Assembly: GCA_015039365.1 (NCBI GenBank)
Contig: WION01000007.1
Span: 744,001 to 808,000, forward strand
Length of the DNA stretch: 64,000 bases
Direction of reading: 5' to 3'
Source: Amanita rubescens
Taxonomy: Eukaryota; Basidiomycota; Agaricomycetes; Agaricales; Amanitaceae
The notes beneath the pieces were generated by a model. That model saw nothing but the letters and a program-made list of their open reading frames with translations. It was not told the DNA's origin and did not search any database. Positions within the stretch are counted from its first letter, which is position 1. Each line of letters opens with the position of its first letter. The translations under genes and the position numbers were made by a program. This document shows positions 1-64,000 of the stretch, piece after piece.

Positions 1-35
1 CTGCTTTACCCTCCCCATCCAGCCCTCTCGCAAAC

Positions 36-1316
36 ATGGCGTTTTCAAACAACTCTGGTGACGAAAAGGTCTACGACATGCAAGATAGCTCTGAATCAAA
101 ACTTCTCCAACGAGAAGACAATCATGAAGCCCCCCTTCCCACTCCCATATCTACGAACGCACCCAAACCCAAGTCCAAACTCTCCGCTGCAGTCATCATA
201 CCGATATGGATCGTTCTCAGCTCCACGGTCATCATCTACAACAACTACCTGTACAACACCCTTGACTTCAAGTTCCCCGTTTTCCTCGTCACGTTTCATC
301 TCAGCTTCGCGGTCAGTTACGCCCGCCTGGGAGGATATCTATCTAACTAACATGGTTACGTCGGCAGGCGATTGGCACCCGTGTCCTGCAGCGAACGACA
401 AACCTCCTAGAAGGGACAAAGGATGTCCACATGACCAAGGAGATGTTCATTCGGTCCATTCTGCCTATAGGCGTCCTGTTCTCCGGAAGTCTAATCCTCA
501 GTAACACCGCGTATCTGTACCTTAGTGTCGCATATATCCAAATGCTCAAGGTATCAACTACTCTCTCTACGTTTGCAACATAACTAACATGGCCCTAGGC
601 TTTCACGCCTGTCGCAATTCTTCTTATATCCTGGACTTTCCGCATCCAAGACCCGAATAAGAAACTAGCCATGATTGTTTTGATGATTTCCAGCGGCGTC
701 GCCCTCGCCTCACATGGCGAGCTGAAATTTAATTTAATCGGCTTCCTCACACAAGCCGCTGCCGTTTGCGTAAGTCATGCCGTTTGGTGACAGAATTCAA
801 TCAATCTAACGTGATCTAGTTCGAGGCGTCTCGCTTAGTCATGATCCAAGTTCTATTGCACAATCTGAAAATGGATCCCCTCGTTTCGTTGCACTATTAT
901 GCGCCCGTATGCGCAGGGATCAATCTTCTGTTTTTGCCATTCACCGAAGGCCTTGCTCCTTTCTACGAACTTGGCAGGATAGGGGCAGGTGTCTTGATCA
1001 GTAATGGAGCTGTTGCCTTCCTCCTTAACGTCGCAGCTGTGTTCCTTGTCGGTGTTGCCAGCAGCCTTGTGCTTACCCTGGCCGGAGTGTTCAAGGTAAG
1101 AACGATGGACATATCGTAATTTGTTATCTAAACGTGACACAGGACATTCTTCTGATAACGGGATCAGTGCTTATTTTTGGCTCCACTATTACCCCTTTGC
1201 AGGTTTTCGGTAAGCTTGACAATTTAACGCAACTCTGTGAAATACTTAGAAATTCGTTAGGTTATTCCATCGCTCTATGCGGCCTCGTCCTATTCAAGAC
1301 GTCAGGAAGCAAGTGA
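36..1316 (+). CDS. Triose-phosphate/nucleotide-sugar transporter family protein (TPT domain, DMT superfamily)
   Basis: Spliced exons give a polytopic membrane protein. The N-terminus is hydrophilic, and the first membrane segment is followed by the hallmark stretch [15 protein letters not shown]. Later exons carry [18 protein letters not shown], then [12 protein letters not shown], an [12 protein letters not shown] segment and [14 protein letters not shown], ending with [12 protein letters not shown] and [12 protein letters not shown]. This order of motifs is that of the TPT/DUF250 family (Sly41-like and GDP-sugar transporter relatives), which exchange phosphorylated or nucleotide sugars across Golgi/ER membranes; the substrate cannot be told from sequence. 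At least five short GT-AG introns are needed. The start is the first ATG at 36. The stop is placed at 1314-1316, but a GTGAGC donor overlaps it (1312) and a further 3' exon is possible. Family assignment is firm, the exact C-terminus is not. Confidence 0.85.
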
Positions 1317-2738
1317 GCACCAGATATCCCCCTTTTTGGAATACACGAACAATCACGCTCCTTACTTGTTACCATTTGGACCATGTCTGCATTCTACTCT
1401 AGTTTGCATATTCTCCGTTACATTGTTTCCCGGAAGCGCCCGTCATCCGTAATGTCGCGTACCTCTTCATCCCACCCCGCATAGATATGGCTGCTGCTGT
1501 TCTGTTTGGATTTTTGGTTTCGCCGGTATATTGTACTTGTCGTGCTGTGCTAGATTGTGTAAAAAAAACATAAATAGACTTTCCAATGTTGCTTGGAGGC
1601 AACTGGACATGCGCTGACATTAAGGCACGCCGGAGCTAGCGTTTTGGTAGCACCCGTCGCAGCAACTGTAAGCATGTCGTATTCGTGCTCTCATCCCTTT
1701 CAACTTCACTGGACTCTCTTCGATCTTGCGACCGATTCGTGTCAGTTTTTGGCGCAGGCACACTAGGCCTGGACGTCCAACAACACAACAACTTCGCCTC
1801 CGACGTGACCGCAGCGCGCCCGCGTTGACTCCGATCTGACACCGACTCCTGCTCTTGTGCTCGGACAATTCCAACACCTACATTCGCAAGTAAAACTCTT
1901 AGCAGCTTTTTTTTTCTCAGTCATAAGGGCGCTTCACCTTGCACAGCAGGCGGTGTCCATGGAATGATCATTGGAGGTTGCTCGTCCGGCTCTGCGCGCA
2001 CGATCAGATTATACCGCCCGTACGCAAAGGCTCTGGGAGGGGGGACGTACGAGTCGTAACCGTGACCACATCCATTCGAATCTGTATACCCCGTTGCGCA
2101 CGTCCCAATCTCTCCATGTGTGGTCAATATTCAAAAGAAGTGCGAGGCACATCTTTTCGTTACTCGTGGAGCATCATCAGTGGCACACCGTGATCCATAC
2201 GAATAGGGACATTTCAATTCTAAACAAAGAGAAAAACGGGTTGTTCCAGACCCGTTAAATTTACCATTCAGGACCCCCTGACGTCAGTGGATCACACTCA
2301 CTTTGAACTTTGAGTGGTTTGCATGCGTTTTGCGGACTTCATGGGAATCTCTTTTATTGGCATCTTGATATATATGGTGCTGACGGCTGTCATCCGTCCC
2401 TCAAAAAGCGACAATAACGATTCATTAACGTATATTACAGCCAGTTCCTAACGCAGGTAAGCATATTCATCTATGCACAAGAGCAATTAGTGAATTCGAG
2501 CATACAGAGCGCGAAACGTCATACGTACAGTTAAGTCCAGCCATGCATAGCGACGAGTAAGGAAGTTGGAGATGGAGATGGGCGCTACGATGACGCCCAT
2601 GACTGCGTCACCAATCTACCCAGCCTCAGTATGGGACCTCCTCGCGTCAACAGAACAGCACCAGAACGGGAAGGAGGGTGGCTTGTAGCATGGACGATCA
2701 ATCGCGCTATAACTTCGCCCTAGGATGCATGTTTTAGA
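1317..2738. other. Intergenic, no supported gene
   Basis: Only short, mutually overlapping open frames without recognisable domains or consistent splicing are seen. The stretch separates the 3' end of the transporter from the 3' end of the convergent DUF155 gene. Confidence 0.6.
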
Positions 2739-4596
2739 TCAGTTTCTCACATCTCGCGTAAAAACCCGTACCAATTCAACAAGAACAGCAACAGCAATCA
2801 ACCTGTTAATATCAGATAAAGACTTGTCGTTTGCGGTGTTAATATCAGCCTCACCATATCACAATCCAAGTTATTCGCTCCATAGCCGAGTTGTTGAGAT
2901 GGTCATGGATGGCATCAAGCTACAAAGAAAAAAGTCAGCAATCATGCCAAAAGTCAATCTTTTCCATTCGACGCACGAAGTCACTAGCCACAGCCAATTT
3001 TTCATTCAGTACTTGTACACGTGGCTTGATTTCCATATACTCTCGGACGGCGTCGTACAAGCTTTTGAGACTTGCTTCATCCCAGAATAGCTCTGGGATA
3101 TCTAGCACGTTGGACACGAGGTTGACGTCGCGGCGGAGCTTAAATAGGCGACCAGTAAGTTTCAACGCCTCGTGACGTCGCATTCGCAGGCCCCCCGAAT
3201 CGGCAAGCTGCCTTGGAATGTCCATTGCTTGCGGAGATGAAAGAACATGTTGGGCTATTGTTTCAAAATGTGCAAGTAGAGTGGATTGTGCGAATGCGTG
3301 TGCAATGGAGAGTTTCAGTAAATGGGACCGGGACTTGAGCGCTGCGCGGATCAATTCGCCATGTAATTCGATTGTAAATCTGGTACTTACTGAAGAAGTC
3401 GTTATATATACGTGGATAGGCTATATTAGGATCGTGCTGTGCGTGCCATCACAGTCGAGTCAGCGGCAAACCCCAACCTATACGAAAGACGTACAGCAAA
3501 ATGGCATTCTTCAATCTCCCAGTCGTCTTCCTTGAACTTCCTTCGTATGATACCCGCATTTTGGAGATCTTCCAATATATCTAGCTCGTGTCGCTCTTGG
3601 AAACCGAAGAATACGGCTACCCCATATTCAAAGAACACAGCTTCGGCCATGTCTTGATCCTCCTCTGTCTTGAGGACCTGGGGCGGGCTTCCGTGGTAAG
3701 CTTCTTCCCATGCCGATTCCACAGCACGAGTGTCAGCTTCAGTATCAGTAAGATCGAATAATACACCCTCTGACGCTGACAAAGGCACTTCAGTTTCTGA
3801 TTCAGTTACGACGATGTGTGAAGGTCCTTCCAGTTCAGGTGGGAGGGATGATGACGTCGGGCGCACATTACGACGCCCAACAGGCGAAGTAGACGAGATG
3901 TATCCGTCGCGTGTAGCTCTCCTAGGAGGACGTTTGTTGTGTGGCGTGAAGTAGGAACCCTGGTAACCAATCTCCTCCGCTTCTGAGAAATGTGAGACGT
4001 CCGGAGGCCCTCTCGGCGCGGAGGACCGGACATTGGCACCTGGGCCGTATCCAGGAAGTAAAGGAAGATAATAGGCCTATAATAATAATCGTGACATGAG
4101 CAGTTTAAACCGAACAAGAACGGATCTATCTCGGTACCGCATATAAGGCCTCTCCGAACACTCTCGGAGTTACATTATGCTCCCTCTTCAAGAAAGACGC
4201 CATGTGCTTCATTTTAAACGATTCTGCAACGCAGTACGCAGTTATCCTCTTGAAACCGGCCTGTTTTCTCTGCTCCTTGGACATCCGCTCCGCTGCGCTT
4301 TTATACTCCCGGGTACCCTTATCCGTTTCGTAACCCAGAAAGTCATCCACCTCGTCGACATTGGGATGGGGCCGCGTTTGTGGAGCGGACGGTAACACGA
4401 CTAGTTTCTGGGATGTTTTTGAGGTTCTTTGAGCCTTCTGGGCGCTTGTCGTGAGACTGGGACCCGGAACCCTGGGCGCTACGAGTGGCCCCCTACGGAG
4501 GACGGTACCCTGTGCACCCAGAGCAGTTAAGCCTGATGCACGTCGTCGACCAGGGAGCGATTGACCATGGGCCGAAAGACTACGCTGAGTGGACAT
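2739..4596 (-). CDS. DUF155 / RMD1-family membrane protein (Sif2/Sif3-like)
   Basis: The encoded protein has a long basic, Ser/Pro-rich N-terminus, then the DUF155 core: ITAYCVAESFKMKHMASFLK, an acidic linker, EAVFFEYGVAVFFGF, IEECHFAVRL, and a helical C-terminal half with LLKLSIAHAFAQSTLLAHFE and the RDVNLVSNVLDIPELFWDE motif. Splicing from a GTGCGT donor after ASDF joins LDAIHDHLN and AMERITWIVIW, and one more intron leads to a hydrophobic tail (LIAVAVLVELV) that is the expected C-terminal membrane anchor. The stop is at 2739-2741. Family members include yeast Rmd1/Rmd8, human RMND1 and S. pombe sad1-interacting factors; they are membrane-anchored organelle proteins of unclear biochemistry. 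The start chosen is MSTQRSL at 4596; an in-frame ATG at 4623 is the alternative. Confidence 0.88.
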
Positions 4597-5151
4597 GACG
4601 AGGCGGAACACAACAATGGTCAATGCCGCAGTCCCTACTCACGGTTTCTTCACTGGCTCATACCGGATGTCTGCACACAACAACACGTCCAAATGTTTTC
4701 TGATCATAGATACAATCTAAATGTCCAGATGCAGATATAATTAAATTTAGTCGAAGAATTGAATAATTCTCGAACGCGACAACTTGGTATTCCGTCAGAA
4801 GGCATCCAACAGAAAGATATTCCAGCCTTTCAGGGAGCAGATATAGATATCATCAGCACTGAAGTGCTGACCAGCGATCATACATTCGACTCCGAGCACG
4901 TTCTACTAGTGCAATCCGAGCGTGATTCTTGCACGCGCTGCGACGGGCCATTTGGACGTCCCATAGAAAGCGAACAGAGGGCGATCGACAAGTTCGTGAT
5001 CAGACTCACCAGCCGAGACTCCTCACCTCAGCGCTCGCACGCATAAGTTTGTCTTTGTTGCTTGATAATGCCAAAGGACGCTTGTGCACGGACCACAGAA
5101 GACGTCTCATCTATACGCCAGAGAGGTCAATCTAATCGACGAAACAGCAAA

Positions 5152-5445
5152 ATGTCGGAACCAACAGTGTATATCAAAGGCTACAAAGTTGATAGAGAGA
5201 AAACCAAGGCGACGTATGGCAGCACAGAGGACGATCCGGAGAATGTAAGATTTTTGGCCCTTTGGGAGAAGTTTCCCCTCCCTTTCAAGTATCTTGGGAA
5301 CGGAATAGAGCCAGATGGGAGTATTGCCCTGGTCTTGGTCCTCGAAGATGAATATGATAGAGAGCGTCTCGAAAAGATAGCTATACCATCTCTTACTGCG
5401 CCATACACGAAAGTCTTTACTCCAGGGATTTGGGTCAGTGTTTAA
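5152..5445 (+). CDS. Small hypothetical protein (97 aa)
   Basis: A single open frame starts at MSEPTVYIKGYKVDREK and ends IWVSV-stop. It is acidic and charged with no signal peptide or membrane segment and no family I recognise. The composition looks protein-like (VRFLALWEKFPLPFKYLGNG), which is why it is listed. It could be the first exon of a longer gene, because a GTCAGT donor lies just before the stop. No neighbour suggests a role. Confidence 0.35.
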   Translation: MSEPTVYIKGYKVDREKTKATYGSTEDDPENVRFLALWEKFPLPFKYLGNGIEPDGSIALVLVLEDEYDRERLEKIAIPSLTAPYTKVFTPGIWVSV

Positions 5446-6480
5446 GGGAGGTCAGGAAGTTCATAACAGTTATTAGAACTAATAGAAGTTCTAACTGTGA
5501 TTTATCCAGGAGCTCCACAGATCCACTGGCTACAGAATGGGATGGGCGAGGAATATTTTGTTAATGCGGTAGCATCGTAACGAATATCACCGAGTCATTG
5601 ACATGGTGTTGCTATTATTAACATGGTTACGGTGAACGCCGCCATCCTCGTATCTAATCTATATCGACGCGTCCTTTTTTTTTTCATTGCTCAATCAGAA
5701 TACGTGTGGCCTCCCCATTTCAGCCCACGTCAGTCCTCATAATAACCACATGCCACCTTTACGGACAAACAAAGAGGTCGGCTGCAAATGACAATGAAAC
5801 ACAGACATTTCATTTTTTCGCATATCGCTGATCGTCCCCCGCCGTTTAACAGAACTTTGCCAATAACTCCACTGATCCAGGGAGACCCAACAATCCAGTA
5901 GCTTACGGAGAGGGTCAAATGGCTGGCACTGAATAGTTCCAGCCGTTCAATCAGCAGTCCCATATATTCAACCAGCAACTTCAAGTATTCACTCAGCTGA
6001 CGGTCCAACTATTCACTCAGCAGCTCCCGATGAACACCCAGCAGCACCCGACGTCCATCCAGCAGTCGTCAATGTCTACGTCTACTATGCGAATGGATAT
6101 CCATAATATGAGATTGGTGGGGACGGTGAGAAAGACGAGAATATCGTATCATTTGGATGTATGTAGAAATCTATACCTCAAGCGGATGATGAGTTTGAAT
6201 TGCAGTCAGTTTTATGGTGCGGAACTTTCAACTTCGCAAGATGCTAACCCTCGAATCTCAAGCAAACTTCAATCAAGTCCTCACCTTCACGGCGAGCAAT
6301 TTAAATAATGGTATCACTAAATTACTGCCATTTGTGCTAGTGATATTTTATGCAAAGATAGCAACGATAGCAAATGCGGATGTTCTCTACTAACAGATGC
6401 CGCGAACGTAAGTATATGTCGTCACAATCGTGAGTGCTATGCTTTGGTATATTGATCGATTCTTGAACACAAGGTCTTTT
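5446..6480. other. Intergenic with a degenerate Gln-rich repeat, otherwise no supported gene
   Basis: Downstream of the small open frame and downstream of the MFS gene. Apart from the short repeat at about 5.95-6.07 kb nothing interpretable was found. Confidence 0.5.
5946..6068 (+). repeat. Degenerate tandem repeat encoding F-x-Q-Q units
   Basis: About six imperfect copies of a roughly 21 bp unit of the type TTCAAYCAGCAG. All lie in one reading frame (FNQQ, FNQQ, FTQ, FTQQ, NTQQ, SIQQ) that is closed upstream by a stop codon. It may be the relic of a Gln-rich coding region or a minisatellite. Confidence 0.5.
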
Positions 6481-8820
6481 CTATTTCGTCAAAGAGCTTC
6501 TTGCACGCATTGCTTCTCCTTTGAAGTATATCCAGATCGGGAAAGGAATACCGAGCACAATGGCAAGGCCAGCGAGCAACTATATGAGGCGCGCAAAGAG
6601 ATAAGTCAAAGAAAATAATAGATCAGAAGACGCACTGAGTTTCCTCCCCCAAGACCCATAGCTTTATACATTTGCGAACCGAACAATGGAAAAGCAAAGC
6701 CCAACAGCGATCGCAATACCTGTAAAAAGGTCAACAAACCCTTCACCAATGTACATTAGAAGAATGGTTTACCGATGCCGCCGAGATGGCGCTTGCTGCG
6801 TATTTAAAAGCGTCAACAAGGTATAGCTGAACTGGTAAACTAGTCATTGCAGGTTAATGAATGGAGCCATGCTGTTGACTACAACGTTACGCACTAGGTG
6901 TTCAACATGCCTGTTATAGATCGATTAACTGGCTACTCCACGAATGGGAATTGACTTACCAAAACCGAATATGCCAGAGCCGATGATAGGCATTATCCAG
7001 TGTAATTTTGCTTGCGCGGACCATCCGTACCAGCTGAACGCGACCATACTCAGGAGTCGCACGCACAAGATATAACAATATGACATACAATAATCCAATA
7101 GGGACAGTGAAAGAGGCAACTATCATTGCAGGCATGCGCATCTCTGGTTTGCCCACTCCGCCATTCTTGTCGGCAAGCTGGGGGAAAATAGTTGGTCAAA
7201 AATCTTGAAGAATCCTTGAATCCACTCACATATTTATACATCTGATCAGCTGTCCGTGCGCCGAATCCCATAGCAATCAAGAATCCTACGCCCAGGCCTA
7301 GATAAGTTAACCCGTCTATGCCGGGCCCGAAGCCATACGTCTCCGAGAAAAAGTCTGTCAAACTGGTTATTACCCGAACAAGGCATTTCGCGATCAATAC
7401 CTACCGGCAAAAGTACTAAACATTAAATAGTAGATGCCTGATGATACGCTTGAGCTACCAACGACCAATACAGTCTTGATGTTACTTACCATATAAGCTA
7501 AATAAGGATAAATACATCAGTGGCAACTTCCAGCGGACGGAGTAGAAACGTACAAAGCCATATAAAGAGAGAGGATAAAGCAAATAAAGCTTTGGGTTAA
7601 TAATACAATGGGTCGGACGAGGTTATCTCGGAGGTCGTGCACTTTGTTTTTCTTGGACTGCAGCAGTATTTCGAGCTTAGCTGCTTTCTCCGGGTCCTCC
7701 TTAGATTTCTCAAGCTTTCTGATCTGTATGATAGGCGCATAGGTCTCCCGCAAAAAGGGAAGTCCAACAAGCGAGGCCAAACCACAAGCACCTGTAAAAC
7801 ACGAATTAAACCAAGTCGGACAATGCCAAACTAGGACGTACCAGCAAGAACAATGAAAATATACTTAATGCCGATTGTTTGAGAAATGTAGCCACCGGCA
7901 ACGGGCCCAATGACAGGTCCTGAAAATCAAAATTCAGAGGGCAAACTCTTGTAGCTCGAATATAAACCATACCAATTAGAGGGCCTATCACGTATACAGC
8001 CATGGCAAGAGCTCGGTCTCGCTCTGAGAAAAGGTCACCGATGGATCCCCCGCCAATTGCGAGGGGGGCTGCTCCTGTAGAACCGGCTTCATATAAAATC
8101 AGTAAACGTAGAAGATGTATAAATTGTTTCGGGATGCTTACCAAGGAAACGGAACGCAATTAGGGTGCCCGTATTTGGAGAGTATGCACAGCCCAGATTG
8201 AAAATCAAAGTGAGGATATTAGATATATGAAAGACCCAAGTCCTTCCATACATCTCGGACAGAGGTCCAAGAATGAGAGGCTGGCTGATGTATCAGGACG
8301 TGTCTTTGTTGAATGTTCAACAACAAAAAAATGACGTACAGTAAGAGCAAATGAGAGTAGGAAAATACTGAGCGTCAAGGCCACTACGGTAGCGTTCACA
8401 ATGTGATATTTCAAAGCTATTTCAGGTAAGCCAGGAGCAATCATAGAACTACACAGTGGCGGGATCAACGTGTAGAATGACACCTAAACCGTTTAAGAAT
8501 CGTGAAAGATCACCAGGTAAGGTTAGAGAACGTACAATACCAACGGCAACCCATTTCCTGCCAAGGGACCAATTTCTGGCATTGTCAGGATCATTTTCCC
8601 AGTCATCCAAGTCGTGGTCTTGTTGAATTTCCACCCCCGTCGAGCTACGACCCGCCATTTTGTCATCTTCCCCCTTTGCGCGTAGAGGAGTCGAGTCGTC
8701 TTTCTCGGATGGGGTAGGAATCCGGTCTAGATTCGAAATGAAAGTACTAGTTGGCCGGGATTGCTCTTCATGTTGCCCAGACTCCACCGACAATGACATT
8801 GAACCTCTCTGTACACCCAT
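6481..8820 (-). CDS. MFS transporter, DHA1 family (drug:H+ antiporter-like)
   Basis: A hydrophilic N-terminus leads into DDWENDPDNARNWSLGRKW, the signature that precedes helix 1 in fungal DHA1 carriers. Then come SFYTLIPPLCSSMIAPGLPEI, a PLSEMYGR-type loop, AIGGGSIGDLFSERDRALAM, the antiporter motif VIGPLIGPVIGPVAGGYI and the central-loop motif LRETYAP. The last exons read FPLFGSQMYKAMGLGGGNS and, after a 56 bp intron (6580-6635), LLAGLAIVLGIPFPIWIYF with a stop at 6481-6483. This makes about 12 membrane helices, the normal length. DHA1 carriers export drugs, polyamines or small metabolites across the plasma membrane; the substrate is unknown. About eight short introns are present. The start at 8820 is the first ATG; one six codons downstream is possible. 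Confidence 0.9.
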
Positions 8821-10089
8821 TAAGAAACGATGATCTCAAGGAACGGGAAAAATATAAAGAAACTCACCTTGGCCGGAACGCGCAGTAATGGTTAATGACT
8901 GGGGAGCAGAGCGGCGAGCTCGTGGTGTTCGTTGTGAAAGGTCAAACTCGGATGACAACTTTGGACCTCAGCCAATTTACACGTTATAACCCTTTAGTCA
9001 TTTTACAACAGATCTGGATCAGCGGCGACCGCTGCATGTCAATGTTCAGCGTGAGTATTTGATGAACCATACGAGTTTATCACATTGCCATGATCCATAC
9101 GCTAGATCTAGCCTTTGTACTAGCTTTAATAAAAGTCAGGGCGGGTCCCGGGAGTATAATGCGCCATCTGTCGATAAAAGGTAAGGCTCATATAACTTGA
9201 ACCAGCACAAGCGAAAACAAAATTGTGCATCGTACCGTCGCAGATTTGAGGCGGACACACGCGGTATTTGTTCACCGTTTGTCAAATAAAAAGCCGTGAT
9301 AAAACATTTGCGAATATGTGTTCTTTGAGATGCCACGGCCAACCCCGGAAGGTCTTCTTCCATCCCTTCTTTTGGAAGTTGGAAGCTTGTAATAGATTTC
9401 TCAGGGTCATTGATCAGAATCCAACGAGCAAGTGGAGTATAATGGCATATATTTACATAAATGGGGTGAACCCTTGAAACTTAAGCCAAGCTTGTTTGTG
9501 GGCCTCTGTGTATTTGATAAATGTACCCGTTAATGCCGAGCGCGCGAGAACCGCTGTGAAACTGTGAAGTGGCGGCCGCGCTGGAAAGGCGGATCTATAC
9601 CACACTTCATTTTCCCCCACGCCGATGACCGCGGCTTCGACAAGTAATCATGCGGATTCTCGAAGGTTATGACAGGGAGGTCTAGCGTCCATACCAATTG
9701 ATCACTTTTTTTTAATCTTCGAGGGCTCCGTGCTAAGATAGTGTGGCAGAAACCATTCAAGCGAAAATGCACTAGTCCAAATCGAAGTTGAATACATTGG
9801 AACTTGGAACCTGTTGGAACACGTTGCAGCGTCGGGAACCACGTGTGTCCTATTCTTGGAATGATAATTCTCATCATCAGAAAGTTCAAACTGACACTTC
9901 TGCGGTGCCCTTTGCCCAACCAGCCATCTCCAACCAATGTAGTATTCAAGTTGATTATAAACTATATACCGTCCAGTACTACTTCTAACGAAAGTGCAAG
10001 AAAAAAATAATATTAATGCATGTCCAACAGTCCAAGTCCGTCCAGGTTCCAAAAAAACCAAACTGTAAGCCCAGGTCTTATCCTGTTTC
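8821..10089. other. Intergenic, no supported gene
   Basis: Several medium open frames overlap on both strands around 9.5-10.1 kb, but none shows a domain or plausible intron structure. The right part is the 3' flank of the GT61 gene. Confidence 0.5.
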
Positions 10090-11982
10090 CTAACGACCGG
10101 ACAACGTCGTCTGGATAGCTTCAACGATCGCATCGACATCTATCTTCACCACTTGCTCATTGTCCGGTATCGTCACCGGCGGCAGATTGCTCAAAGTAAA
10201 CTTCCTGTAGTCACGTTATTGAGACTATACGCCCTATTGAAATGCAAAACGCACCGGTCCCGACCCATGGCGATATACTGTAACCCAATGGATTGCGCAG
10301 CCAATGCTCTATCTCGGACGAAGGTATCTCCGGGGAAAAGCTCCACCAGTGTGGACTTGGATGACTGTTTCATAAACATGCTATCAAAGAGATGATCTCC
10401 ATGCACCCCTAGCACGACCTGAGGGTAGGAGGGAAAAGCTTTAGTTAGGGCTGTAAACAGATAAGAAAAGACTTACGGATGATCGGGCAATGGCGGACAT
10501 CTTGGTATCCCAAGCAGTCTCGTTAGTCAATGTCGAAACGACCTGCAACTCGTACCCGTTGGCTCTCGCCATGTTTTTGAGGGAGCGCACGAGCAATTCA
10601 TGATCGTTATCTTGCAAACGTGGTTCATTCGCTTCCGCTTGTCTTTGTAGATATGTCACGACATGCTTTGACCGAGTCTCTTCCTTCAAGTCGTAAAAGC
10701 TCGTTAATGTACGTCTTATCGGCTCCCACCAGTAAGGCGATCCTTCCAACGTAAAAGATGGAGCAAAGATCGGTTGATTTATATCAAGCGATTTTTGAGC
10801 TGCCGTCCGGTCAGCTACCACGATGCGTTCCATCACGAATGGGACTTGCATCTTGTGATAGTCTTCCCAATCCTCGTAATAGAGAGGTGTCAATCGAGGA
10901 AACGCAGCTTTAGCGAGGTAAGGATGGAACCCAGTATCGACACGTCTCCTGCGAATCGAGTGATTTTGGAAAGGCGGATTTGCGTCCGTGAAGAAACGAT
11001 TGTTGGGGAAGACGAGTCGAACAGGCGAGGGAAGCGTGGTCTGACCAGAGGCGTCGATCGAGGTATCGAGCGAGCTATACGTACGCCAAAGGGCGAATAG
11101 CGTAGAATTGTCTTCGAGAAATAGTCTCAGCGAAACAAATGATGGAAACCATAGAAGCACACTCACGGGGCGTCTTGTCTGCAGACATCCAAGTGACATC
11201 TCGAATCCTGCATGACAACCATTGTCAGAATATGTCAGCGACGAGGAACAAGCCTACGTACAAACCACCAAATTTCCCTAAGATAGACTTTCCTTCCTTT
11301 ACTGACACGATCTTCCATTCGTTATAATCCGTACTATTAGTAGCAACAATTGCAGTCAAGTCCGGGAATGAAGACCGGTTATCAGTGACGATGTACGTCG
11401 TTTTGTTGAATAGAATGACGTTGTCCATAATGGTATAACCTTTTGACGGCTCGGGTGAGAAGCTGGTAGTGTTGAGAGGGGTAACGTACCTGGTGCATGT
11501 TTCACCAACTTGGACACCGGGACGTCATTGTGCCACCAGAGCAATGCCTGGTCTACGGTTGACAGTCCCAGGAAGCTGCTCGTGGTAGCACCGGGCATTC
11601 TTTTGCTCACCCACATGGCACCGTGTCTTCCCATTCCCTTCGGTTGGCTTCGTTCGGACCCGTCCCCGGCAACATGACCAGTATCCCAAGTCCATTTGCC
11701 ATATGCTTGCTCCTCTAAAGCGTCTCTCCATCCTTCAGGCTTTCGGCCGTCGTTGTCGATGTATTTTGTTTCTCCCAGGCCGAGGCGGGTTAAGAGAGCA
11801 CCTTCCGTTGCACTGGGATTCAAGCCAAGGAGAGTCAACGATGTGTCGATGTTATAAGATATAAGGTAGACCGTCAAGGAGAATAAAATGAGGGTGAGTT
11901 CGCGTCTATCTGGGAGGCTAAACCATGTCATCGTGAAGGCATGCGAGAGGAACGTGACAGGTGTTGGTGGAAGTAACAACAC
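10090..11982 (-). CDS. Glycosyltransferase family 61 (DUF563) type II membrane protein
   Basis: The N-terminus has a short cytosolic part and a single hydrophobic anchor (LTLILFSLTVYLISY), typical of Golgi glycosyltransferases, then a luminal stem. The catalytic region contains the family segments VMERIVVADRTAAQ, EANEPRLQDND, LVRSLKNMARANGYELQVV and the C-terminal VLGVHGDHLFDSMFM, which corresponds to the GT61 HGxxL nucleotide-binding motif, followed by VELFPGDTFVRDRALAAQSIGLQYIAMG with slight splice uncertainty. Splicing adds a last exon ending QTTLSGR with stop at 10090-10092. GT61 enzymes transfer xylose, arabinose or GlcNAc to glycans or glycoproteins; donor and acceptor cannot be assigned. 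At least four introns. The start at 11982 is the first ATG; an internal Met 17 codons later directly before the anchor is equally plausible. Confidence 0.85.
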
Positions 11983-12129
11983 AAACGCCGACTCCGAAGC
12001 TCACGATAGATACAAGGCAATGACTAAAAATTCCCACTACCAGTGACTTTTACAGGAAATAGGAGTATAATAGGTGCACAAAACTAATAGTACATGGCCG
12101 AAATAATAATAGAAGGAAAGGGGATGCCT

Positions 12130-12805
<676 letters not shown>

Positions 12806-12927
12806 TGTAGATATGTACAGAGACTGGAGAGAATAGATGAGGTGGAGATGGTGGTACGAATGAAAGCTGGATGAATCAACAAATGGCGCTGAAGCGCGTC
12901 AATTTATGTACTTTTGTTTAGCGGTGT

Positions 12928-12951
12928 CACGTGATCACGCGTCTGACGCGT
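12928..12951. promoter_or_regulatory. Cell-cycle-type promoter cluster: CACGTG plus two ACGCGT boxes
   Basis: In the short divergent promoter between H2A and ATP10 lie an E-box CACGTG (12928-12933) and two perfect ACGCGT hexamers (12937-12942 and 12946-12951), 9 bp apart start to start. ACGCGT is the core of the MluI cell-cycle box bound by the fungal MBF complex at G1/S genes. Function here is inferred from the histone gene alongside. Confidence 0.5.
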
Positions 12952-12976
12952 TCTTTGGAGCCGCGATTTTTTGTTG

Positions 12977-13956
12977 ATGCAGTCTCTGCGGTCACGGCCA
13001 CCGTTCCGGACCCTTAGTCATTCTGTTCCAAGACTAGAGGAAAAACCTCATGACCCTTTACACTCCTTAACCACTGATGACCCCAAGAAGGGTGTGCTGC
13101 CACCATTGCGTCGACCGCTGGGTGTCCGGGAGCGCCCGACGATCTTCAAGAAGACTAGGACTGACCGAATCAAGGAGCTCATGGACCATGATGTCCGTAT
13201 GGACCAGCGGAGGCATCTGTACGTTCACTGACCAGAGCTGGTCCCCTCGTTTACACAATGCGCAGGATTAAAGAAGCCAGCACGGGGTATTTCCATGACC
13301 TCAATATGACACGGCGGCATGGCGGAAAAACATGGATTGCACCAAAAGTTCTCATCCGAGAAGACGTACGTTCCCTGATGGCCAGCACTACAAAGCTTAC
13401 CCACTACTAGAAAGCATTATACCTTCCCAACATATGCGGGAAAAGTTTGGATGAAGGGATCGAAAAGGATACCACTACCATGTGCTTTGGCCGTATAACT
13501 GTGCTTGCCATGCTCAGTACAAAGATCTCAGAGGTCGGTCAATGTCAAGTTGATTTTACAGAATCGAATTCATCATGTTCTTTTCAGCTCAACGCCAAGT
13601 CGTTTGTTGACCCAACGTATGAGCGATTCTCGTCGAATCCGCTATATCAATATATACAAATTAATCTACAAGAGAATCTTTTGAAATCATTTCTGGTGAA
13701 AATGTTCACAAATTCACTGCGTTCCACTGTCCAGAAAGAGCTACAACCGAATTATCTCGTGTCAAGTCAGAACATGGAATATGTACGAGATGCACTGGGT
13801 ATGACAAGTACGAGGGTGGGATATGTGTACCTAATAGATGAGAATCTGAAGATACGATGGGGAGGATGTGCAGATCCTACGGCTGAGGAAGTGAAGTCGT
13901 TGGAGAGTTGCACTGGAGTTTTATTGAAGAGGCGGCGTAATAATAATAAAGAATAG
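12977..13956 (+). CDS. ATP10: Mitochondrial ATPase complex subunit ATP10 (Fo assembly factor)
   Basis: The start at 12977 gives an Arg/Ser-rich mitochondrial presequence (MQSLRSRPPFRTLSHSVPR). After splicing the protein contains RPTIFKKTRTDRIKELMDHD, YFHDLNMTRRHGGKTWIAPK, ALYLPNICGKSL, FVDPTYERFSSNPLYQYIQI and the C-terminal MTSTRVGYVYLIDENLKIRW-GGCADPT block. These are the conserved segments of ATP10, a matrix-side inner-membrane protein needed to insert Atp6 into the Fo sector of ATP synthase. Introns: one after RRHL, one after REDK's first codon region (donor GTACGT), one after STKISE. The length is normal for the family. It shares a 171 bp bidirectional promoter with H2A. Confidence 0.9.
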
Positions 13957-14022
13957 ATTTGTTGTTATTTGTCGAAGGACGTGGCTGATTAGTTTTGAGC
14001 GTGTCATCTCTTCTCTCTCAGT

Positions 14023-17000
14023 ATGGCTTCTAACGCGCAACAACTACCGCCAGGTTGGATTGCCCAGTGGTATGTTCTATCATGCATGTACGTACGACTT
14101 TCTTAACTTTTTCCTAGGAATGATGCTGCTCAGCGTTACCTCTTCATCGGTGCGTCGTGTGTTCCAACATTCGACATGTCTTGAATCACTTTCGTACAGA
14201 AACTTCATCTGGTCATTCACAATGGGAACCCCCCGCTCAGCAGCCTCCCGTCATGGAAAGCCCACCCCCCGCTTCGCCTCCTCCATCTCACCTCCATTCA
14301 AAGCGTCGCCAATATGCTGCGGGACAGACTCAGGTCTATTATGGCTCAGAATCCATTCCTGATCCCTCCTACGGTACTTCCGCCATCCAACAACCTCAAG
14401 GCCCTGCCTCCGGCCCTCAGCTCTTTACACCAGGACTAGCGACTGAGAACCAATTCCAGAGCCAACAGGCTCAAGCTATTACTGGTCAAGCCCCTTACTA
14501 TGGACAGCAACCCGAGCCTGAATACATCAACGGACCAGCATATGGCCAGCCACCTCAACCCACTTATGGTCAGCCCGTCGCCGACTTGGCGAACCAATTC
14601 GGCCAGATGGGTCTTGGCGCCCAAAAACAATTTCAACTCTACACAACAAATCTATTTACGTCACCGCCTGATCCACGCGAGTTGCATAGGCCTCCTCCTG
14701 AAATCCGGTTACCGCCCGGTTCCTGCGTTTCACCATCGCCCTTTGCGAATGCCGATCCTTCTTATCAAAGAAGTACCTTGAACGCAATACCTACCACCTC
14801 GTCGCTGTTGGGAAAATCCAAGATACCTCTTGCGCTTGTCATCACGCCTTATCGAACCTTGGACTGAGGGAGAAACCCCTGTTCCTGTGGTGACCGATAC
14901 CGTCATTGCTCGTTGCAGGCGCTGCAGGACTTACATCAACCCATATGTCCAATTTATTGAAGGCGGCAACAGGTGCAATCGTCATTCTAGTTTTATTCCA
15001 TGTTTCTAATCACGTTGTGATAGATGGAGGTGTTGTATGTGCAGCATGTCGAATGAGGTGCCTCAACTGTTTGACTGGGATCAAACTCGCAATCAACCTG
15101 GCGATCGCTGGGCTCGTCCAGAGCTCAATCATTCTGTAGTCGAATTCGTGGCGCCCACCGAGTACATGGTCCGCCCACCTCAGCCCGCCGTCTATGTCTT
15201 CTTGATTGATGTCAGCCATGCCTGCCGTTCAATGTGGTGCGCAATTCCTCCCCCTCGTGTATGCATCCCTCGGCTAATAAGTTCCGCGGTAGGAATGGTT
15301 GCGACTGCAACGAGGACCATCCTGGAAAATCTGGAAAGAATTCCAGACGAAGACCAACGAACAAAAGTTGCCATTATTTGTTATGACATCTCATTGTACT
15401 TCTTTTCTATGCCCGTAAGGAGTCATCTTTCAAACAATTGTCTTTCTGTTCTGATGTTTTTTGGTCTAAGCCCGGGACGTCCGACTCTTCAATGCTTGTT
15501 GTGTCTGATATTGACGATGTTTTCTTACCCAAACCTTCCGATCTGCTGGTCAATTTGGCCGAGTCAAAGCAGTCATTGGAGGCGCTGTTGGGTCGGATCA
15601 ATGATATGTTCCAAGATAACACTATCATTGGGAGTGCTCTTGGACCTGCTTCGCAAGCAGGCTACAGATTGATGGCAAGTTCATCCATCCATAAATTTGA
15701 CCCGCGTTCTAACTTGGACACTTTTGATCAGTCTCCCATTGGTGGAAAGATCATCGTTCTTTCTGCGTCCCTGCCGAGTATAGGCCCTGGCGCCCTCAAA
15801 AACAGAGAAGACCCCAAGATTCTGGGCACATCAAAAGTTTGCTTGCGCGATTCCATCAGTTGACTTTGCTTGACTTTTTTTTTTGTTTAGGAATCTGGGT
15901 TACTCCAAGCAGCGTCGCCGTTTTACAAGACGTTCGCTATTGAATGTTCCCGGTCTCAAGTCTCCGTCGACATGTTCCTATTCAGCGCTTCATACCAGGA
16001 CGTTGCCTCTCTCGGTAAGAAATAGATCCCTCAAGCGCATGAATGATAGAATAAATTCCATCTTAGCATGTCTTCCCCATTACACCTCTGGTCAAACATA
16101 TTACTATCCCGCGTTCAATGCGGCACGCACGGAGGATGCTCTCAAGTTCGCTCACGAATTTGGCGAAGTTCTTGCCATGCCCATCATGTTGGAAGCCGTC
16201 ATGCGCGTTCGTGCTTCGCGTGGCTTGCGGATGGCTTCATTCCACGGCAACTTTTTTGTTCGATCCACTGATCTACTCGCCATGCCCGCCGTACCGCAGG
16301 ATCAGTCATATGCGATCGAAATTCAGATTGAAGAGAATATCACAACGCCCTTTGTCGTCTTCCAAACCGCCGTTTTGCACACGACTTGTTATGGTATGTT
16401 GACGAACAACTTGTTGTGTCGGCACTTAGATTTTTAACGGAGGTGGTGTAGGTGAACGGCGCATTCGTGTTATCACGCTGTCTTTGCCTACGACGACGAA
16501 CCTTTCAGAAGTCTATGCCTCTGCTGACCAAATTGCACTTGCCACTTTCTTTGCTAACAAGGCCGTTGAGCGATCACTGACCCACAAGCTTGAGGATAGT
16601 CGAGAGTACGTCAACCAACGATTGGTCGAATTGCTCTCTGCGTATAAGAGCAACATGACAGCAGCTGGAGCGGGTGCCAGTGCACAATTGTCCATTAGCG
16701 ATAACTTGAAAATGCTTCCTGTTTTAATTCTTGGTCTGCTCAAAAATGTCCGTCCATGTCTTCTTACTATCTCAACATATTCTGATGAGGGGGCATATAT
16801 ATAGGTTGGCATTCGCCAAAGTGCCCAGATTCCCCCGGATATTCGTGCCTACGCTCAAGCTCTGCTCTCGTCTCTGCCATCTCAGCTTCTCATCCCTTAC
16901 ATATATCCATCTTTCTACTGTCTGCATAATATGCCTCCAGAGGTAATGCTAACGTTATTTGTCCACCTTTTTTTCTTCTCTGACTATTCACCAGGCTGGA

Positions 17001-17607
17001 ACGATAGGCGAAAGCGGTGTCATTCATGCCTCCTGCTTTACCTTTGACGTCTGAACGATTGGAACGACATGGCCTGTATCTCATTGAAGATGGTCAAACA
17101 ATGTTCCTTTGGGTCGGCCGCGACGCTATTTCGCAGCTTATCATGGATGTATTCAATTTGCCGACTTATGATGTTTTGAGGGGCGGAAAGGCAAGTAGTC
17201 GCATATCATCTTTAAGGGCATCCGCTGACTGACATATCCAACTAGACTACGCTACCTGTCTTGGACAACTTGTTCTCTCAACGAGTGAACGCCATTATCC
17301 AAAAGACGCGAGAGATGCGGCGTGGGGTTTACTACCCGCATCTGTACGTTGTCAAGGAGGACGGCGAACCACCACTCAGATTATGGGCGTTGAGCGCATT
17401 GATTCAGGATAGGGCGGATGTTTTGCCAAGTTATCAACAGTTTATCTCGTCTCTCAAAGACAAGGTAAATGCTTAGTTTCCTTTTCCACCATCCACAAAA
17501 CACCCCGGCAGGTTCGTGTGCCGTCGTGTTCTGTTGTTCCTTTGTTTGTAGTACATGCTAACTCATTTATTATCCCTCAGGTAAACGGTGCAACTGGTGG
17601 CTATTAA
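14023..17607 (+). CDS. SEC24: COPII coat subunit Sec24 with an N-terminal WW domain
   Basis: The first three exons encode a WW-like domain (residues ~8-40: LPPGWIAQW, then [17 protein letters not shown]). After that comes a Pro/Gln-rich stretch and the Sec24 body: [40 protein letters not shown], the zinc finger (CRRCR and, after an intron, CCMC), the trunk (VYVFLIDVS), helical domain and gelsolin-like end ([20 protein letters not shown]). The stop is at 17605-17607. Sec24 binds cargo signals in ER-derived COPII vesicles together with Sec23. One intron (17191-17245) has a GC donor. A single extra T near 17023 relative to the downstream duplicate shifts the frame between VI and MPPALPL, in a place where no intron fits; in an essential gene this suggests a sequence error or a nonfunctional copy. 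Confidence 0.9.
17191..17245 (+). other. GC-AG intron in SEC24
   Basis: The exon ends GGAAAG, the intron starts GCAAGT and ends ACTAG, and the reading frame (LRGGK to TTLPVLDN) is kept only with this GC donor. The downstream SEC24 duplicate has lost the donor region. Confidence 0.75.
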
Positions 17608-17835
17608 AGAGTGCAAAATTAAAACATTCGATTTCGAGCTTTTGTTATAATCAGCCATCTTTTATTCATTCTCATATTTTTCTTGGTTTGAAACTGTTGG
17701 AAGCGTTGAATCCTTTGTACCTCTGGTTAGAGTAACAAATGGGGCAACTGTGAATAGCAAGAAATCGTGATTTCATCAATTACAACTAGAGATACAGTTA
17801 CAGCGACATAAAGAGCAACACATTATCATGTTTTT

Positions 17836-18938
17836 TTAGCGAATACCACGGTACAAGGAAGCAAGCTGCCGTGAAACGCTGCCCTTGACCTCTCGTGAAC
17901 TGATTCTGGCACGCATCGTTTGTGTAGTCCATGTAGTTATCTGCGTAAAAGCCCTTGGTTAGAGAAGCAGCAAGAGAGACTAATAAGATCGCATTACGGA
18001 AAGGATCCTGGCCAGCGCCGGGGCACGTATCACGACTAACAGGGCAACCAGTAAGCAGGCGACGCCTCGGCCGGAGTATCCGCAACACCATCTCCGGGAG
18101 CCGAACAACCATTCTCGAAACGTATGGAACAATCCCAACCAATGTCCCGCTTCGTGCGTCAAAGTACGACCCAAGCTGTAGGTAGGCAAGCCACCGCCGG
18201 GCAAAGACTTTGAAGTACAAGACGACACCATCGTTGACTCTATCGCCAAGATATGCCCAGGGGAATGTGGCGTATCCAAGTAGACCGGGGTGGGAAGTGA
18301 ATCCGACGCTGTAGACGTTCAAAGCGTTGGCTCCACCTAGGCGTAGACTGCGTTTCATTGACCGCTCTTGCGGTCTGGAGTGGAATTTAGTATAGGGCTC
18401 AACCATATAATTAACGGAACAAACGTACGTGTTGTAGTATTCATTGTTGAACCAGTCTGCGTTGATCGTACGATCTATACCAGCGAGTCTCCAAGAAAAA
18501 CCGAAAGGAGCATAATCTTGGTTGATGACTGCAATCTGGGCTCGAATCTGTACGTCACTAGAATAGAAAGAAAAAAGTTGAGTTATTTTGTATAAATTGG
18601 GAATGTTGTTGTATACGTACGATACCCAACCAAGCTCGGGTGTTCTACCGGCCGCGATAACATGGAAATAGACTGGGATTGGCGCAAAGATTCTGCTCTT
18701 CTCCTCCGACTCGTCCGCGTCCGTGGTCGTGACGTTGCGGAGAGCTGCTTCAACCTTCTCTAGATCTTCAGAAGATGCATGGGTCATGCAAAGACTAGAC
18801 TGATTATTATTAGAGGCAGCGATAGAAGAAATTGGAGAAGACCTACTCCACAGAGGAATCGGCCTTGTCGGCTGGACTGGGTGCAGCAAGCGCAAAGCTT
18901 GAAGCGAAAGCAAGAGCGAGTGTTAGAGAGAAGTACAT
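17836..18938 (-). pseudogene. Secreted M43 (pappalysin-like) metalloprotease, copy 1, frameshifted
   Basis: Starts with a signal peptide (MYFSLTLALAFASSFALA) followed by a propeptide region; an intron is spliced before LCMTHASSEDLEKVEAALRN. The catalytic domain has the zinc motif [11 protein letters not shown] and the Met-turn region NYMDYTNDACQNQFT, as in M43 peptidases related to pappalysin and ulilysin, which are extracellular metalloproteases common in fungi. Compared with copy 2 and the family pattern there are single-base insertions near 18208, 18119 and 18050, which together restore the frame after scrambling the active-site region, and one near 17867 that replaces the normal tail ending YRGIR. 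A 371-codon open frame runs through but misreads HExxH. Either a pseudogene or indel-affected sequence. Convergent with SEC24. Confidence 0.75.
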
Positions 18939-19200
18939 GTCGACGATGAGATGCGTTCCTCAGGTTTTCTGGTGGGTTTATATACCAGAGCGAGAGGCTC
19001 CTCCTATCCTGCTCGACACAGTCTTGTCATGGCCAAGAAGACCCTCTGACGCGAGAGCAGGCGGTGTTAGCCGCTACATAGGAGAAATAGGGTAGCGGAA
19101 CGGGGAAAAAGCAAGAGTAGGCGGTGTAGCCAGTAAAAGGGGGGAAATAGGATAGCGGAGCAACCCTTTTGCTTAGGTGTAGTTCTCGCGCATCCACTAT

Positions 19201-19949
19201 TAGTCTCGTTCCCAGACTGTAATGAGCGAGTTGTCGATGTGCTATGAGTCCCATGTTGTGAGCATTCGGAGTGAGCCGGGCTGAGTTTAAATTTTGGTTG
19301 TTGCGCACGACAACACGTCTGGCGCAAAACAACCGCGAGGGGGGGGGTCAGTTGATTTCTGGCGGGGCTCACACATCGAGTGGCATTTTGGGCCTCTATT
19401 GGGCTCGAAAAAGCATACTAGATGTTTTGCTGATGTAAAAACCGTGAGAAAAAAATGCAACATGTATCGGGTAACATTATGCAATGAAGCATTGGTCATT
19501 GGACGCCTTCTTACAATACTGGCATCAATTAGACATCCTCGCAACTATCCACACTGAACAATTAATGGAGGAATAGCGAGCTACAGAATGGGTGAGGTCA
19601 TGTTCAGTCAGACACGCTCGCGCTAACAGCGGGTGACCTGTCAATCTCAATCACCCTGTGTTCCTATCACTAATTGACTCCATTCAGTGAATAGTACCCT
19701 GATTGCAAACGGCTCGCCCATATCCGACATTAGTTACCTACACATAGACTCTAGTACACTATATTACGATATATAATACACTCTACTTCAATGCGGAAAC
19801 GAAATGAGGACGTGATATTTCGTGACAACGTGACAGACGAGAACAGTTTGATGTTGTTCTCGTTCTGTCCTGGCAATCAGTGATTGCCATTCCTCGCCTT
19901 TTCGCAACCTTGAACCCACCCGGTGACCCACTCCATAATCATAAAGGCA
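19201..19949. other. Unduplicated spacer between the two tandem copies
   Basis: No gene is supported. It contains a run of nine to ten G around 19340. Frames here are short and overlap on both strands. Confidence 0.5.
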
Positions 19950-19963
19950 GGGGGCATATATTT

Positions 19964-20696
19964 AGGTTGGCATTCGCCAAAGTGCCCAGATTACCCCGGA
20001 TATTCGTGCCTATACTCAAGCTCTGCTCTCGTCTCTGCCATCTCAGCTTCTCATCCCTTACATATATCCATCTTTCTACTGTCTGCATAATATGCCTCCA
20101 GAGATGATGCTAACGTTATATGTCCACCTTTTTTTCTTTTCTGACTCACCAGGTTGGAACGATAGGCGAAAGCGGTGTCATCATGCCTCCTGCTTTACCT
20201 TTGACGTCTGAACGATTGGAACGACATGGCCTGTATCTCATTGAAGATGGCTTTGGGTCGGCCGCGACGCTATTTCGCAGCTTATCATGGATGTATTCAA
20301 TTTGCCGACTTATGACGTCATCTTTAAGGGGATCCGCCGACTGACACGTGCAACTAGACTACGCTACCTGTCTTGGACAACTCGTTCTCTCAACGAGTGA
20401 ACGCCATTATACAAAAGACGCGAGAGATGCGGCGTGGAGTTTACTACCCGCATCTGTACGTTGTCAAGGAGGACGGCGAACCACCACTCAGAGCATTGAT
20501 TCAGGATAGGGCAGATGTTTTGCCAAGTTATCAACAGTTTATCTCGTCTCTCAAAGACAAGGTAAATGTAATTCCCTTTTCCACCAAAACACCCCGGCAG
20601 GTTCGTGTGCCGTCGTGTTCTGTTGTTCCTTTGTTTCTAGTACATGCTAAACTCATTTATTATCCTCAGGTAAACGGTGCAACTGGTGGCTATTAA
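19964..20696 (+). pseudogene. SEC24 3' fragment (duplicate)
   Basis: Corresponds to the last exons of SEC24 and includes the native stop region (GATGGY tail). It lacks a 5' end and all upstream domains. A 13 bp deletion removes the codons for QTMFL and shifts the frame, and the donor of the GC-AG intron is deleted. It keeps the uninterrupted VIMPPALPL reading that the main gene lacks. Confidence 0.85.
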
Positions 20697-20927
20697 AGAG
20701 TGCAAAATTAAAACATTCTCGAGTTTTGTTATAATCAGCCATCTTTTATTCATTCTCATATTTTTCTTGGTTTGAAACGTTGGAAGCGTTGAATCCTTTG
20801 TACCTCTGGTTAAGAGTAACAAATGGGGCAACTCAATAGCAAGAAATCGTGATTTCATCAGTTACAACTAGAGATACAGTTGTAGCGACATAACTAAGAC
20901 AGGAGCAACCCATTATCATGGTTTTTT

Positions 20928-22010
20928 TCAGCGGATACCACGGTACAAGGAAGCAAGCGCCGTGAAGCGCTGCGCTTGACCTCTCGTGAACTGATTCTGG
21001 CACGCATCGTTGGTGTAGTCCATGTAGTTATCTGCATAAAAGCCCTTGGTTAGAGAAGTAGCCAGAGAGACTAATAAGATTGCTTACGGAAAGGATCCTG
21101 GCCAGCGCCGGGGCACGTATCACGACGGACAGGGCAACCGTAAGCAGGCGACGCCTCGGCCGGAGTATCCGCAACACCATCTCCGGGAGCTGAACAAGCC
21201 ATTCTCGAACGTATGGAACAATCCCAACCAATGTCCCGCTTCGTGCGTCAAAGTACGACCCAAGCTGTAGGTAGGCAAGCCACCGCCGGGCAAAGATTTG
21301 AAGTACAAGACGACACCATCGTTGACTCTATCGCCAAGATATGCCCAGGGGAATGTGGCGTATCCAAGTAGACCGGGGTGGGAAGTGAACCCGACGCTGT
21401 AGACGTTCAAAGCGTTGGCTCCACCTAGGCGTAGACTGCGTTTCATTGACCGCTCTTGCGGTCTGGAGTGGAATTTAGTATAGGGCTCAACCATATAATT
21501 AACGGAACAAACGTACGTGTTATAGTATTCATTGTTGAACCAGTCTGCGTTGATCGTACGATCTACACCAGCGAGTCTCCAAGAAAAACCGAAAGGGGCA
21601 TAATCTTGGTTGATGACGGCAATCTGGGCTCGAATCTGTACGTCACTAGAATAGAGTTATTTTGTGTAAACTGGGAATGTCGTTGTATACGTACGATACC
21701 CAACCAAGCTGGGGTGTTCTACCGGCCGCGATAACATGGAAATAGACTGGGATTGGCGCAAAGATTCTGCTCTTCTCCTCCGACTCATCCGCGTCCGTGG
21801 TCGTGACGTTGCGGAGAGCTGCTTCAACCTTCTCTAGATCTTCAGAAGATGCATGGGTCATGCAAAGACTAGCAATTGTTATTAGTGGTAGTGATAGAAG
21901 AAATTGGAGAAGACCTACTCCACAGAGGAATCGGCCTTGTCGGCTGGACTGGGTGCAGCAAGCGCAAAACTTGAAGCGAAAGCAAGAGCGAGTGTTAGAG
22001 AGAAGTACAT
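20928..22010 (-). CDS. Secreted M43 metalloprotease, copy 2 (one apparent frameshift)
   Basis: Same signal peptide and domain order as copy 1. This copy reads cleanly through the core: [40 protein letters not shown] and [13 protein letters not shown] in one frame. It ends, after an intron between QDPF and NYMDY, with QNQFT and the normal tail SLYRGIR, stop at 20928-20930. One extra base at about 21198, just after HTFENG, breaks the frame before the region that should read [14 protein letters not shown]. Apart from that the gene looks functional. M43 enzymes are zinc endopeptidases secreted to digest external protein. Assignment to M43 is firm; whether the gene is active depends on that one base. 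Confidence 0.7.
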
Positions 22011-22417
22011 GTCGACGATGAATGCGTTCCTCAGGTTTTCTGGTAAGTTTTTATACCAGAGCGAGAGGCTCCTCCTATCCAGCTCGACACAGTCTTGTCA
22101 TGGCCAAGAAGACCCTCTGACGCGGTGTTAGCCGCTACATAGGAGAAATAGGGCAGCGGAACGAAGAGTAGGCGGTGTAGCCAGTAAAAGGGGGGAATAG
22201 GATAGCGGAGCAACCCTTTTGCCAAGGTGTAGTATTCGCGCATCCGCTATAGGAGAATTCCAATGTTATCCGCACTCCACTCGTCCCTGATACGTATGCT
22301 GCCGGAATGAGATTCCAATGACAATTGCGATAGGGGAGGCTTGTCCCGCTGATGGCGCCCAGTAAAGGGTGGGTGAGACTCGTGCGAACTTGCAGCTAAG
22401 CCAGCTGTCGAATCAAC

Positions 22418-22868
22418 ATGCCCATCGATGCTTCAGTTCTCGCAAATGCCATCCGCAATAAAATACCAATTACTTACCTTGAAGTCGAGGATCAGTCTAC
22501 TGGTTGTGGTGAGAGTTATGCCGTCGTAATCGTCAGCGAGGTATGCTTCCGCGCCCGTCCGTATGAGAACCAAATAATGAATATCCTCTTTAACGTTGCT
22601 GATGCATCGTCAGGTTTTCAAAGGTAAAACCACCCTGGCGCGACACCGCTATGGTATGGTTAATCTCATAACTGTCGCGGACGATGTAATTTCCTTCATT
22701 CTGACTCTGACAGTGAACGAAATCTTGAAAGATCTGATTGCACAACTACATGCATTTTCACAGGTAAAGGCTGCGTCATTTGCTCACACTAGCCGCTAAG
22801 ACTTTATTCCGCAAAAACAGAAAACATATACGCCAGATCAATACGCAAACCTCGTGAAGTCTACTTGA
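22418..22868 (+). CDS. BOL2: BolA-like protein (BOL2 type)
   Basis: Four exons joined by three GT-AG introns give about 85 residues: MPIDASVLANAIRNKIPITY, LEVEDQSTGCGESYAVVIVSE, VFKGKTTLARHRY, VNEILKDLIAQLHAFSQKTY, TPDQYANLVKST. This is the complete BolA fold with the conserved Cys after DQSTG, the RHR motif and the C-terminal HAF-QKT-TP motif. BOL2-type proteins pair with a monothiol glutaredoxin through a shared [2Fe-2S] cluster in the cytosol and take part in iron sensing and delivery. The length is normal and no targeting sequence is seen. It lies just downstream of the divergent, duplicated protease. Confidence 0.92.
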
Positions 22869-23817
22869 GTACATGGGATACTTATCATTTAGGTATGCTT
22901 AACCTTTTTAATTATTCTGCAGAGGGACGGTTAAATCAGTCTCCTGTTATCTGTTCAAGGTTTACATACGATGCTGTATATGGTTAGGTATAGAATTGAC
23001 TGAAATAATGCTGTATACCAAACCTTAGCTTTCGCTCGAACACCGCCGAGTTTGGGATCCAGCTGGTCTTGACTCAGCTCTCGCCTCCTTGAAACGATGC
23101 TCCTGAACTTCGCACACTTACCGAACATCACATTAGACCAGTAAACAATGTTCGTCCAAACTGGTCATGCCGACAGTCGTTGATTTCACATGATATCACT
23201 GGTTAGCTGATCTCGTCTGCATTTAGCACAAACTACTCCATTACTTAGAATTCCAGAACCTCGGAACCATTGTCCTAAGTTTTGACAGAAGCAATCGTTT
23301 CTTGTAACGCGCATTACAAGTATGAGCTGTTTCCCCATGCGACTGTTGCTCAAGAGCAAAGAAGGCTGGTGCGCTATCCTAAGGTCGTTGATGGTACTTA
23401 CTTGAGCATCAAATTACAGCATATTCAAGTCCGTCGCGTCTAACCGAGATAAGAAAGAATGCTTGGACTTGTAAGTGAGGTTCGGTGTCCAAGCCGTATG
23501 CCCAACGCGTTGGTAATTGCGCATTTTCCCGGTTCCGCCGTTCCGTGATGTTAAGAGCTCAGATCACTAGATTATTCGGTTCCCGAACAAGATTCGGTAT
23601 CATGTGTGCAGGCACCTGCCAACTTTTGATGTGTACCACAAATCGTGGTACAGAAAATGACGTTGATCTGTGGTTCAGGACGGTCATGCATTGCGACAGG
23701 AATAGGAAGCACAACTCCAGCTGGCAAGTTGAAAGAGCCTGCGTCGCGGTAGTACGCGCTGACATACGCTTACTTCTTTCAGATAACACCGCCACGATCC
23801 AGGCTCCTTACTTGAAA
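22869..23817. other. Intergenic, no supported gene
   Basis: The last ~350 bp resembles the upstream regions of the related genes at 28.7 and 30.5 kb and looks like old promoter-side homology, not coding sequence. Confidence 0.5.
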
Positions 23818-23955
23818 ATCCATTTGGACAGTCCTGTTTGATAGCCTATGTGCACCGCGCAAACACTTGGACATTTTCACATGCAAGAAACAATAATCAG
23901 CTGATATCACGAAAGATGGTGCAAAAAGGGAAAGATCTACGAGAGGTTATAAAAA
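23818..23955 (+). promoter_or_regulatory. Conserved promoter block of HsbA-like gene A
   Basis: ATCCATTTGGACAGTCCTGT at 23818-23837 and a TATA box (TATAAAAA, 23948-23955) 72 bp before the ATG. The same two elements precede the genes at 28668 and 30467. Confidence 0.6.
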
Positions 23956-24019
23956 GTGGATGTAAAAGAGAGAACCTCAGCCTTCTGTGAATCTCAACAA
24001 CTCTCCCTCGAATTAAGCC

Positions 24020-24700
24020 ATGACCATTGCACAAGTGAAAGAGGACCTGCGCGAGGGTTCCGCCAAGTTTCGTGAACTCGTTGCCTCCATAGACGCTGTT
24101 GGAAGTTCGATCAGCGTTCAAGAGGCTGCGGTGAGTAGCTGTCCCAATGATATGTCAAATTAAATTAAACTTGTTTTCCAGAGCATCCTCGCCAGAATTC
24201 CATTTATTAAAATCATTCTTGACAGGGCCGAGGAAAACGCCAAGGCAAGTTATTTTCCCCAGATTGACTTCAAACGCTAACTGCCTGCTTTCTAGGGCGT
24301 TCAAGACGTCTCTGACAGTGATGCAGAGTTTATTATCGGCCAAGTCAAGGCCATCTTACCAGACATCTACAAGGGGACAGATCTAGTCATCCAAAAGAAG
24401 GATGTATTCGCGCAATTGCCCAACGTCTTCCCGCTAGAGGGTCTCTTTGCTCCTGCAGTTCAAGGAACAGTCATATTTTTAGTCAGAGCACAAATCGAGG
24501 GTTTACATGCCCGTGCGATGACGTTGGCGAACATTGCAATCACGTTGTCCCCGGTTTGTATCCAATTCATTACAAAATACGCATATTTGGGACTTACCTT
24601 ACCCATGTAGCCCAAGTACAAGGAAGAGGCATTGAACCTCAAAGCTCAAGCTGACACGAAGATCCAAACGGCGATTAAGGTATATGCCCAGTCGGCCTGA
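24020..24700 (+). CDS. HsbA-like protein without signal peptide, member A (173 aa)
   Basis: Exons 24020-24130, 24182-24244, 24296-24553 and 24611-24700 sum to 522 bp. The protein starts MTIAQVKEDLREGSAKF and has no signal peptide. The second half matches the hydrophobic surface binding protein A pattern: ILPDI, then QKKDVFAQLP, a hydrophobic Gly-containing segment (about residues 106-121), QIEGLHARAMTLANIAITLSP and a final helix ending KIQTAIKVYAQSA. Known HsbA proteins are secreted and coat hydrophobic solids, recruiting cutinase; this member lacks the export signal, so location and role are open. Intron 2 (24245-24295) has a GC donor, as in four paralogues. A TATA box is 72 bp upstream. The 3' half and flank were copied to 27.3 kb. 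Confidence 0.75.
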
Positions 24701-25020
24701 TGGCCTAAATTGTAGGCTGGTGAAGAGAATATGTTTTCCTCCGAGAAATTTCTTGAGTCGTAGTCGACGTTGTATCTTGTATTATTTGTGTTCTAACTTC
24801 TCCGTGTACGTTACGTTATTCTTGAAAGATCATGTGGTGCTTTATTTCAGACAGACGAGACGTGTCGTTGGTTCGGTTCGGTGAACGATCCATGGTGTTG
24901 GTTGTTCCGGATAAGGTTGTGGTTAGCCGTCTTTAAATAACCACCCAACTTACTCGGCATCGCAGAGATAAAGTATTGTTATTAAAGCTTCAGATCCCGT
25001 GTCTTCTACTTGAGCGCGAC
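24343..25020 (+). repeat. Direct duplication, copy 1 (3' end and flank of HsbA-like A)
   Basis: Matches 27330-27995 with small deletions in the second copy. Shared landmarks are the final exon, the stretch around CGATCCATGGTGTTGGTTGTT and the stretch around GCAGAGATAAAGTATT. Confidence 0.85.
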
Positions 25021-25140
25021 TCGGAGAAGTCGTCCCTTAATTAAAAACGGCATTCCACCAGGGTAATCAATTAACGTTAACGTTCACAGTCACTAGTCAC
25101 TGAGACTCGCTTGTCACACGCTTTCGAACAATGCTAGACA

Positions 25141-27278
25141 ATGCATCCTCACGAAACGTTGCTCTGCCCTGTACACCCGTTTACTGGGAAACTGCCTGAA
25201 ATTCAAACTGCCAGAATTCGTGCCTTGAATCAACTTGGATTACCATCCGTTTCTTTACGAGAAAGCCCGACTGTGAAGGTTGTCGTGACCCGCCTCTCAA
25301 ATCGCTTGCGCCGGTGTCACCGAAAGAATATCGAGTGGCTTGAACCTACCCCATCACATCACACTACGCGAGCCTTTATACTAATATGATATACGGAGCA
25401 CTGATCAAGTGGTCCTCACAGATGGTTAGAATATACTCACAATTACCTCATAGCTCCTATCCTGCAGCTCTTTCAACAGCTGCGTGTTCGTGAGATAACA
25501 GATGAGATGTTCTCTCATGCAGAACAACATGGCGGGGGTGAGTCTTATCCTAGATAATATTTTTCGTGTATAACCCTCAGATTAGGCATCCTGAAGGTCT
25601 GGTTCACTAGTCTTGACTTCGACACCCGGAAGGATCCCGTACATCCCCCTAAAATATTTGTTACAGTATGTAGCAGCTACACTCACGCCGCATTGGGTTC
25701 ACGAAAGTTACAAAGCCTCGACGTTTTCCCAATCTGATCACCACAGAAGCCGTTGCGCTCGCTGTTTCGCCGATCTTAGGTGATATCAAATCCGGCTCAA
25801 AGGCCATTTTTACGGACCTCAAAACCGTCCTCATTATTCATCCTCGTGGGCCGAAGCAAGTTGAGGTGGAGATAGTGCCTCTGAAGGACGATCTTCGAAC
25901 ATTTCGAATTATATCGACCGCATACTTACTAGAAGCAATGCCCCCATCCACATATCTCAATACGCCTAAAGACCCTGAGGGAAAATATGTGTTTTGGCTG
26001 CCTCCGCGTCACTACGACGAAAAGCCGCTCACGGACGAAGAAGTATTCCGAACAAAGCACCGTATCTCAGACTTTGATATTTTGAAATTATTGGACGATC
26101 GAGAAGGTGCCTTCCAATTCTTTAGATGGAAACGATATGTAGAGCAGCACGTTTCGCCCAATATCACATGTGCTGGAGATATTTTGGAATGTACGACTAA
26201 TGGGTTTGACCAACAATACCACCCACCTCGAGGGCTTTTCTCAAAACCGATCCCTCCGTTTACTTTACAACATATGGCAAATATCTTGCGTCCGAATCCT
26301 CTCAGCTCAAAACTCCGTTCGGCGCTGAATGACTCGAGACGTTTTACCATCAAGCTTGGAAGATCGCTGGGAGATAACAATCTTATCACGCGGATTCATC
26401 TCTGTCGCATTGAGAGAATTGATGACCTTCCGATAGAAAACTGTCCCGAATTGATAATGAAGATATATGATGATAGGTTTATGAAAATGGCCAGCCCATA
26501 TGACGAGGATGAGGAACAGTTATACGATCAATCCGCCAGTACCTACCTTTGGTTCCAGTTTGCTCCTGACGGCAGAATGGCATATGAGAGGAGAATTGAC
26601 AGCATATGAGAAGATGGAGGTGGCACAAGGATCCTTGATCCCTTATTTTTATGGAGCGCACAAGGCAAGACCCTGTCTAACACCACATTCTGCGATCTGA
26701 CCATACAATGTTTAGTTTCGGCTGCCCAACGGTCACGAAGTTTTCGGTATATTACTGGAGTATATAGATGCACTACCATTGGATAGTGGCTGCGCCAGCA
26801 AGTGTTCGGAAGAACACCGGAGTCAGCTGGTATGTTATGTGTTCCTTCGTAATTAACCACTGACGTCGTAACGCCGTAACATATTCTACAGATGACGAGT
26901 ATTCGGCACGGTCTTCGAGTAATGCAATACTCCGATGTCTCACAGCTCGATTGGCATCCAGGCCAAATACTCTGCAACATCCCGCCCTCCATGTCTTCCG
27001 ACTCCTCTCAAGCACACGCCGTATTGATCGACTTTTCAGCCACAACACAAACTCTCGACCCAGATGTTGATCTTTCAAACTTGGATGATTATGGAAGTTG
27101 TGCATCCGCCATTGCACGTCTGACTGGCATGGATACGAAATGGGTATGTGAGTACTGGGATAGAGATGAGATGAAGAGAGAATGTTGGGACGCGAATTCG
27201 ATGGGTGCAGTCTTTCGCAGTGGGTATACTTGGTCAACCAGTGGAGTGGATCCCTATAAGTTCGTGTACGATGGCTAG
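25141..27278 (+). CDS. Degenerate protein-kinase-like protein, probably frameshifted
   Basis: The clearest exons read ALAVSPILGDIKSG, an uninterrupted stretch from 25866 to 26609 with ELIMKIYDDRF (beta-3 lysine), then GELTAYEKMEVAQGSLIPYF, FGILLEYIDALPLDSG and a terminal exon with YSDVSQLDWHPGQIL and VLIDFSATTQTLDPD. These correspond to the hinge, catalytic loop and metal-binding segments of the degenerate fungal kinase-like family, with DFS in place of DFG. Between LWFQFAPDGRMAYER and ELTAYEKM (around 26.59 kb) the frame changes by one base with no intron that fits, so the gene is broken or the sequence has an indel. The 5' exons before 25.74 kb are uncertain, and the ATG at 25141 is only a candidate. 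Function unknown. It sits between two copies of the HsbA-like A 3' flank. Confidence 0.55.
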
Positions 27279-27329
27279 ATAAAGTTGAAGTGTTTAAGTG
27301 AATAGGTATTGACGCTGACATTATGCCAG

Positions 27330-27618
27330 TAATATGCAAAGTCAAGGAAATCTTACCGGACATCTACAAGGGGACAGGTCTAGTCATCGCGCAATTGCCC
27401 AACGTTTTCCCGCTGGAGGGTCTCTTTGCTCCTGCAGTTCCCGTGCAATGACGTTGGCAAACATTGCAATCACTTTGTTATCCGACTCTTTACAAAACAC
27501 GCGTATTTGGGACTTACTCCACTCACGTACAAGTACAAGGAAGAGGCATTGAGTCTCAAAGCTCAAGCTGATGCGAAGATCTAGACGGCGATTAGGGTTT
27601 ATGCCCAGTCGGCCTAAT
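27330..27618 (+). pseudogene. Truncated HsbA-like fragment (copy of member A, 3' half)
   Basis: Begins inside exon 3 (GTCAAGGAAATCTTACCGGA) and runs to the stop region. Internal deletions remove KKDVF and the hydrophobic segment, and intron 3 is damaged. No promoter or first two exons. It lies in the duplicated flank 27330-27995. Confidence 0.85.
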
Positions 27619-27995
27619 GGCCCAAATTTTAGGCCTGGTGAGAGAATATTTCTTTGTAGTATTTCTCCGAGTTTCTTTGTTCGAGTCGTAGTCGTAGTCG
27701 ACGTTGTCATTGTATTATTGTATTCTTCTTGTACGTTACGTTGTTCTTGAAAAATTATGTGGTGATGAGAGTCATCAATATTTCAGATAGACGAAACGTG
27801 TCGTTAACTCGGTTCGGTGAACGATCCATGGTGTTGGTTGTTCCGGAAAAGGTTGTGGCGCGCACGCTTAGCAGTCTTTAAATAACATCCCAAGCTGAAG
27901 TTACGTGGCATCGCAGAGATAAAGTATTATTATTAAAGCTTCAGATCCCGTGTCTTCCACTTGAGCGCGAGAAGCCGCCCTTCAATTACAGGTAC
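27330..27995 (+). repeat. Direct duplication, copy 2 (3' end and flank of HsbA-like A)
   Basis: See copy 1 at 24343-25020. Together the copies bracket the kinase-like gene. Confidence 0.85.
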
Positions 27996-28485
27996 AAAAG
28001 GTTTATTCAGGCATTCCACGATTTCCATCGGATTCGAGTTGTCTAATCAAGATAAGAATTTCTTTTTAACAAATGGTTAAACTGGCAAGGTCTGGTGACC
28101 AGGCCGACTCTCCACGAACGATTCGGTGATTGCCCATGGTTCCATGATATCAAGGGGCTCAGATCTTTGAGTAGATCGTTTGGTTCCCGAATTCGGAAGT
28201 GCTGCCTGATAACTGTCACATGCAAATGCATCCCCCAACTTGTATCTTTACATCGAATTCCTTGAACATATTCAAATAATTACAGCGAAGTTGACAGTGG
28301 GTACAAGCCCCAGTTGGCAAGCTATTGAATTGAAAGGGGTCCACTTTGGAGTCACCTTCAAAGTGAGTGGTGTGTGACGCGGACGGCGTGACATTGGACA
28401 AGTTTGTTGGCACATATACTGCTTCGTCAGATAATCGTGGCACCAAGATCTAGGCTTCCAATGTTGGCCAGAGGTCCGGCTGGAG

Positions 28486-28601
28486 ATCCATTTGGGCAGT
28501 TCTGTTGGAAAACCATGTACGTAGTGTAACGTGCGCATTCTTCCATATGGACGAAGCAATCGCTGATGACATTGCTAGAGAAGCAATAGGATGGTATAAA
28601 A
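28486..28601 (+). promoter_or_regulatory. Conserved promoter block of HsbA-like gene C
   Basis: ATCCATTTGGGCAGTTCTGT at 28486-28505 and TATAAAA at 28595-28601, 73 bp before the ATG. A further shared stretch (GGTTCCCGAA) lies near 28.18 kb. Confidence 0.6.
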
Positions 28602-28667
28602 GTGGATTGAAATGGCGACATCCCCGATCTTATTCTCTTCCTCGGCTCTTCCACAGATTAACAAGCC

Positions 28668-29360
28668 ATGACCATTGACCAATTTAAAAAGGATTTGCTT
28701 TTGGTCGCTCAGAACGCGCATGACCTTGCTTCCTCTGTTGGCGCTGTTGGAAATACAGCCACCGTTTTAGAAGTGACGGTAAGTGCTTTATCGATAATTT
28801 TTCAAGTTAAATCGACCATGTCCACTAGAGCATTCTCAGTATTGTCCCAAGCATCAGATATAATCTCGACAGGTGCGAAGCAGACACCAAGGCAAGCGGT
28901 TTCCCATCGGGACGAGTCGAATTTTAAGAATCTGCTTGTCCATCTCACTCTAGGACATTCAAAGTGTATCGGACAGCGATGCAGAGAGTGTCATTGCTAT
29001 CATCAAGGGCATCGTACCGGACATCGCGAAGACATCAGAAACAGCCGTTCAGAAAAAGGATGCCATTGCGCAGTTGCCAAGCGCTTTCTCCATAGAGGGC
29101 CTCTTTACCGTTCCCGCCGTTGTCGGGGGCACTATCATCTGGTTAATCAGGACCCAAATCGATGGTCTGCGCGGCCGTGTGTTGGCATTAGCGAACATTA
29201 TGATTCAGTTGTCACCGGTGTGTAGAAGTCCTATTCTACAATATGCAAAAATTTGGGACTGAATTCGCCAACGTAGCCTAAGTATAAAGAAGAGGGAACG
29301 AGTATCAGAGCTCAGATTGACGCCCTGTTCCAGCAAGCGCTCGATGCCTATTCATCCTAA
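28668..29360 (+). CDS. HsbA-like protein without signal peptide, member C (173 aa)
   Basis: Exons 28668-28778, 28829-28891, 28954-29217 and 29277-29360, also 522 bp, with the same phases as member A. It starts MTIDQFKKDLLLVAQNAHDL, with no signal peptide. Exon 3 has IKGIVPDIAKT, QKKDAIAQLP, a hydrophobic Gly-rich segment (PAVVGGTIIWLI), and the end helix reads ALDAYSS. Same HsbA-type pattern as member A. Intron 2 (28892-28953) starts GCAAGC; using any nearby GT donor breaks the frame. TATA box at 28595. No visible defect, so this is probably an active gene. Confidence 0.75.
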
Positions 29361-30276
29361 TATTGCTATTCCATAAGTATAAAAGAGCATTTCCTCTCCT
29401 GAATTTCACCTTCCCATTGTTGTCTGCATCGCCAGAATACGAATCTTATCTAAACAATCTATCTATGATCTTGCCGGTAACTTAATTCAAGTCATCATCC
29501 CATTTAGGCTCCAACAAATTATATTGCCGTGCGATAGAGTTGTTGTGCATGTGAGGACTCTTGGTTACAATTAGTCGATGCGGCTGCGTCATGCGCCAGT
29601 GCCGTTCATTAGTATGCTATTGGCCCTGCCAGCAGCGGCTTGGAAAGCGTCAAGGATTTTCAGCGTCACTGCACCAAATCCAAGTTGACAAATGAGCTAA
29701 TGGCAGACGGCGATCTGACCAGCTCTACATTTCATCAGCCGTAGCCGTTGTGTATTGCAGTGAGCATAGAGTAAATGTGCTGGCATTGGGACTTCATGCT
29801 GAAGTCATTGAAGAGATTTTGGGACGTTAGAGGCCGCAAGGAATTTTTCATTTAGAGACGAGCGTATCCGAGTCTGTAACGTGGAAACTTGAAGGCAGTG
29901 TGAACAGCCAAATTCAATTGGCGTGAGGGCATTTGAGAGTTTGTTTCGGCCTTTACTTTACGGCGCAAATGCCTAGCCTAGACTTGAAAAAAAGAATAAC
30001 TTGTGACCAGATCGACACAAGACGCTTTGGTGATGCTTTCGCGCTTAGAGCTTAGATCTTCAAACAGATATTGTTCGGTTACCGAAGTTCTGGAATCACG
30101 TGTAAATAGACCACCATGCCACAAACCCATCCAATGTTATCGAGCGCATTCAAACAATCATGGTTAGTGAGAACAACCCAGGTAGAAGAAGGCTCTTGAC
30201 AGGTCCCAGTGCATCATTGGCGTGATGGAGGTCGTTCTATAATCGAGATCTAGGCTTCAATGAGTGCCAGCCAGAA

Positions 30277-30400
30277 ATCCATTTGGACAGTTCTGTCGAA
30301 TAACTCACGAAAGTAGTGCAACGTCCGCATGCTTTCACATGGACGAAACAATCAGCCGATGTTGCCGTTGAAGATGCAAGGGTGATAAGATGGTATAAAA
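30277..30400 (+). promoter_or_regulatory. Conserved promoter block of HsbA-like gene D
   Basis: ATCCATTTGGACAGTTCTGT at 30277-30296 and TATAAAA at 30394-30400, 73 bp before the ATG. Confidence 0.6.
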
Positions 30401-30466
30401 GTGGGTTGGAATGGCGAGACCCCAACTTTTTCCTTTTCGCCCGCTCTGCCCCAGGATTAACAAACC

Positions 30467-31161
30467 ATGACCGTCGACCAACTGAAAAAGGATTTGTATG
30501 TGGTCGCTGAAAACGCGCGTGACCTTGCTTCATCGATGGACGCCCTTGGAGATTCGATCACTGTTGCACAAACAACGGTAGGTGGTGGACCAATTTCTTG
30601 TCAAATTAATTAAGCCCGTTCCACAGATCCTTCTGAGCAAAGTTCCAACTATCAAGTACAACCTTGACAGGTGCGACGAGGATACCAAGGCGAGTAATCT
30701 CCCATCATCGTAATTCGAAACCCCAAGCTCACATCCATTTGTCTCGTTCGTACTAGGACATTGTCAACGTCTCGGACAGCGAGGCAGAAAGCGCCCTTGG
30801 AATTATCAAGGATCTGATACCGGACATGGCGAAGGTGTCAGAACTACTCGTCAAGAAAAAGGATGCTTTCGCACAGTTGCCCAACGCCTTCTCCATAGAG
30901 GGCCTCTTTGTTATACCGACTGCTGTCGGGGGGACCATCACCCTTTTATTCAGAGCACAAATCGAGGGCTTACACACTCGTGTGATGACGGTAGCGAACA
31001 AAATGCATCAGCTGGCTCCGGTGTGTAGCCAGTCCAAGTTTGTTAACCGTGGAAATGTAGGACTGATTTCGCCAATGCAGCCCAGTCACAAGGAAGAGGC
31101 AACGAGCATCAAAACTCAAATCGATGGATACTTCCAACAAGCGCTTAAGGCTTATTCCTAG
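30467..31161 (+). CDS. HsbA-like protein without signal peptide, member D
   Basis: Four exons with the phases of members A and C. It starts MTVDQLKKDLYVVAENARDL, with no signal peptide. Exon 3 reads DIVNVSDSEAESALGIIKDL, then KKKDAFAQLP, a Gly-rich hydrophobic segment (TAVGGTITLLF) and QIEGLHTRVMTVANKMHQLAP. The last exon ends FQQALKAYS, stop at 31159-31161. Intron 2 (30690-30756) has a GC donor (GCGAGT). Promoter elements as for C. It appears intact. HsbA-type assignment comes from the helix pattern and the KK-x-FAxLP / LAP / AY motifs; I cannot see what it does inside the cell. Confidence 0.75.
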
Positions 31162-32799
31162 TAATTGTCCAAAGCCAGCATAACGCACCTCTTTCGTCAT
31201 TTCTTATTCGAGTTTCTTTGTTGTACTCTAAGAGTTCGTATCCCAGGCCCAGAATATGAATTATGTTCAGTCCCTTACAGTGAATGTTAGTCTGTTGTTG
31301 GCATTCTCGGGTTCGGGTTTGGTCTTTTGCAGTTTCGCACAAGATCGTCAGGATTAAGCCCAAGTATCACCCTCACAATACAGCGATGCTTCCTATAGAA
31401 GGTACACTCCTGTCAGGAGACGTTAGATCGGGACGTGAATACAAGAATACTGTGACGATGATAGGAAGTCCTTTCGCCGATCAGCTCGGTTTAGCATCCA
31501 GGTATCAAGGGCAGTACAGCTGACGGCATGAGTGAAAGCTACGATAGGCGGCCATTTCGCAATGCGGACTGACACGTTCTTAACATGCCGCGATGAAGAG
31601 TTCAACGAGTTGCTTGACCTCTGCCACGACGGGAATCCGATATTCCCGACCTGTTCTTCAGAGCAAGTAACCGAGCCGCGTTCTGGGGAGATACGATGAA
31701 TATTGGCACTCGAGGCAACCTCGACTGTTTTGTCCAGAGCTAATCTCCCGTCATCGCGGTGTCATGCCCGCGATAACCCCCGCGATAGAACCCTTATGCA
31801 AACTTCCATTCGCCCTAGAAGGTGTACGTGTTCCTCACGTAGTCGAAGCGACCTTCTGATATTGCAGGATGACACGGCTAAGAAGCGGAAGATCGGGGAA
31901 TCTTCGCCACTCGTTTCATAAATCATATCTGTTGATTCGAGATCAAGTTCCCAATCAAAAGGACATCGGGATGAGACCTTCACCGTATTTATGGTCACTA
32001 TAGATCTCTTGAAGTCTCGCGTAGAGAAGCAGTGACGTATGCATTGGTAAGTTGTGATCACCGACAGAGAATCTTCTAAAATCAAATTGAATGAAGTCCG
32101 CTTGAGGCCGTCGATAAGAATTCCGGAACAATCAGAAATAACCTTGAAGAGTGCAAGGATGGCACCAAGAAAAGCATACCCGTTTATCTTCTTCCGCTTC
32201 GAAGCGCTACATTGTTAGCACTCCTTTGAGATTGACGCAATTCGCATCATTGAAGGCAGTGCCCAATCATCAAGGTGGTTTTTGCGCTAGCCGGCGAGAA
32301 AGAGGGTGGCTTCGAAGACTTGGCCCATCCTATCCTGCATATCCCGACGGTATGAATTATGTCCGTCGCTCTTAATAGGTGGTTCAACACCGTCGTGTGC
32401 GTGGAATTGACACTAGCGACTCGACTCTGTTAAAAATAAGCCATAGATTTGCAGTCCATCCTCTGGAAACCTTGCATATTAGGACTGAATTCGCCAACAT
32501 AGTCTGCGCCACAGAGGAAGAAATAAAATCATCAGACTGGTAAAATTGACGAGGAGCCGTTGATAAGAAATCTTGATATCGGGTAAGTCGCAATGTAGAG
32601 AAGCCGTTTCATTTCCTCATTCGATTACGATCTATGACTCTCACAGGGTCGATCCTATGTACGTCATTGATATTATTAAGGAGACTAGTTAAAGACACAG
32701 ACTTGTATGTTGCTCGTTCTCCAGCGAGCCTTACTATAATGATTCAAATAAAGTGTAAGTACATTAAACGATGCCTGACCTCTGCTACTTGCTATCAAG
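31162..32799. other. Region of decayed HsbA-like sequence, no intact gene
   Basis: Short frames only. Pieces between about 32.12 and 32.55 kb resemble exons 2 and 4 of the array genes and are annotated separately. Confidence 0.5.
32120..32550 (+). pseudogene. Decayed HsbA-like relic (exon 2 and exon 4 pieces)
   Basis: At about 32.12-32.17 kb, AATAACCTTGAAGAGTGCAA followed by GGATGGCACCAAG parallels the exon 2 end (NLDRCxxDTK). At 32.48-32.53 kb, GGACTGAATTCGCCAACATA followed by GTC and a GAGGAAGAAATAA stretch parallels intron 3 and exon 4 of member C. There is no open frame across it. Confidence 0.55.
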
Positions 32800-33810
32800 T
32801 CACCCAGAGAATCTCCGCAGCTTAAAGAACGTCAGAGTCCTTATGCGATCGTGTGATATTGCAAACGGTGGGAGGAGGATCGCTAACAATGCGCACATAG
32901 CCGTGCACAGCACTCGCACAACAGGTGGCTCATGCGTCCATACCCAGAGCATCACTCCCGCAACCAAAAACACAAGTCCTAACACGGCGACGAAGGGGGC
33001 AGCCCTCAGGGCAACGCAGAGGCATATCTCAACGATGTAGAAACACTGGAGAGAAGTCGAGGTTGCAGCTGAGCTTGGAGCTAGGTCACCTTTCCCTGCA
33101 TGTCGCTTTTCTTCTTCAGCTGTGTCCTGTTCCTCGTTTTCATCGGAGGAATTTACGTTGTTCAACCAGTCATAGACATGTTTCGCCTCTTCTGGGGTCA
33201 TCATCTCGAACCATCTTGCAGAAGCAGCACTCAAGGTGGCTGCGCCGATGTTGGATAAGAGGCCCGCGAAGAAGAAGGCGTGAACAATCTGGGAGGCTGG
33301 GCCAGTAGAGGTGAAGGTCATGGCGAGGATCTGAGCCTGCACACCCGCTATGAAGGTACACTGACGGCAAATAAAGGTCATGGATAATAACCGATAAGAA
33401 GAGGTATACTTACAATAATTGCCAAGGATCGGTATCCTTTTTGGACCAGTTTGACACGCTCGTCACCATGCCAAGCGGTTGATTCATGCACAACACTTTT
33501 GCTACGTCCCACAGTTTTAGCCACTCCAGAAGAAATAGTAGAAATCTCGCTTGCCTCGGTGGCGAACCGCCGGAGAGCTGGCTGAGTAATCTTCCTCCAC
33601 TCGACTTTCGTTCTATTAATTCCAAATTAACGATACTTTCTCCAAATAATCAAAAAATAACATACTGCTAGCCCTCAGGGAAAAATCGCGGCCTTGCGTT
33701 GAGACAGGCGGATTGCTGTTACCATGCACCAAACTCTCACGGCTAGTGCTCGCGGGCTCGTCGTGAATGAGGGCCTGAGGGACCAATCCCTTTTCGATGT
33801 CTGCAGACAT
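32800..33810 (-). CDS. Multi-pass membrane protein, conserved in basidiomycetes, unknown function
   Basis: Exon 1 (MSADIEKGLVPQALIHDEPA) is hydrophilic. The next exon ends VKLVQKGYRSLAII, and after a GT-AG intron the protein continues GVQAQILAMTF, a membrane segment with VHAFFFAGLLSNIGAATLSA, an acidic cytosolic loop (SSDENEEQDTAEEEKRHAG) and three more hydrophobic stretches (FYIVEICLCVALRAAPFVAV, LVFLVAGVMLWVW, LCTAMCALLAILLP). The stop is at 32800-32802. The layout matches a family of unnamed four-helix membrane proteins that I believe is common in Agaricomycetes. The start at 33810 is preferred; an in-frame ATG at 33846 is possible. Confidence 0.7.
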
Positions 33811-34540
33811 GTTGAAGGAACAGATGGAGTTTGGTGATTGGAACATCGCGCGTCGTTGTGTTCAAATAACACAATACATACCTTAGCAGCGTGTTGTGAT
33901 TAGCGCCCTTAATCCCTTTCGAAGGTGGCAGTACTTACAATAAAAGCTTATAGAGCGGGATGGTACAATAAACGTATCATTCTTGCTGCATCCTGAAAAT
34001 TCACCGCAACGCACCGACTTTACGCGCGCATCAATCAGCATTCATGTCGCCCATTTTACTTGTCCTGTGCCGGCAATGATGGAGACAATCCCGACCGAAT
34101 CGTGACGCACTGCTATGTGACATGCGTCGCTGTTGTGACTCGATCACACCGACGGTAAGGGTGAACACAGATCGGCGTCTTTGCCTACGATTGGAGATCT
34201 GATTCTGAATGACCGACGGTAGTGCAGAATGAGTGTTGTGCGGTGCGTTTTTCTGATGCGCCTGAAGCATCGGTGTGACCTTGCATAATAATAGCTTTTG
34301 CCGGTTAGGACAGCATCACCGCCCGCAATGATCCAGGGGCGGACAAAACCCTACTATTATATCCGTGCTCCTTGTCCTCCGAAGGATGGTTTGTTCTGTA
34401 TGCGTGTTTTCCACATGGCCGAAGACAATTAACTGGTGCTGTGAAGCACGGTGTGATATGGCTTGTCACTTTCCGAGTCTCCGAGGGCGCCTATGTTCAG
34501 TGACTAATTGCTGACCACGAAATGATAAAAATAATCCTTC
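33811..34540. other. Intergenic, no supported gene
   Basis: Upstream region of the membrane protein gene; no feature recognised. Confidence 0.5.
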
Positions 34541-34844
34541 TAGAGCATTCAGAACGTCTTCCAAAGCGATGCTGGAACAAGTCTTCAAGCCATTTTGCCG
34601 ATCACCGAGTGTGTCACCCAGAAAATAGGTGTCTTGGCACAGCCAGCGCATCCCAGGACGATCCCTGAACACAAAAGGGCTGGCGGATGCTATAGTTACA
34701 ATTGTACAGGTTTGCGGGCCTCACGCACTTGACTGGTTTCAGCGACATATGTCGTTCAGCTTCATCAAGGAAGTCGCAAACATGACACTGCCCTCAATAG
34801 ATATAGGGTACTCCTATGTTGTCAAGGGCGACCCGTCGGGCTAG
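34541..34844 (+). pseudogene. Strongly diverged HsbA-like exon 3 relic
   Basis: Directly after a TCTAG acceptor the frame reads SIQNVFQSDAGTSLQAILPI followed by TECVTQKIGVLAQP. This aligns with VQDVSDSDAE...ILPD...VIQKKDVFAQLP of the array genes in spacing and key positions. No convincing exons 1, 2 or 4 are seen nearby. It marks the right end of the first array. Confidence 0.45.
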
Positions 34845-37634
34845 TCTTCCAACTCTAGACCAAGTTCTTCGTTCCATTGTAGTAGTTCCATATCGTTATC
34901 AGATATGCGCGTACAGCCTCGTATTGACACCCTTACACTATCAGATCGCTATGGGAGAATCACATACGTGTCAATTAAGCTCTTGGCAACACAGAACACG
35001 TACCTTTCCGGTCACTTCGCATGCGCAGTTATACATAGAAGGCATAAAAGGTCAAAGTTCCCATAGAGGCAAAATTAGTTACCATATGTGCGTCATAGGC
35101 GACGTGGACACGGCCGATTCTCTACCGCAGCAATTTTTACCCGTCCGGATTGAATCAGCTTAGCCCCTATCCCTCGGGAACCTTACTCACCGTGCCTCGA
35201 CCGACAGCTGACATATGAGCCGATGACATCCGTTCATCACGATTCCGATGTGCCCGATCAGGTTCTTGTAGACCATTGATCGACCGGCGACCTGGACACT
35301 TTGACAATTGCCACGTCATGCGCATAGAATCGGATGAATTGACTGCGGATTGCATACGACCGATTATGATTACGGTTCTGCCACGGGCAATCGGAGGCAA
35401 AGCGTCGACCTCCACAGTAGTTCGCATCTGTCAACTTCAAGTGATATAATTAGTGCATTGGCATGACAAGGGGCACGAGGCTTCCGCACTGGAGCTACTT
35501 GAGACCTGACTCGAGGTTTCAAGCTTGAGGATGATATGCACGTTAACCGTGCCGCATGTCGGAGGAAAAGCGGTTACTTCGTGTCATGCCAAAAAGACAC
35601 GTTGCGTTTGTATACAAATTTAGACGTTTCTTTGTCCTCGGTGTTAGTGTTGCGCTGCAACAATTTCATACGTGTTTCACAAAAACACTAGCACTTTATT
35701 GTATTCAACTACTTGAACCTAGTTATGTACCTAAGCTGTACGTTAAAAAGTGCACCTATGAGGACGACAGTATGTACGTATGCTGCAAGGATAAAACGCC
35801 CACAGATCCACACGCTTCTAACCGTGTCGGATACGAACAGCGAGTGGCAATAAGAAATAATCGCGAAGATGACAAAAGGGGCTTTTGAAAGGATGCTGAA
35901 AAAGAGATAAAGTTGTGGAAACGAGTGTGGGCGTTTAGTAATGCGAAGGAGTGGAGAAAGTGGACAGTAGTAGTATCAAATGGATGATGCACGGTAATAA
36001 AAGCGACTGGCGACCAAGGATGTCGAAGTCCAGTGAAGTGCATCATGTGCGGGGAGTGGAGGGGGTCGTTTAAGAGATCTTGTAGGCGTATATATACAGA
36101 ATCTAGGTTTGCTTCTTCAGTCCGTTTCTTTATTTTGTTTATAATCGAGTACTTGAGGAGAAAAAGAGGGCAACGCCACTCAAGAATGAGTAGTCTGTGG
36201 ACGTGAACGTGTCAGGGCATGGAGCAGGGATGATCAATCGCCTGTGGGTTTGCATCAATACGGGTAATCAAGCGAGGGAATAGAAGACATACCTGACGGG
36301 AATTGCACGTCGCCGTTTGTCCCAGCCTCGAGGCACTGGCATGGAACAAGACAAGAGAGTGGTACCAAAAAAAAAAAAACCCGAGACCAAACCCATCGTA
36401 ATACTTGATACAGTTTTTGGCAATAAAATTAAGAAAGAATCACCGACAAGACGACGCCCCAGGAAAAAAACGAGGTGAAGCAAGCGCCGCCGAAGTTATA
36501 TGATATAAAAGGGAAATGTGAACTGAATAAAATGTGGATAATAGGTGAAATGTAATGTTCGTGTTGAATAGTGTCACAATTGCGTAGTGCTGCGAAGACC
36601 GGGATCAAAGTCCGATGTACCAAGAGGGAGGAACAAGACGTCGAGAAATGCAGCACAAGTACAGGTGTCGTCTCGGAGTCCAGAAGTCGTTGCTGTTGGT
36701 TGACCCTGAGAGGTGAGAGGTGAGGAGGACGACGGGGATGTCGACCTGAGGCAAGCAAAAGACGCATATCGAGTATCGGAGGGATATAAATTAGACACTA
36801 AGCAAGGACCAAACGATGATGCCCATTTTCCCCCTTTTGCCCGCTCGCCTTGTTAAATGTAACGAGCGGGCAGTAATCAGAGGCGTCCGGCGAGAGCGTT
36901 GATAGTATATACACAAGGAAGGGGTAAACAACTGAATCTTGGCGATCCCAATAAAGTCGGAGAGTCGAGGAATGGAGGATATAACCGCCTGCGAATCGAG
37001 TTGGCCGGACTGCGATAATACCTTTTGTACAACCGTTGGGGAAAATGGAAGAAAAGCGCTAATAACACATTTGGCTTTCGGTGAGAATGACGGAATAGAT
37101 GAAGTTGAGATGAGTAATGGGAGAAGCAGGGGGTGTGCATGTCGTCGCAAATATGGGGCGAACACGCGAAAGCATGGAGTTGTCCTGAACGAGTTACCGA
37201 GCCGGGGAATAAAACCGTAAGGATACACTAAACCAGAATAGTAAAAGTTGAAGAGCGCTGCGGTTCATCTTGATGTTGTTGCATATAATTGAGGCTGGGG
37301 CCGTCGTCCATTCGTCTATAGCATGTGTCGGTGGAGTGTCGAAAAGAGGTCATCTAGATGCGCAACGAGAAGCAAGGGGTGGAAGAGCGGGTGTTGCGTA
37401 GCGTTGATACTGACGATAACGACATGCTGTTTTTGGCCTCGTGGGAACGGAAAATTGGTCAAGGAAAAAATCGGAAATGGTCGGAGCAGCTACCAGGAGC
37501 CCCTATTAGTGCCACGAACGTCAAAAAAGATCCGGGTGCTAAAGGCAGTGTGTTATGACACTAAACGCCGACAAATAAAATGTGGGCGAACCTCAACAAT
37601 TCTCATTAATAATGGTTAAGAATAAAATAGCTGT
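34845..37634. other. Gene-poor stretch, no supported gene
   Basis: Overlapping frames on both strands up to 145 codons are low-complexity and lack domains. Part may be the 3' untranslated region of the gene at 37635. A TATATATA stretch lies near 36.09 kb, and there is a 13-base A run near 36.37 kb. Confidence 0.5.
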
Positions 37635-38976
37635 TCAAATGAACAGCGGATCGGGCAGTTCGTCCGGACTAGGCGAGTTCTGGAACGACGAACTCGCAAA
37701 GTAGCCTGCCACTTTTTCGGCTGCCTCCTTTTCAAATTGCCTCTCCCTAGCTTGCGCAGCAGCAGGAGTGAAGTCACGAGCAAATTTGGGCGTTACGGGC
37801 TGAGATGTCTTGAACGGCGAAGAATATGCGTGTAGAGGAACCTTTTTTCCAGCACCAGGCGTCTTGGATAATTGGAAAAATGTCGAAACGCTGGGGTTCC
37901 ACCCCGAAGAGGTGTCTTCGTCAGAAGACATGTGGAAAACACCCTCGCTGGGGCTTCGTTTGTGCTTTCGCGCGCCCTGGCGGCCCTTTTGCTGAGGCGC
38001 CGATAACGGTGCGGAAGGCAACGAGGGGAAAAATCCAGTAGCGGGCGCAGTACGGGGGCTCGTATTGAACTTGTTCTGCACCTTGGGGCGGGTAGGCGTA
38101 ACGGGGGGTTCATGGTCGGACAAATCACCTGCATCGGTCATGTCATCGCATATAGGGAAGACGTCAAAAGCGATCGTGCCAGCAGTCGAAGAGCGCCTGC
38201 GCTGCTGCTCCGTGGGCATATGCGACTGTGCAGGATCGGAACGAGAGAGGTTATGCGCATGCGTACGGGTAGTGATGGGGGGTACAGGAATGGCCTTGCT
38301 GGAGGCAGGGGAAGGCGAGGGTGGTACGGCACCTGCCTGAGGCTGCCTGCGACGAGCCAGTTTCCCGGAAGGCTTGGAAGTCAGTGTAGGCGGAAGCTTA
38401 TGAGAGGATGCGTCGTCGAGGAAGGGATCAAAAAGATTAGCGGTTTGCGAGTTTAGGACGTAAGGACCCTCTGCCTGCGAGGTCTTGGTTTGTGGTAGAG
38501 TAGGAGGCGAGGGTTGACGGGCGGATCTGCTACCGCGCAACGAGTTATGAGAGGTGCTCCTGAGTCAAATCCATATGAGCAACTCCCAATCATGCGCATC
38601 TAGTCAGAATGATTCACCTAGGTAAAGTCCTGGGGTTGGCATTTGTCTTGTCCTTGGGTTGCTTTGCGTGAGCACGTCCGCGCAGCTGGGGCGACGGGGT
38701 CGGAGATGGAGCGGCTGGCAATGGAAGAGCCGGGGCAGACTTATCTGCAACGACAGAATTTGGCAGCCTAGGCCTAGAAGCGACCTTCTGCCTTTGTTGT
38801 GCATGAAGCTGACGATTATGATTCGGCGAGGGACGAGGTGGTTTTGATAGCGAAAGCAAACCAGGTGTTCGGGTTGGTTGGACAACGACGACCGGGGGAG
38901 CAGATGGGTTACGTCTGTGAGAGTGTACGAGCGAAGGCGAGAGAGGGAGCATGGGGTGTTTGTGAACGAGCATCAT
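37635..38976 (-). CDS. Ser/Pro-rich protein of unknown function
   Basis: Two exons (38618-38976 and 37635-38559) joined by a 58 bp GT-AG intron give about 427 residues. The N-terminal half is basic and Pro/Ser-rich (PPVVVVQPTRTPGLLSLSKP). The C-terminal part has conserved-looking segments: TIAFDVFPICDD, RKHKRSPSEGVFHMSSDED, PLHAYSSPFKTSQPVTPKFA and AREREFEK-like ARERQFEKEAAEKVAGYFAS, ending LPDPLFI. There is no signal peptide or membrane segment. SP/TP motifs suggest a phosphorylated, possibly nuclear, protein. I do not recognise a named family. Stop at 37635-37637; the start is the first ATG of the frame. Confidence 0.7.
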
Positions 38977-40004
38977 GGTGGAGAAAGATAGAGCGAGGGA
39001 GAGGGAGTATTAGACAAAACGGGCTTCCTCTTTTGGTTTATTTTGTATTATTGATATCTGGTGGCGTTTCGCACCACATGATCGGCTCTTCCGCCGAATG
39101 TTCCAGCGTTTCTGTTCCAGCATGTGAACATTCTCACATCGCTTGCCCTTACTAGCTGCCCTCGGAACTCTACTGTTATTGTCTGTTCCATAGGCACCGA
39201 TGCGGTCTTTTCATCTTGCGATAAGTCTTCGGACACGTTGCTGCCACCCTCCGCGGCTAGATCCACATAGTACAACTCATAAGGCAATAGGGCTATGCCA
39301 TTCTGGCCCTACTGCACAGCTCCGATCTGACATATACGAATCCATTATCATCATAACCCCACCGCTCCATATATCGTAGTTTTCCCCGCTTGTGCCCGTT
39401 CACTACCCTATCATATCATATCATCACGTACTCCATATCCAAAACCTTCCCATCCTGAAGGTACAATAATTTACCTTGATCACCGCTTCCGAGCGCCGAA
39501 AGCATATCTCGCAGGTCAATTAGCCTGTGGGTATCAAACGTCGGAATTAGACTATACCTTTGCAGTCGCCACCCTGGGGTCACGAGGCTCCCCAATTCGC
39601 CGCTCACTTCGCAACGTCTTGAGACCAGGGTAGCCCTCCAGGGGGCTCCCGTAAGCGCACTGTAACAAAGGTACACTCGTTCATCTAGATTCGCATGCGC
39701 CAGTCTACGGCATGCTACTATCCTTATACCCTTATCGTCCCCCTCCCCAACAATAGCACAATGCTTCAGCTTGAATAACACATACATAACACGAGGCACT
39801 ATCAACGTTTTCTTCTTGCTTCTCTATTACCAATGCTCTTGTCATTCAGACAACACGGGGCATCAACGTCTATTACTAAGTACGATTCAATCTGTGGCCG
39901 TCCTACATAGATTATTGTGAAGAAATTACCGCGGTACGTCCGGCAGCAACAAAAAGTGCTAATGTATTGAGCGTCCCTCAACTCTCCCTGAGATCACATG
40001 AACC
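38977..40004. other. Intergenic with one doubtful small frame
   Basis: Apart from the low-confidence frame at 39416-39805 nothing is supported. Confidence 0.5.
39416..39805 (-). CDS. Doubtful hypothetical protein (129 aa)
   Basis: A single uninterrupted frame starting MIVPRVMYVLFKLKHCAIVG and ending VLDMEYVMI. The composition is reasonable for a protein (RLIDLRDMLSALGSGDQGK) but no domain, signal or neighbour supports it. It could equally be chance. Confidence 0.22.
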   Translation of the reverse strand: MIVPRVMYVLFKLKHCAIVGEGDDKGIRIVACRRLAHANLDERVYLCYSALTGAPWRATLVSRRCEVSGELGSLVTPGWRLQRYSLIPTFDTHRLIDLRDMLSALGSGDQGKLLYLQDGKVLDMEYVMI

Positions 40005-41850
40005 TTAGTTCGCAAGCAGCATTTTCCGGGGATCCTCAATGTATTCTTTCACTTTCACTTTAAGGGCAGATACAACAATCAGTCGCCTATCCGGCTTCTT
40101 TACGCGAGAAATACCTACCAAGGAAAGTAACAGCTTCCCGGCCATCTAGCAGACGGTGGTCATAGGTGAGCGCCACTACCATAATGGGCCTAATGACGAT
40201 CTGTCCATTGACGACCACGGGCTTTTCTTTGATCGCATGCATACCTGTCACATGCACAAAGGGCCCATTTTTGGCTTAGCACAACCTAGGATTGCATCAT
40301 CGAGGGAGAAAAAAACGTACCTAGTACGGCGGCCTGTGGAAGATTGATAATAGGCGTGCCATAAAGCGAGCCGAAGACTCCGCCATTAGAGCTACATCAC
40401 GAATAGAGCCAACGTTAGACTAATGATGAAAGCCCCAGAACCACACCACGTACATAGTAAAAGTACCACCGGACATATCTTCCAGTGTGAGCTTACTGTC
40501 TCGTGCCTACCCAACGACACGTAAGAGGAGCAGAAATACCGCAATTCTGATAGAGCCATACCTTCTTACCGAGATCGGCAATTTCTTTCTCGATCTGAAC
40601 GAAATTCATGGCCTCAGCGTTTCTAACGACAGGGGTAACAAGCCCCTTGGGCGTCGCCACTGCAACGCTTAGATCAACAAAATCGTGATACACAATCTCA
40701 TCGTCTTCGATGTAAGCGTTAGCAGCGGGAATTTCTCGCAACGCGAGAGTGCACGCCTTTGCGAAGGCGCTCATAAAACCGAGTTTTACGTCATGTTCTT
40801 TTAGCACTTCATCCTTGTATTTTTTGCGCATTTCCATTAACGACGACATATCGATCTCGTTGAACGTAGTCAACGAGGCTGCCGCATTTTGAGACTCTTT
40901 CAGGCGCTCAGCAATGCGCAGGCGCATGCGACTCATCTTGACCTGAAAAATGCGTTAGAGGCGCGCCGCTGAGCATCTTGCCGAGGACATACTCTCGTCT
41001 CATTGCGTGAGCCTGGAACGACTGCAGACAAAGGCTTCTCTTCCTTTTTAGGCGCTTTCTCAAGATCCTTCCCCTTTGTTGCTTCCTTTTTCACCTCCTT
41101 CGGCTTTTCTGATGGTGCAGGTGGCTCTGGTAGCTTCTTATCTACTTGCTGGTCGGCAGGCTTTGGCTTCTCCGTTTCAACAGCTTGCTCTTCCTTTGGC
41201 GACGCAGGTGCAGGAGCTTGATTGAAGCGAGACGTAAATAAAGATAACCAAAAAGCGGATAGATCGCACACATACTCTCGCCCACCTCACCGGGCTCAAT
41301 GACAAACAGATCTTGTCCGACGGCGACAGTATCTTCCTCATTCGCCAACAACTGCACAATCTTGCCTGATTTCGGTGCATTTACCGTCACGTCGATCTAC
41401 CGAACCATCAAATCTCTCCTTGAATCCTGTCACGTTACTTTTAGAATGTACCTTGTCCGTTTCAATAGTAGCAACTTCCTCGTCTGCAGCTACGGTATCT
41501 CCGACTTGTTTTGACCACGACTTGAGTGTTCCCTCGCTAATAGATTCCGCCATCTGAGGGACCTTTACCGTCTCGGCTGATCGTGAACGTACGCATCACC
41601 ATGCTATTTCCCGGTCGTTTCGAGACGGCACCCACTCACCCTCTAAAAGCCTCGTCGAATGAAACTGGGCTCTCTGCGCATAGATGTTTGCTGTCTCCCT
41701 GCATCCAAAAGACATATAAGATCGAGATTTGCGCAACGCAGCCGGCACAACTCACCATGCTTTGAACACGCCGCGAGCAGCAGCTCCGCTGTGGCGGGCG
41801 TGTAGAAGGCCGCGACCACGCGCGACTGCAATGATGTGTTTCGACAGCAT
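40005..41850 (-). CDS. KGD2: Dihydrolipoamide succinyltransferase (E2 of 2-oxoglutarate dehydrogenase)
   Basis: The start at 41850 gives a mitochondrial presequence ([20 protein letters not shown]). The lipoyl domain follows, starting with [16 protein letters not shown] and carrying [11 protein letters not shown] with the lipoylated Lys, then an Ala/Lys/Pro/Glu linker. The catalytic domain has [91 protein letters not shown] and the active-site [14 protein letters not shown], ending [13 protein letters not shown] (stop 40005-40007). There is no separate E3-binding domain, as usual for this enzyme. It transfers succinyl groups to CoA in the TCA cycle in the matrix. A likely 5'UTR intron lies at about 41.86-41.92 kb, preceded by a short upstream ATG frame. 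Confidence 0.95.
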
Positions 41851-43515
41851 GGAGAAACTAGAATACGTCAGTCGGGTATGAGTGCACAGTTGTAGTTCCG
41901 GACGGCGGTTGCTGGCGCTCACCGGGATGTAATTTGTTTGTCCCTTGTTTTCCATCGTCGGCTTTTGCCTGTACCCGGGCCCGGAAGCGGATCTTTATAC
42001 TATGCCACTAGGCGCTGGCCCTGCTTTGAGCTTTTTCTCGGCGACGTACGTATCCGTATTCCGCGATGATTGCACAATGTCATTTGATCATCCTTGCGAA
42101 ATTTGGTTAATCAGAAAATCTAGTAACCTGGTGCCATTAATTTGTTGAACGCAACATCCTAGTGTTTTCTGCGGGCCCAGAGTTTGTGGTACCGAATATC
42201 ATGTATGTGCTGGCCATCACAAGCACTCTTGGCTACTCTAGGTTTATCGGACACATTTTGTTGCCCACTTGGCTCTCCTCCTATGAACGCAGTCCACATG
42301 TGGGTGAGGTTCATCATTTTGCTAACACCCGTGGCCCTTGACGCAGGTAAGGATATGCGGCACGGTTTCGACATTTCACTAGCTTCCGTGGCCCCTAGTT
42401 ACAGGTAGGTATACGCGACGTGGTTTCGACGTGAAGCTCATTCATTTCCTGACCTCGAATATCATTGGATGAATTGCATATTCCGCCCAATACGGAACCG
42501 TTCACTCGAAACTTATAACCTTTTCCGCAATTGGAGAGCTAAAAGGCAATATAAGCCTATGGACTAGTCATTGAAAAATCACAGGTGCCACCCCTGAGAA
42601 TATATGCTCATGGGGTGTGTACATGTGAAATATTACAGGTAGACTGTGACGAATCTGATGAGACAGATTCAAACTATCATCCTTCTGCGCACGGCTTCTT
42701 CACCTGGCGACTCTGTTCTAACCTCGCAAAGAACATGATAATGCTACTCTTGTATGTGTTTCAGATGTCGTGGGTGTCCCACATACCACCGGGCCACCCT
42801 CCTAGCCGCAGCCTATCATGACCAGAAAGGCAAATCGATGAGACGAGAGATTGGCGTAGATGCACACGCGACGAACAATGGGGGATTTTGAATTGAACTT
42901 CCATTTAAATCGGACAATGCAATTTGGCTGTCTCGCAGAGCATCACGGAAGTAAAGAGGCTTGGAAGGATGGAGAACATGCATGAAAAACGCATTAAATC
43001 GTCAACACACGCCAGGCGGATATGTAGCATGGTTACTTGGGGCCCCAGAGTAGGAAAAGTGTCATCGCCACTGGCAGTATCATCGCTGTCAGCCTAGGAC
43101 ATTTGATGGCCGTCATACGATCGAGCACGTTTTCGTCTAGAAAAACGCTCGACACATGTTTTCTTGTATCCAACAAGTTGACTGGGATAGATAGGGCCTC
43201 ATTCCAAGTTATTCCAAATCGAAAATTCGGAGAGTTGCCTTGGAGCATCACAACCTGGCGTGCAATATCATGGCTTCATGTCCGCCACCCTCAAGGCATC
43301 CTCAACACCTGAGGTTGTCGGCTAGAGGCTGGCGAATATCTCCGTAAACCCACATCTAAATTTCATCATTTTTGCAACTATCGACTGCAACGTGTTACTG
43401 CGACATGTCAGGGCTGCGTTGCGTTTTAGTGTACTAAAATGTATTAGGCCGTCATCGTGTCCTTTAAATTTTCGTTTTAAATCTATAAGGATATACACCG
43501 ACTCATCCCATACAG
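41851..43515. other. Intergenic, no supported gene
   Basis: Between the KGD2 promoter and the 3' end of homoserine dehydrogenase. Contains a two-unit tandem repeat near 42.33 kb; other frames are short and lack domains. Confidence 0.5.
42330..42433. repeat. Imperfect tandem repeat, 57 bp period
   Basis: CGTGGCCC...CAGGTA-GGATAT...GGTTTCGAC occurs at 42330 and again 57 bp later at 42387, at about 75-80 percent identity by eye. Confidence 0.55.
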
Positions 43516-44861
43516 TTAGATCAATTTTAGAAGGTCCCCCAGAACGCCCATAGCAGTAACAGCGGCACCAGCGCCGGCTCCTTGAACAATGAGAGGTCTA
43601 GGGCTATACCTCTCCGTATGGAACATGATGATGTTATCCGACCCGCCAAGGGAAGTGGAAAATGGGTGATCAATGGGGTACCTAGTTCATTCACCCTTCA
43701 GTGTAAATCCGAAATTGACTAGGATCGAGAACGCACTTTTCCAACCCTGCTTTGACTTGTCCGTTAACAGCATCTACGACACCGACAAATCTTAGGACTT
43801 TGCCTTCAGCGCTAGCTTCTGCCCTAAGTTTCGAGAACTGCGCATCAAACTCCGGAAGGCGCGCGATGAACTCGTCGCCTGTGGGGATACCTTCTAGAGC
43901 TGAAGGAATGAGAGAGGCAGTCTGTACAGTGGCGAATGACTGTAATTCTGGAAGCGATACTGGTTTGATAGAAAGTGTCGAGATGGTTCGCGATAAGATG
44001 GTTAATTTTCTCGCGACGTCAAAGCCGTTAAGATCGTCTGCCGGATGAGGTTCCTATCCAAGAGTTATTCATAGCAAAGTGCATTGTAGCATGGAGGACA
44101 TACAGTGTAGCCTTTTTCCCGTGCTGCTTTGACAATGGAAGAGAAAGTCGGTCCGTCAGGCTTGCCCGTTGAGAATTCGTTAAATATGTAGCTCATCGTG
44201 CCAGAGAATACACCCTCGATTTTGACGATCTAGGCGATCCTCCGTCATCAGTCGCGTTCTAATGCATCCTTTATTAGTTGCTCACCTTATCGCCCGTTCC
44301 GACGAGCTCTTTCAAGGTGTTTATTACCGGCAAGCCTGCGCCTACCGTGGACTCGTTTAGATATCGAGCGCCAGATGCTCTGCTACTCTGGATGATGGCA
44401 TTGTACAGGCTGATGTCACCGGAAAAGGCTTTTTTATTCGGTGTAACGACGTGGATTCCTTTCTCAAGCCATAGAGGATACAGAGCAGCGACGGCGTCAG
44501 AGGATGTGTTGTCAACGAGAGCAACGCGCTCGTTCGCTTGGACCAATGCATGCAATCGTTCCGTCAAGGCGTGTAGGTCAGCCTTTTCCAATGAGGCAGC
44601 GAGAGTCGATTTCCAGTCGTCGGTCTGTTGGATCGGCTTCGTCGAGTTGAAGATGGATCGCGTAGATGAAGATAAGGAGATCAACCTAAACGGCGATACA
44701 TTTTGTGGTATGGAGAGTAGTTGATTGATCAATTCAGATCCCACAAGACCCACGCCAACGATGGCGACATGGATCTGTGACTGTTTCAAGTCTCGTTGCA
44801 TGATCGTATGTGAAAACCTGAGAGCAGCTAGTGGAAATCCAAGTCTCCTGATCACGAACAT
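43516..44861 (-). CDS. HOM6: Homoserine dehydrogenase
   Basis: The N-terminal Rossmann motif is VAIVGVGLVGSELINQLLS. It is followed by NVSPFRLISLSSSTRSI, ALVDNTSSDAVAALYPLWL, VVTPNKKAFSGDISLY, NESTVGAGLPVINTLKELV, then IEGVFSGTMSYIFNEFS, EPHPADDLNGFDVARKLTIL and, across a GTGCGT-donor intron, LEKYPIDHPFSTSLGGSDNI, ending GAGAGAAVTAMGVLGDLLKL. All substrate and NADP-binding segments of the family are present and the length is normal. It reduces aspartate semialdehyde to homoserine for Thr, Met and Ile synthesis in the cytosol. The start at 44861 adds a short N-terminal extension before the usual start region at MQRDLKQ. Confidence 0.95.
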
Positions 44862-45227
44862 GGTAAAACCGTGTCAAAATCATCTTTCTATGTACTCGTG
44901 GCTTGATCGAATTTCATTTCCCTTAGGGCTTCTTTCAGGGTGACGTCCTAACTACCGTTGATAAATGGCAACCCTACAGCGGGTCATCCTCACAGGGTGT
45001 ACTAATCGGAACATTCCGCGAGTATACATGAAAATTGGGCTGTTTCATAAACCGCAAACCATTAATGAATTCTAGGTTTGCTGCAGGAGCGGCGGTGAAT
45101 TTGTAGCGAATCTGCCATGTGCGTCCACTCAAAAAATGCGTGATCCCAAAATAGAACTTGTATTGTCCTTACGTAATCCAAAGCAAACTTAGTTGCGGCC
45201 ACGCCAGGAGCCAAAGTCCACCACGCC

Positions 45228-47623
45228 ATGCAGGTTGTACTGTCCTATCAGCCTCTCCGCTTTTCATAGCGCTAAATCAAACACAGGACTCGGAACAAAC
45301 TTCTCAGTCGTCGCAATTCTTCAACTACTTTGACGTCTCCAGCAACTTTGCTTGGCGGGAGACGCGTCTGACCGAGATCGAACAGCGTAGGGCGCTCCTC
45401 GGCGATACTTTGATATTCGACTTTTTGCTTTTGAACGGGGGGATACAAAAACCTGATAGGTTTTATCCACCCTCAGATGTTTCCGCGTTGCAGCAGCTAC
45501 TAGACGCAATAGAAGCGTCACACTATGACACGCTCAAGAAGGAGTGCTTAGTGTACTATCTTCTCAAGTGGCATCAGGATGGGAGGGAAGGGCGCTTCCA
45601 GTTGGATCGCTGTATTCCTCCTCATTTTGCGGCCCTTGCGGACGCGTACTGGCTATTGGACACGGGGGCAAACATTCCGGTACGTCGTGGCACCTTTGTT
45701 TGTTCAACCTTGACTCAAGCACGTCGTAGCTTGCGGTGTCCATTCTTTCAGACTCGCGTCTTGATCAAGAATACGTATCAAAAGTTCTGCAAGCCATCTC
45801 CCTCACTTCTAATCCGACGTTGATTGTGAAGTATGTTCGCACCGCAAGACCGGCGCTAACGGAGCCGCGTGACCTGGACTTATACGTCGTTGCATTGGCT
45901 GAATGTTGTAGTTTATGTGATGCTTGGGAGTACCAGCGCACGTTTAGCCAGACGAGCACCTTGCGTTCAAGGCTGTTTAAAAAGTTGTTGGAGTGGTCTG
46001 TGACGCGTAAGTGTCCGTAGCCTTTAAGGAGATCATCACTCAAAGAGAAACAGCAAAACCTAAACCGGCCGCATTGAAGCAACTTCTCTTTCTCCCTCTC
46101 ATGCCATTTGAGGAGTCGCTTTTACGCTCGTTTGCGCTTGAACCCTCTCCATCACCACGTCCTGCATCGATGGCGGCTTTACAGGATCTGATCTGTATTC
46201 GACTGATTCAAGGGGGCAGATATACAGAAGCAATCAAAATGGACCACGAGTTCACTGCCTCTACTTCAAGCATATTGAAAGGCCTGACCATTGAACGGAG
46301 TAAGATGATACAAGAGCTATACACTACCCTCCCTGCAGCAGAGCGTCTCTTACTAGACGAAGAACTCAAACAGACTAACAAACAACTTCCGCCATCCCCA
46401 CCAAGTCCCCGGAACATGTCGGCCAGCTGGTCAGGCGATCTCAGTGCGTCATCCTCATGGGAGGATGTGCGTAAGATGCTTTCACCGTCGCCACACGGGA
46501 AACGCACTCATATGAAGTCCCTGGGTCGAGATGTGCAACTCTCCCCCAAGTCTATTGCGGAACGGTCACAGGCACCGCGATTTGGCGGTCCATTACCCAA
46601 AAAGTCTTTGGCAGACATTCATTTACCTTTGATATCCACTTCCAATGCTCCTCCGAAACCGATCCAGCGAAAAGCTTTCCTCTTCCCCACATACCTGCAA
46701 CCAAACAGCCAGCGAAACCAACGGGATATGTGCCCACAGTTTCTGCGCTCGATGTGCCGAGAGGGCCTCCACCCGCGAAATTCTCGCCTGAGCGACACGT
46801 TTCTCCACCAAATGGTCTCCCAGCCCCCGGCCCTTCGTTTTCCTCCGCTAGCAGGAATAAGAATGCATTTTATCAACCTCCTCCAATACCAAAAGGATTT
46901 GACGTTGCTCGCGCGGAGAATCACGTCGCCAAACCTGAGGTGCCTGTAGCAGGGCCTTCTAATGAAGATGTTGATGCAAATATGGCGGACGTGGACGTTG
47001 AAGAAACCCAGGACGATGCGAACCCGCCGGAGTTGGAATTCTCGATATTCGGTGATGATGCTATCACGTCACAAATCGGGACATCTGTGATCAACGGATT
47101 TTCGGATCAAGAAAAGAAGAGGAGAAATGTTCCCCCCGGTGCATTCATGTTGGACGAAGAGGATGGTATGGAGGACGAGGACGCTTGGGAAATGTCGGCT
47201 CAATCAGCCCCGTCGCGGCCGAGGAGAAGCCAGCCTCCAATGGCGGCAAAGACTGAGGATAAACCAGCACCAGCTACGGAGAAGAAGAGCACGAAGACGA
47301 GATACTCGACCACCACCAGAGAGGTGGAGCAGCTCAAACGGAGTCTGCCGGGCGCATTAATGGATGATGAAGATGAGGAGGAAGACCATGTTGCACCATT
47401 AAAGCAGCCGTCACCGCCACGACGGCTGCGCAAGGCACGGTCTTCTATGTCGTCCGATCAAGGAGAGGAATCAGAGGCACCGCAGACGCGTCGGCGGTCG
47501 TCAAGAATTTCGAGCCAAGTTAATGTGACTGCGCCGGATGAGTCGCCAAAAAAGCCCAGCACGTCAACGAAGACGAGGAAGAGTACAAAATCATCGACCT
47601 CGTCGACGAAGAAAAAGCGATGA
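45228..47623 (+). CDS. ELYS-type nuclear pore protein
   Basis: Exon 1 is just ATGCAG (45228-45233); a GT-AG intron leads to DSEQTSQSSQFFNYFDVSSN. The helical ELYS domain follows: RRALLGDTLIFDFLLLNGG, TLKKECLVYYLLKWHQDG, IPPHFAALADAYWLLDTG, LDQEYVSKVLQAISLTSNP, ALQDLICIRLIQGGRYTEAI. The second half is disordered, acidic then basic, ending in Ser/Lys-rich repeats with RRSSRISSQ. ELYS docks nucleoporin subcomplexes on chromatin. Between about 46.65 and 46.74 kb the frame shifts (IQRKAFLFP to PTVSALDVPRGPPPAKF) with no GT-AG intron that fits, so a frameshift or sequence error is likely. Divergent from HOM6. The 3' end was duplicated downstream. Confidence 0.85.
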
Positions 47624-47992
47624 GTGTTATGTTATGTATTGAACAGTTGCGACGCGTGTTTAAATCTGCTTGTATATATAATTTATCGACGCTTCGTGCT
47701 ACTTCTTTACTATACAATGTACTTCGCTGTAGGTTTGGGAGATACCTATGGAATATCTTCGGGTAATGTCTTTTGACTGTAGATCTGGTCGAAAATATTC
47801 GGTATCATGGACCTTCAACTAGGATTGTCATCAGGAAGCATAGTATTAATCTGCTATCTCAAAATTTCGCATCCCACAGAGTATTTTCGTAGTTCATTAT
47901 AACCGTGTCAATCTGTACATACATATCTAGATACGATATGGACGATCGTGGGATGGAAATCTCATGTTCTTGGCGACCTTCGCTAGTAATCA

Positions 47993-48732
47993 CTAGCATA
48001 TGCACCACTCGCTGCCTTGAATGCAGCTTGGAGTTGGTCCTTGATGCACGTCGCTTCTTCCACCAGATGAGAGTTATCAGACTACAGGGTTTAAAATCAG
48101 TCTCAAGAACGTATGGTCTGCGATGGACAAGATACAGACCGGTACCAGTTCAATAAGAGAATTCGCCAAGTTTATTGTGCTTTCGTCCATGATCTGAAGT
48201 ACCGAATAAGCGATCGGGCCAGGGACGAGAGGCAGCACGTCGGCGTGCTTCTTCTGATCAACAATTGCTGACAAGGCGGCCTCGAAGTTTGGTACGATGC
48301 CTTTGACAATCTCGATGATAGCTGTTGCTTCATCCTACAGAGAGGCTCCTGGGTGAGAATGCTCTATAATATAGTGCGAATGGTCAGGGTTTGCAGTTAA
48401 CCTATTAAAAAAACTGGCTACCGAAGTGTCGGCATTGCACTTTGACGAGATCGACTTCGACACGTCCGATGTGGACAAGAGCTACCTATGGAATACATGA
48501 ACATCCTATGGAGTTCGACAGATTGGTCCTACCACTTACCGTTACATCTACAACATCAAGTACACTGACAATAGCATTTACGGCGGAAGCGAGTTCAGGC
48601 TAGGTCGACAGAGAGCGTGTTCAAATCAGCCTCAAGTTCGCTGACAGCTCGAGGCTTAACGGGGAATGTGGAGGAAAGGCTGGATAGGGTGGCAAGGAGG
48701 AAGAAGATAGACGCAAAGCTGATCTTGACCAT
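47993..48732 (-). pseudogene. Secreted HsbA-like member E, broken
   Basis: It has the same layout as member F: signal peptide (MVKISFASIFFLLATLSSLS), then FPVKPRAVSELEADLNTLS. An extra base within exon 1 then gives a stop right after LSVDLA. Two extra bases in exon 2 would restore the frame later. Exon 3 keeps EATAIIEIVKGIVPNFEAAL and LANSLIELVP; exon 4 ends FKAASGAYASDY (stop 47993-47995). The TATA box has decayed to TATTAAA. Probably a recent pseudogene or indel-affected sequence; the intact sister is F. Confidence 0.75.
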
Positions 48733-48896
48733 GATATCCTAACCGCGCAGCCAGAATAACGACTACAGCAGGGGGGGATGAACCTTTAATACCATCTCAC
48801 AGAAAACCACTGATCCTTACTGGAACCAGCCACATTGTTGCGGGGCCGAATAGGCTAGATTCAACGTAAAAACAGATTTACAACTAAGTTCAGTGG

Positions 48897-49075
48897 GGCT
48901 ACTTACTAGTCGCCTCCTGTGCAATAAGGATTCCGGCGCCGTTTTCAATAGAGGTGAACTTAACAATATTATTAACGAGCTGGCGCAAGTTAGTCTGGAG
49001 TGGGTTCTGCTCAATAGGGGAGTAGGAGGAAAGTGTGACGAGTAGGAAGATACATGCGAGGCTGATTTTGACCAT
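48897..49075 (-). pseudogene. Solo first exon of a secreted HsbA-like gene
   Basis: MVKISLACIFLLVTLSSYSP followed by a TNLRQLVNNIVKFTSIENGA stretch aligns with exon 1 of E, F and H, including a signal peptide. No exons 2-4 follow before gene E. The corresponding place near 54.0 kb in the second duplication copy holds only traces. Confidence 0.65.
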
Positions 49076-49715
49076 GGTATTGGTCTCTTCGCTCGAATGA
49101 ATTAAGACCTCGCCATTTTGATGCTGCATGTTGTTAATACTATCAGGAATTCCTCGTGTGAACTGCATAATCCTCTAATGAACGCATCATTCCTGTCACC
49201 TTGGACGGTACTAGGGGGTTGCTTTTAATATAAGTGAAGGATAGGCGTACCGTAAGATATTTATTCTGTCGGAATGACACTATTGCCGAATACGTCGGGA
49301 CAAGCTAGTCAGTTTTACTTGGACATAAGACGGTTGCGAACAAGCTACTTCACGGACCGAGATAGACTAGACCAGAATTCAACGTAAACGTTAGCGAGAC
49401 TCATGGCCCGACATCGGTTAGGTCCACCTCAAGGAACTGAGCAGTGCTCATCGCGCGTGACAGTCCAATCCGAAAACTAGAGATCTTCATATTCCTACTT
49501 ACTGTTGTGAAAAAATCCGTCTGGGTTGCATGCAATCGGATAAGATAAGTCGATGGAGTCACAAAGAACGGTGAAGTTGGTAGCGACCAAAAGTCAGCTG
49601 TGCCGTTTGGGTCATTGCGGGCTTCATGGTGCCAATGGTGCGATGCTTACCGGAAAAAAGGCTAAACTTGAATGTGGCGTAGCCGCGATCGTAAACCCCG
49701 GGCCGGGCCGGCTCT

Positions 49716-49869
49716 GCACCCAGCTACGAAGAAGAGCACGAAGACGAGCTATATTCTACCACCAGAGAGGTAGAGCAGGTCAAACGGAGTCCGCCGGGCG
49801 CGTTAATGGATGATGAAGATGAGGAGAACGACCATGTTGCACCATTAAAGCAGCCATCACCACCACGTT
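49716..49869 (+). pseudogene. ELYS tail fragment, left of the insertion
   Basis: Copy of about 47270-47425, ending in the Pro codons before the insertion point. No start or domain. Confidence 0.8.
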
Positions 49870-49883
49870 CATCAGGAAAAACG
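49870..49883 (+). repeat. Left terminal inverted repeat
   Basis: CATCAGGAAAAACG, perfect complement of 52029-52042. Confidence 0.75.
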
Positions 49884-50919
49884 GAGAACCCTGTTTAGTT
49901 CCGATTATATGTATATAGACAGAATTTGATCTAATTACGCCAGGATTAGATTAGTTCACCCCCCCTATATTTTTGTCTAAGTTATGCCTAATAAGCATTA
50001 AAAGAATCACATTATACAAGAATAGTATTGGCCTTTTCCTCGAGATCACTCAGATTTACGATGACAAAACTAAATATATTGCTATTAAAGAGGGTATCTA
50101 GACTATAACATACTAGTGTATGTGTTACTAACACAGGTGCTACGCTCACCCATACCGTTTACAGGTTTGCACGTTTGTAACCTATCAGGACCACGGCCAC
50201 AAATCTTATGACCCACTGCAGGTCATCAACGATGATTGAGTTGCGACGAAGAACGGGTTTGATGCCCATTCCCATTGCGAATTTTCCTCTGTCGTCTTCG
50301 TGTATCCATAATCCTGGTATTAAGTGAGAAAGGGAGAAAAGAGGGCATTGACGACGTACGCAAGTTTAATTGAAAACGGTTGAACGCGAGACGGGGAGCA
50401 AGAAAGGTTACATGGATGTGGTGATGACCAGTGGATACAAGATGCGGAGAGGGTCCTGGCAAAGGCGTGGAGGTGGCAGAGTGTGAACAAGTATTAACTT
50501 GAATCTCATTGGAGGCTGGTGGCGCGCGATAGGGTGATATCAATACAGATCATTTAGCGAGTGTTTTACACTCACCAGAACCCGAGACTGCCCGCAAGCA
50601 GCCTCACCCTTCCTCGGCTCTCTCAAGAGAATGTGGGGGAGAATATCTCAAGCAAGTCATGATGCTCTACATCCGTCGTCCGAGAAACTGGTGCACTCAA
50701 GTTCTGAGCCGAGCGGGCACATATCATTTGAGGTCTGGTTTTCCGGAGCAAACGTGAGTGAGAGGATGAAGCTAAGCCTGTGAATTTGGAGTCACTCACC
50801 TTATTGCATGGGCGATGGTGGGGGGAAGCTGACAGCTTATTAGAGCGTGCAAGGGAAGTTGAACATGTCACGTGACAAACAGAAGCAAATAGTGGACTTA
50901 ACATTTTTGCGGATGATTC

Positions 50920-51770
50920 CCCTTGCGCAGGGCGCTATCCTCGCTGATGACAAAAGCATGAACGACATGGTCCTCGATGCTCATTGATGTCAACTCTTTT
51001 CCTCTCGGTACTGTCATTCCCACCTGCAAGGGTCAAATATGGGTCACCGTAATGGAAGGAAAGACAGCTCGAGTCGTCGAAAACTCGGAAGGCCAACGGA
51101 CGACTCCGTCAGCTGTCGCCTTCACGAAACACGGAGAGTCTTGTCGGTCTTCCTGCGAAACGTCAAGGTGGTCGTTAACTCCGTTTTTGCCTTCGGCCGC
51201 AAACGGTTGATCAGACATAGACAGAAATTTGTATGTTTCACCGTCATGCCACCTCCATAAATCAGACCACTCAGTCTTGATATAGTAGTCCCCCAAGGAA
51301 CTATTGGCCTAGTCAAGATGTGTGATACTGCGAGTCAGTAACCAGTGAAGTAAGTCCTCGCCGATGAACCACGTCATCCGAAAGTTAACCAGTCACGCAG
51401 CCGTAACGGTACCGGCCTACTTCAATGATGCTCAACGGCAGGCAATGCCAAAGGATGCCGGTCAAATCGCTGGTCTCGAGGTTCTTCGTGTCATGACTCA
51501 TCAACGAACCTTACTGCCGCTGCGCTCGCTTACGGTCTAGACAAGGCAGAAAGTGCCGTCATCGCTGTCTATGACCTCGAATGATCGCATGGCTGTACAA
51601 CGGATTTGTGAAGCTGCAGAAAAGGCAAAGATTGCACTTTCGGCGACTACCCAGGCGGAAATCAATCTGCCCTTTATCTCTACGGATGCCACTGGGCCAA
51701 AGCACATTAATACCAAGCTCTGAGGTCGCAGTTCGAGTCCGTTGCTTATGAGGACTAGTATGGCCGCTCC
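50920..51770 (+). pseudogene. Scrambled mitochondrial HSP70 (Ssc1-type) fragment
   Basis: The frames read [31 protein letters not shown], then after a damaged stretch [14 protein letters not shown] and [13 protein letters not shown], a frameshift into [22 protein letters not shown], and after a large deletion [20 protein letters not shown] and GPKHINTKL. These are Ssc1-type HSP70 segments from the nucleotide-binding domain. Upstream, about 50.92-51.03 kb resembles a later part of HSP70 (SLGIET region), so the order is rearranged. Several stops and frameshifts; not functional. It lies inside the TIR element. Confidence 0.8.
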
Positions 51771-52028
51771 CCACCGCAGCGATCGACATCTGCAAATCAA
51801 CGCGTGCCCTGGTCGGTCATATGATACCTCAGGACTTAAGTAGTGATACAGTGCTGGTCATTTCCTTGTCAATCCATTCAATATCCCAGACACCTATATT
51901 CTTTTTAACTAAGCAGATTGGACAAAACATTGTATGATTTATTAGTAAATTAGACTCGAATATCTGGGCTAGACATTATTAGTCATATTAGATGTAAATA
52001 GAGATTATTGGGTCTAAACGGCCATCGA

Positions 52029-52042
52029 CGTTTTTCCTGATG
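52029..52042 (-). repeat. Right terminal inverted repeat
   Basis: CGTTTTTCCTGATG, complement of the left end. Confidence 0.75.
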
Positions 52043-52290
52043 TTGCGCAAGGGACGATCTTCTACGTCGTCCGATCAAGGAGAGGAGTCAGAGGCACCGC
52101 AGACGCGTCGGTGGTCGTCGAGATTATCGAGCCAAGTTAATGTGACCGTGCCGGATGACTCGGAGTCGCCGAAAAAGCCCATCATATCGACAAGGACGAG
52201 GGGGAGTACAAAATCATCGACCTCGTCGACGTCGACGAAGATGAGCGTTATGTATAGAACACTTGTATATATAATGTAAGTTTGGGACGT
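52043..52290 (+). pseudogene. ELYS tail fragment, right of the insertion
   Basis: Copy of about 47426-47690 (RSSTSSDQGEESEAPQTRR, SSQVNVTVPDDSESPKKP). The same 3' flank continues to gene F. Confidence 0.85.
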
Positions 52291-52543
52291 ACTTATGGAA
52301 TGTCTTCGAGTAATGTAGATCTGGTCGGCATCATGGACAAATTAGGATTGTCATCAGGAAGCATACATAGTATTAATCTATCTTAAAGGTTTCGCGTCCC
52401 ACAATGTATTTTCGTAGTTAATCATAATCGTGTAAAATAATGTCAATCTGTACATACATATCTGTCTAATGATGATATGGACGACAGTTGGATGGAAATT
52501 TGCGACGTAAATGCATGTTCTTTTCATGAATTGGTGATCCTCG

Positions 52544-53283
52544 CTATAACACCAGGGCATATGCATCAACGGCCGCCGAGAATGCAACTTGGAGTCGGTC
52601 CTTGATGCTCGTCGCTTCTTTCACCAGGTCACAGTCATCAGACTACAGGGTATAAAGTCAGTGAACGTATGGTCTACGATGGACAAGATACAGACCGGTA
52701 TCAGTTCAATAATAGAATTCGCCAACGCTGTTGTACTCCCGTCCAAGACCTCAAGATACAAATAAAGGACTGGGCCAGGGACGATAAACTCATCGATGTA
52801 CTCCTGCTTTTCAACAATCCCTGACAAGGCGGCCTCGACGTTTGGTACGATGCCTTTGACAATCTCAATGACATCTTTTGCTTCATCCACAGAGAAGCTG
52901 GAAATGCTCTAGAATGTAATGCGAGGGCGAAAACAAATGGTCAGCGTTCAAAATTAGACTATTAAAAAAATTTGGCTACCGAGGTGTCGTCATTGCATTT
53001 AATGAGGTCGAGTTCGACAGGTTGGGCTTGGAGAAAAGCTACCTGGGAAATACATGAACATCTATGGAGTTCGAATTGGTTTACCACTTACCGTTTCAGC
53101 TACAACATCAAGCCCATTGACAATGGACCCTACGAGGGAAGCGAGTTTAGCTACGTCGACGGAGAGCTGGTTCAAATCCTCCTCGAGTTCGCCAACAGCT
53201 CGAGGCTGAATAGGGAAGGTGAAGGAAAGGCTGGATAGGGTGGCAAGGAGGAAGAAGATAGACGCAAAGCTGATCTTGACCAT
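52544..53283 (-). CDS. Secreted HsbA-like protein, member F (188 aa)
   Basis: Exons 53092-53283, 52980-53042, 52696-52908 and 52544-52642 sum to 567 bp. A signal peptide (MVKISFASIFFLLATLSSLS) is followed by FPIQPRAVGELEEDLNQLSV, VAFLQAQPVELDLIKCN, then SSFSVDEAKDVIEIVKGIVP, a short hydrophobic stretch (VPGPVLYLYLEVL) and LANSIIELIP, ending FSAAVDAYALVL. This fits HsbA: a small, secreted, helical surface-adsorbing protein that in Aspergillus recruits cutinase to hydrophobic polymers. All introns are GT-AG, unlike the signal-less branch. TATA box at 53335-53341, 58 bp before the ATG. Intact; the sister gene E is broken. Confidence 0.78.
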
Positions 53284-54699
53284 GATATGCTGAGAGCGCA
53301 CCCAGAACAATGAAGACCACAGGCGGGGTGAACCTTTTATACCATTTCATGGGCACAATCGGCAATTCCCCGTAGTCTGTGTGTTCCGTGATTCTCATCG
53401 TCTTTGACCCCATCTGGCAATTAAAAAAGATTCTTACTAGAACCAGCTGCATTGTTGCAGGGCCAAATAGGCTAAAAACAGATTTTACAAGTAACCTCAG
53501 GGTCCCAATTTACGGTCGTGTGCCCAGACACACCTTCAAAATGCTGCCTGGCTACCGTTGCAGAGGCCGTAGCTTCGCATTCTATTATAATAGGGAACGA
53601 AAGACCGTCTGGGTTGCACACAAGGCTAGAGGCTTCGAGGTTTCATGCATTCACGACGATATAGATGATAAGTGCCCCACAAAGCTAACGGCGCTAAACA
53701 ATTTGGTTGATTTAGTAACGTTACTAAAGGGCTAGCGCTATTTGGTCCTGCTTGGCGACTCGCTTTTTCGGCTAGCGAAGACGATGGCACACCGTACGTA
53801 AGTTGAGTGGGACATTTCCTCGCTAGAGTCCCGAAAGAACGATATTCTTAGATCGATTGAAGCTCCCTCGAGTTCACCAGACATAAAATAATGGTTACCT
53901 TTATATGACAACAAAGCATTGTGGAAAGCAAAGTTCTCCTGGGTGCTTCCAAGTTGTCAGACTCCTCATCGCTCGCCCCGCGGAGCTTTAGGTCATATTT
54001 TGGGCGAACTCCTGTGCAATATGGATTCCGAGGAAGAAGATAAAGGTGAGGTTGATAAGCGAAGGATAGGCGTACCCGGGCCTTTCTTTCGGAATGACAC
54101 TCTTGCCGAATAGTTCGGGACAATTGGATTCAAGCTAGTCAGTTCTACTTGGGCATAAGATGGTTGCGAACAAGCCGAAGCCTTCATGGATCCGAGATAA
54201 ACTAGCCAGGCTCATGGCCCAACATCGATTGGGTCCGCCTCAAGGAACTGAGCAGCGCTCATCATGCGCAGTCCAATTACTTCATATTCCTACTTCCTGT
54301 AAAAAAAAATAGGACTGGGTTGCATACAATCGAATACGACAAGTCGATCGACTCACAAAAAACCGTAAAGTTGATTAATGACCAAAAGCCAGCTATACCG
54401 GTTGGGTCATTGCGGGCTTCATTTCATGGTGCTGATGGTGTGCGAATCTGCGATGCTCACTTGAAAAGGCTAAATGTGGCGTAGCGCTCATAAACACGGG
54501 CCGGCTCGGCACCCGTCATCGATTCATCCCTGTCAACACATGTTGGAGAGAACTTGCTTTTGTTGAACTCTGCTCCGAACTTGAAGTGCCTTATCATCTG
54601 GGAAATAAATTATTCTATAGGTTGGTGCATAAAGTACAATGAAAGGATGCTAAGTTGAATAACGGGAAACGACGAAAATAATCATTTTTCGTAAGATGG
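53284..54699. other. Upstream region of F, with unique insert and duplicated block
   Basis: An open frame on the plus strand (53379-53735) reading MLPGYRCRGRSFAFYYNRER in its middle is absent from the first duplication copy; it may be a fragment of an inserted gene or chance. From about 54.1 to 54.5 kb the sequence repeats 49.3-49.7 kb. Confidence 0.4.
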
Positions 54700-55476
54700 C
54701 TATCCCGATGAATATAGTTGAATCGCCTCTTTGAATCCGGCATCAATATGGGCCCTGGTATTCGTTGCCTCTTCCTTGTAGCTCTCCTACATTTGCTACA
54801 TCAGCCACGCATGTATGATTTATGAAGAACAAGCCACGAACCGGAGCCAACTTTACCATAGCATTTGCTATTGCCATTGCGCCGTCGTGTATAAGTCTCA
54901 TTTCCGTCCTAATTGCACTGATGACTGGATTCTGTACGTTGACATGGGTTGCCCACGTGAAGAGTCTCCCGGTGGCGAAGGCAATGGAACCAATAACGGG
55001 GACAACATTGAGCGACCCCACAATATTCTTTTTCTCGCACGCCAGTTGTAACACATTGTCTATAATTGGAACCAGGACTTTAATAATGTCGAGGCAAGCT
55101 CCTGCTTCACTGTCGGAGACATTGCAAACGCCCTGGAATACGAACAAAGACGATTATCAGATTTCCGACTTTATTCGTTGAGAAAATACTTGCTTTAAGA
55201 TCCTTCTCGCACTTGTCAATACTTCGTTGGAGTGTCCAGACCCTACGAAAGGCGCCCTAACGAATGAATTCGGATGAGTTTAACAAATACTATCGGCCAG
55301 CTACTTACTACTAGATGTGAAATGGTGGTTGAAACTCCTATAGCGTCCAAGCAGGAAGCAACTTCGCGTCCATTTTCAATGACCTGAAGTAAGTCCTTTT
55401 TAACTTGGTCAATGGCCGTTTCGACCATGGCTTGCTGATATCGAGGGAGAGCTAATGAAGACCACAGACGAGTCAT
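54700..55476 (-). CDS. HsbA-like protein without signal peptide, member G
   Basis: Exon 1 starts MTRLWSSLALPRYQQAMVET and runs into AIDQVKKDLLQVIENGREVA, the start motif of members A, C and D with about 25 residues added in front. The extension is not a signal peptide. Exon 2 ends SIDKCEKDLK; exon 3 has VCNVSDSEAGACLDIIKVLV, CEKKNIVGSL and a hydrophobic Gly-containing segment (VPVIGSIAFATGRLFTW), then IANAMVKLAP. The last exon ends FKEAIQLYSSG (stop 54700-54702). Intron 2 (55133-55193) has a GC donor (GCAAGT). An upstream ATG at 55494 is in frame, but the shared similarity with member I begins at 55476. Appears intact. Confidence 0.72.
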
Positions 55477-56808
55477 TGGTGGGGATCCAGTCAACTGTTG
55501 TTGTTCTCATCAATCCTGGGTCATCCTTTTAAACGCCAGTTAATTGCTCCGGCCATGTGGGAAACACGCACTGCGACACTGCATTTACCGGTTCTTCGGA
55601 GGCAAATTTCTAATGCCGCACATAGGAAACTGAAGCACCATCTGGGGGTACAACACCAAGCCGGGCCAAACCTGAAAAGGCTAGCTTACCGCAACGTTAC
55701 TCAGGGTCACCTAAAAGTCGGCTCGAGTCGGAACATCATGCATCAAGCTTCATTGTCCATGGTGGCGGTGGCAAAAGTCAAGTAGCGAAAATGGTTCACT
55801 GCAACGTGCAGAAGGAACGAAGAAAGAAGTGTGAGGACAGAAGCATTTTATTGCGCAACCACGATTTCAATTTTCTCGACGGCATGACATTCGGCTCGCT
55901 CTTTGTTACGTACGGTATGTTGATGATTTAGCACTAATGCATGGACCCGGACTCGGCCACATCATGAGACTAAATCCAAGAATATTTATGTCATAGCTCA
56001 GAACGCAAATATTATTATTAGTACGCACGTCTTGATGACAAGTGGGTACTTCTTCGCTTTACGGAAATGAAAAGAGCTGAGCGCAATTGTATATTTCCCC
56101 CACAAAGTGGGCATGGTGAAGAACTGGTACGTTGACGGCTCTTAAACGCCGCCGACAGTCAAGATTTCAGAGACTACTGGTGTTCCCGGATTCTACGGTC
56201 ACTTTTCAACAGTCATCACTACTTCAACGAGCAGGGCTCGATCTTCAATGCGGCACGTCTGAAAGCTCAGGTCAACCATAGTGGTAGCCTGACTGGTAAA
56301 GTGCTCTGAGCTCCTCGTAACCCACAGCCCCATTCTTGAATGCCGATATTTTTCTGTTGAAATTCAATCACGAACGCTACGAGTCAGCCGTAGCGCCACA
56401 AATTCTACGGTATCAAACATTTCGCCGCACCTTCTGATGATGGTGACAGAGATACTAGATCGGTCGATAGAATAATGAACACCCATTCAAAGTGGGTTCT
56501 GATCAAGGCCATAGGAACCATTCCCTTGGAGTTCATGGAAACTCATCTGAAGATCTGAGGTTGTGCACTGGTACTGGAAATTGAATCATCTAGGGTGAAT
56601 CTGGAGGAAGAATGAAGAAGGACAGTTTGCGCAGAGCCAGACGCGTGACAATCGTTACTTGAATAGGAAGTTGCTGAGTCAAACTTGGACGTTACTTATT
56701 GAATAGGTGCACAATCGTATCTAATGATGACATGGACCACAATGGATGCTCGAATGGATGCGACTGTTCTGTCTATCCATGGGACCGTGAGAACCACTGG
56801 GACTATCA
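55477..56808. other. Intergenic, no supported gene
   Basis: The first ~300 bp is similar to the region upstream of member I (59.45-59.75 kb), including a GCTAATTGCTCCGGC-type block. A TTTAAAAGG element lies about 55 bp before the ATG of G. The rest has no feature. Confidence 0.5.
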
Positions 56809-57541
56809 TTAACTGTATGCAGCAATCGCCTCATCAAATCCATTTTTAAGTTCGGCCTTGATATTTGTTGCAGTCTGGACAAGGTCAAGCTAAATTTTCG
56901 GAACCGGTTTCAGAAACTGATCGTTTTCAAAAGATCGGCTACAAACCGGAGCCAAAGGGATCAGAGCGTCCCCCAATGCCAAGACACTATTTTCCAAGGT
57001 AACAAGTTCGCCGTGAATGAGAGGGACGGGGATGTACAACGCCGAGAAGATAGCCTTCTTCTGAACGAGCGCATTTAATGCGCCCAGAACGTCTGGCACG
57101 ATGCCTAATATGATATTTAGGATAATATTTGCTTCAGCTTCGGTGACATCGAGAATGCCCTGGGAACGCAATACGAAGTCAAAAGTCAAGATTGAAAAAA
57201 TATCCATAGGGAACCATTTACCGAGATGTCCTTGACACAATTGGTAAGATCTCCATTGACAGTTTGGGCTTGGAGATAAACTGCCTGAAAACACGCAGAC
57301 CATCTATCACTCATTTTATTTGACAAAACGGTCGGCCGCTTACCGTTTCTTGCACGAGAGTGATTCCGGTTCCACTTCCAACAGAATCTATGCCGTTAGT
57401 AAGAGTAATTACGTCGGCGGCGAGCTTATTCATATCTGTCTGGAGTCCAGTGAAATCACGAGGCTTTATAGAGGAGGCGAAAGAGAAGCAGCATAATGTG
57501 GCAAGGAGGAAGAAGATAGACACAAGGTTGCTTCTGATCAT
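56809..57541 (-). CDS. Secreted HsbA-like protein, member H
   Basis: Signal peptide MIRSNLVSIFFLLATLCCFS ending near FASS. The mature part reads IKPRDFTGLQTDMNKLAADV, AVYLQAQTVNGDLTNCVKDI, GILDVTEAEANIILNIILGI, VPDVLGALNALVQKKAIFSA, LVTLENSVLALGDALIPLAP and ends FDEAIAAYS (stop 56809-56811). This is the clearest HsbA match in the window, with all expected helices and the KKxxF, LAP and AIxAY motifs. All introns are GT-AG. TATA box at 57593-57599, 58 bp before the ATG, the same spacing as in F. Secreted, extracellular; a role at hydrophobic surfaces is inferred from the family. Confidence 0.82.
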
Positions 57542-58636
57542 AACGTATCGGTCTCAACAATCGAAGGAAAACAGCGGGTCCTCACTATTCACTTTTATAC
57601 CACGCTATGCGGCGTGTTATCAGGAAATGACCGTGCGCGACGTATGTTTCTTTGGGGGATAGACTTCATTACTCCTGTCATATTTGACAAAAGTCGTTCG
57701 GTAAGTAAAAAAAACATATGCATATGCCGTAAATTGTGTTCATCTTCAGGGTCGAACACGGAGTTTCCGAGTTTCTCGCAACGTGCATCAAGAATAAAGT
57801 TGCAGATTTGGTATCAAAACCAGTCGGCATAGTTTTGGTCAGAACACAGCTGTGCGGCTAACGCCAAAAATTTCGGAGCTTCCAGGTCCCTACTGGTGCC
57901 GACCGCATTGTCGCAGAAAAGACGCTTCGCAAAACTGGAATAAGCTAGACCAGATTTCACAACGTAATCTCCCACCATATACATGGTTAAGTATCAATCA
58001 GGATCCTAAAACATCGGACCGACATTCGCCACATAACTCCAGAAAGCCATTTATATATTGTTCACAGGCTACAATCATGGAGGGCGCTGAATTATGACGG
58101 TTTGTGTAGTGTGCGAAACTTGAACCATGGTTCTCTCTATTTTGTCCTACAAGTTCGACTACTTACTGATCGGAATGGCAAGGACGCTTCTATTCATGGA
58201 AGAGCGGTTCGTTGTTGTGGAACTAGCCCTTGCCGCGTGTCCGCGACGCGAGCATGCAGCACGGAAGCATTCAACAACTGTGATCCTGTCTTGGATCCGC
58301 GGACTCGCCCACGACTTTGACTTCGAGAACGTTCTGATTTTTGGATTTACTTATCCACCACTACCAGATATCCGCCAATACTTTTGACAGAAATCGAAGC
58401 TATTTCTTGACATATGCATGTTCTCGGAACTTTTTAAAGTACTGTCTATTTTATTAAACTTTATCAAATGTCTGATCATGAGACTCGAAGAACAGTGTCC
58501 GAACATTCGGTCTTGTGACAGAAATAAATTAATGTTCTAGGGTGGTGTCGTGAATTACGATTGATTGATAGAACAATGGGAAGAATAAACCGCGACGAGA
58601 TACGCGAAACACGTGGAATGAGTGGCGCGGAGAGGA
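57542..58636. other. Intergenic, no supported gene
   Basis: Promoter side of H and 3' flank of I. A motif like CCGACCGCATTGTCGCAG near 57.90 kb is also present upstream of E and F. Short frames only. Confidence 0.45.
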
Positions 58637-59442
58637 TTATGATGACGAATAAATCATAATTGCCTCTTGGAATTTGGCATCAACTCGAGTCCTGATACTC
58701 GTTGCACCTTCCTTGTAGCTGGGCTGCATTGGCGAAGTCAGTCTCAGAGTCGCATGGCTTACGAAGGTCGAGCTACGAACCGGTGCCAGTTTTTCCATCG
58801 TGTTCGCCAATGCCATCGCGTGGTCGTGTATACGCTTGATCTCCGACCTAATGAGACTGACAGTGGGGTTCTTGACGTTGACATGGGTTGCCCATGTGAA
58901 GAGTCTGCCTGCAGCGAAGGCAATTGAATGGATGATCGGAAGTCCAATGTCGAATCTCTCTGCGACATCCTTTTTCTCGCACGCTAGTTGCAACACCTTT
59001 TCGATGTTTGGTACAAGGACGTTAATGATGTCGAGGACATCTCCTGCTTCACTATCAGAGACGTTGCCAATGCCCTGTAACGGAACAGGATACGAATATA
59101 GATGGTCAGAATTCCGAATCCATCTGTGCAGTGGAAAGATCGCATGCCTTGATATCTTTTTCGCATTTGTCAAGATTACGTTCGACGAGAAGGACCTTAC
59201 GCATTATGCTCTAACAAAACAGGATCGGCTTAGTTTGAACAAATTACCGTTCAGCTACCCACCACCGCCTGTGAAATGGTGGCCGAATCTTGAACAGCAT
59301 CAATGCAAGAAACGAGGTCACGCGCATTCTCAGTGACTTGGTGTAGATCCTTTTTATACTGGTCAATGGCAGTTTCGACTACGTTTTGTTGATATCGAGG
59401 CAGAGTTAATGAAGACCAGTTAGACCACCGTAGAAGAGTCAT
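58637..59442 (-). CDS. HsbA-like protein without signal peptide, member I
   Basis: Starts MTLLRWSNWSSLTLPRYQQN, then VVETAIDQYKKDLHQVTENA; there is no internal Met, so the extension seen in G is probably really translated here. Exon 2 reads SIMRKVLLVERNLDKCEKDIK with a splice directly after. Exon 3 begins GIGNVSDSEAGDVLDIINVL and has CEKKDVAERF, an AAGRLFTWATHVNVKNPT segment and LANTMEKLAP; the last exon ends FQEAIMIYSSS. Intron 2 (59076-59147) has a GC donor (GCATGC). Closest relative in the window is G, with which it shares upstream sequence. Intact. No signal peptide. Confidence 0.72.
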
Positions 59443-60305
59443 TGAATTTTGGAGTTCTCGTCAACCGATGAATGGTTTTATCGGTCCTGCTGCGTCTTCT
59501 TTAGTCATACATCGCTAATTGCTCCGGCGAGTCCGACGACTCGGATGTGGGAAACGTGCATGACAGCACTTACCGATTCTGTGGGGGCGAATTTCCAAAC
59601 GGCGAGCATAGGATATTAAAGTTCTGTTTGAGGTTAGTAGTGCACCGCTGAACCAAACTTAAAAAGGATAGATCGGAACCTCGCTCAGGGTCACTTACCT
59701 CCGAGTCGAGGCTCGTGTCGGAACTTCAGTGTCCCGTGCGTGGAAGTAGTATGTAGTTCCAACGCCCCAGCATAAGGGTAGAAAGCTGCACAAATCGAGA
59801 ATAAGATGAACTTGATATTGCACTTTGAACATATCCAAGCAAGTCTTTGATGATATGAAGATACTATTACTAGTCATTGTTACGTATGTTGGTCATTAGC
59901 ATCGGATCCAGCACCGTTAGTGCATTTCTTCTGTCGCCGGACTATGAAATTAATATACACGAATGGAGCTGAGCGGGGTTATTCAAGTTTCCGAGTTTTC
60001 TGCCAGATGAGTATGGCAAAGAATTTTCCATAGCGAGAATTGAACATCGAGAATGGTGAGGGGGGATGGGAGAGGTCACATTGGCTGGACGAAGGGCGCT
60101 TGAGTCACAACGGTCACCGTAACATGAGGCCCGCAAAAATGGGTAACCACTGTGTCCGCCGTCTACCGCTCTCATTTGTCCGCTTCCTTGCTTTATGTCG
60201 TGAAGTTTGAGTCTAACGGCAACCACACAAGAGTATTGCTCTCGGTCCCTGGACCCTGGTGACTTGCATTGGACATTCACGTGCCCGTGACACCAACTTG
60301 AGTCC
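59443..60305. other. Intergenic, no supported gene
   Basis: The first ~300 bp resembles the upstream region of G; no feature in the rest. Confidence 0.5.
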
Positions 60306-62574
60306 ATGTCATCAAGTTCATCAAACGCGTTGTCCGGAATTCCCCAGGAACTCAAGGATTTATTCTCATGGAACCCACCTCTGCTGGTCCCACGCCCGTT
60401 CCCTGGCAGGAAAATGTCGACCAAAACTCATGAACCGGCGTTTTTCGATAAGCACTTTACCAAAGAGCTTAAGCTTCTCCACGTGAAGCGTCTTCCATCA
60501 CTTGCTCACGATATCGCCACCATTGTCGACAAAACAATCATGGATTCCTTCAACGATGGCGTCCAATTCCCACCATCTGATACATTGCTGTCGGCGCGGC
60601 AACTTAATTCTATTGTACGCAACATTGGTCGGGATAAGACAGATGAGAAAGCCTTGGCCAGCTTTTACGACAAAACCACTGCTTTGTTCTGCGCACCCAT
60701 AGCGTCGACTCTCGCTCTTCGACTTTCGGATTGGGATACTCTGCTCATGTGGACTCAGTCAGCCAATGCCTATGGCTATGCTATCGCTGGCGGATTCCTG
60801 CAAGTCGCCGGCCCTACAGATTTAGCTGACAAGGAGGCGCAGCTTAAGGAGGTCATGGATGAAGAAACGCTCAGGCTTTTCCGATCGCTTTCAACGCGTC
60901 TTGCGTCCCTGGTGACAAATGAATTCAAGAATATGGCTGCTGGTGGTCCCGAAGTAATGCTTGCGATCCCTAACCTCTCAAATTCTCCGAGCTTTGATTG
61001 GACTAGTTGCGATGCTCCGGAGTGTGCTTCGGCGACAAACCACGAGAGGGGGCGCAAAAATGTAGCCGAAGTGTCTGTAGGACCCGACGCCAAAAACACC
61101 CCATGGGCTTTCGACTCACGTTCAAACAACTCGACGTCTCTCTCGAACCCAGAGACAGTTCGACCACAAGGTGACGACGAAAGTGATGACGACGCTGTCG
61201 ATGACCCATCCTACAAAGATAGCCACGACCTGTCCGCGCAGTTCATCGTTCAACAGGCAAGCAAACATTCCATACTTCCCGAGATCCATAGCGCTAATTT
61301 GAGATTTTACCGAGGCATGGGCACAGGCCACGCGGGTAGATGGTTCCATCATTGTTCTCCAGTCTGGCAATCATGAGTTCATTGGCATTCGTCATCGAAC
61401 TACTCAAACTCTCTATATCTCAGATCTCATTGAGCCGCACGCCTGCAAGGATCCATCATACGGAAAACTCCATGTTGGCATATATATTGCAGGAATTAAG
61501 GATGCCCTCGATCGGGAAAGACAAAAGCACGACGCCCGGCCACCCGATGGTGGCAATGGTCCGTCTGGCAGTGGCGGCGGCAAGCAGGGTGGTCCGAGTG
61601 GCGGTGGTCCAGGCAGTGGGGACAGGGACAACCGTGGGGGTGGTCGGGGAGGCGGCCGCAGAGGTGAAAGCGGAGGTAGTAAGAAGTCAAAAAAGAACAA
61701 ATACTGGGGCGGAGCAGTCAGAAAGATGGCCGCAACTGCGCATGAAATGGCGGTAAAGGTGCATCCTATCTGATGTTGCGATATCATTCACCTAATCGTA
61801 CATATCAGAGCACCCTGGAACTAGCCAGCGGTCGTAATGTAATCCTGCTCTACCTCCAATATGGCATTTATGATTCATCAGCCCCCTCCACATTTGTTCG
61901 CTCCGGTCCAATTGGCTACCCTACGCCACTCCCTTCACGGGAAACCGTCCGACACTATCAGCTCGAAGAATGTCTCACTATTGTCTTGAAGTCCGAGATT
62001 GGACATGGTGCAACTGGCCAGGTACTTCGTGGCACACTAGAGGTCGAGGCGTCGGAATGTGTATCGTTGGATGTTGCTGTCAAACTTGCGTTAGCTAGTG
62101 AACAGCGCAAAGCCCTGAGGGACGAGTACAAGATTTATCATCAGCTGAGGTCAAAAGGAGTTATGGCCGGAATCACGACACCTCTGGGTTTGTTTGAGGA
62201 TGTGGAAGGTGGGGCATGTATACTTGTCATGCCGTATGTAGGCGCTCCGCTCGCTGCAACGCCTGAGCTTGTCTTGCCCATTTCATATCGGTGCATTGCT
62301 ATTTTGTATTGTTCTTATTCACATTTTCTGACAAGTTTGGGACAGGGAAGCAGTTCTTGCAACTTTGGCGGAAATACATGATGCCGACATACTCCACGGC
62401 GATCTTAGTTTGGACAACATACTTGTGTCTGATTCGGGTCTGACAATCATAGACTTTAGTCATTCGCGGGTGTGCCCTGATCAAGACGCAAAATATAGCG
62501 AATGTTCAAAGCTTTCGTCTCTCCTCGACCGACGTGAAACTCGCTATAGGCGCTTCTCGGCGAAAGGGATATAG
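60306..62574 (+). CDS. Large protein with C-terminal kinase-like domain, one apparent frameshift
   Basis: The N-terminal half (MSSSSSNALSGIPQELKDLF onward) has LPSLAHDIATIVDKTIMDSF and YGYAIAGGFLQVAGPTDLAD, with no named domain. Then SIIVLQSGNHEFIGIRHR, a Gly/Ser/Arg-rich linker (about 61.54-61.70 kb) and KKSKKNKYWGGAVRKMAA. After a GT-AG intron a kinase-like fold follows: IGHGATGQVLRGTL (Gly loop), DVAVKLAL (Lys), ILVMPYVGAPL (hinge), DILHGDLSLDNIL (catalytic loop, HGD in place of HRD) and LTIIDFSHS (DFS in place of DFG). Stop 62572-62574. Near 61332-61336 one extra G shifts the frame; removing one base would join the halves. Such proteins are common and expanded in Agaricomycetes; activity is uncertain. 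Start is the first ATG of the frame. Confidence 0.65.
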
Positions 62575-63692
62575 ACTCGAAACTTCTTCAAAGATGGCAT
62601 TATTCAGGGCTCAACTACACAGGCGCCGGCAATGAACTTACACTATACTAGTCACTACGTAATGCGAGGGATGCATATTTGGAGATCAACCCTAAGAGTA
62701 ACTCTTGCCGGAACAAATCCCTGTAAATACCCGCGAGACCCGAACGTCCTGGCGATACTTACGCCATGCATTAGCCACCCATGAGGATTCGGTTCACGCA
62801 TTATCATGCATTACCACGCATGATCACGATTCACGGCATTTTGTCCATTTTCGCAGAGCAAAATCGGCGAACAACATATATTTAATATCATGACACGACG
62901 ATATTGTATGTATAAATATCTTGAAAAAAGAAGGTTGCTACATGACCTGCATGAGGCTGTTGAACAAATGCCGTGCCCACGAAGAGTACACATGGACTAT
63001 GCGCAGCTCAGCATGTTCCTATCCGGAGAAAAAAAAAGAACAAGCAAGGTTAAAAGTATGGACGATCCGAGTCACGCTGTATGGATTTTTCATGTAGGTG
63101 CCGAGCCTGGGCGCTCCGGCAGCCCCTCGAACTTTCCACACGTTGCCGCGATAGAGCACATTTGCTGTAGAACTAGATAATGAACTGGGTTCGATATGGC
63201 AACAACAGGGGTATGTTAAAAAATCCTTTTCGGGTCTTTTTCTTTCTTTTCGGTGTACGATAGTTCAGCGCGTTGAACGGACGCATAATTAGTCCTCGTT
63301 TCGAAGAAATAAGTGACGTTGACACATTGTTTTTGTGGGTTACAATGCTCGTGTTATACTGCGGTGCCTATTGAGTCTGCCGAATAGAGAAAAATGGTCC
63401 AATTGGTAGGTGAGTCACTAAAAATACCCGTGGATTGGTTGGGTGGAATTACCGAGAGAGGGAAAAGATTATAAACCAATCACACAAACGTAACTATGGA
63501 CCCACAAGCCTACACACCTTCTAAATTAGGCAAGAAATGAGGGGCAGACTTGCTAAAGATGGAAATAAAATTAATGACACCAATCAATCGACAGGGTGGC
63601 CGAAGAAGTGACGGCAGGGTCCGGGGGGAATGCTAGTGGGGTATATAATACTCTGCGCCCGCTCGTCATGCCCGCCAAACATCTTCCGCACC
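62575..63692. other. Intergenic, promoter of the right-edge gene
   Basis: No gene supported. A TATA-like GTATATAATA lies near 63.64 kb, about 50 bp before the next start codon. Confidence 0.5.
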
Positions 63693-64000
63693 ATGGTCGC
63701 TCGATTTGTAAACAACTCCCGCCCCTCTTCTCACTCTCGCCGCTCTTCCTCCTCTTCGTGCGCTCCGGTTAAGCGTATCCTCGGAAAACAAAACAGAATG
63801 GCTGTACTACACCAACTCAGGACCCCTCTTTCCAACAAGGCTGCTATCGTCAATCGGAGTTTCGCTACACCACCCGCCGATATGCGAACTCCGCCTACGG
63901 CCACCACAACGACGACCCCCTTGACAAACACCCGTGTTCGTCTGCCTCGAACTCTACCCCGCCCTGCCCTTCGAGAAATTGACATGTCCATTGTCGAGGA
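63693..64000 (+). CDS. 5' part of an unidentified gene, cut by the window edge
   Basis: The frame is open from MVARFVNNSRPSSHSRRSSS to the edge (102 codons) with no stop. It is basic and Ser/Thr/Pro-rich, with KRILGKQNRMAVLHQL and later PRPALREIDMSIVEE. It looks like a disordered regulatory N-terminus. The first 30 residues are Arg/Ser-rich with no acid, which would also suit a mitochondrial presequence. A TATA box at about 63640 supports a promoter. An out-of-frame ATG at 63668 opens only a short frame. The family cannot be named from this part. Confidence 0.5.
   Translation, partial: MVARFVNNSRPSSHSRRSSSSSCAPVKRILGKQNRMAVLHQLRTPLSNKAAIVNRSFATPPADMRTPPTATTTTTPLTNTRVRLPRTLPRPALREIDMSIVE

Follow-up and report, generated by a model that had tools for sequence, protein, structure and literature searches.

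How does a gene family whose fold is, to our knowledge, known only from outside the cell come to include members that begin without a signal peptide, and where would such proteins act? The question is raised by an array of HsbA/Mp1-type genes in the tree-root symbiont Amanita rubescens, located within the 64,000-nucleotide stretch of contig WION01000007.1 (positions 744,001 to 808,000, forward strand) that was analyzed here and is referred to as the window. Our analysis suggests that this local array of duplicates divided into two branches. Genes F and H, together with the broken gene E, would have kept the signal peptide and are presumably secreted, and genes A, C, D, G, and I, termed tagless here, would have lost it, most likely once, while gaining a hydrophobic insert and carrying a GC-AG second intron. 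In the tagless genes, the coding region of the mature helical bundle would begin nearly at the start codon; their products may stay in the cytosol and, with fatty acids or different hydrophobic metabolites held in the same internal pocket, could act in the manner of an intracellular fatty-acid carrier. We assign the reading of a split array, with a secreted branch and a tagless cytosolic branch that has a lipid-binding pocket, a probability of about 0.48.

Results

Architecture and Setting of the Array

A preliminary description of the locus had listed seven intact genes with a common exon structure. Splice models built from the sequence bear this out: A, C, and D on the forward strand and F, G, H, and I on the reverse strand all comprise four exons separated by three phase-0 introns, with a second exon of 63 nt in every case. 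Exon 1 measures 111 nt in A, C, and D, 168 and 180 nt in G and I, and 192 and 198 nt in F and H, respectively. The assembly holds two haplotypes of the region, the contig of the window (C650) and the haplotigs C81 and C106. Copies of A, B, C, and D lie on C81, with 99.3% identity across the A-C stretch and 97.6% across the D stretch, and E to I lie on C106 in pieces that are 85 to 98% identical, mostly about 95%.

The three forward-strand genes each lack a signal peptide and follow a TATA box. Gene A (23948-24700, including the TATA box at 23948-23955) has exons at 24020-24130, 24182-24244, 24296-24553, and 24611-24700 and encodes 173 aa; gene C (28595-29360, TATA box at 28595-28602), with exons at 28668-28778, 28829-28891, 28954-29217, and 29277-29360, also encodes 173 aa; and gene D (30394-31161, TATA box at 30394-30401), with exons at 30467-30577, 30627-30689, 30757-31020, and 31081-31161, encodes 172 aa. 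All three coding sequences are the same in haplotig C81. On the reverse strand, the genes with signal peptides are F (52544-53341, TATA box at 53334-53341; exons 53092-53283, 52980-53042, 52696-52908, and 52544-52642; 188 aa) and H (56809-57599, TATA box at 57592-57599; exons 57344-57541, 57222-57284, 56947-57159, and 56809-56889; 184 aa), the latter encoding the public A. rubescens protein P0021. The tagless genes G (54700-55476; exons 55309-55476, 55194-55256, 54842-55132, and 54700-54786) and I (58637-59442; exons 59263-59442, 59148-59210, 58781-59074, and 58637-58723) encode 202 and 207 aa from upstream ATG codons, and the model of I is the public protein P0005, GC intron and upstream start included. 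F, H, and I have intact alleles in C106.

The second intron separates the two groups. It begins with GC in all five tagless genes (donors at 24245, 28892, and 30690 on the forward strand and at 55193 and 59147 on the reverse strand) and with GT in F and H, as well as in eight models outside the array (L033, L034, L036, L039, J1, J3, and the other J1 and J3 copies), for which the modeling allowed GC and among which J1 and J3 are partly unlike the public proteins P0022 and P0026. The GC intron 2 is thus a derived splice site common to the tagless genes, and because of it the public model of C, P0001, omits exon 2.

Two housekeeping genes on the reverse strand, at 40496-40954 and 44277-44873, separate the halves of the array; their Pfam matches are to a 2-oxoacid dehydrogenase acyltransferase (PF00198) and a homoserine dehydrogenase (PF03447). 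When 10 neighboring ORFs were compared with Pfam, three named domains were obtained, and none of four proteins matched NCBIfam, a prokaryote library. A 311-codon open frame at 25674-26606 on the forward strand, between A and the truncated B, is without a Pfam match.

Family Membership, Phylogeny, and Fold

A profile search against the HsbA family (PF12296, gathering score 33.5 bits) had been proposed for all members, and it places two of the seven above the cut-off, H (46.8 bits) and I (36.9 bits). The others fall below it (A 29.7, C 28.1, D 26.4, F 31.9, and G 19.1 bits), with E-values for the subthreshold matches in the array from 2e-7 to 0.0019. Two A. brunnescens proteins behave similarly, P0006 scoring 37.4 bits and P0002 28.4 bits, the latter below the cut-off with an E-value of 0.0019 or better. 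The sequence pattern KK-x-FAxLP that had been ascribed to the whole array is exact in A and D, reads KKDAIAQLP in C, and differs in F, G, H, and I.

The two branches are homologous. Profiles of the tagless proteins (A, C, D, G, I, and P0002, with G and I trimmed of their N-terminal extension) and of the signal-peptide proteins (H, F, L033, J1, and a J3 copy) align by hhalign with a probability of 99.6 and an E-value of 1.3e-24 over 156 columns, and the match starts directly after the signal peptide. In a tree of 15 proteins, which has no fixed root and places L033 and F on long branches, the seven tagless rows lie together on one side of a branch with support of 100/99. When the N-terminal and insert columns are removed, this split has support of 92/95 and appears in 90% of 200 bootstrap trees. 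The subgroup of G, I, and P0006 is recovered both ways (100/98 and 99/97), and that of A, C, D, and P0002 is unresolved in the full tree and has support of 83/92 without those columns.

Structural modeling of the two branches leads to the same solved structures, and the helical bundle superposes on Afmp4p and Mp1p, which argues against an absence of structural similarity between the branches, an outcome that the preliminary description had named as fatal to its idea. The tagless model is that of P0002, an A. brunnescens relative 65% identical to C, and suggests that C itself has retained the fold. The solved structures nearest in fold are palmitate and arachidonate complexes of Afmp4p and Mp1p, so that the binding of hydrophobic surfaces, the function given for HsbA in the preliminary description, may be too narrow an account.

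N Termini of the Tagless Proteins

Signal peptides were called by hydropathy, as the best 11-residue Kyte-Doolittle mean within the first 40 residues. F (2.45) and H (2.76) have a signal-peptide-like stretch, and A (1.34), C (1.45), D (1.47), G (0.53), and I (-0.14) lack one, the same division of the intact genes as had been proposed. The accompanying claim, that all five tagless proteins start with a TxxQxKxDL-type sequence, does not extend to G and I. In the C106 allele of G, Thr takes the place of an internal Met (55428), the sole amino acid difference between the G alleles, and I has no ATG at the matching position; G therefore starts at 55476 and I at 59442, with 19 and 23 more residues, respectively, before the common motif than in A, C, and D. 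This extension is conserved, reading MTRLWSSLALPRYQQ in G, MTLLRWSNWSSLTLPRYQQ in I, MTLLWSSLALPLFQQ in the A. brunnescens protein P0006, and MTLLWSSLPLPRYQH in the environmental protein P0007.

The missing signal peptide is compatible with a cytosolic location of the tagless proteins, as far as their sequences indicate. Alternatively, these proteins could still be exported, by an unconventional route or through a weak N-terminal signal in G and I, and act outside the cell like other HsbA proteins. The fold, the conserved surface-protein ancestry, and the conserved extension would all fit such an export, and D, G, I, and P0002 contain N-x-S/T sequons, which would be relevant in the secretory route only. 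The extension does not appear to be a typical signal peptide, but the P0006 version is mildly hydrophobic and leaves some doubt, a weak signal being conceivable. However, the extension is missing from A, C, and D, whose N-terminal hydropathies are far from those of F and H, A and C have no sequon, and unconventional export is not a property readable from sequence. Continued export is unlikely on balance, though worth taking seriously. As for targeting within the cell, an SKL-type peroxisomal tripeptide was found at none of the five tagless C termini.

A Hydrophobic Insert

All seven tagless rows of the alignment, and none of the eight others, carry insert residues: 13 in A, 15 in C, D, and P0002, and 24 in G, I, and P0006. 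By sequence, the insert is probably a second derived mark of the tagless branch. In the P0002 model it lies where the fifth helix meets the sixth, with low confidence (pLDDT 59-73). Its consistent presence, this low confidence, and the hydropathy near it, which over 19 residues reaches 1.80 in C, 1.70 in D, and 1.68 in G, raise the prospect that the tagless branch became associated with a membrane inside the cell. Yet the corresponding values are only 1.52 in A, 1.42 in P0002, and 1.32 in I, the insert includes Pro, Gly, and charged residues, and H attains 1.94 inside an ordinary helix, so that the hydropathy of the insert does not demonstrate a membrane segment. We regard membrane association as rather improbable.

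Translation Starts

With gene models built from genomic sequence, the starts could have been misread, with an upstream exon supplying a signal peptide. A scan for such exons, which allowed introns of 41-150 nt and first exons of 45-150 nt, yielded two joins for A, one for C, and none for D, G, or I, with a best hydropathy of 0.62. F and H, run as controls, scored 2.70 and 2.71 by borrowing their own signal codons, and they are thus a check of the scoring and not of the chance rate. In A, C, and D an in-frame stop lies one or two codons upstream of the ATG, and D has no AG acceptor from that stop to codon 8. TATA boxes stand immediately upstream of the same three genes, 72, 73, and 73 nt from the ATG (58 nt in F and H). 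A spliced-on signal-peptide exon, the first finding that the preliminary description had said would overturn it, was thus ruled out at the sequence level within the intron and exon lengths scanned, and misread starts are very improbable.

Intactness, Selection, and Broken Copies

All seven genes are intact in both haplotypes, with splice sites and open frame kept; the I allele ends one codon earlier. Allelic changes, given as synonymous/other, number 2/1 in G, 10/8 in I, 7/7 in F, and 6/6 in H, and these counts depart from neutrality for G and I together (p = 6.5e-4) and for F and H together (p = 0.004). The alleles of A, C, and D are uninformative on selection because they show no changes (0/0). 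Among paralogues, dN/dS is 0.25 for C-D, 0.26 for G-I, 0.29 for A-C, 0.44 for A-D, and 0.64 for F-H, rough values at a dS of 0.8-1.3. Collectively, these comparisons support the view that the tagless branch is under purifying selection. With the grouping in the tree and the P0002 model, they agree with the earlier suggestion that one branch without a signal peptide keeps the fold.

Several damaged copies that had been noticed before were recovered. B (27336-27764, forward strand), delimited by profile pieces, is a truncated copy that covers the 3' portion of an A-like gene and its downstream flank (70.5% identity to A by blastn). E (47992-48732, reverse strand), likewise traced by profile pieces, is of the signal-peptide type and is broken, codon 46 of its first exon being a stop in the window haplotype, and a solo first exon of the same type, identified by sequence, lies at 48907-49075 on the reverse strand. 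Two relics had been reported, without coordinates. One is supported by local alignment at 32468-32521 on the forward strand; it corresponds to the intron 3/exon 4 region of a C/D-like gene (z 7.9 to C and 6.4 to D; none of 100 shuffles as good). A second, sought near 34540, is not supported there (z 0.4 to 1.6), though this may not be the place that had been meant. That the tagless genes are themselves decaying is a reading to which the broken B and E and the relic in the same array lend some color, but it is highly improbable in view of the intact alleles, the constraint in G and I and among paralogues, and the intact tagless relatives in A. brunnescens, and a pseudogene branch was ruled out by the intact alleles together with dN/dS.

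Relatives Elsewhere

A genome search with PF12296 found at least 17 places, namely H, its allele, and 15 outside the array, with both haplotypes counted; genome searches score the best candidates, so that the counts are lower bounds, and this one missed most array genes. Thirteen of the 15 outside places begin with a signal-peptide-like stretch. The exceptions are L027, which yielded no first exon, and L040 (C452, about 2081-2203), an L033-type HsbA gene whose frame is broken within the signal peptide and whose mature part still matches, possibly another signal loss in progress or an assembly error. Among the best candidates scored in a search with C, tagless genes occur in this array and its haplotigs only. 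Protein searches, which need shared exact words, gave named matches from two Amanita species only. A neighboring array holds three HsbA genes of the signal-peptide type in both haplotypes, J1, J2, and J3 (P0022, P0025, and P0026), at L026 291-4335 (C650, about 10-14 kb past the end of the window) and also at L032.

Possible Route of Signal Loss

How the signal was lost was approached by comparing the leaders of the five tagless genes with those of five signal-peptide-type sequences (E, F, H, the solo exon, and L033). Four of the 25 pairs beat all 300 shuffles: G-F (z 9.9), D-H (6.9), C-H (6.2), and I-F (3.7). The G leader and extension align with the F leader through the F start (ATGGTC), and G bears no resemblance to the F signal-peptide codons (z 0.6). 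Because this alignment spans the F start and not the signal codons, it favors the removal in frame of codons that followed the ancestral ATG. Against such a deletion, the other 21 pairs are without comparable support, the A-F, C-F, and D-F alignments showing hardly more than the TATA box, and D compared with the H signal codons gives a z of 2.8. The distance from a TATA-like box to the upstream ATG in G, 56 nt beside 58 nt for signal-peptide starts, also points the other way, since the extension would then sit where the old signal was. Gene conversion between the neighbors F and G is possible and would produce the same leader picture. Removal of the signal-peptide codons by in-frame deletion, perhaps the route taken, is the weakest step of the explanation.

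Discussion

Beyond the reading that we prefer, of an HsbA/Mp1-type array split into a secreted and a cytosolic branch, we advance a bolder one only tentatively: in Amanita, a secreted HsbA/Mp1-type wall protein may have given rise, through signal loss within an array, to a carrier of fatty acids or lipids inside the cell. It is conceivable, if somewhat doubtful, that secreted and intracellular forms would then be neighbors in one locus, with similarly arranged TATA promoters. Should the tagless branch be cytosolic, the cell surface would not be the only place for the HsbA/Mp1 fold, and a PF12296 match could no longer be read as "secreted." The locus also offers a natural paired test, F and H against C and D, of a lipid-binding bundle on either side of the membrane, and a clearly marked example of how a targeting peptide is lost in a mushroom gene array. 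By titles and the beginnings of abstracts, none of the open-access papers listed for this family describes an HsbA branch without a signal.

Mp1p and Afmp4p are cell-surface or secreted proteins. Their ligand-binding domains, from Talaromyces marneffei and Aspergillus fumigatus (5j5k, 5j5l, 5csd, 5ecf, 5e7x, and 5fb7), are the closest structural counterparts, from which the tagless Amanita branch differs in having no signal peptide and in carrying the insert. Fatty-acid binding proteins (FABPs) are beta-barrels. As an analogy, the proposed intracellular carrier with a buried lipid would resemble the cytosolic FABPs, but the tagless proteins are predicted helical bundles and no kinship is claimed.

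HsbA of Aspergillus oryzae, reported to be secreted, to attach to polyester, and to recruit cutinase (PMC9394342), belongs to the same PF12296 domain family, as H and I do above the cut-off. Unlike it, five array genes have no signal. UP1-UP4 of Yarrowia lipolytica are reported to share the fold, to bind fatty acids extracellularly, and to have predicted signal peptides in all four cases (PMC9526294); by that description, the tagless branch, with none, is set apart. Lipid binding on the cytosolic side is proposed for the tagless branch because the nearest folds are fatty-acid complexes and this Yarrowia family is described as binding extracellular fatty acids. The evolutionary process itself has a precedent in yeast, where duplicates are reported to switch compartment by gaining or losing targeting peptides (PMC2397506); localization was measured there and is deduced here, and the Amanita family forms a local array. 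Set beside that report, a change of compartment by way of a targeting peptide is an ordinary process; judged by the papers listed, its occurrence in this family seems to be new.
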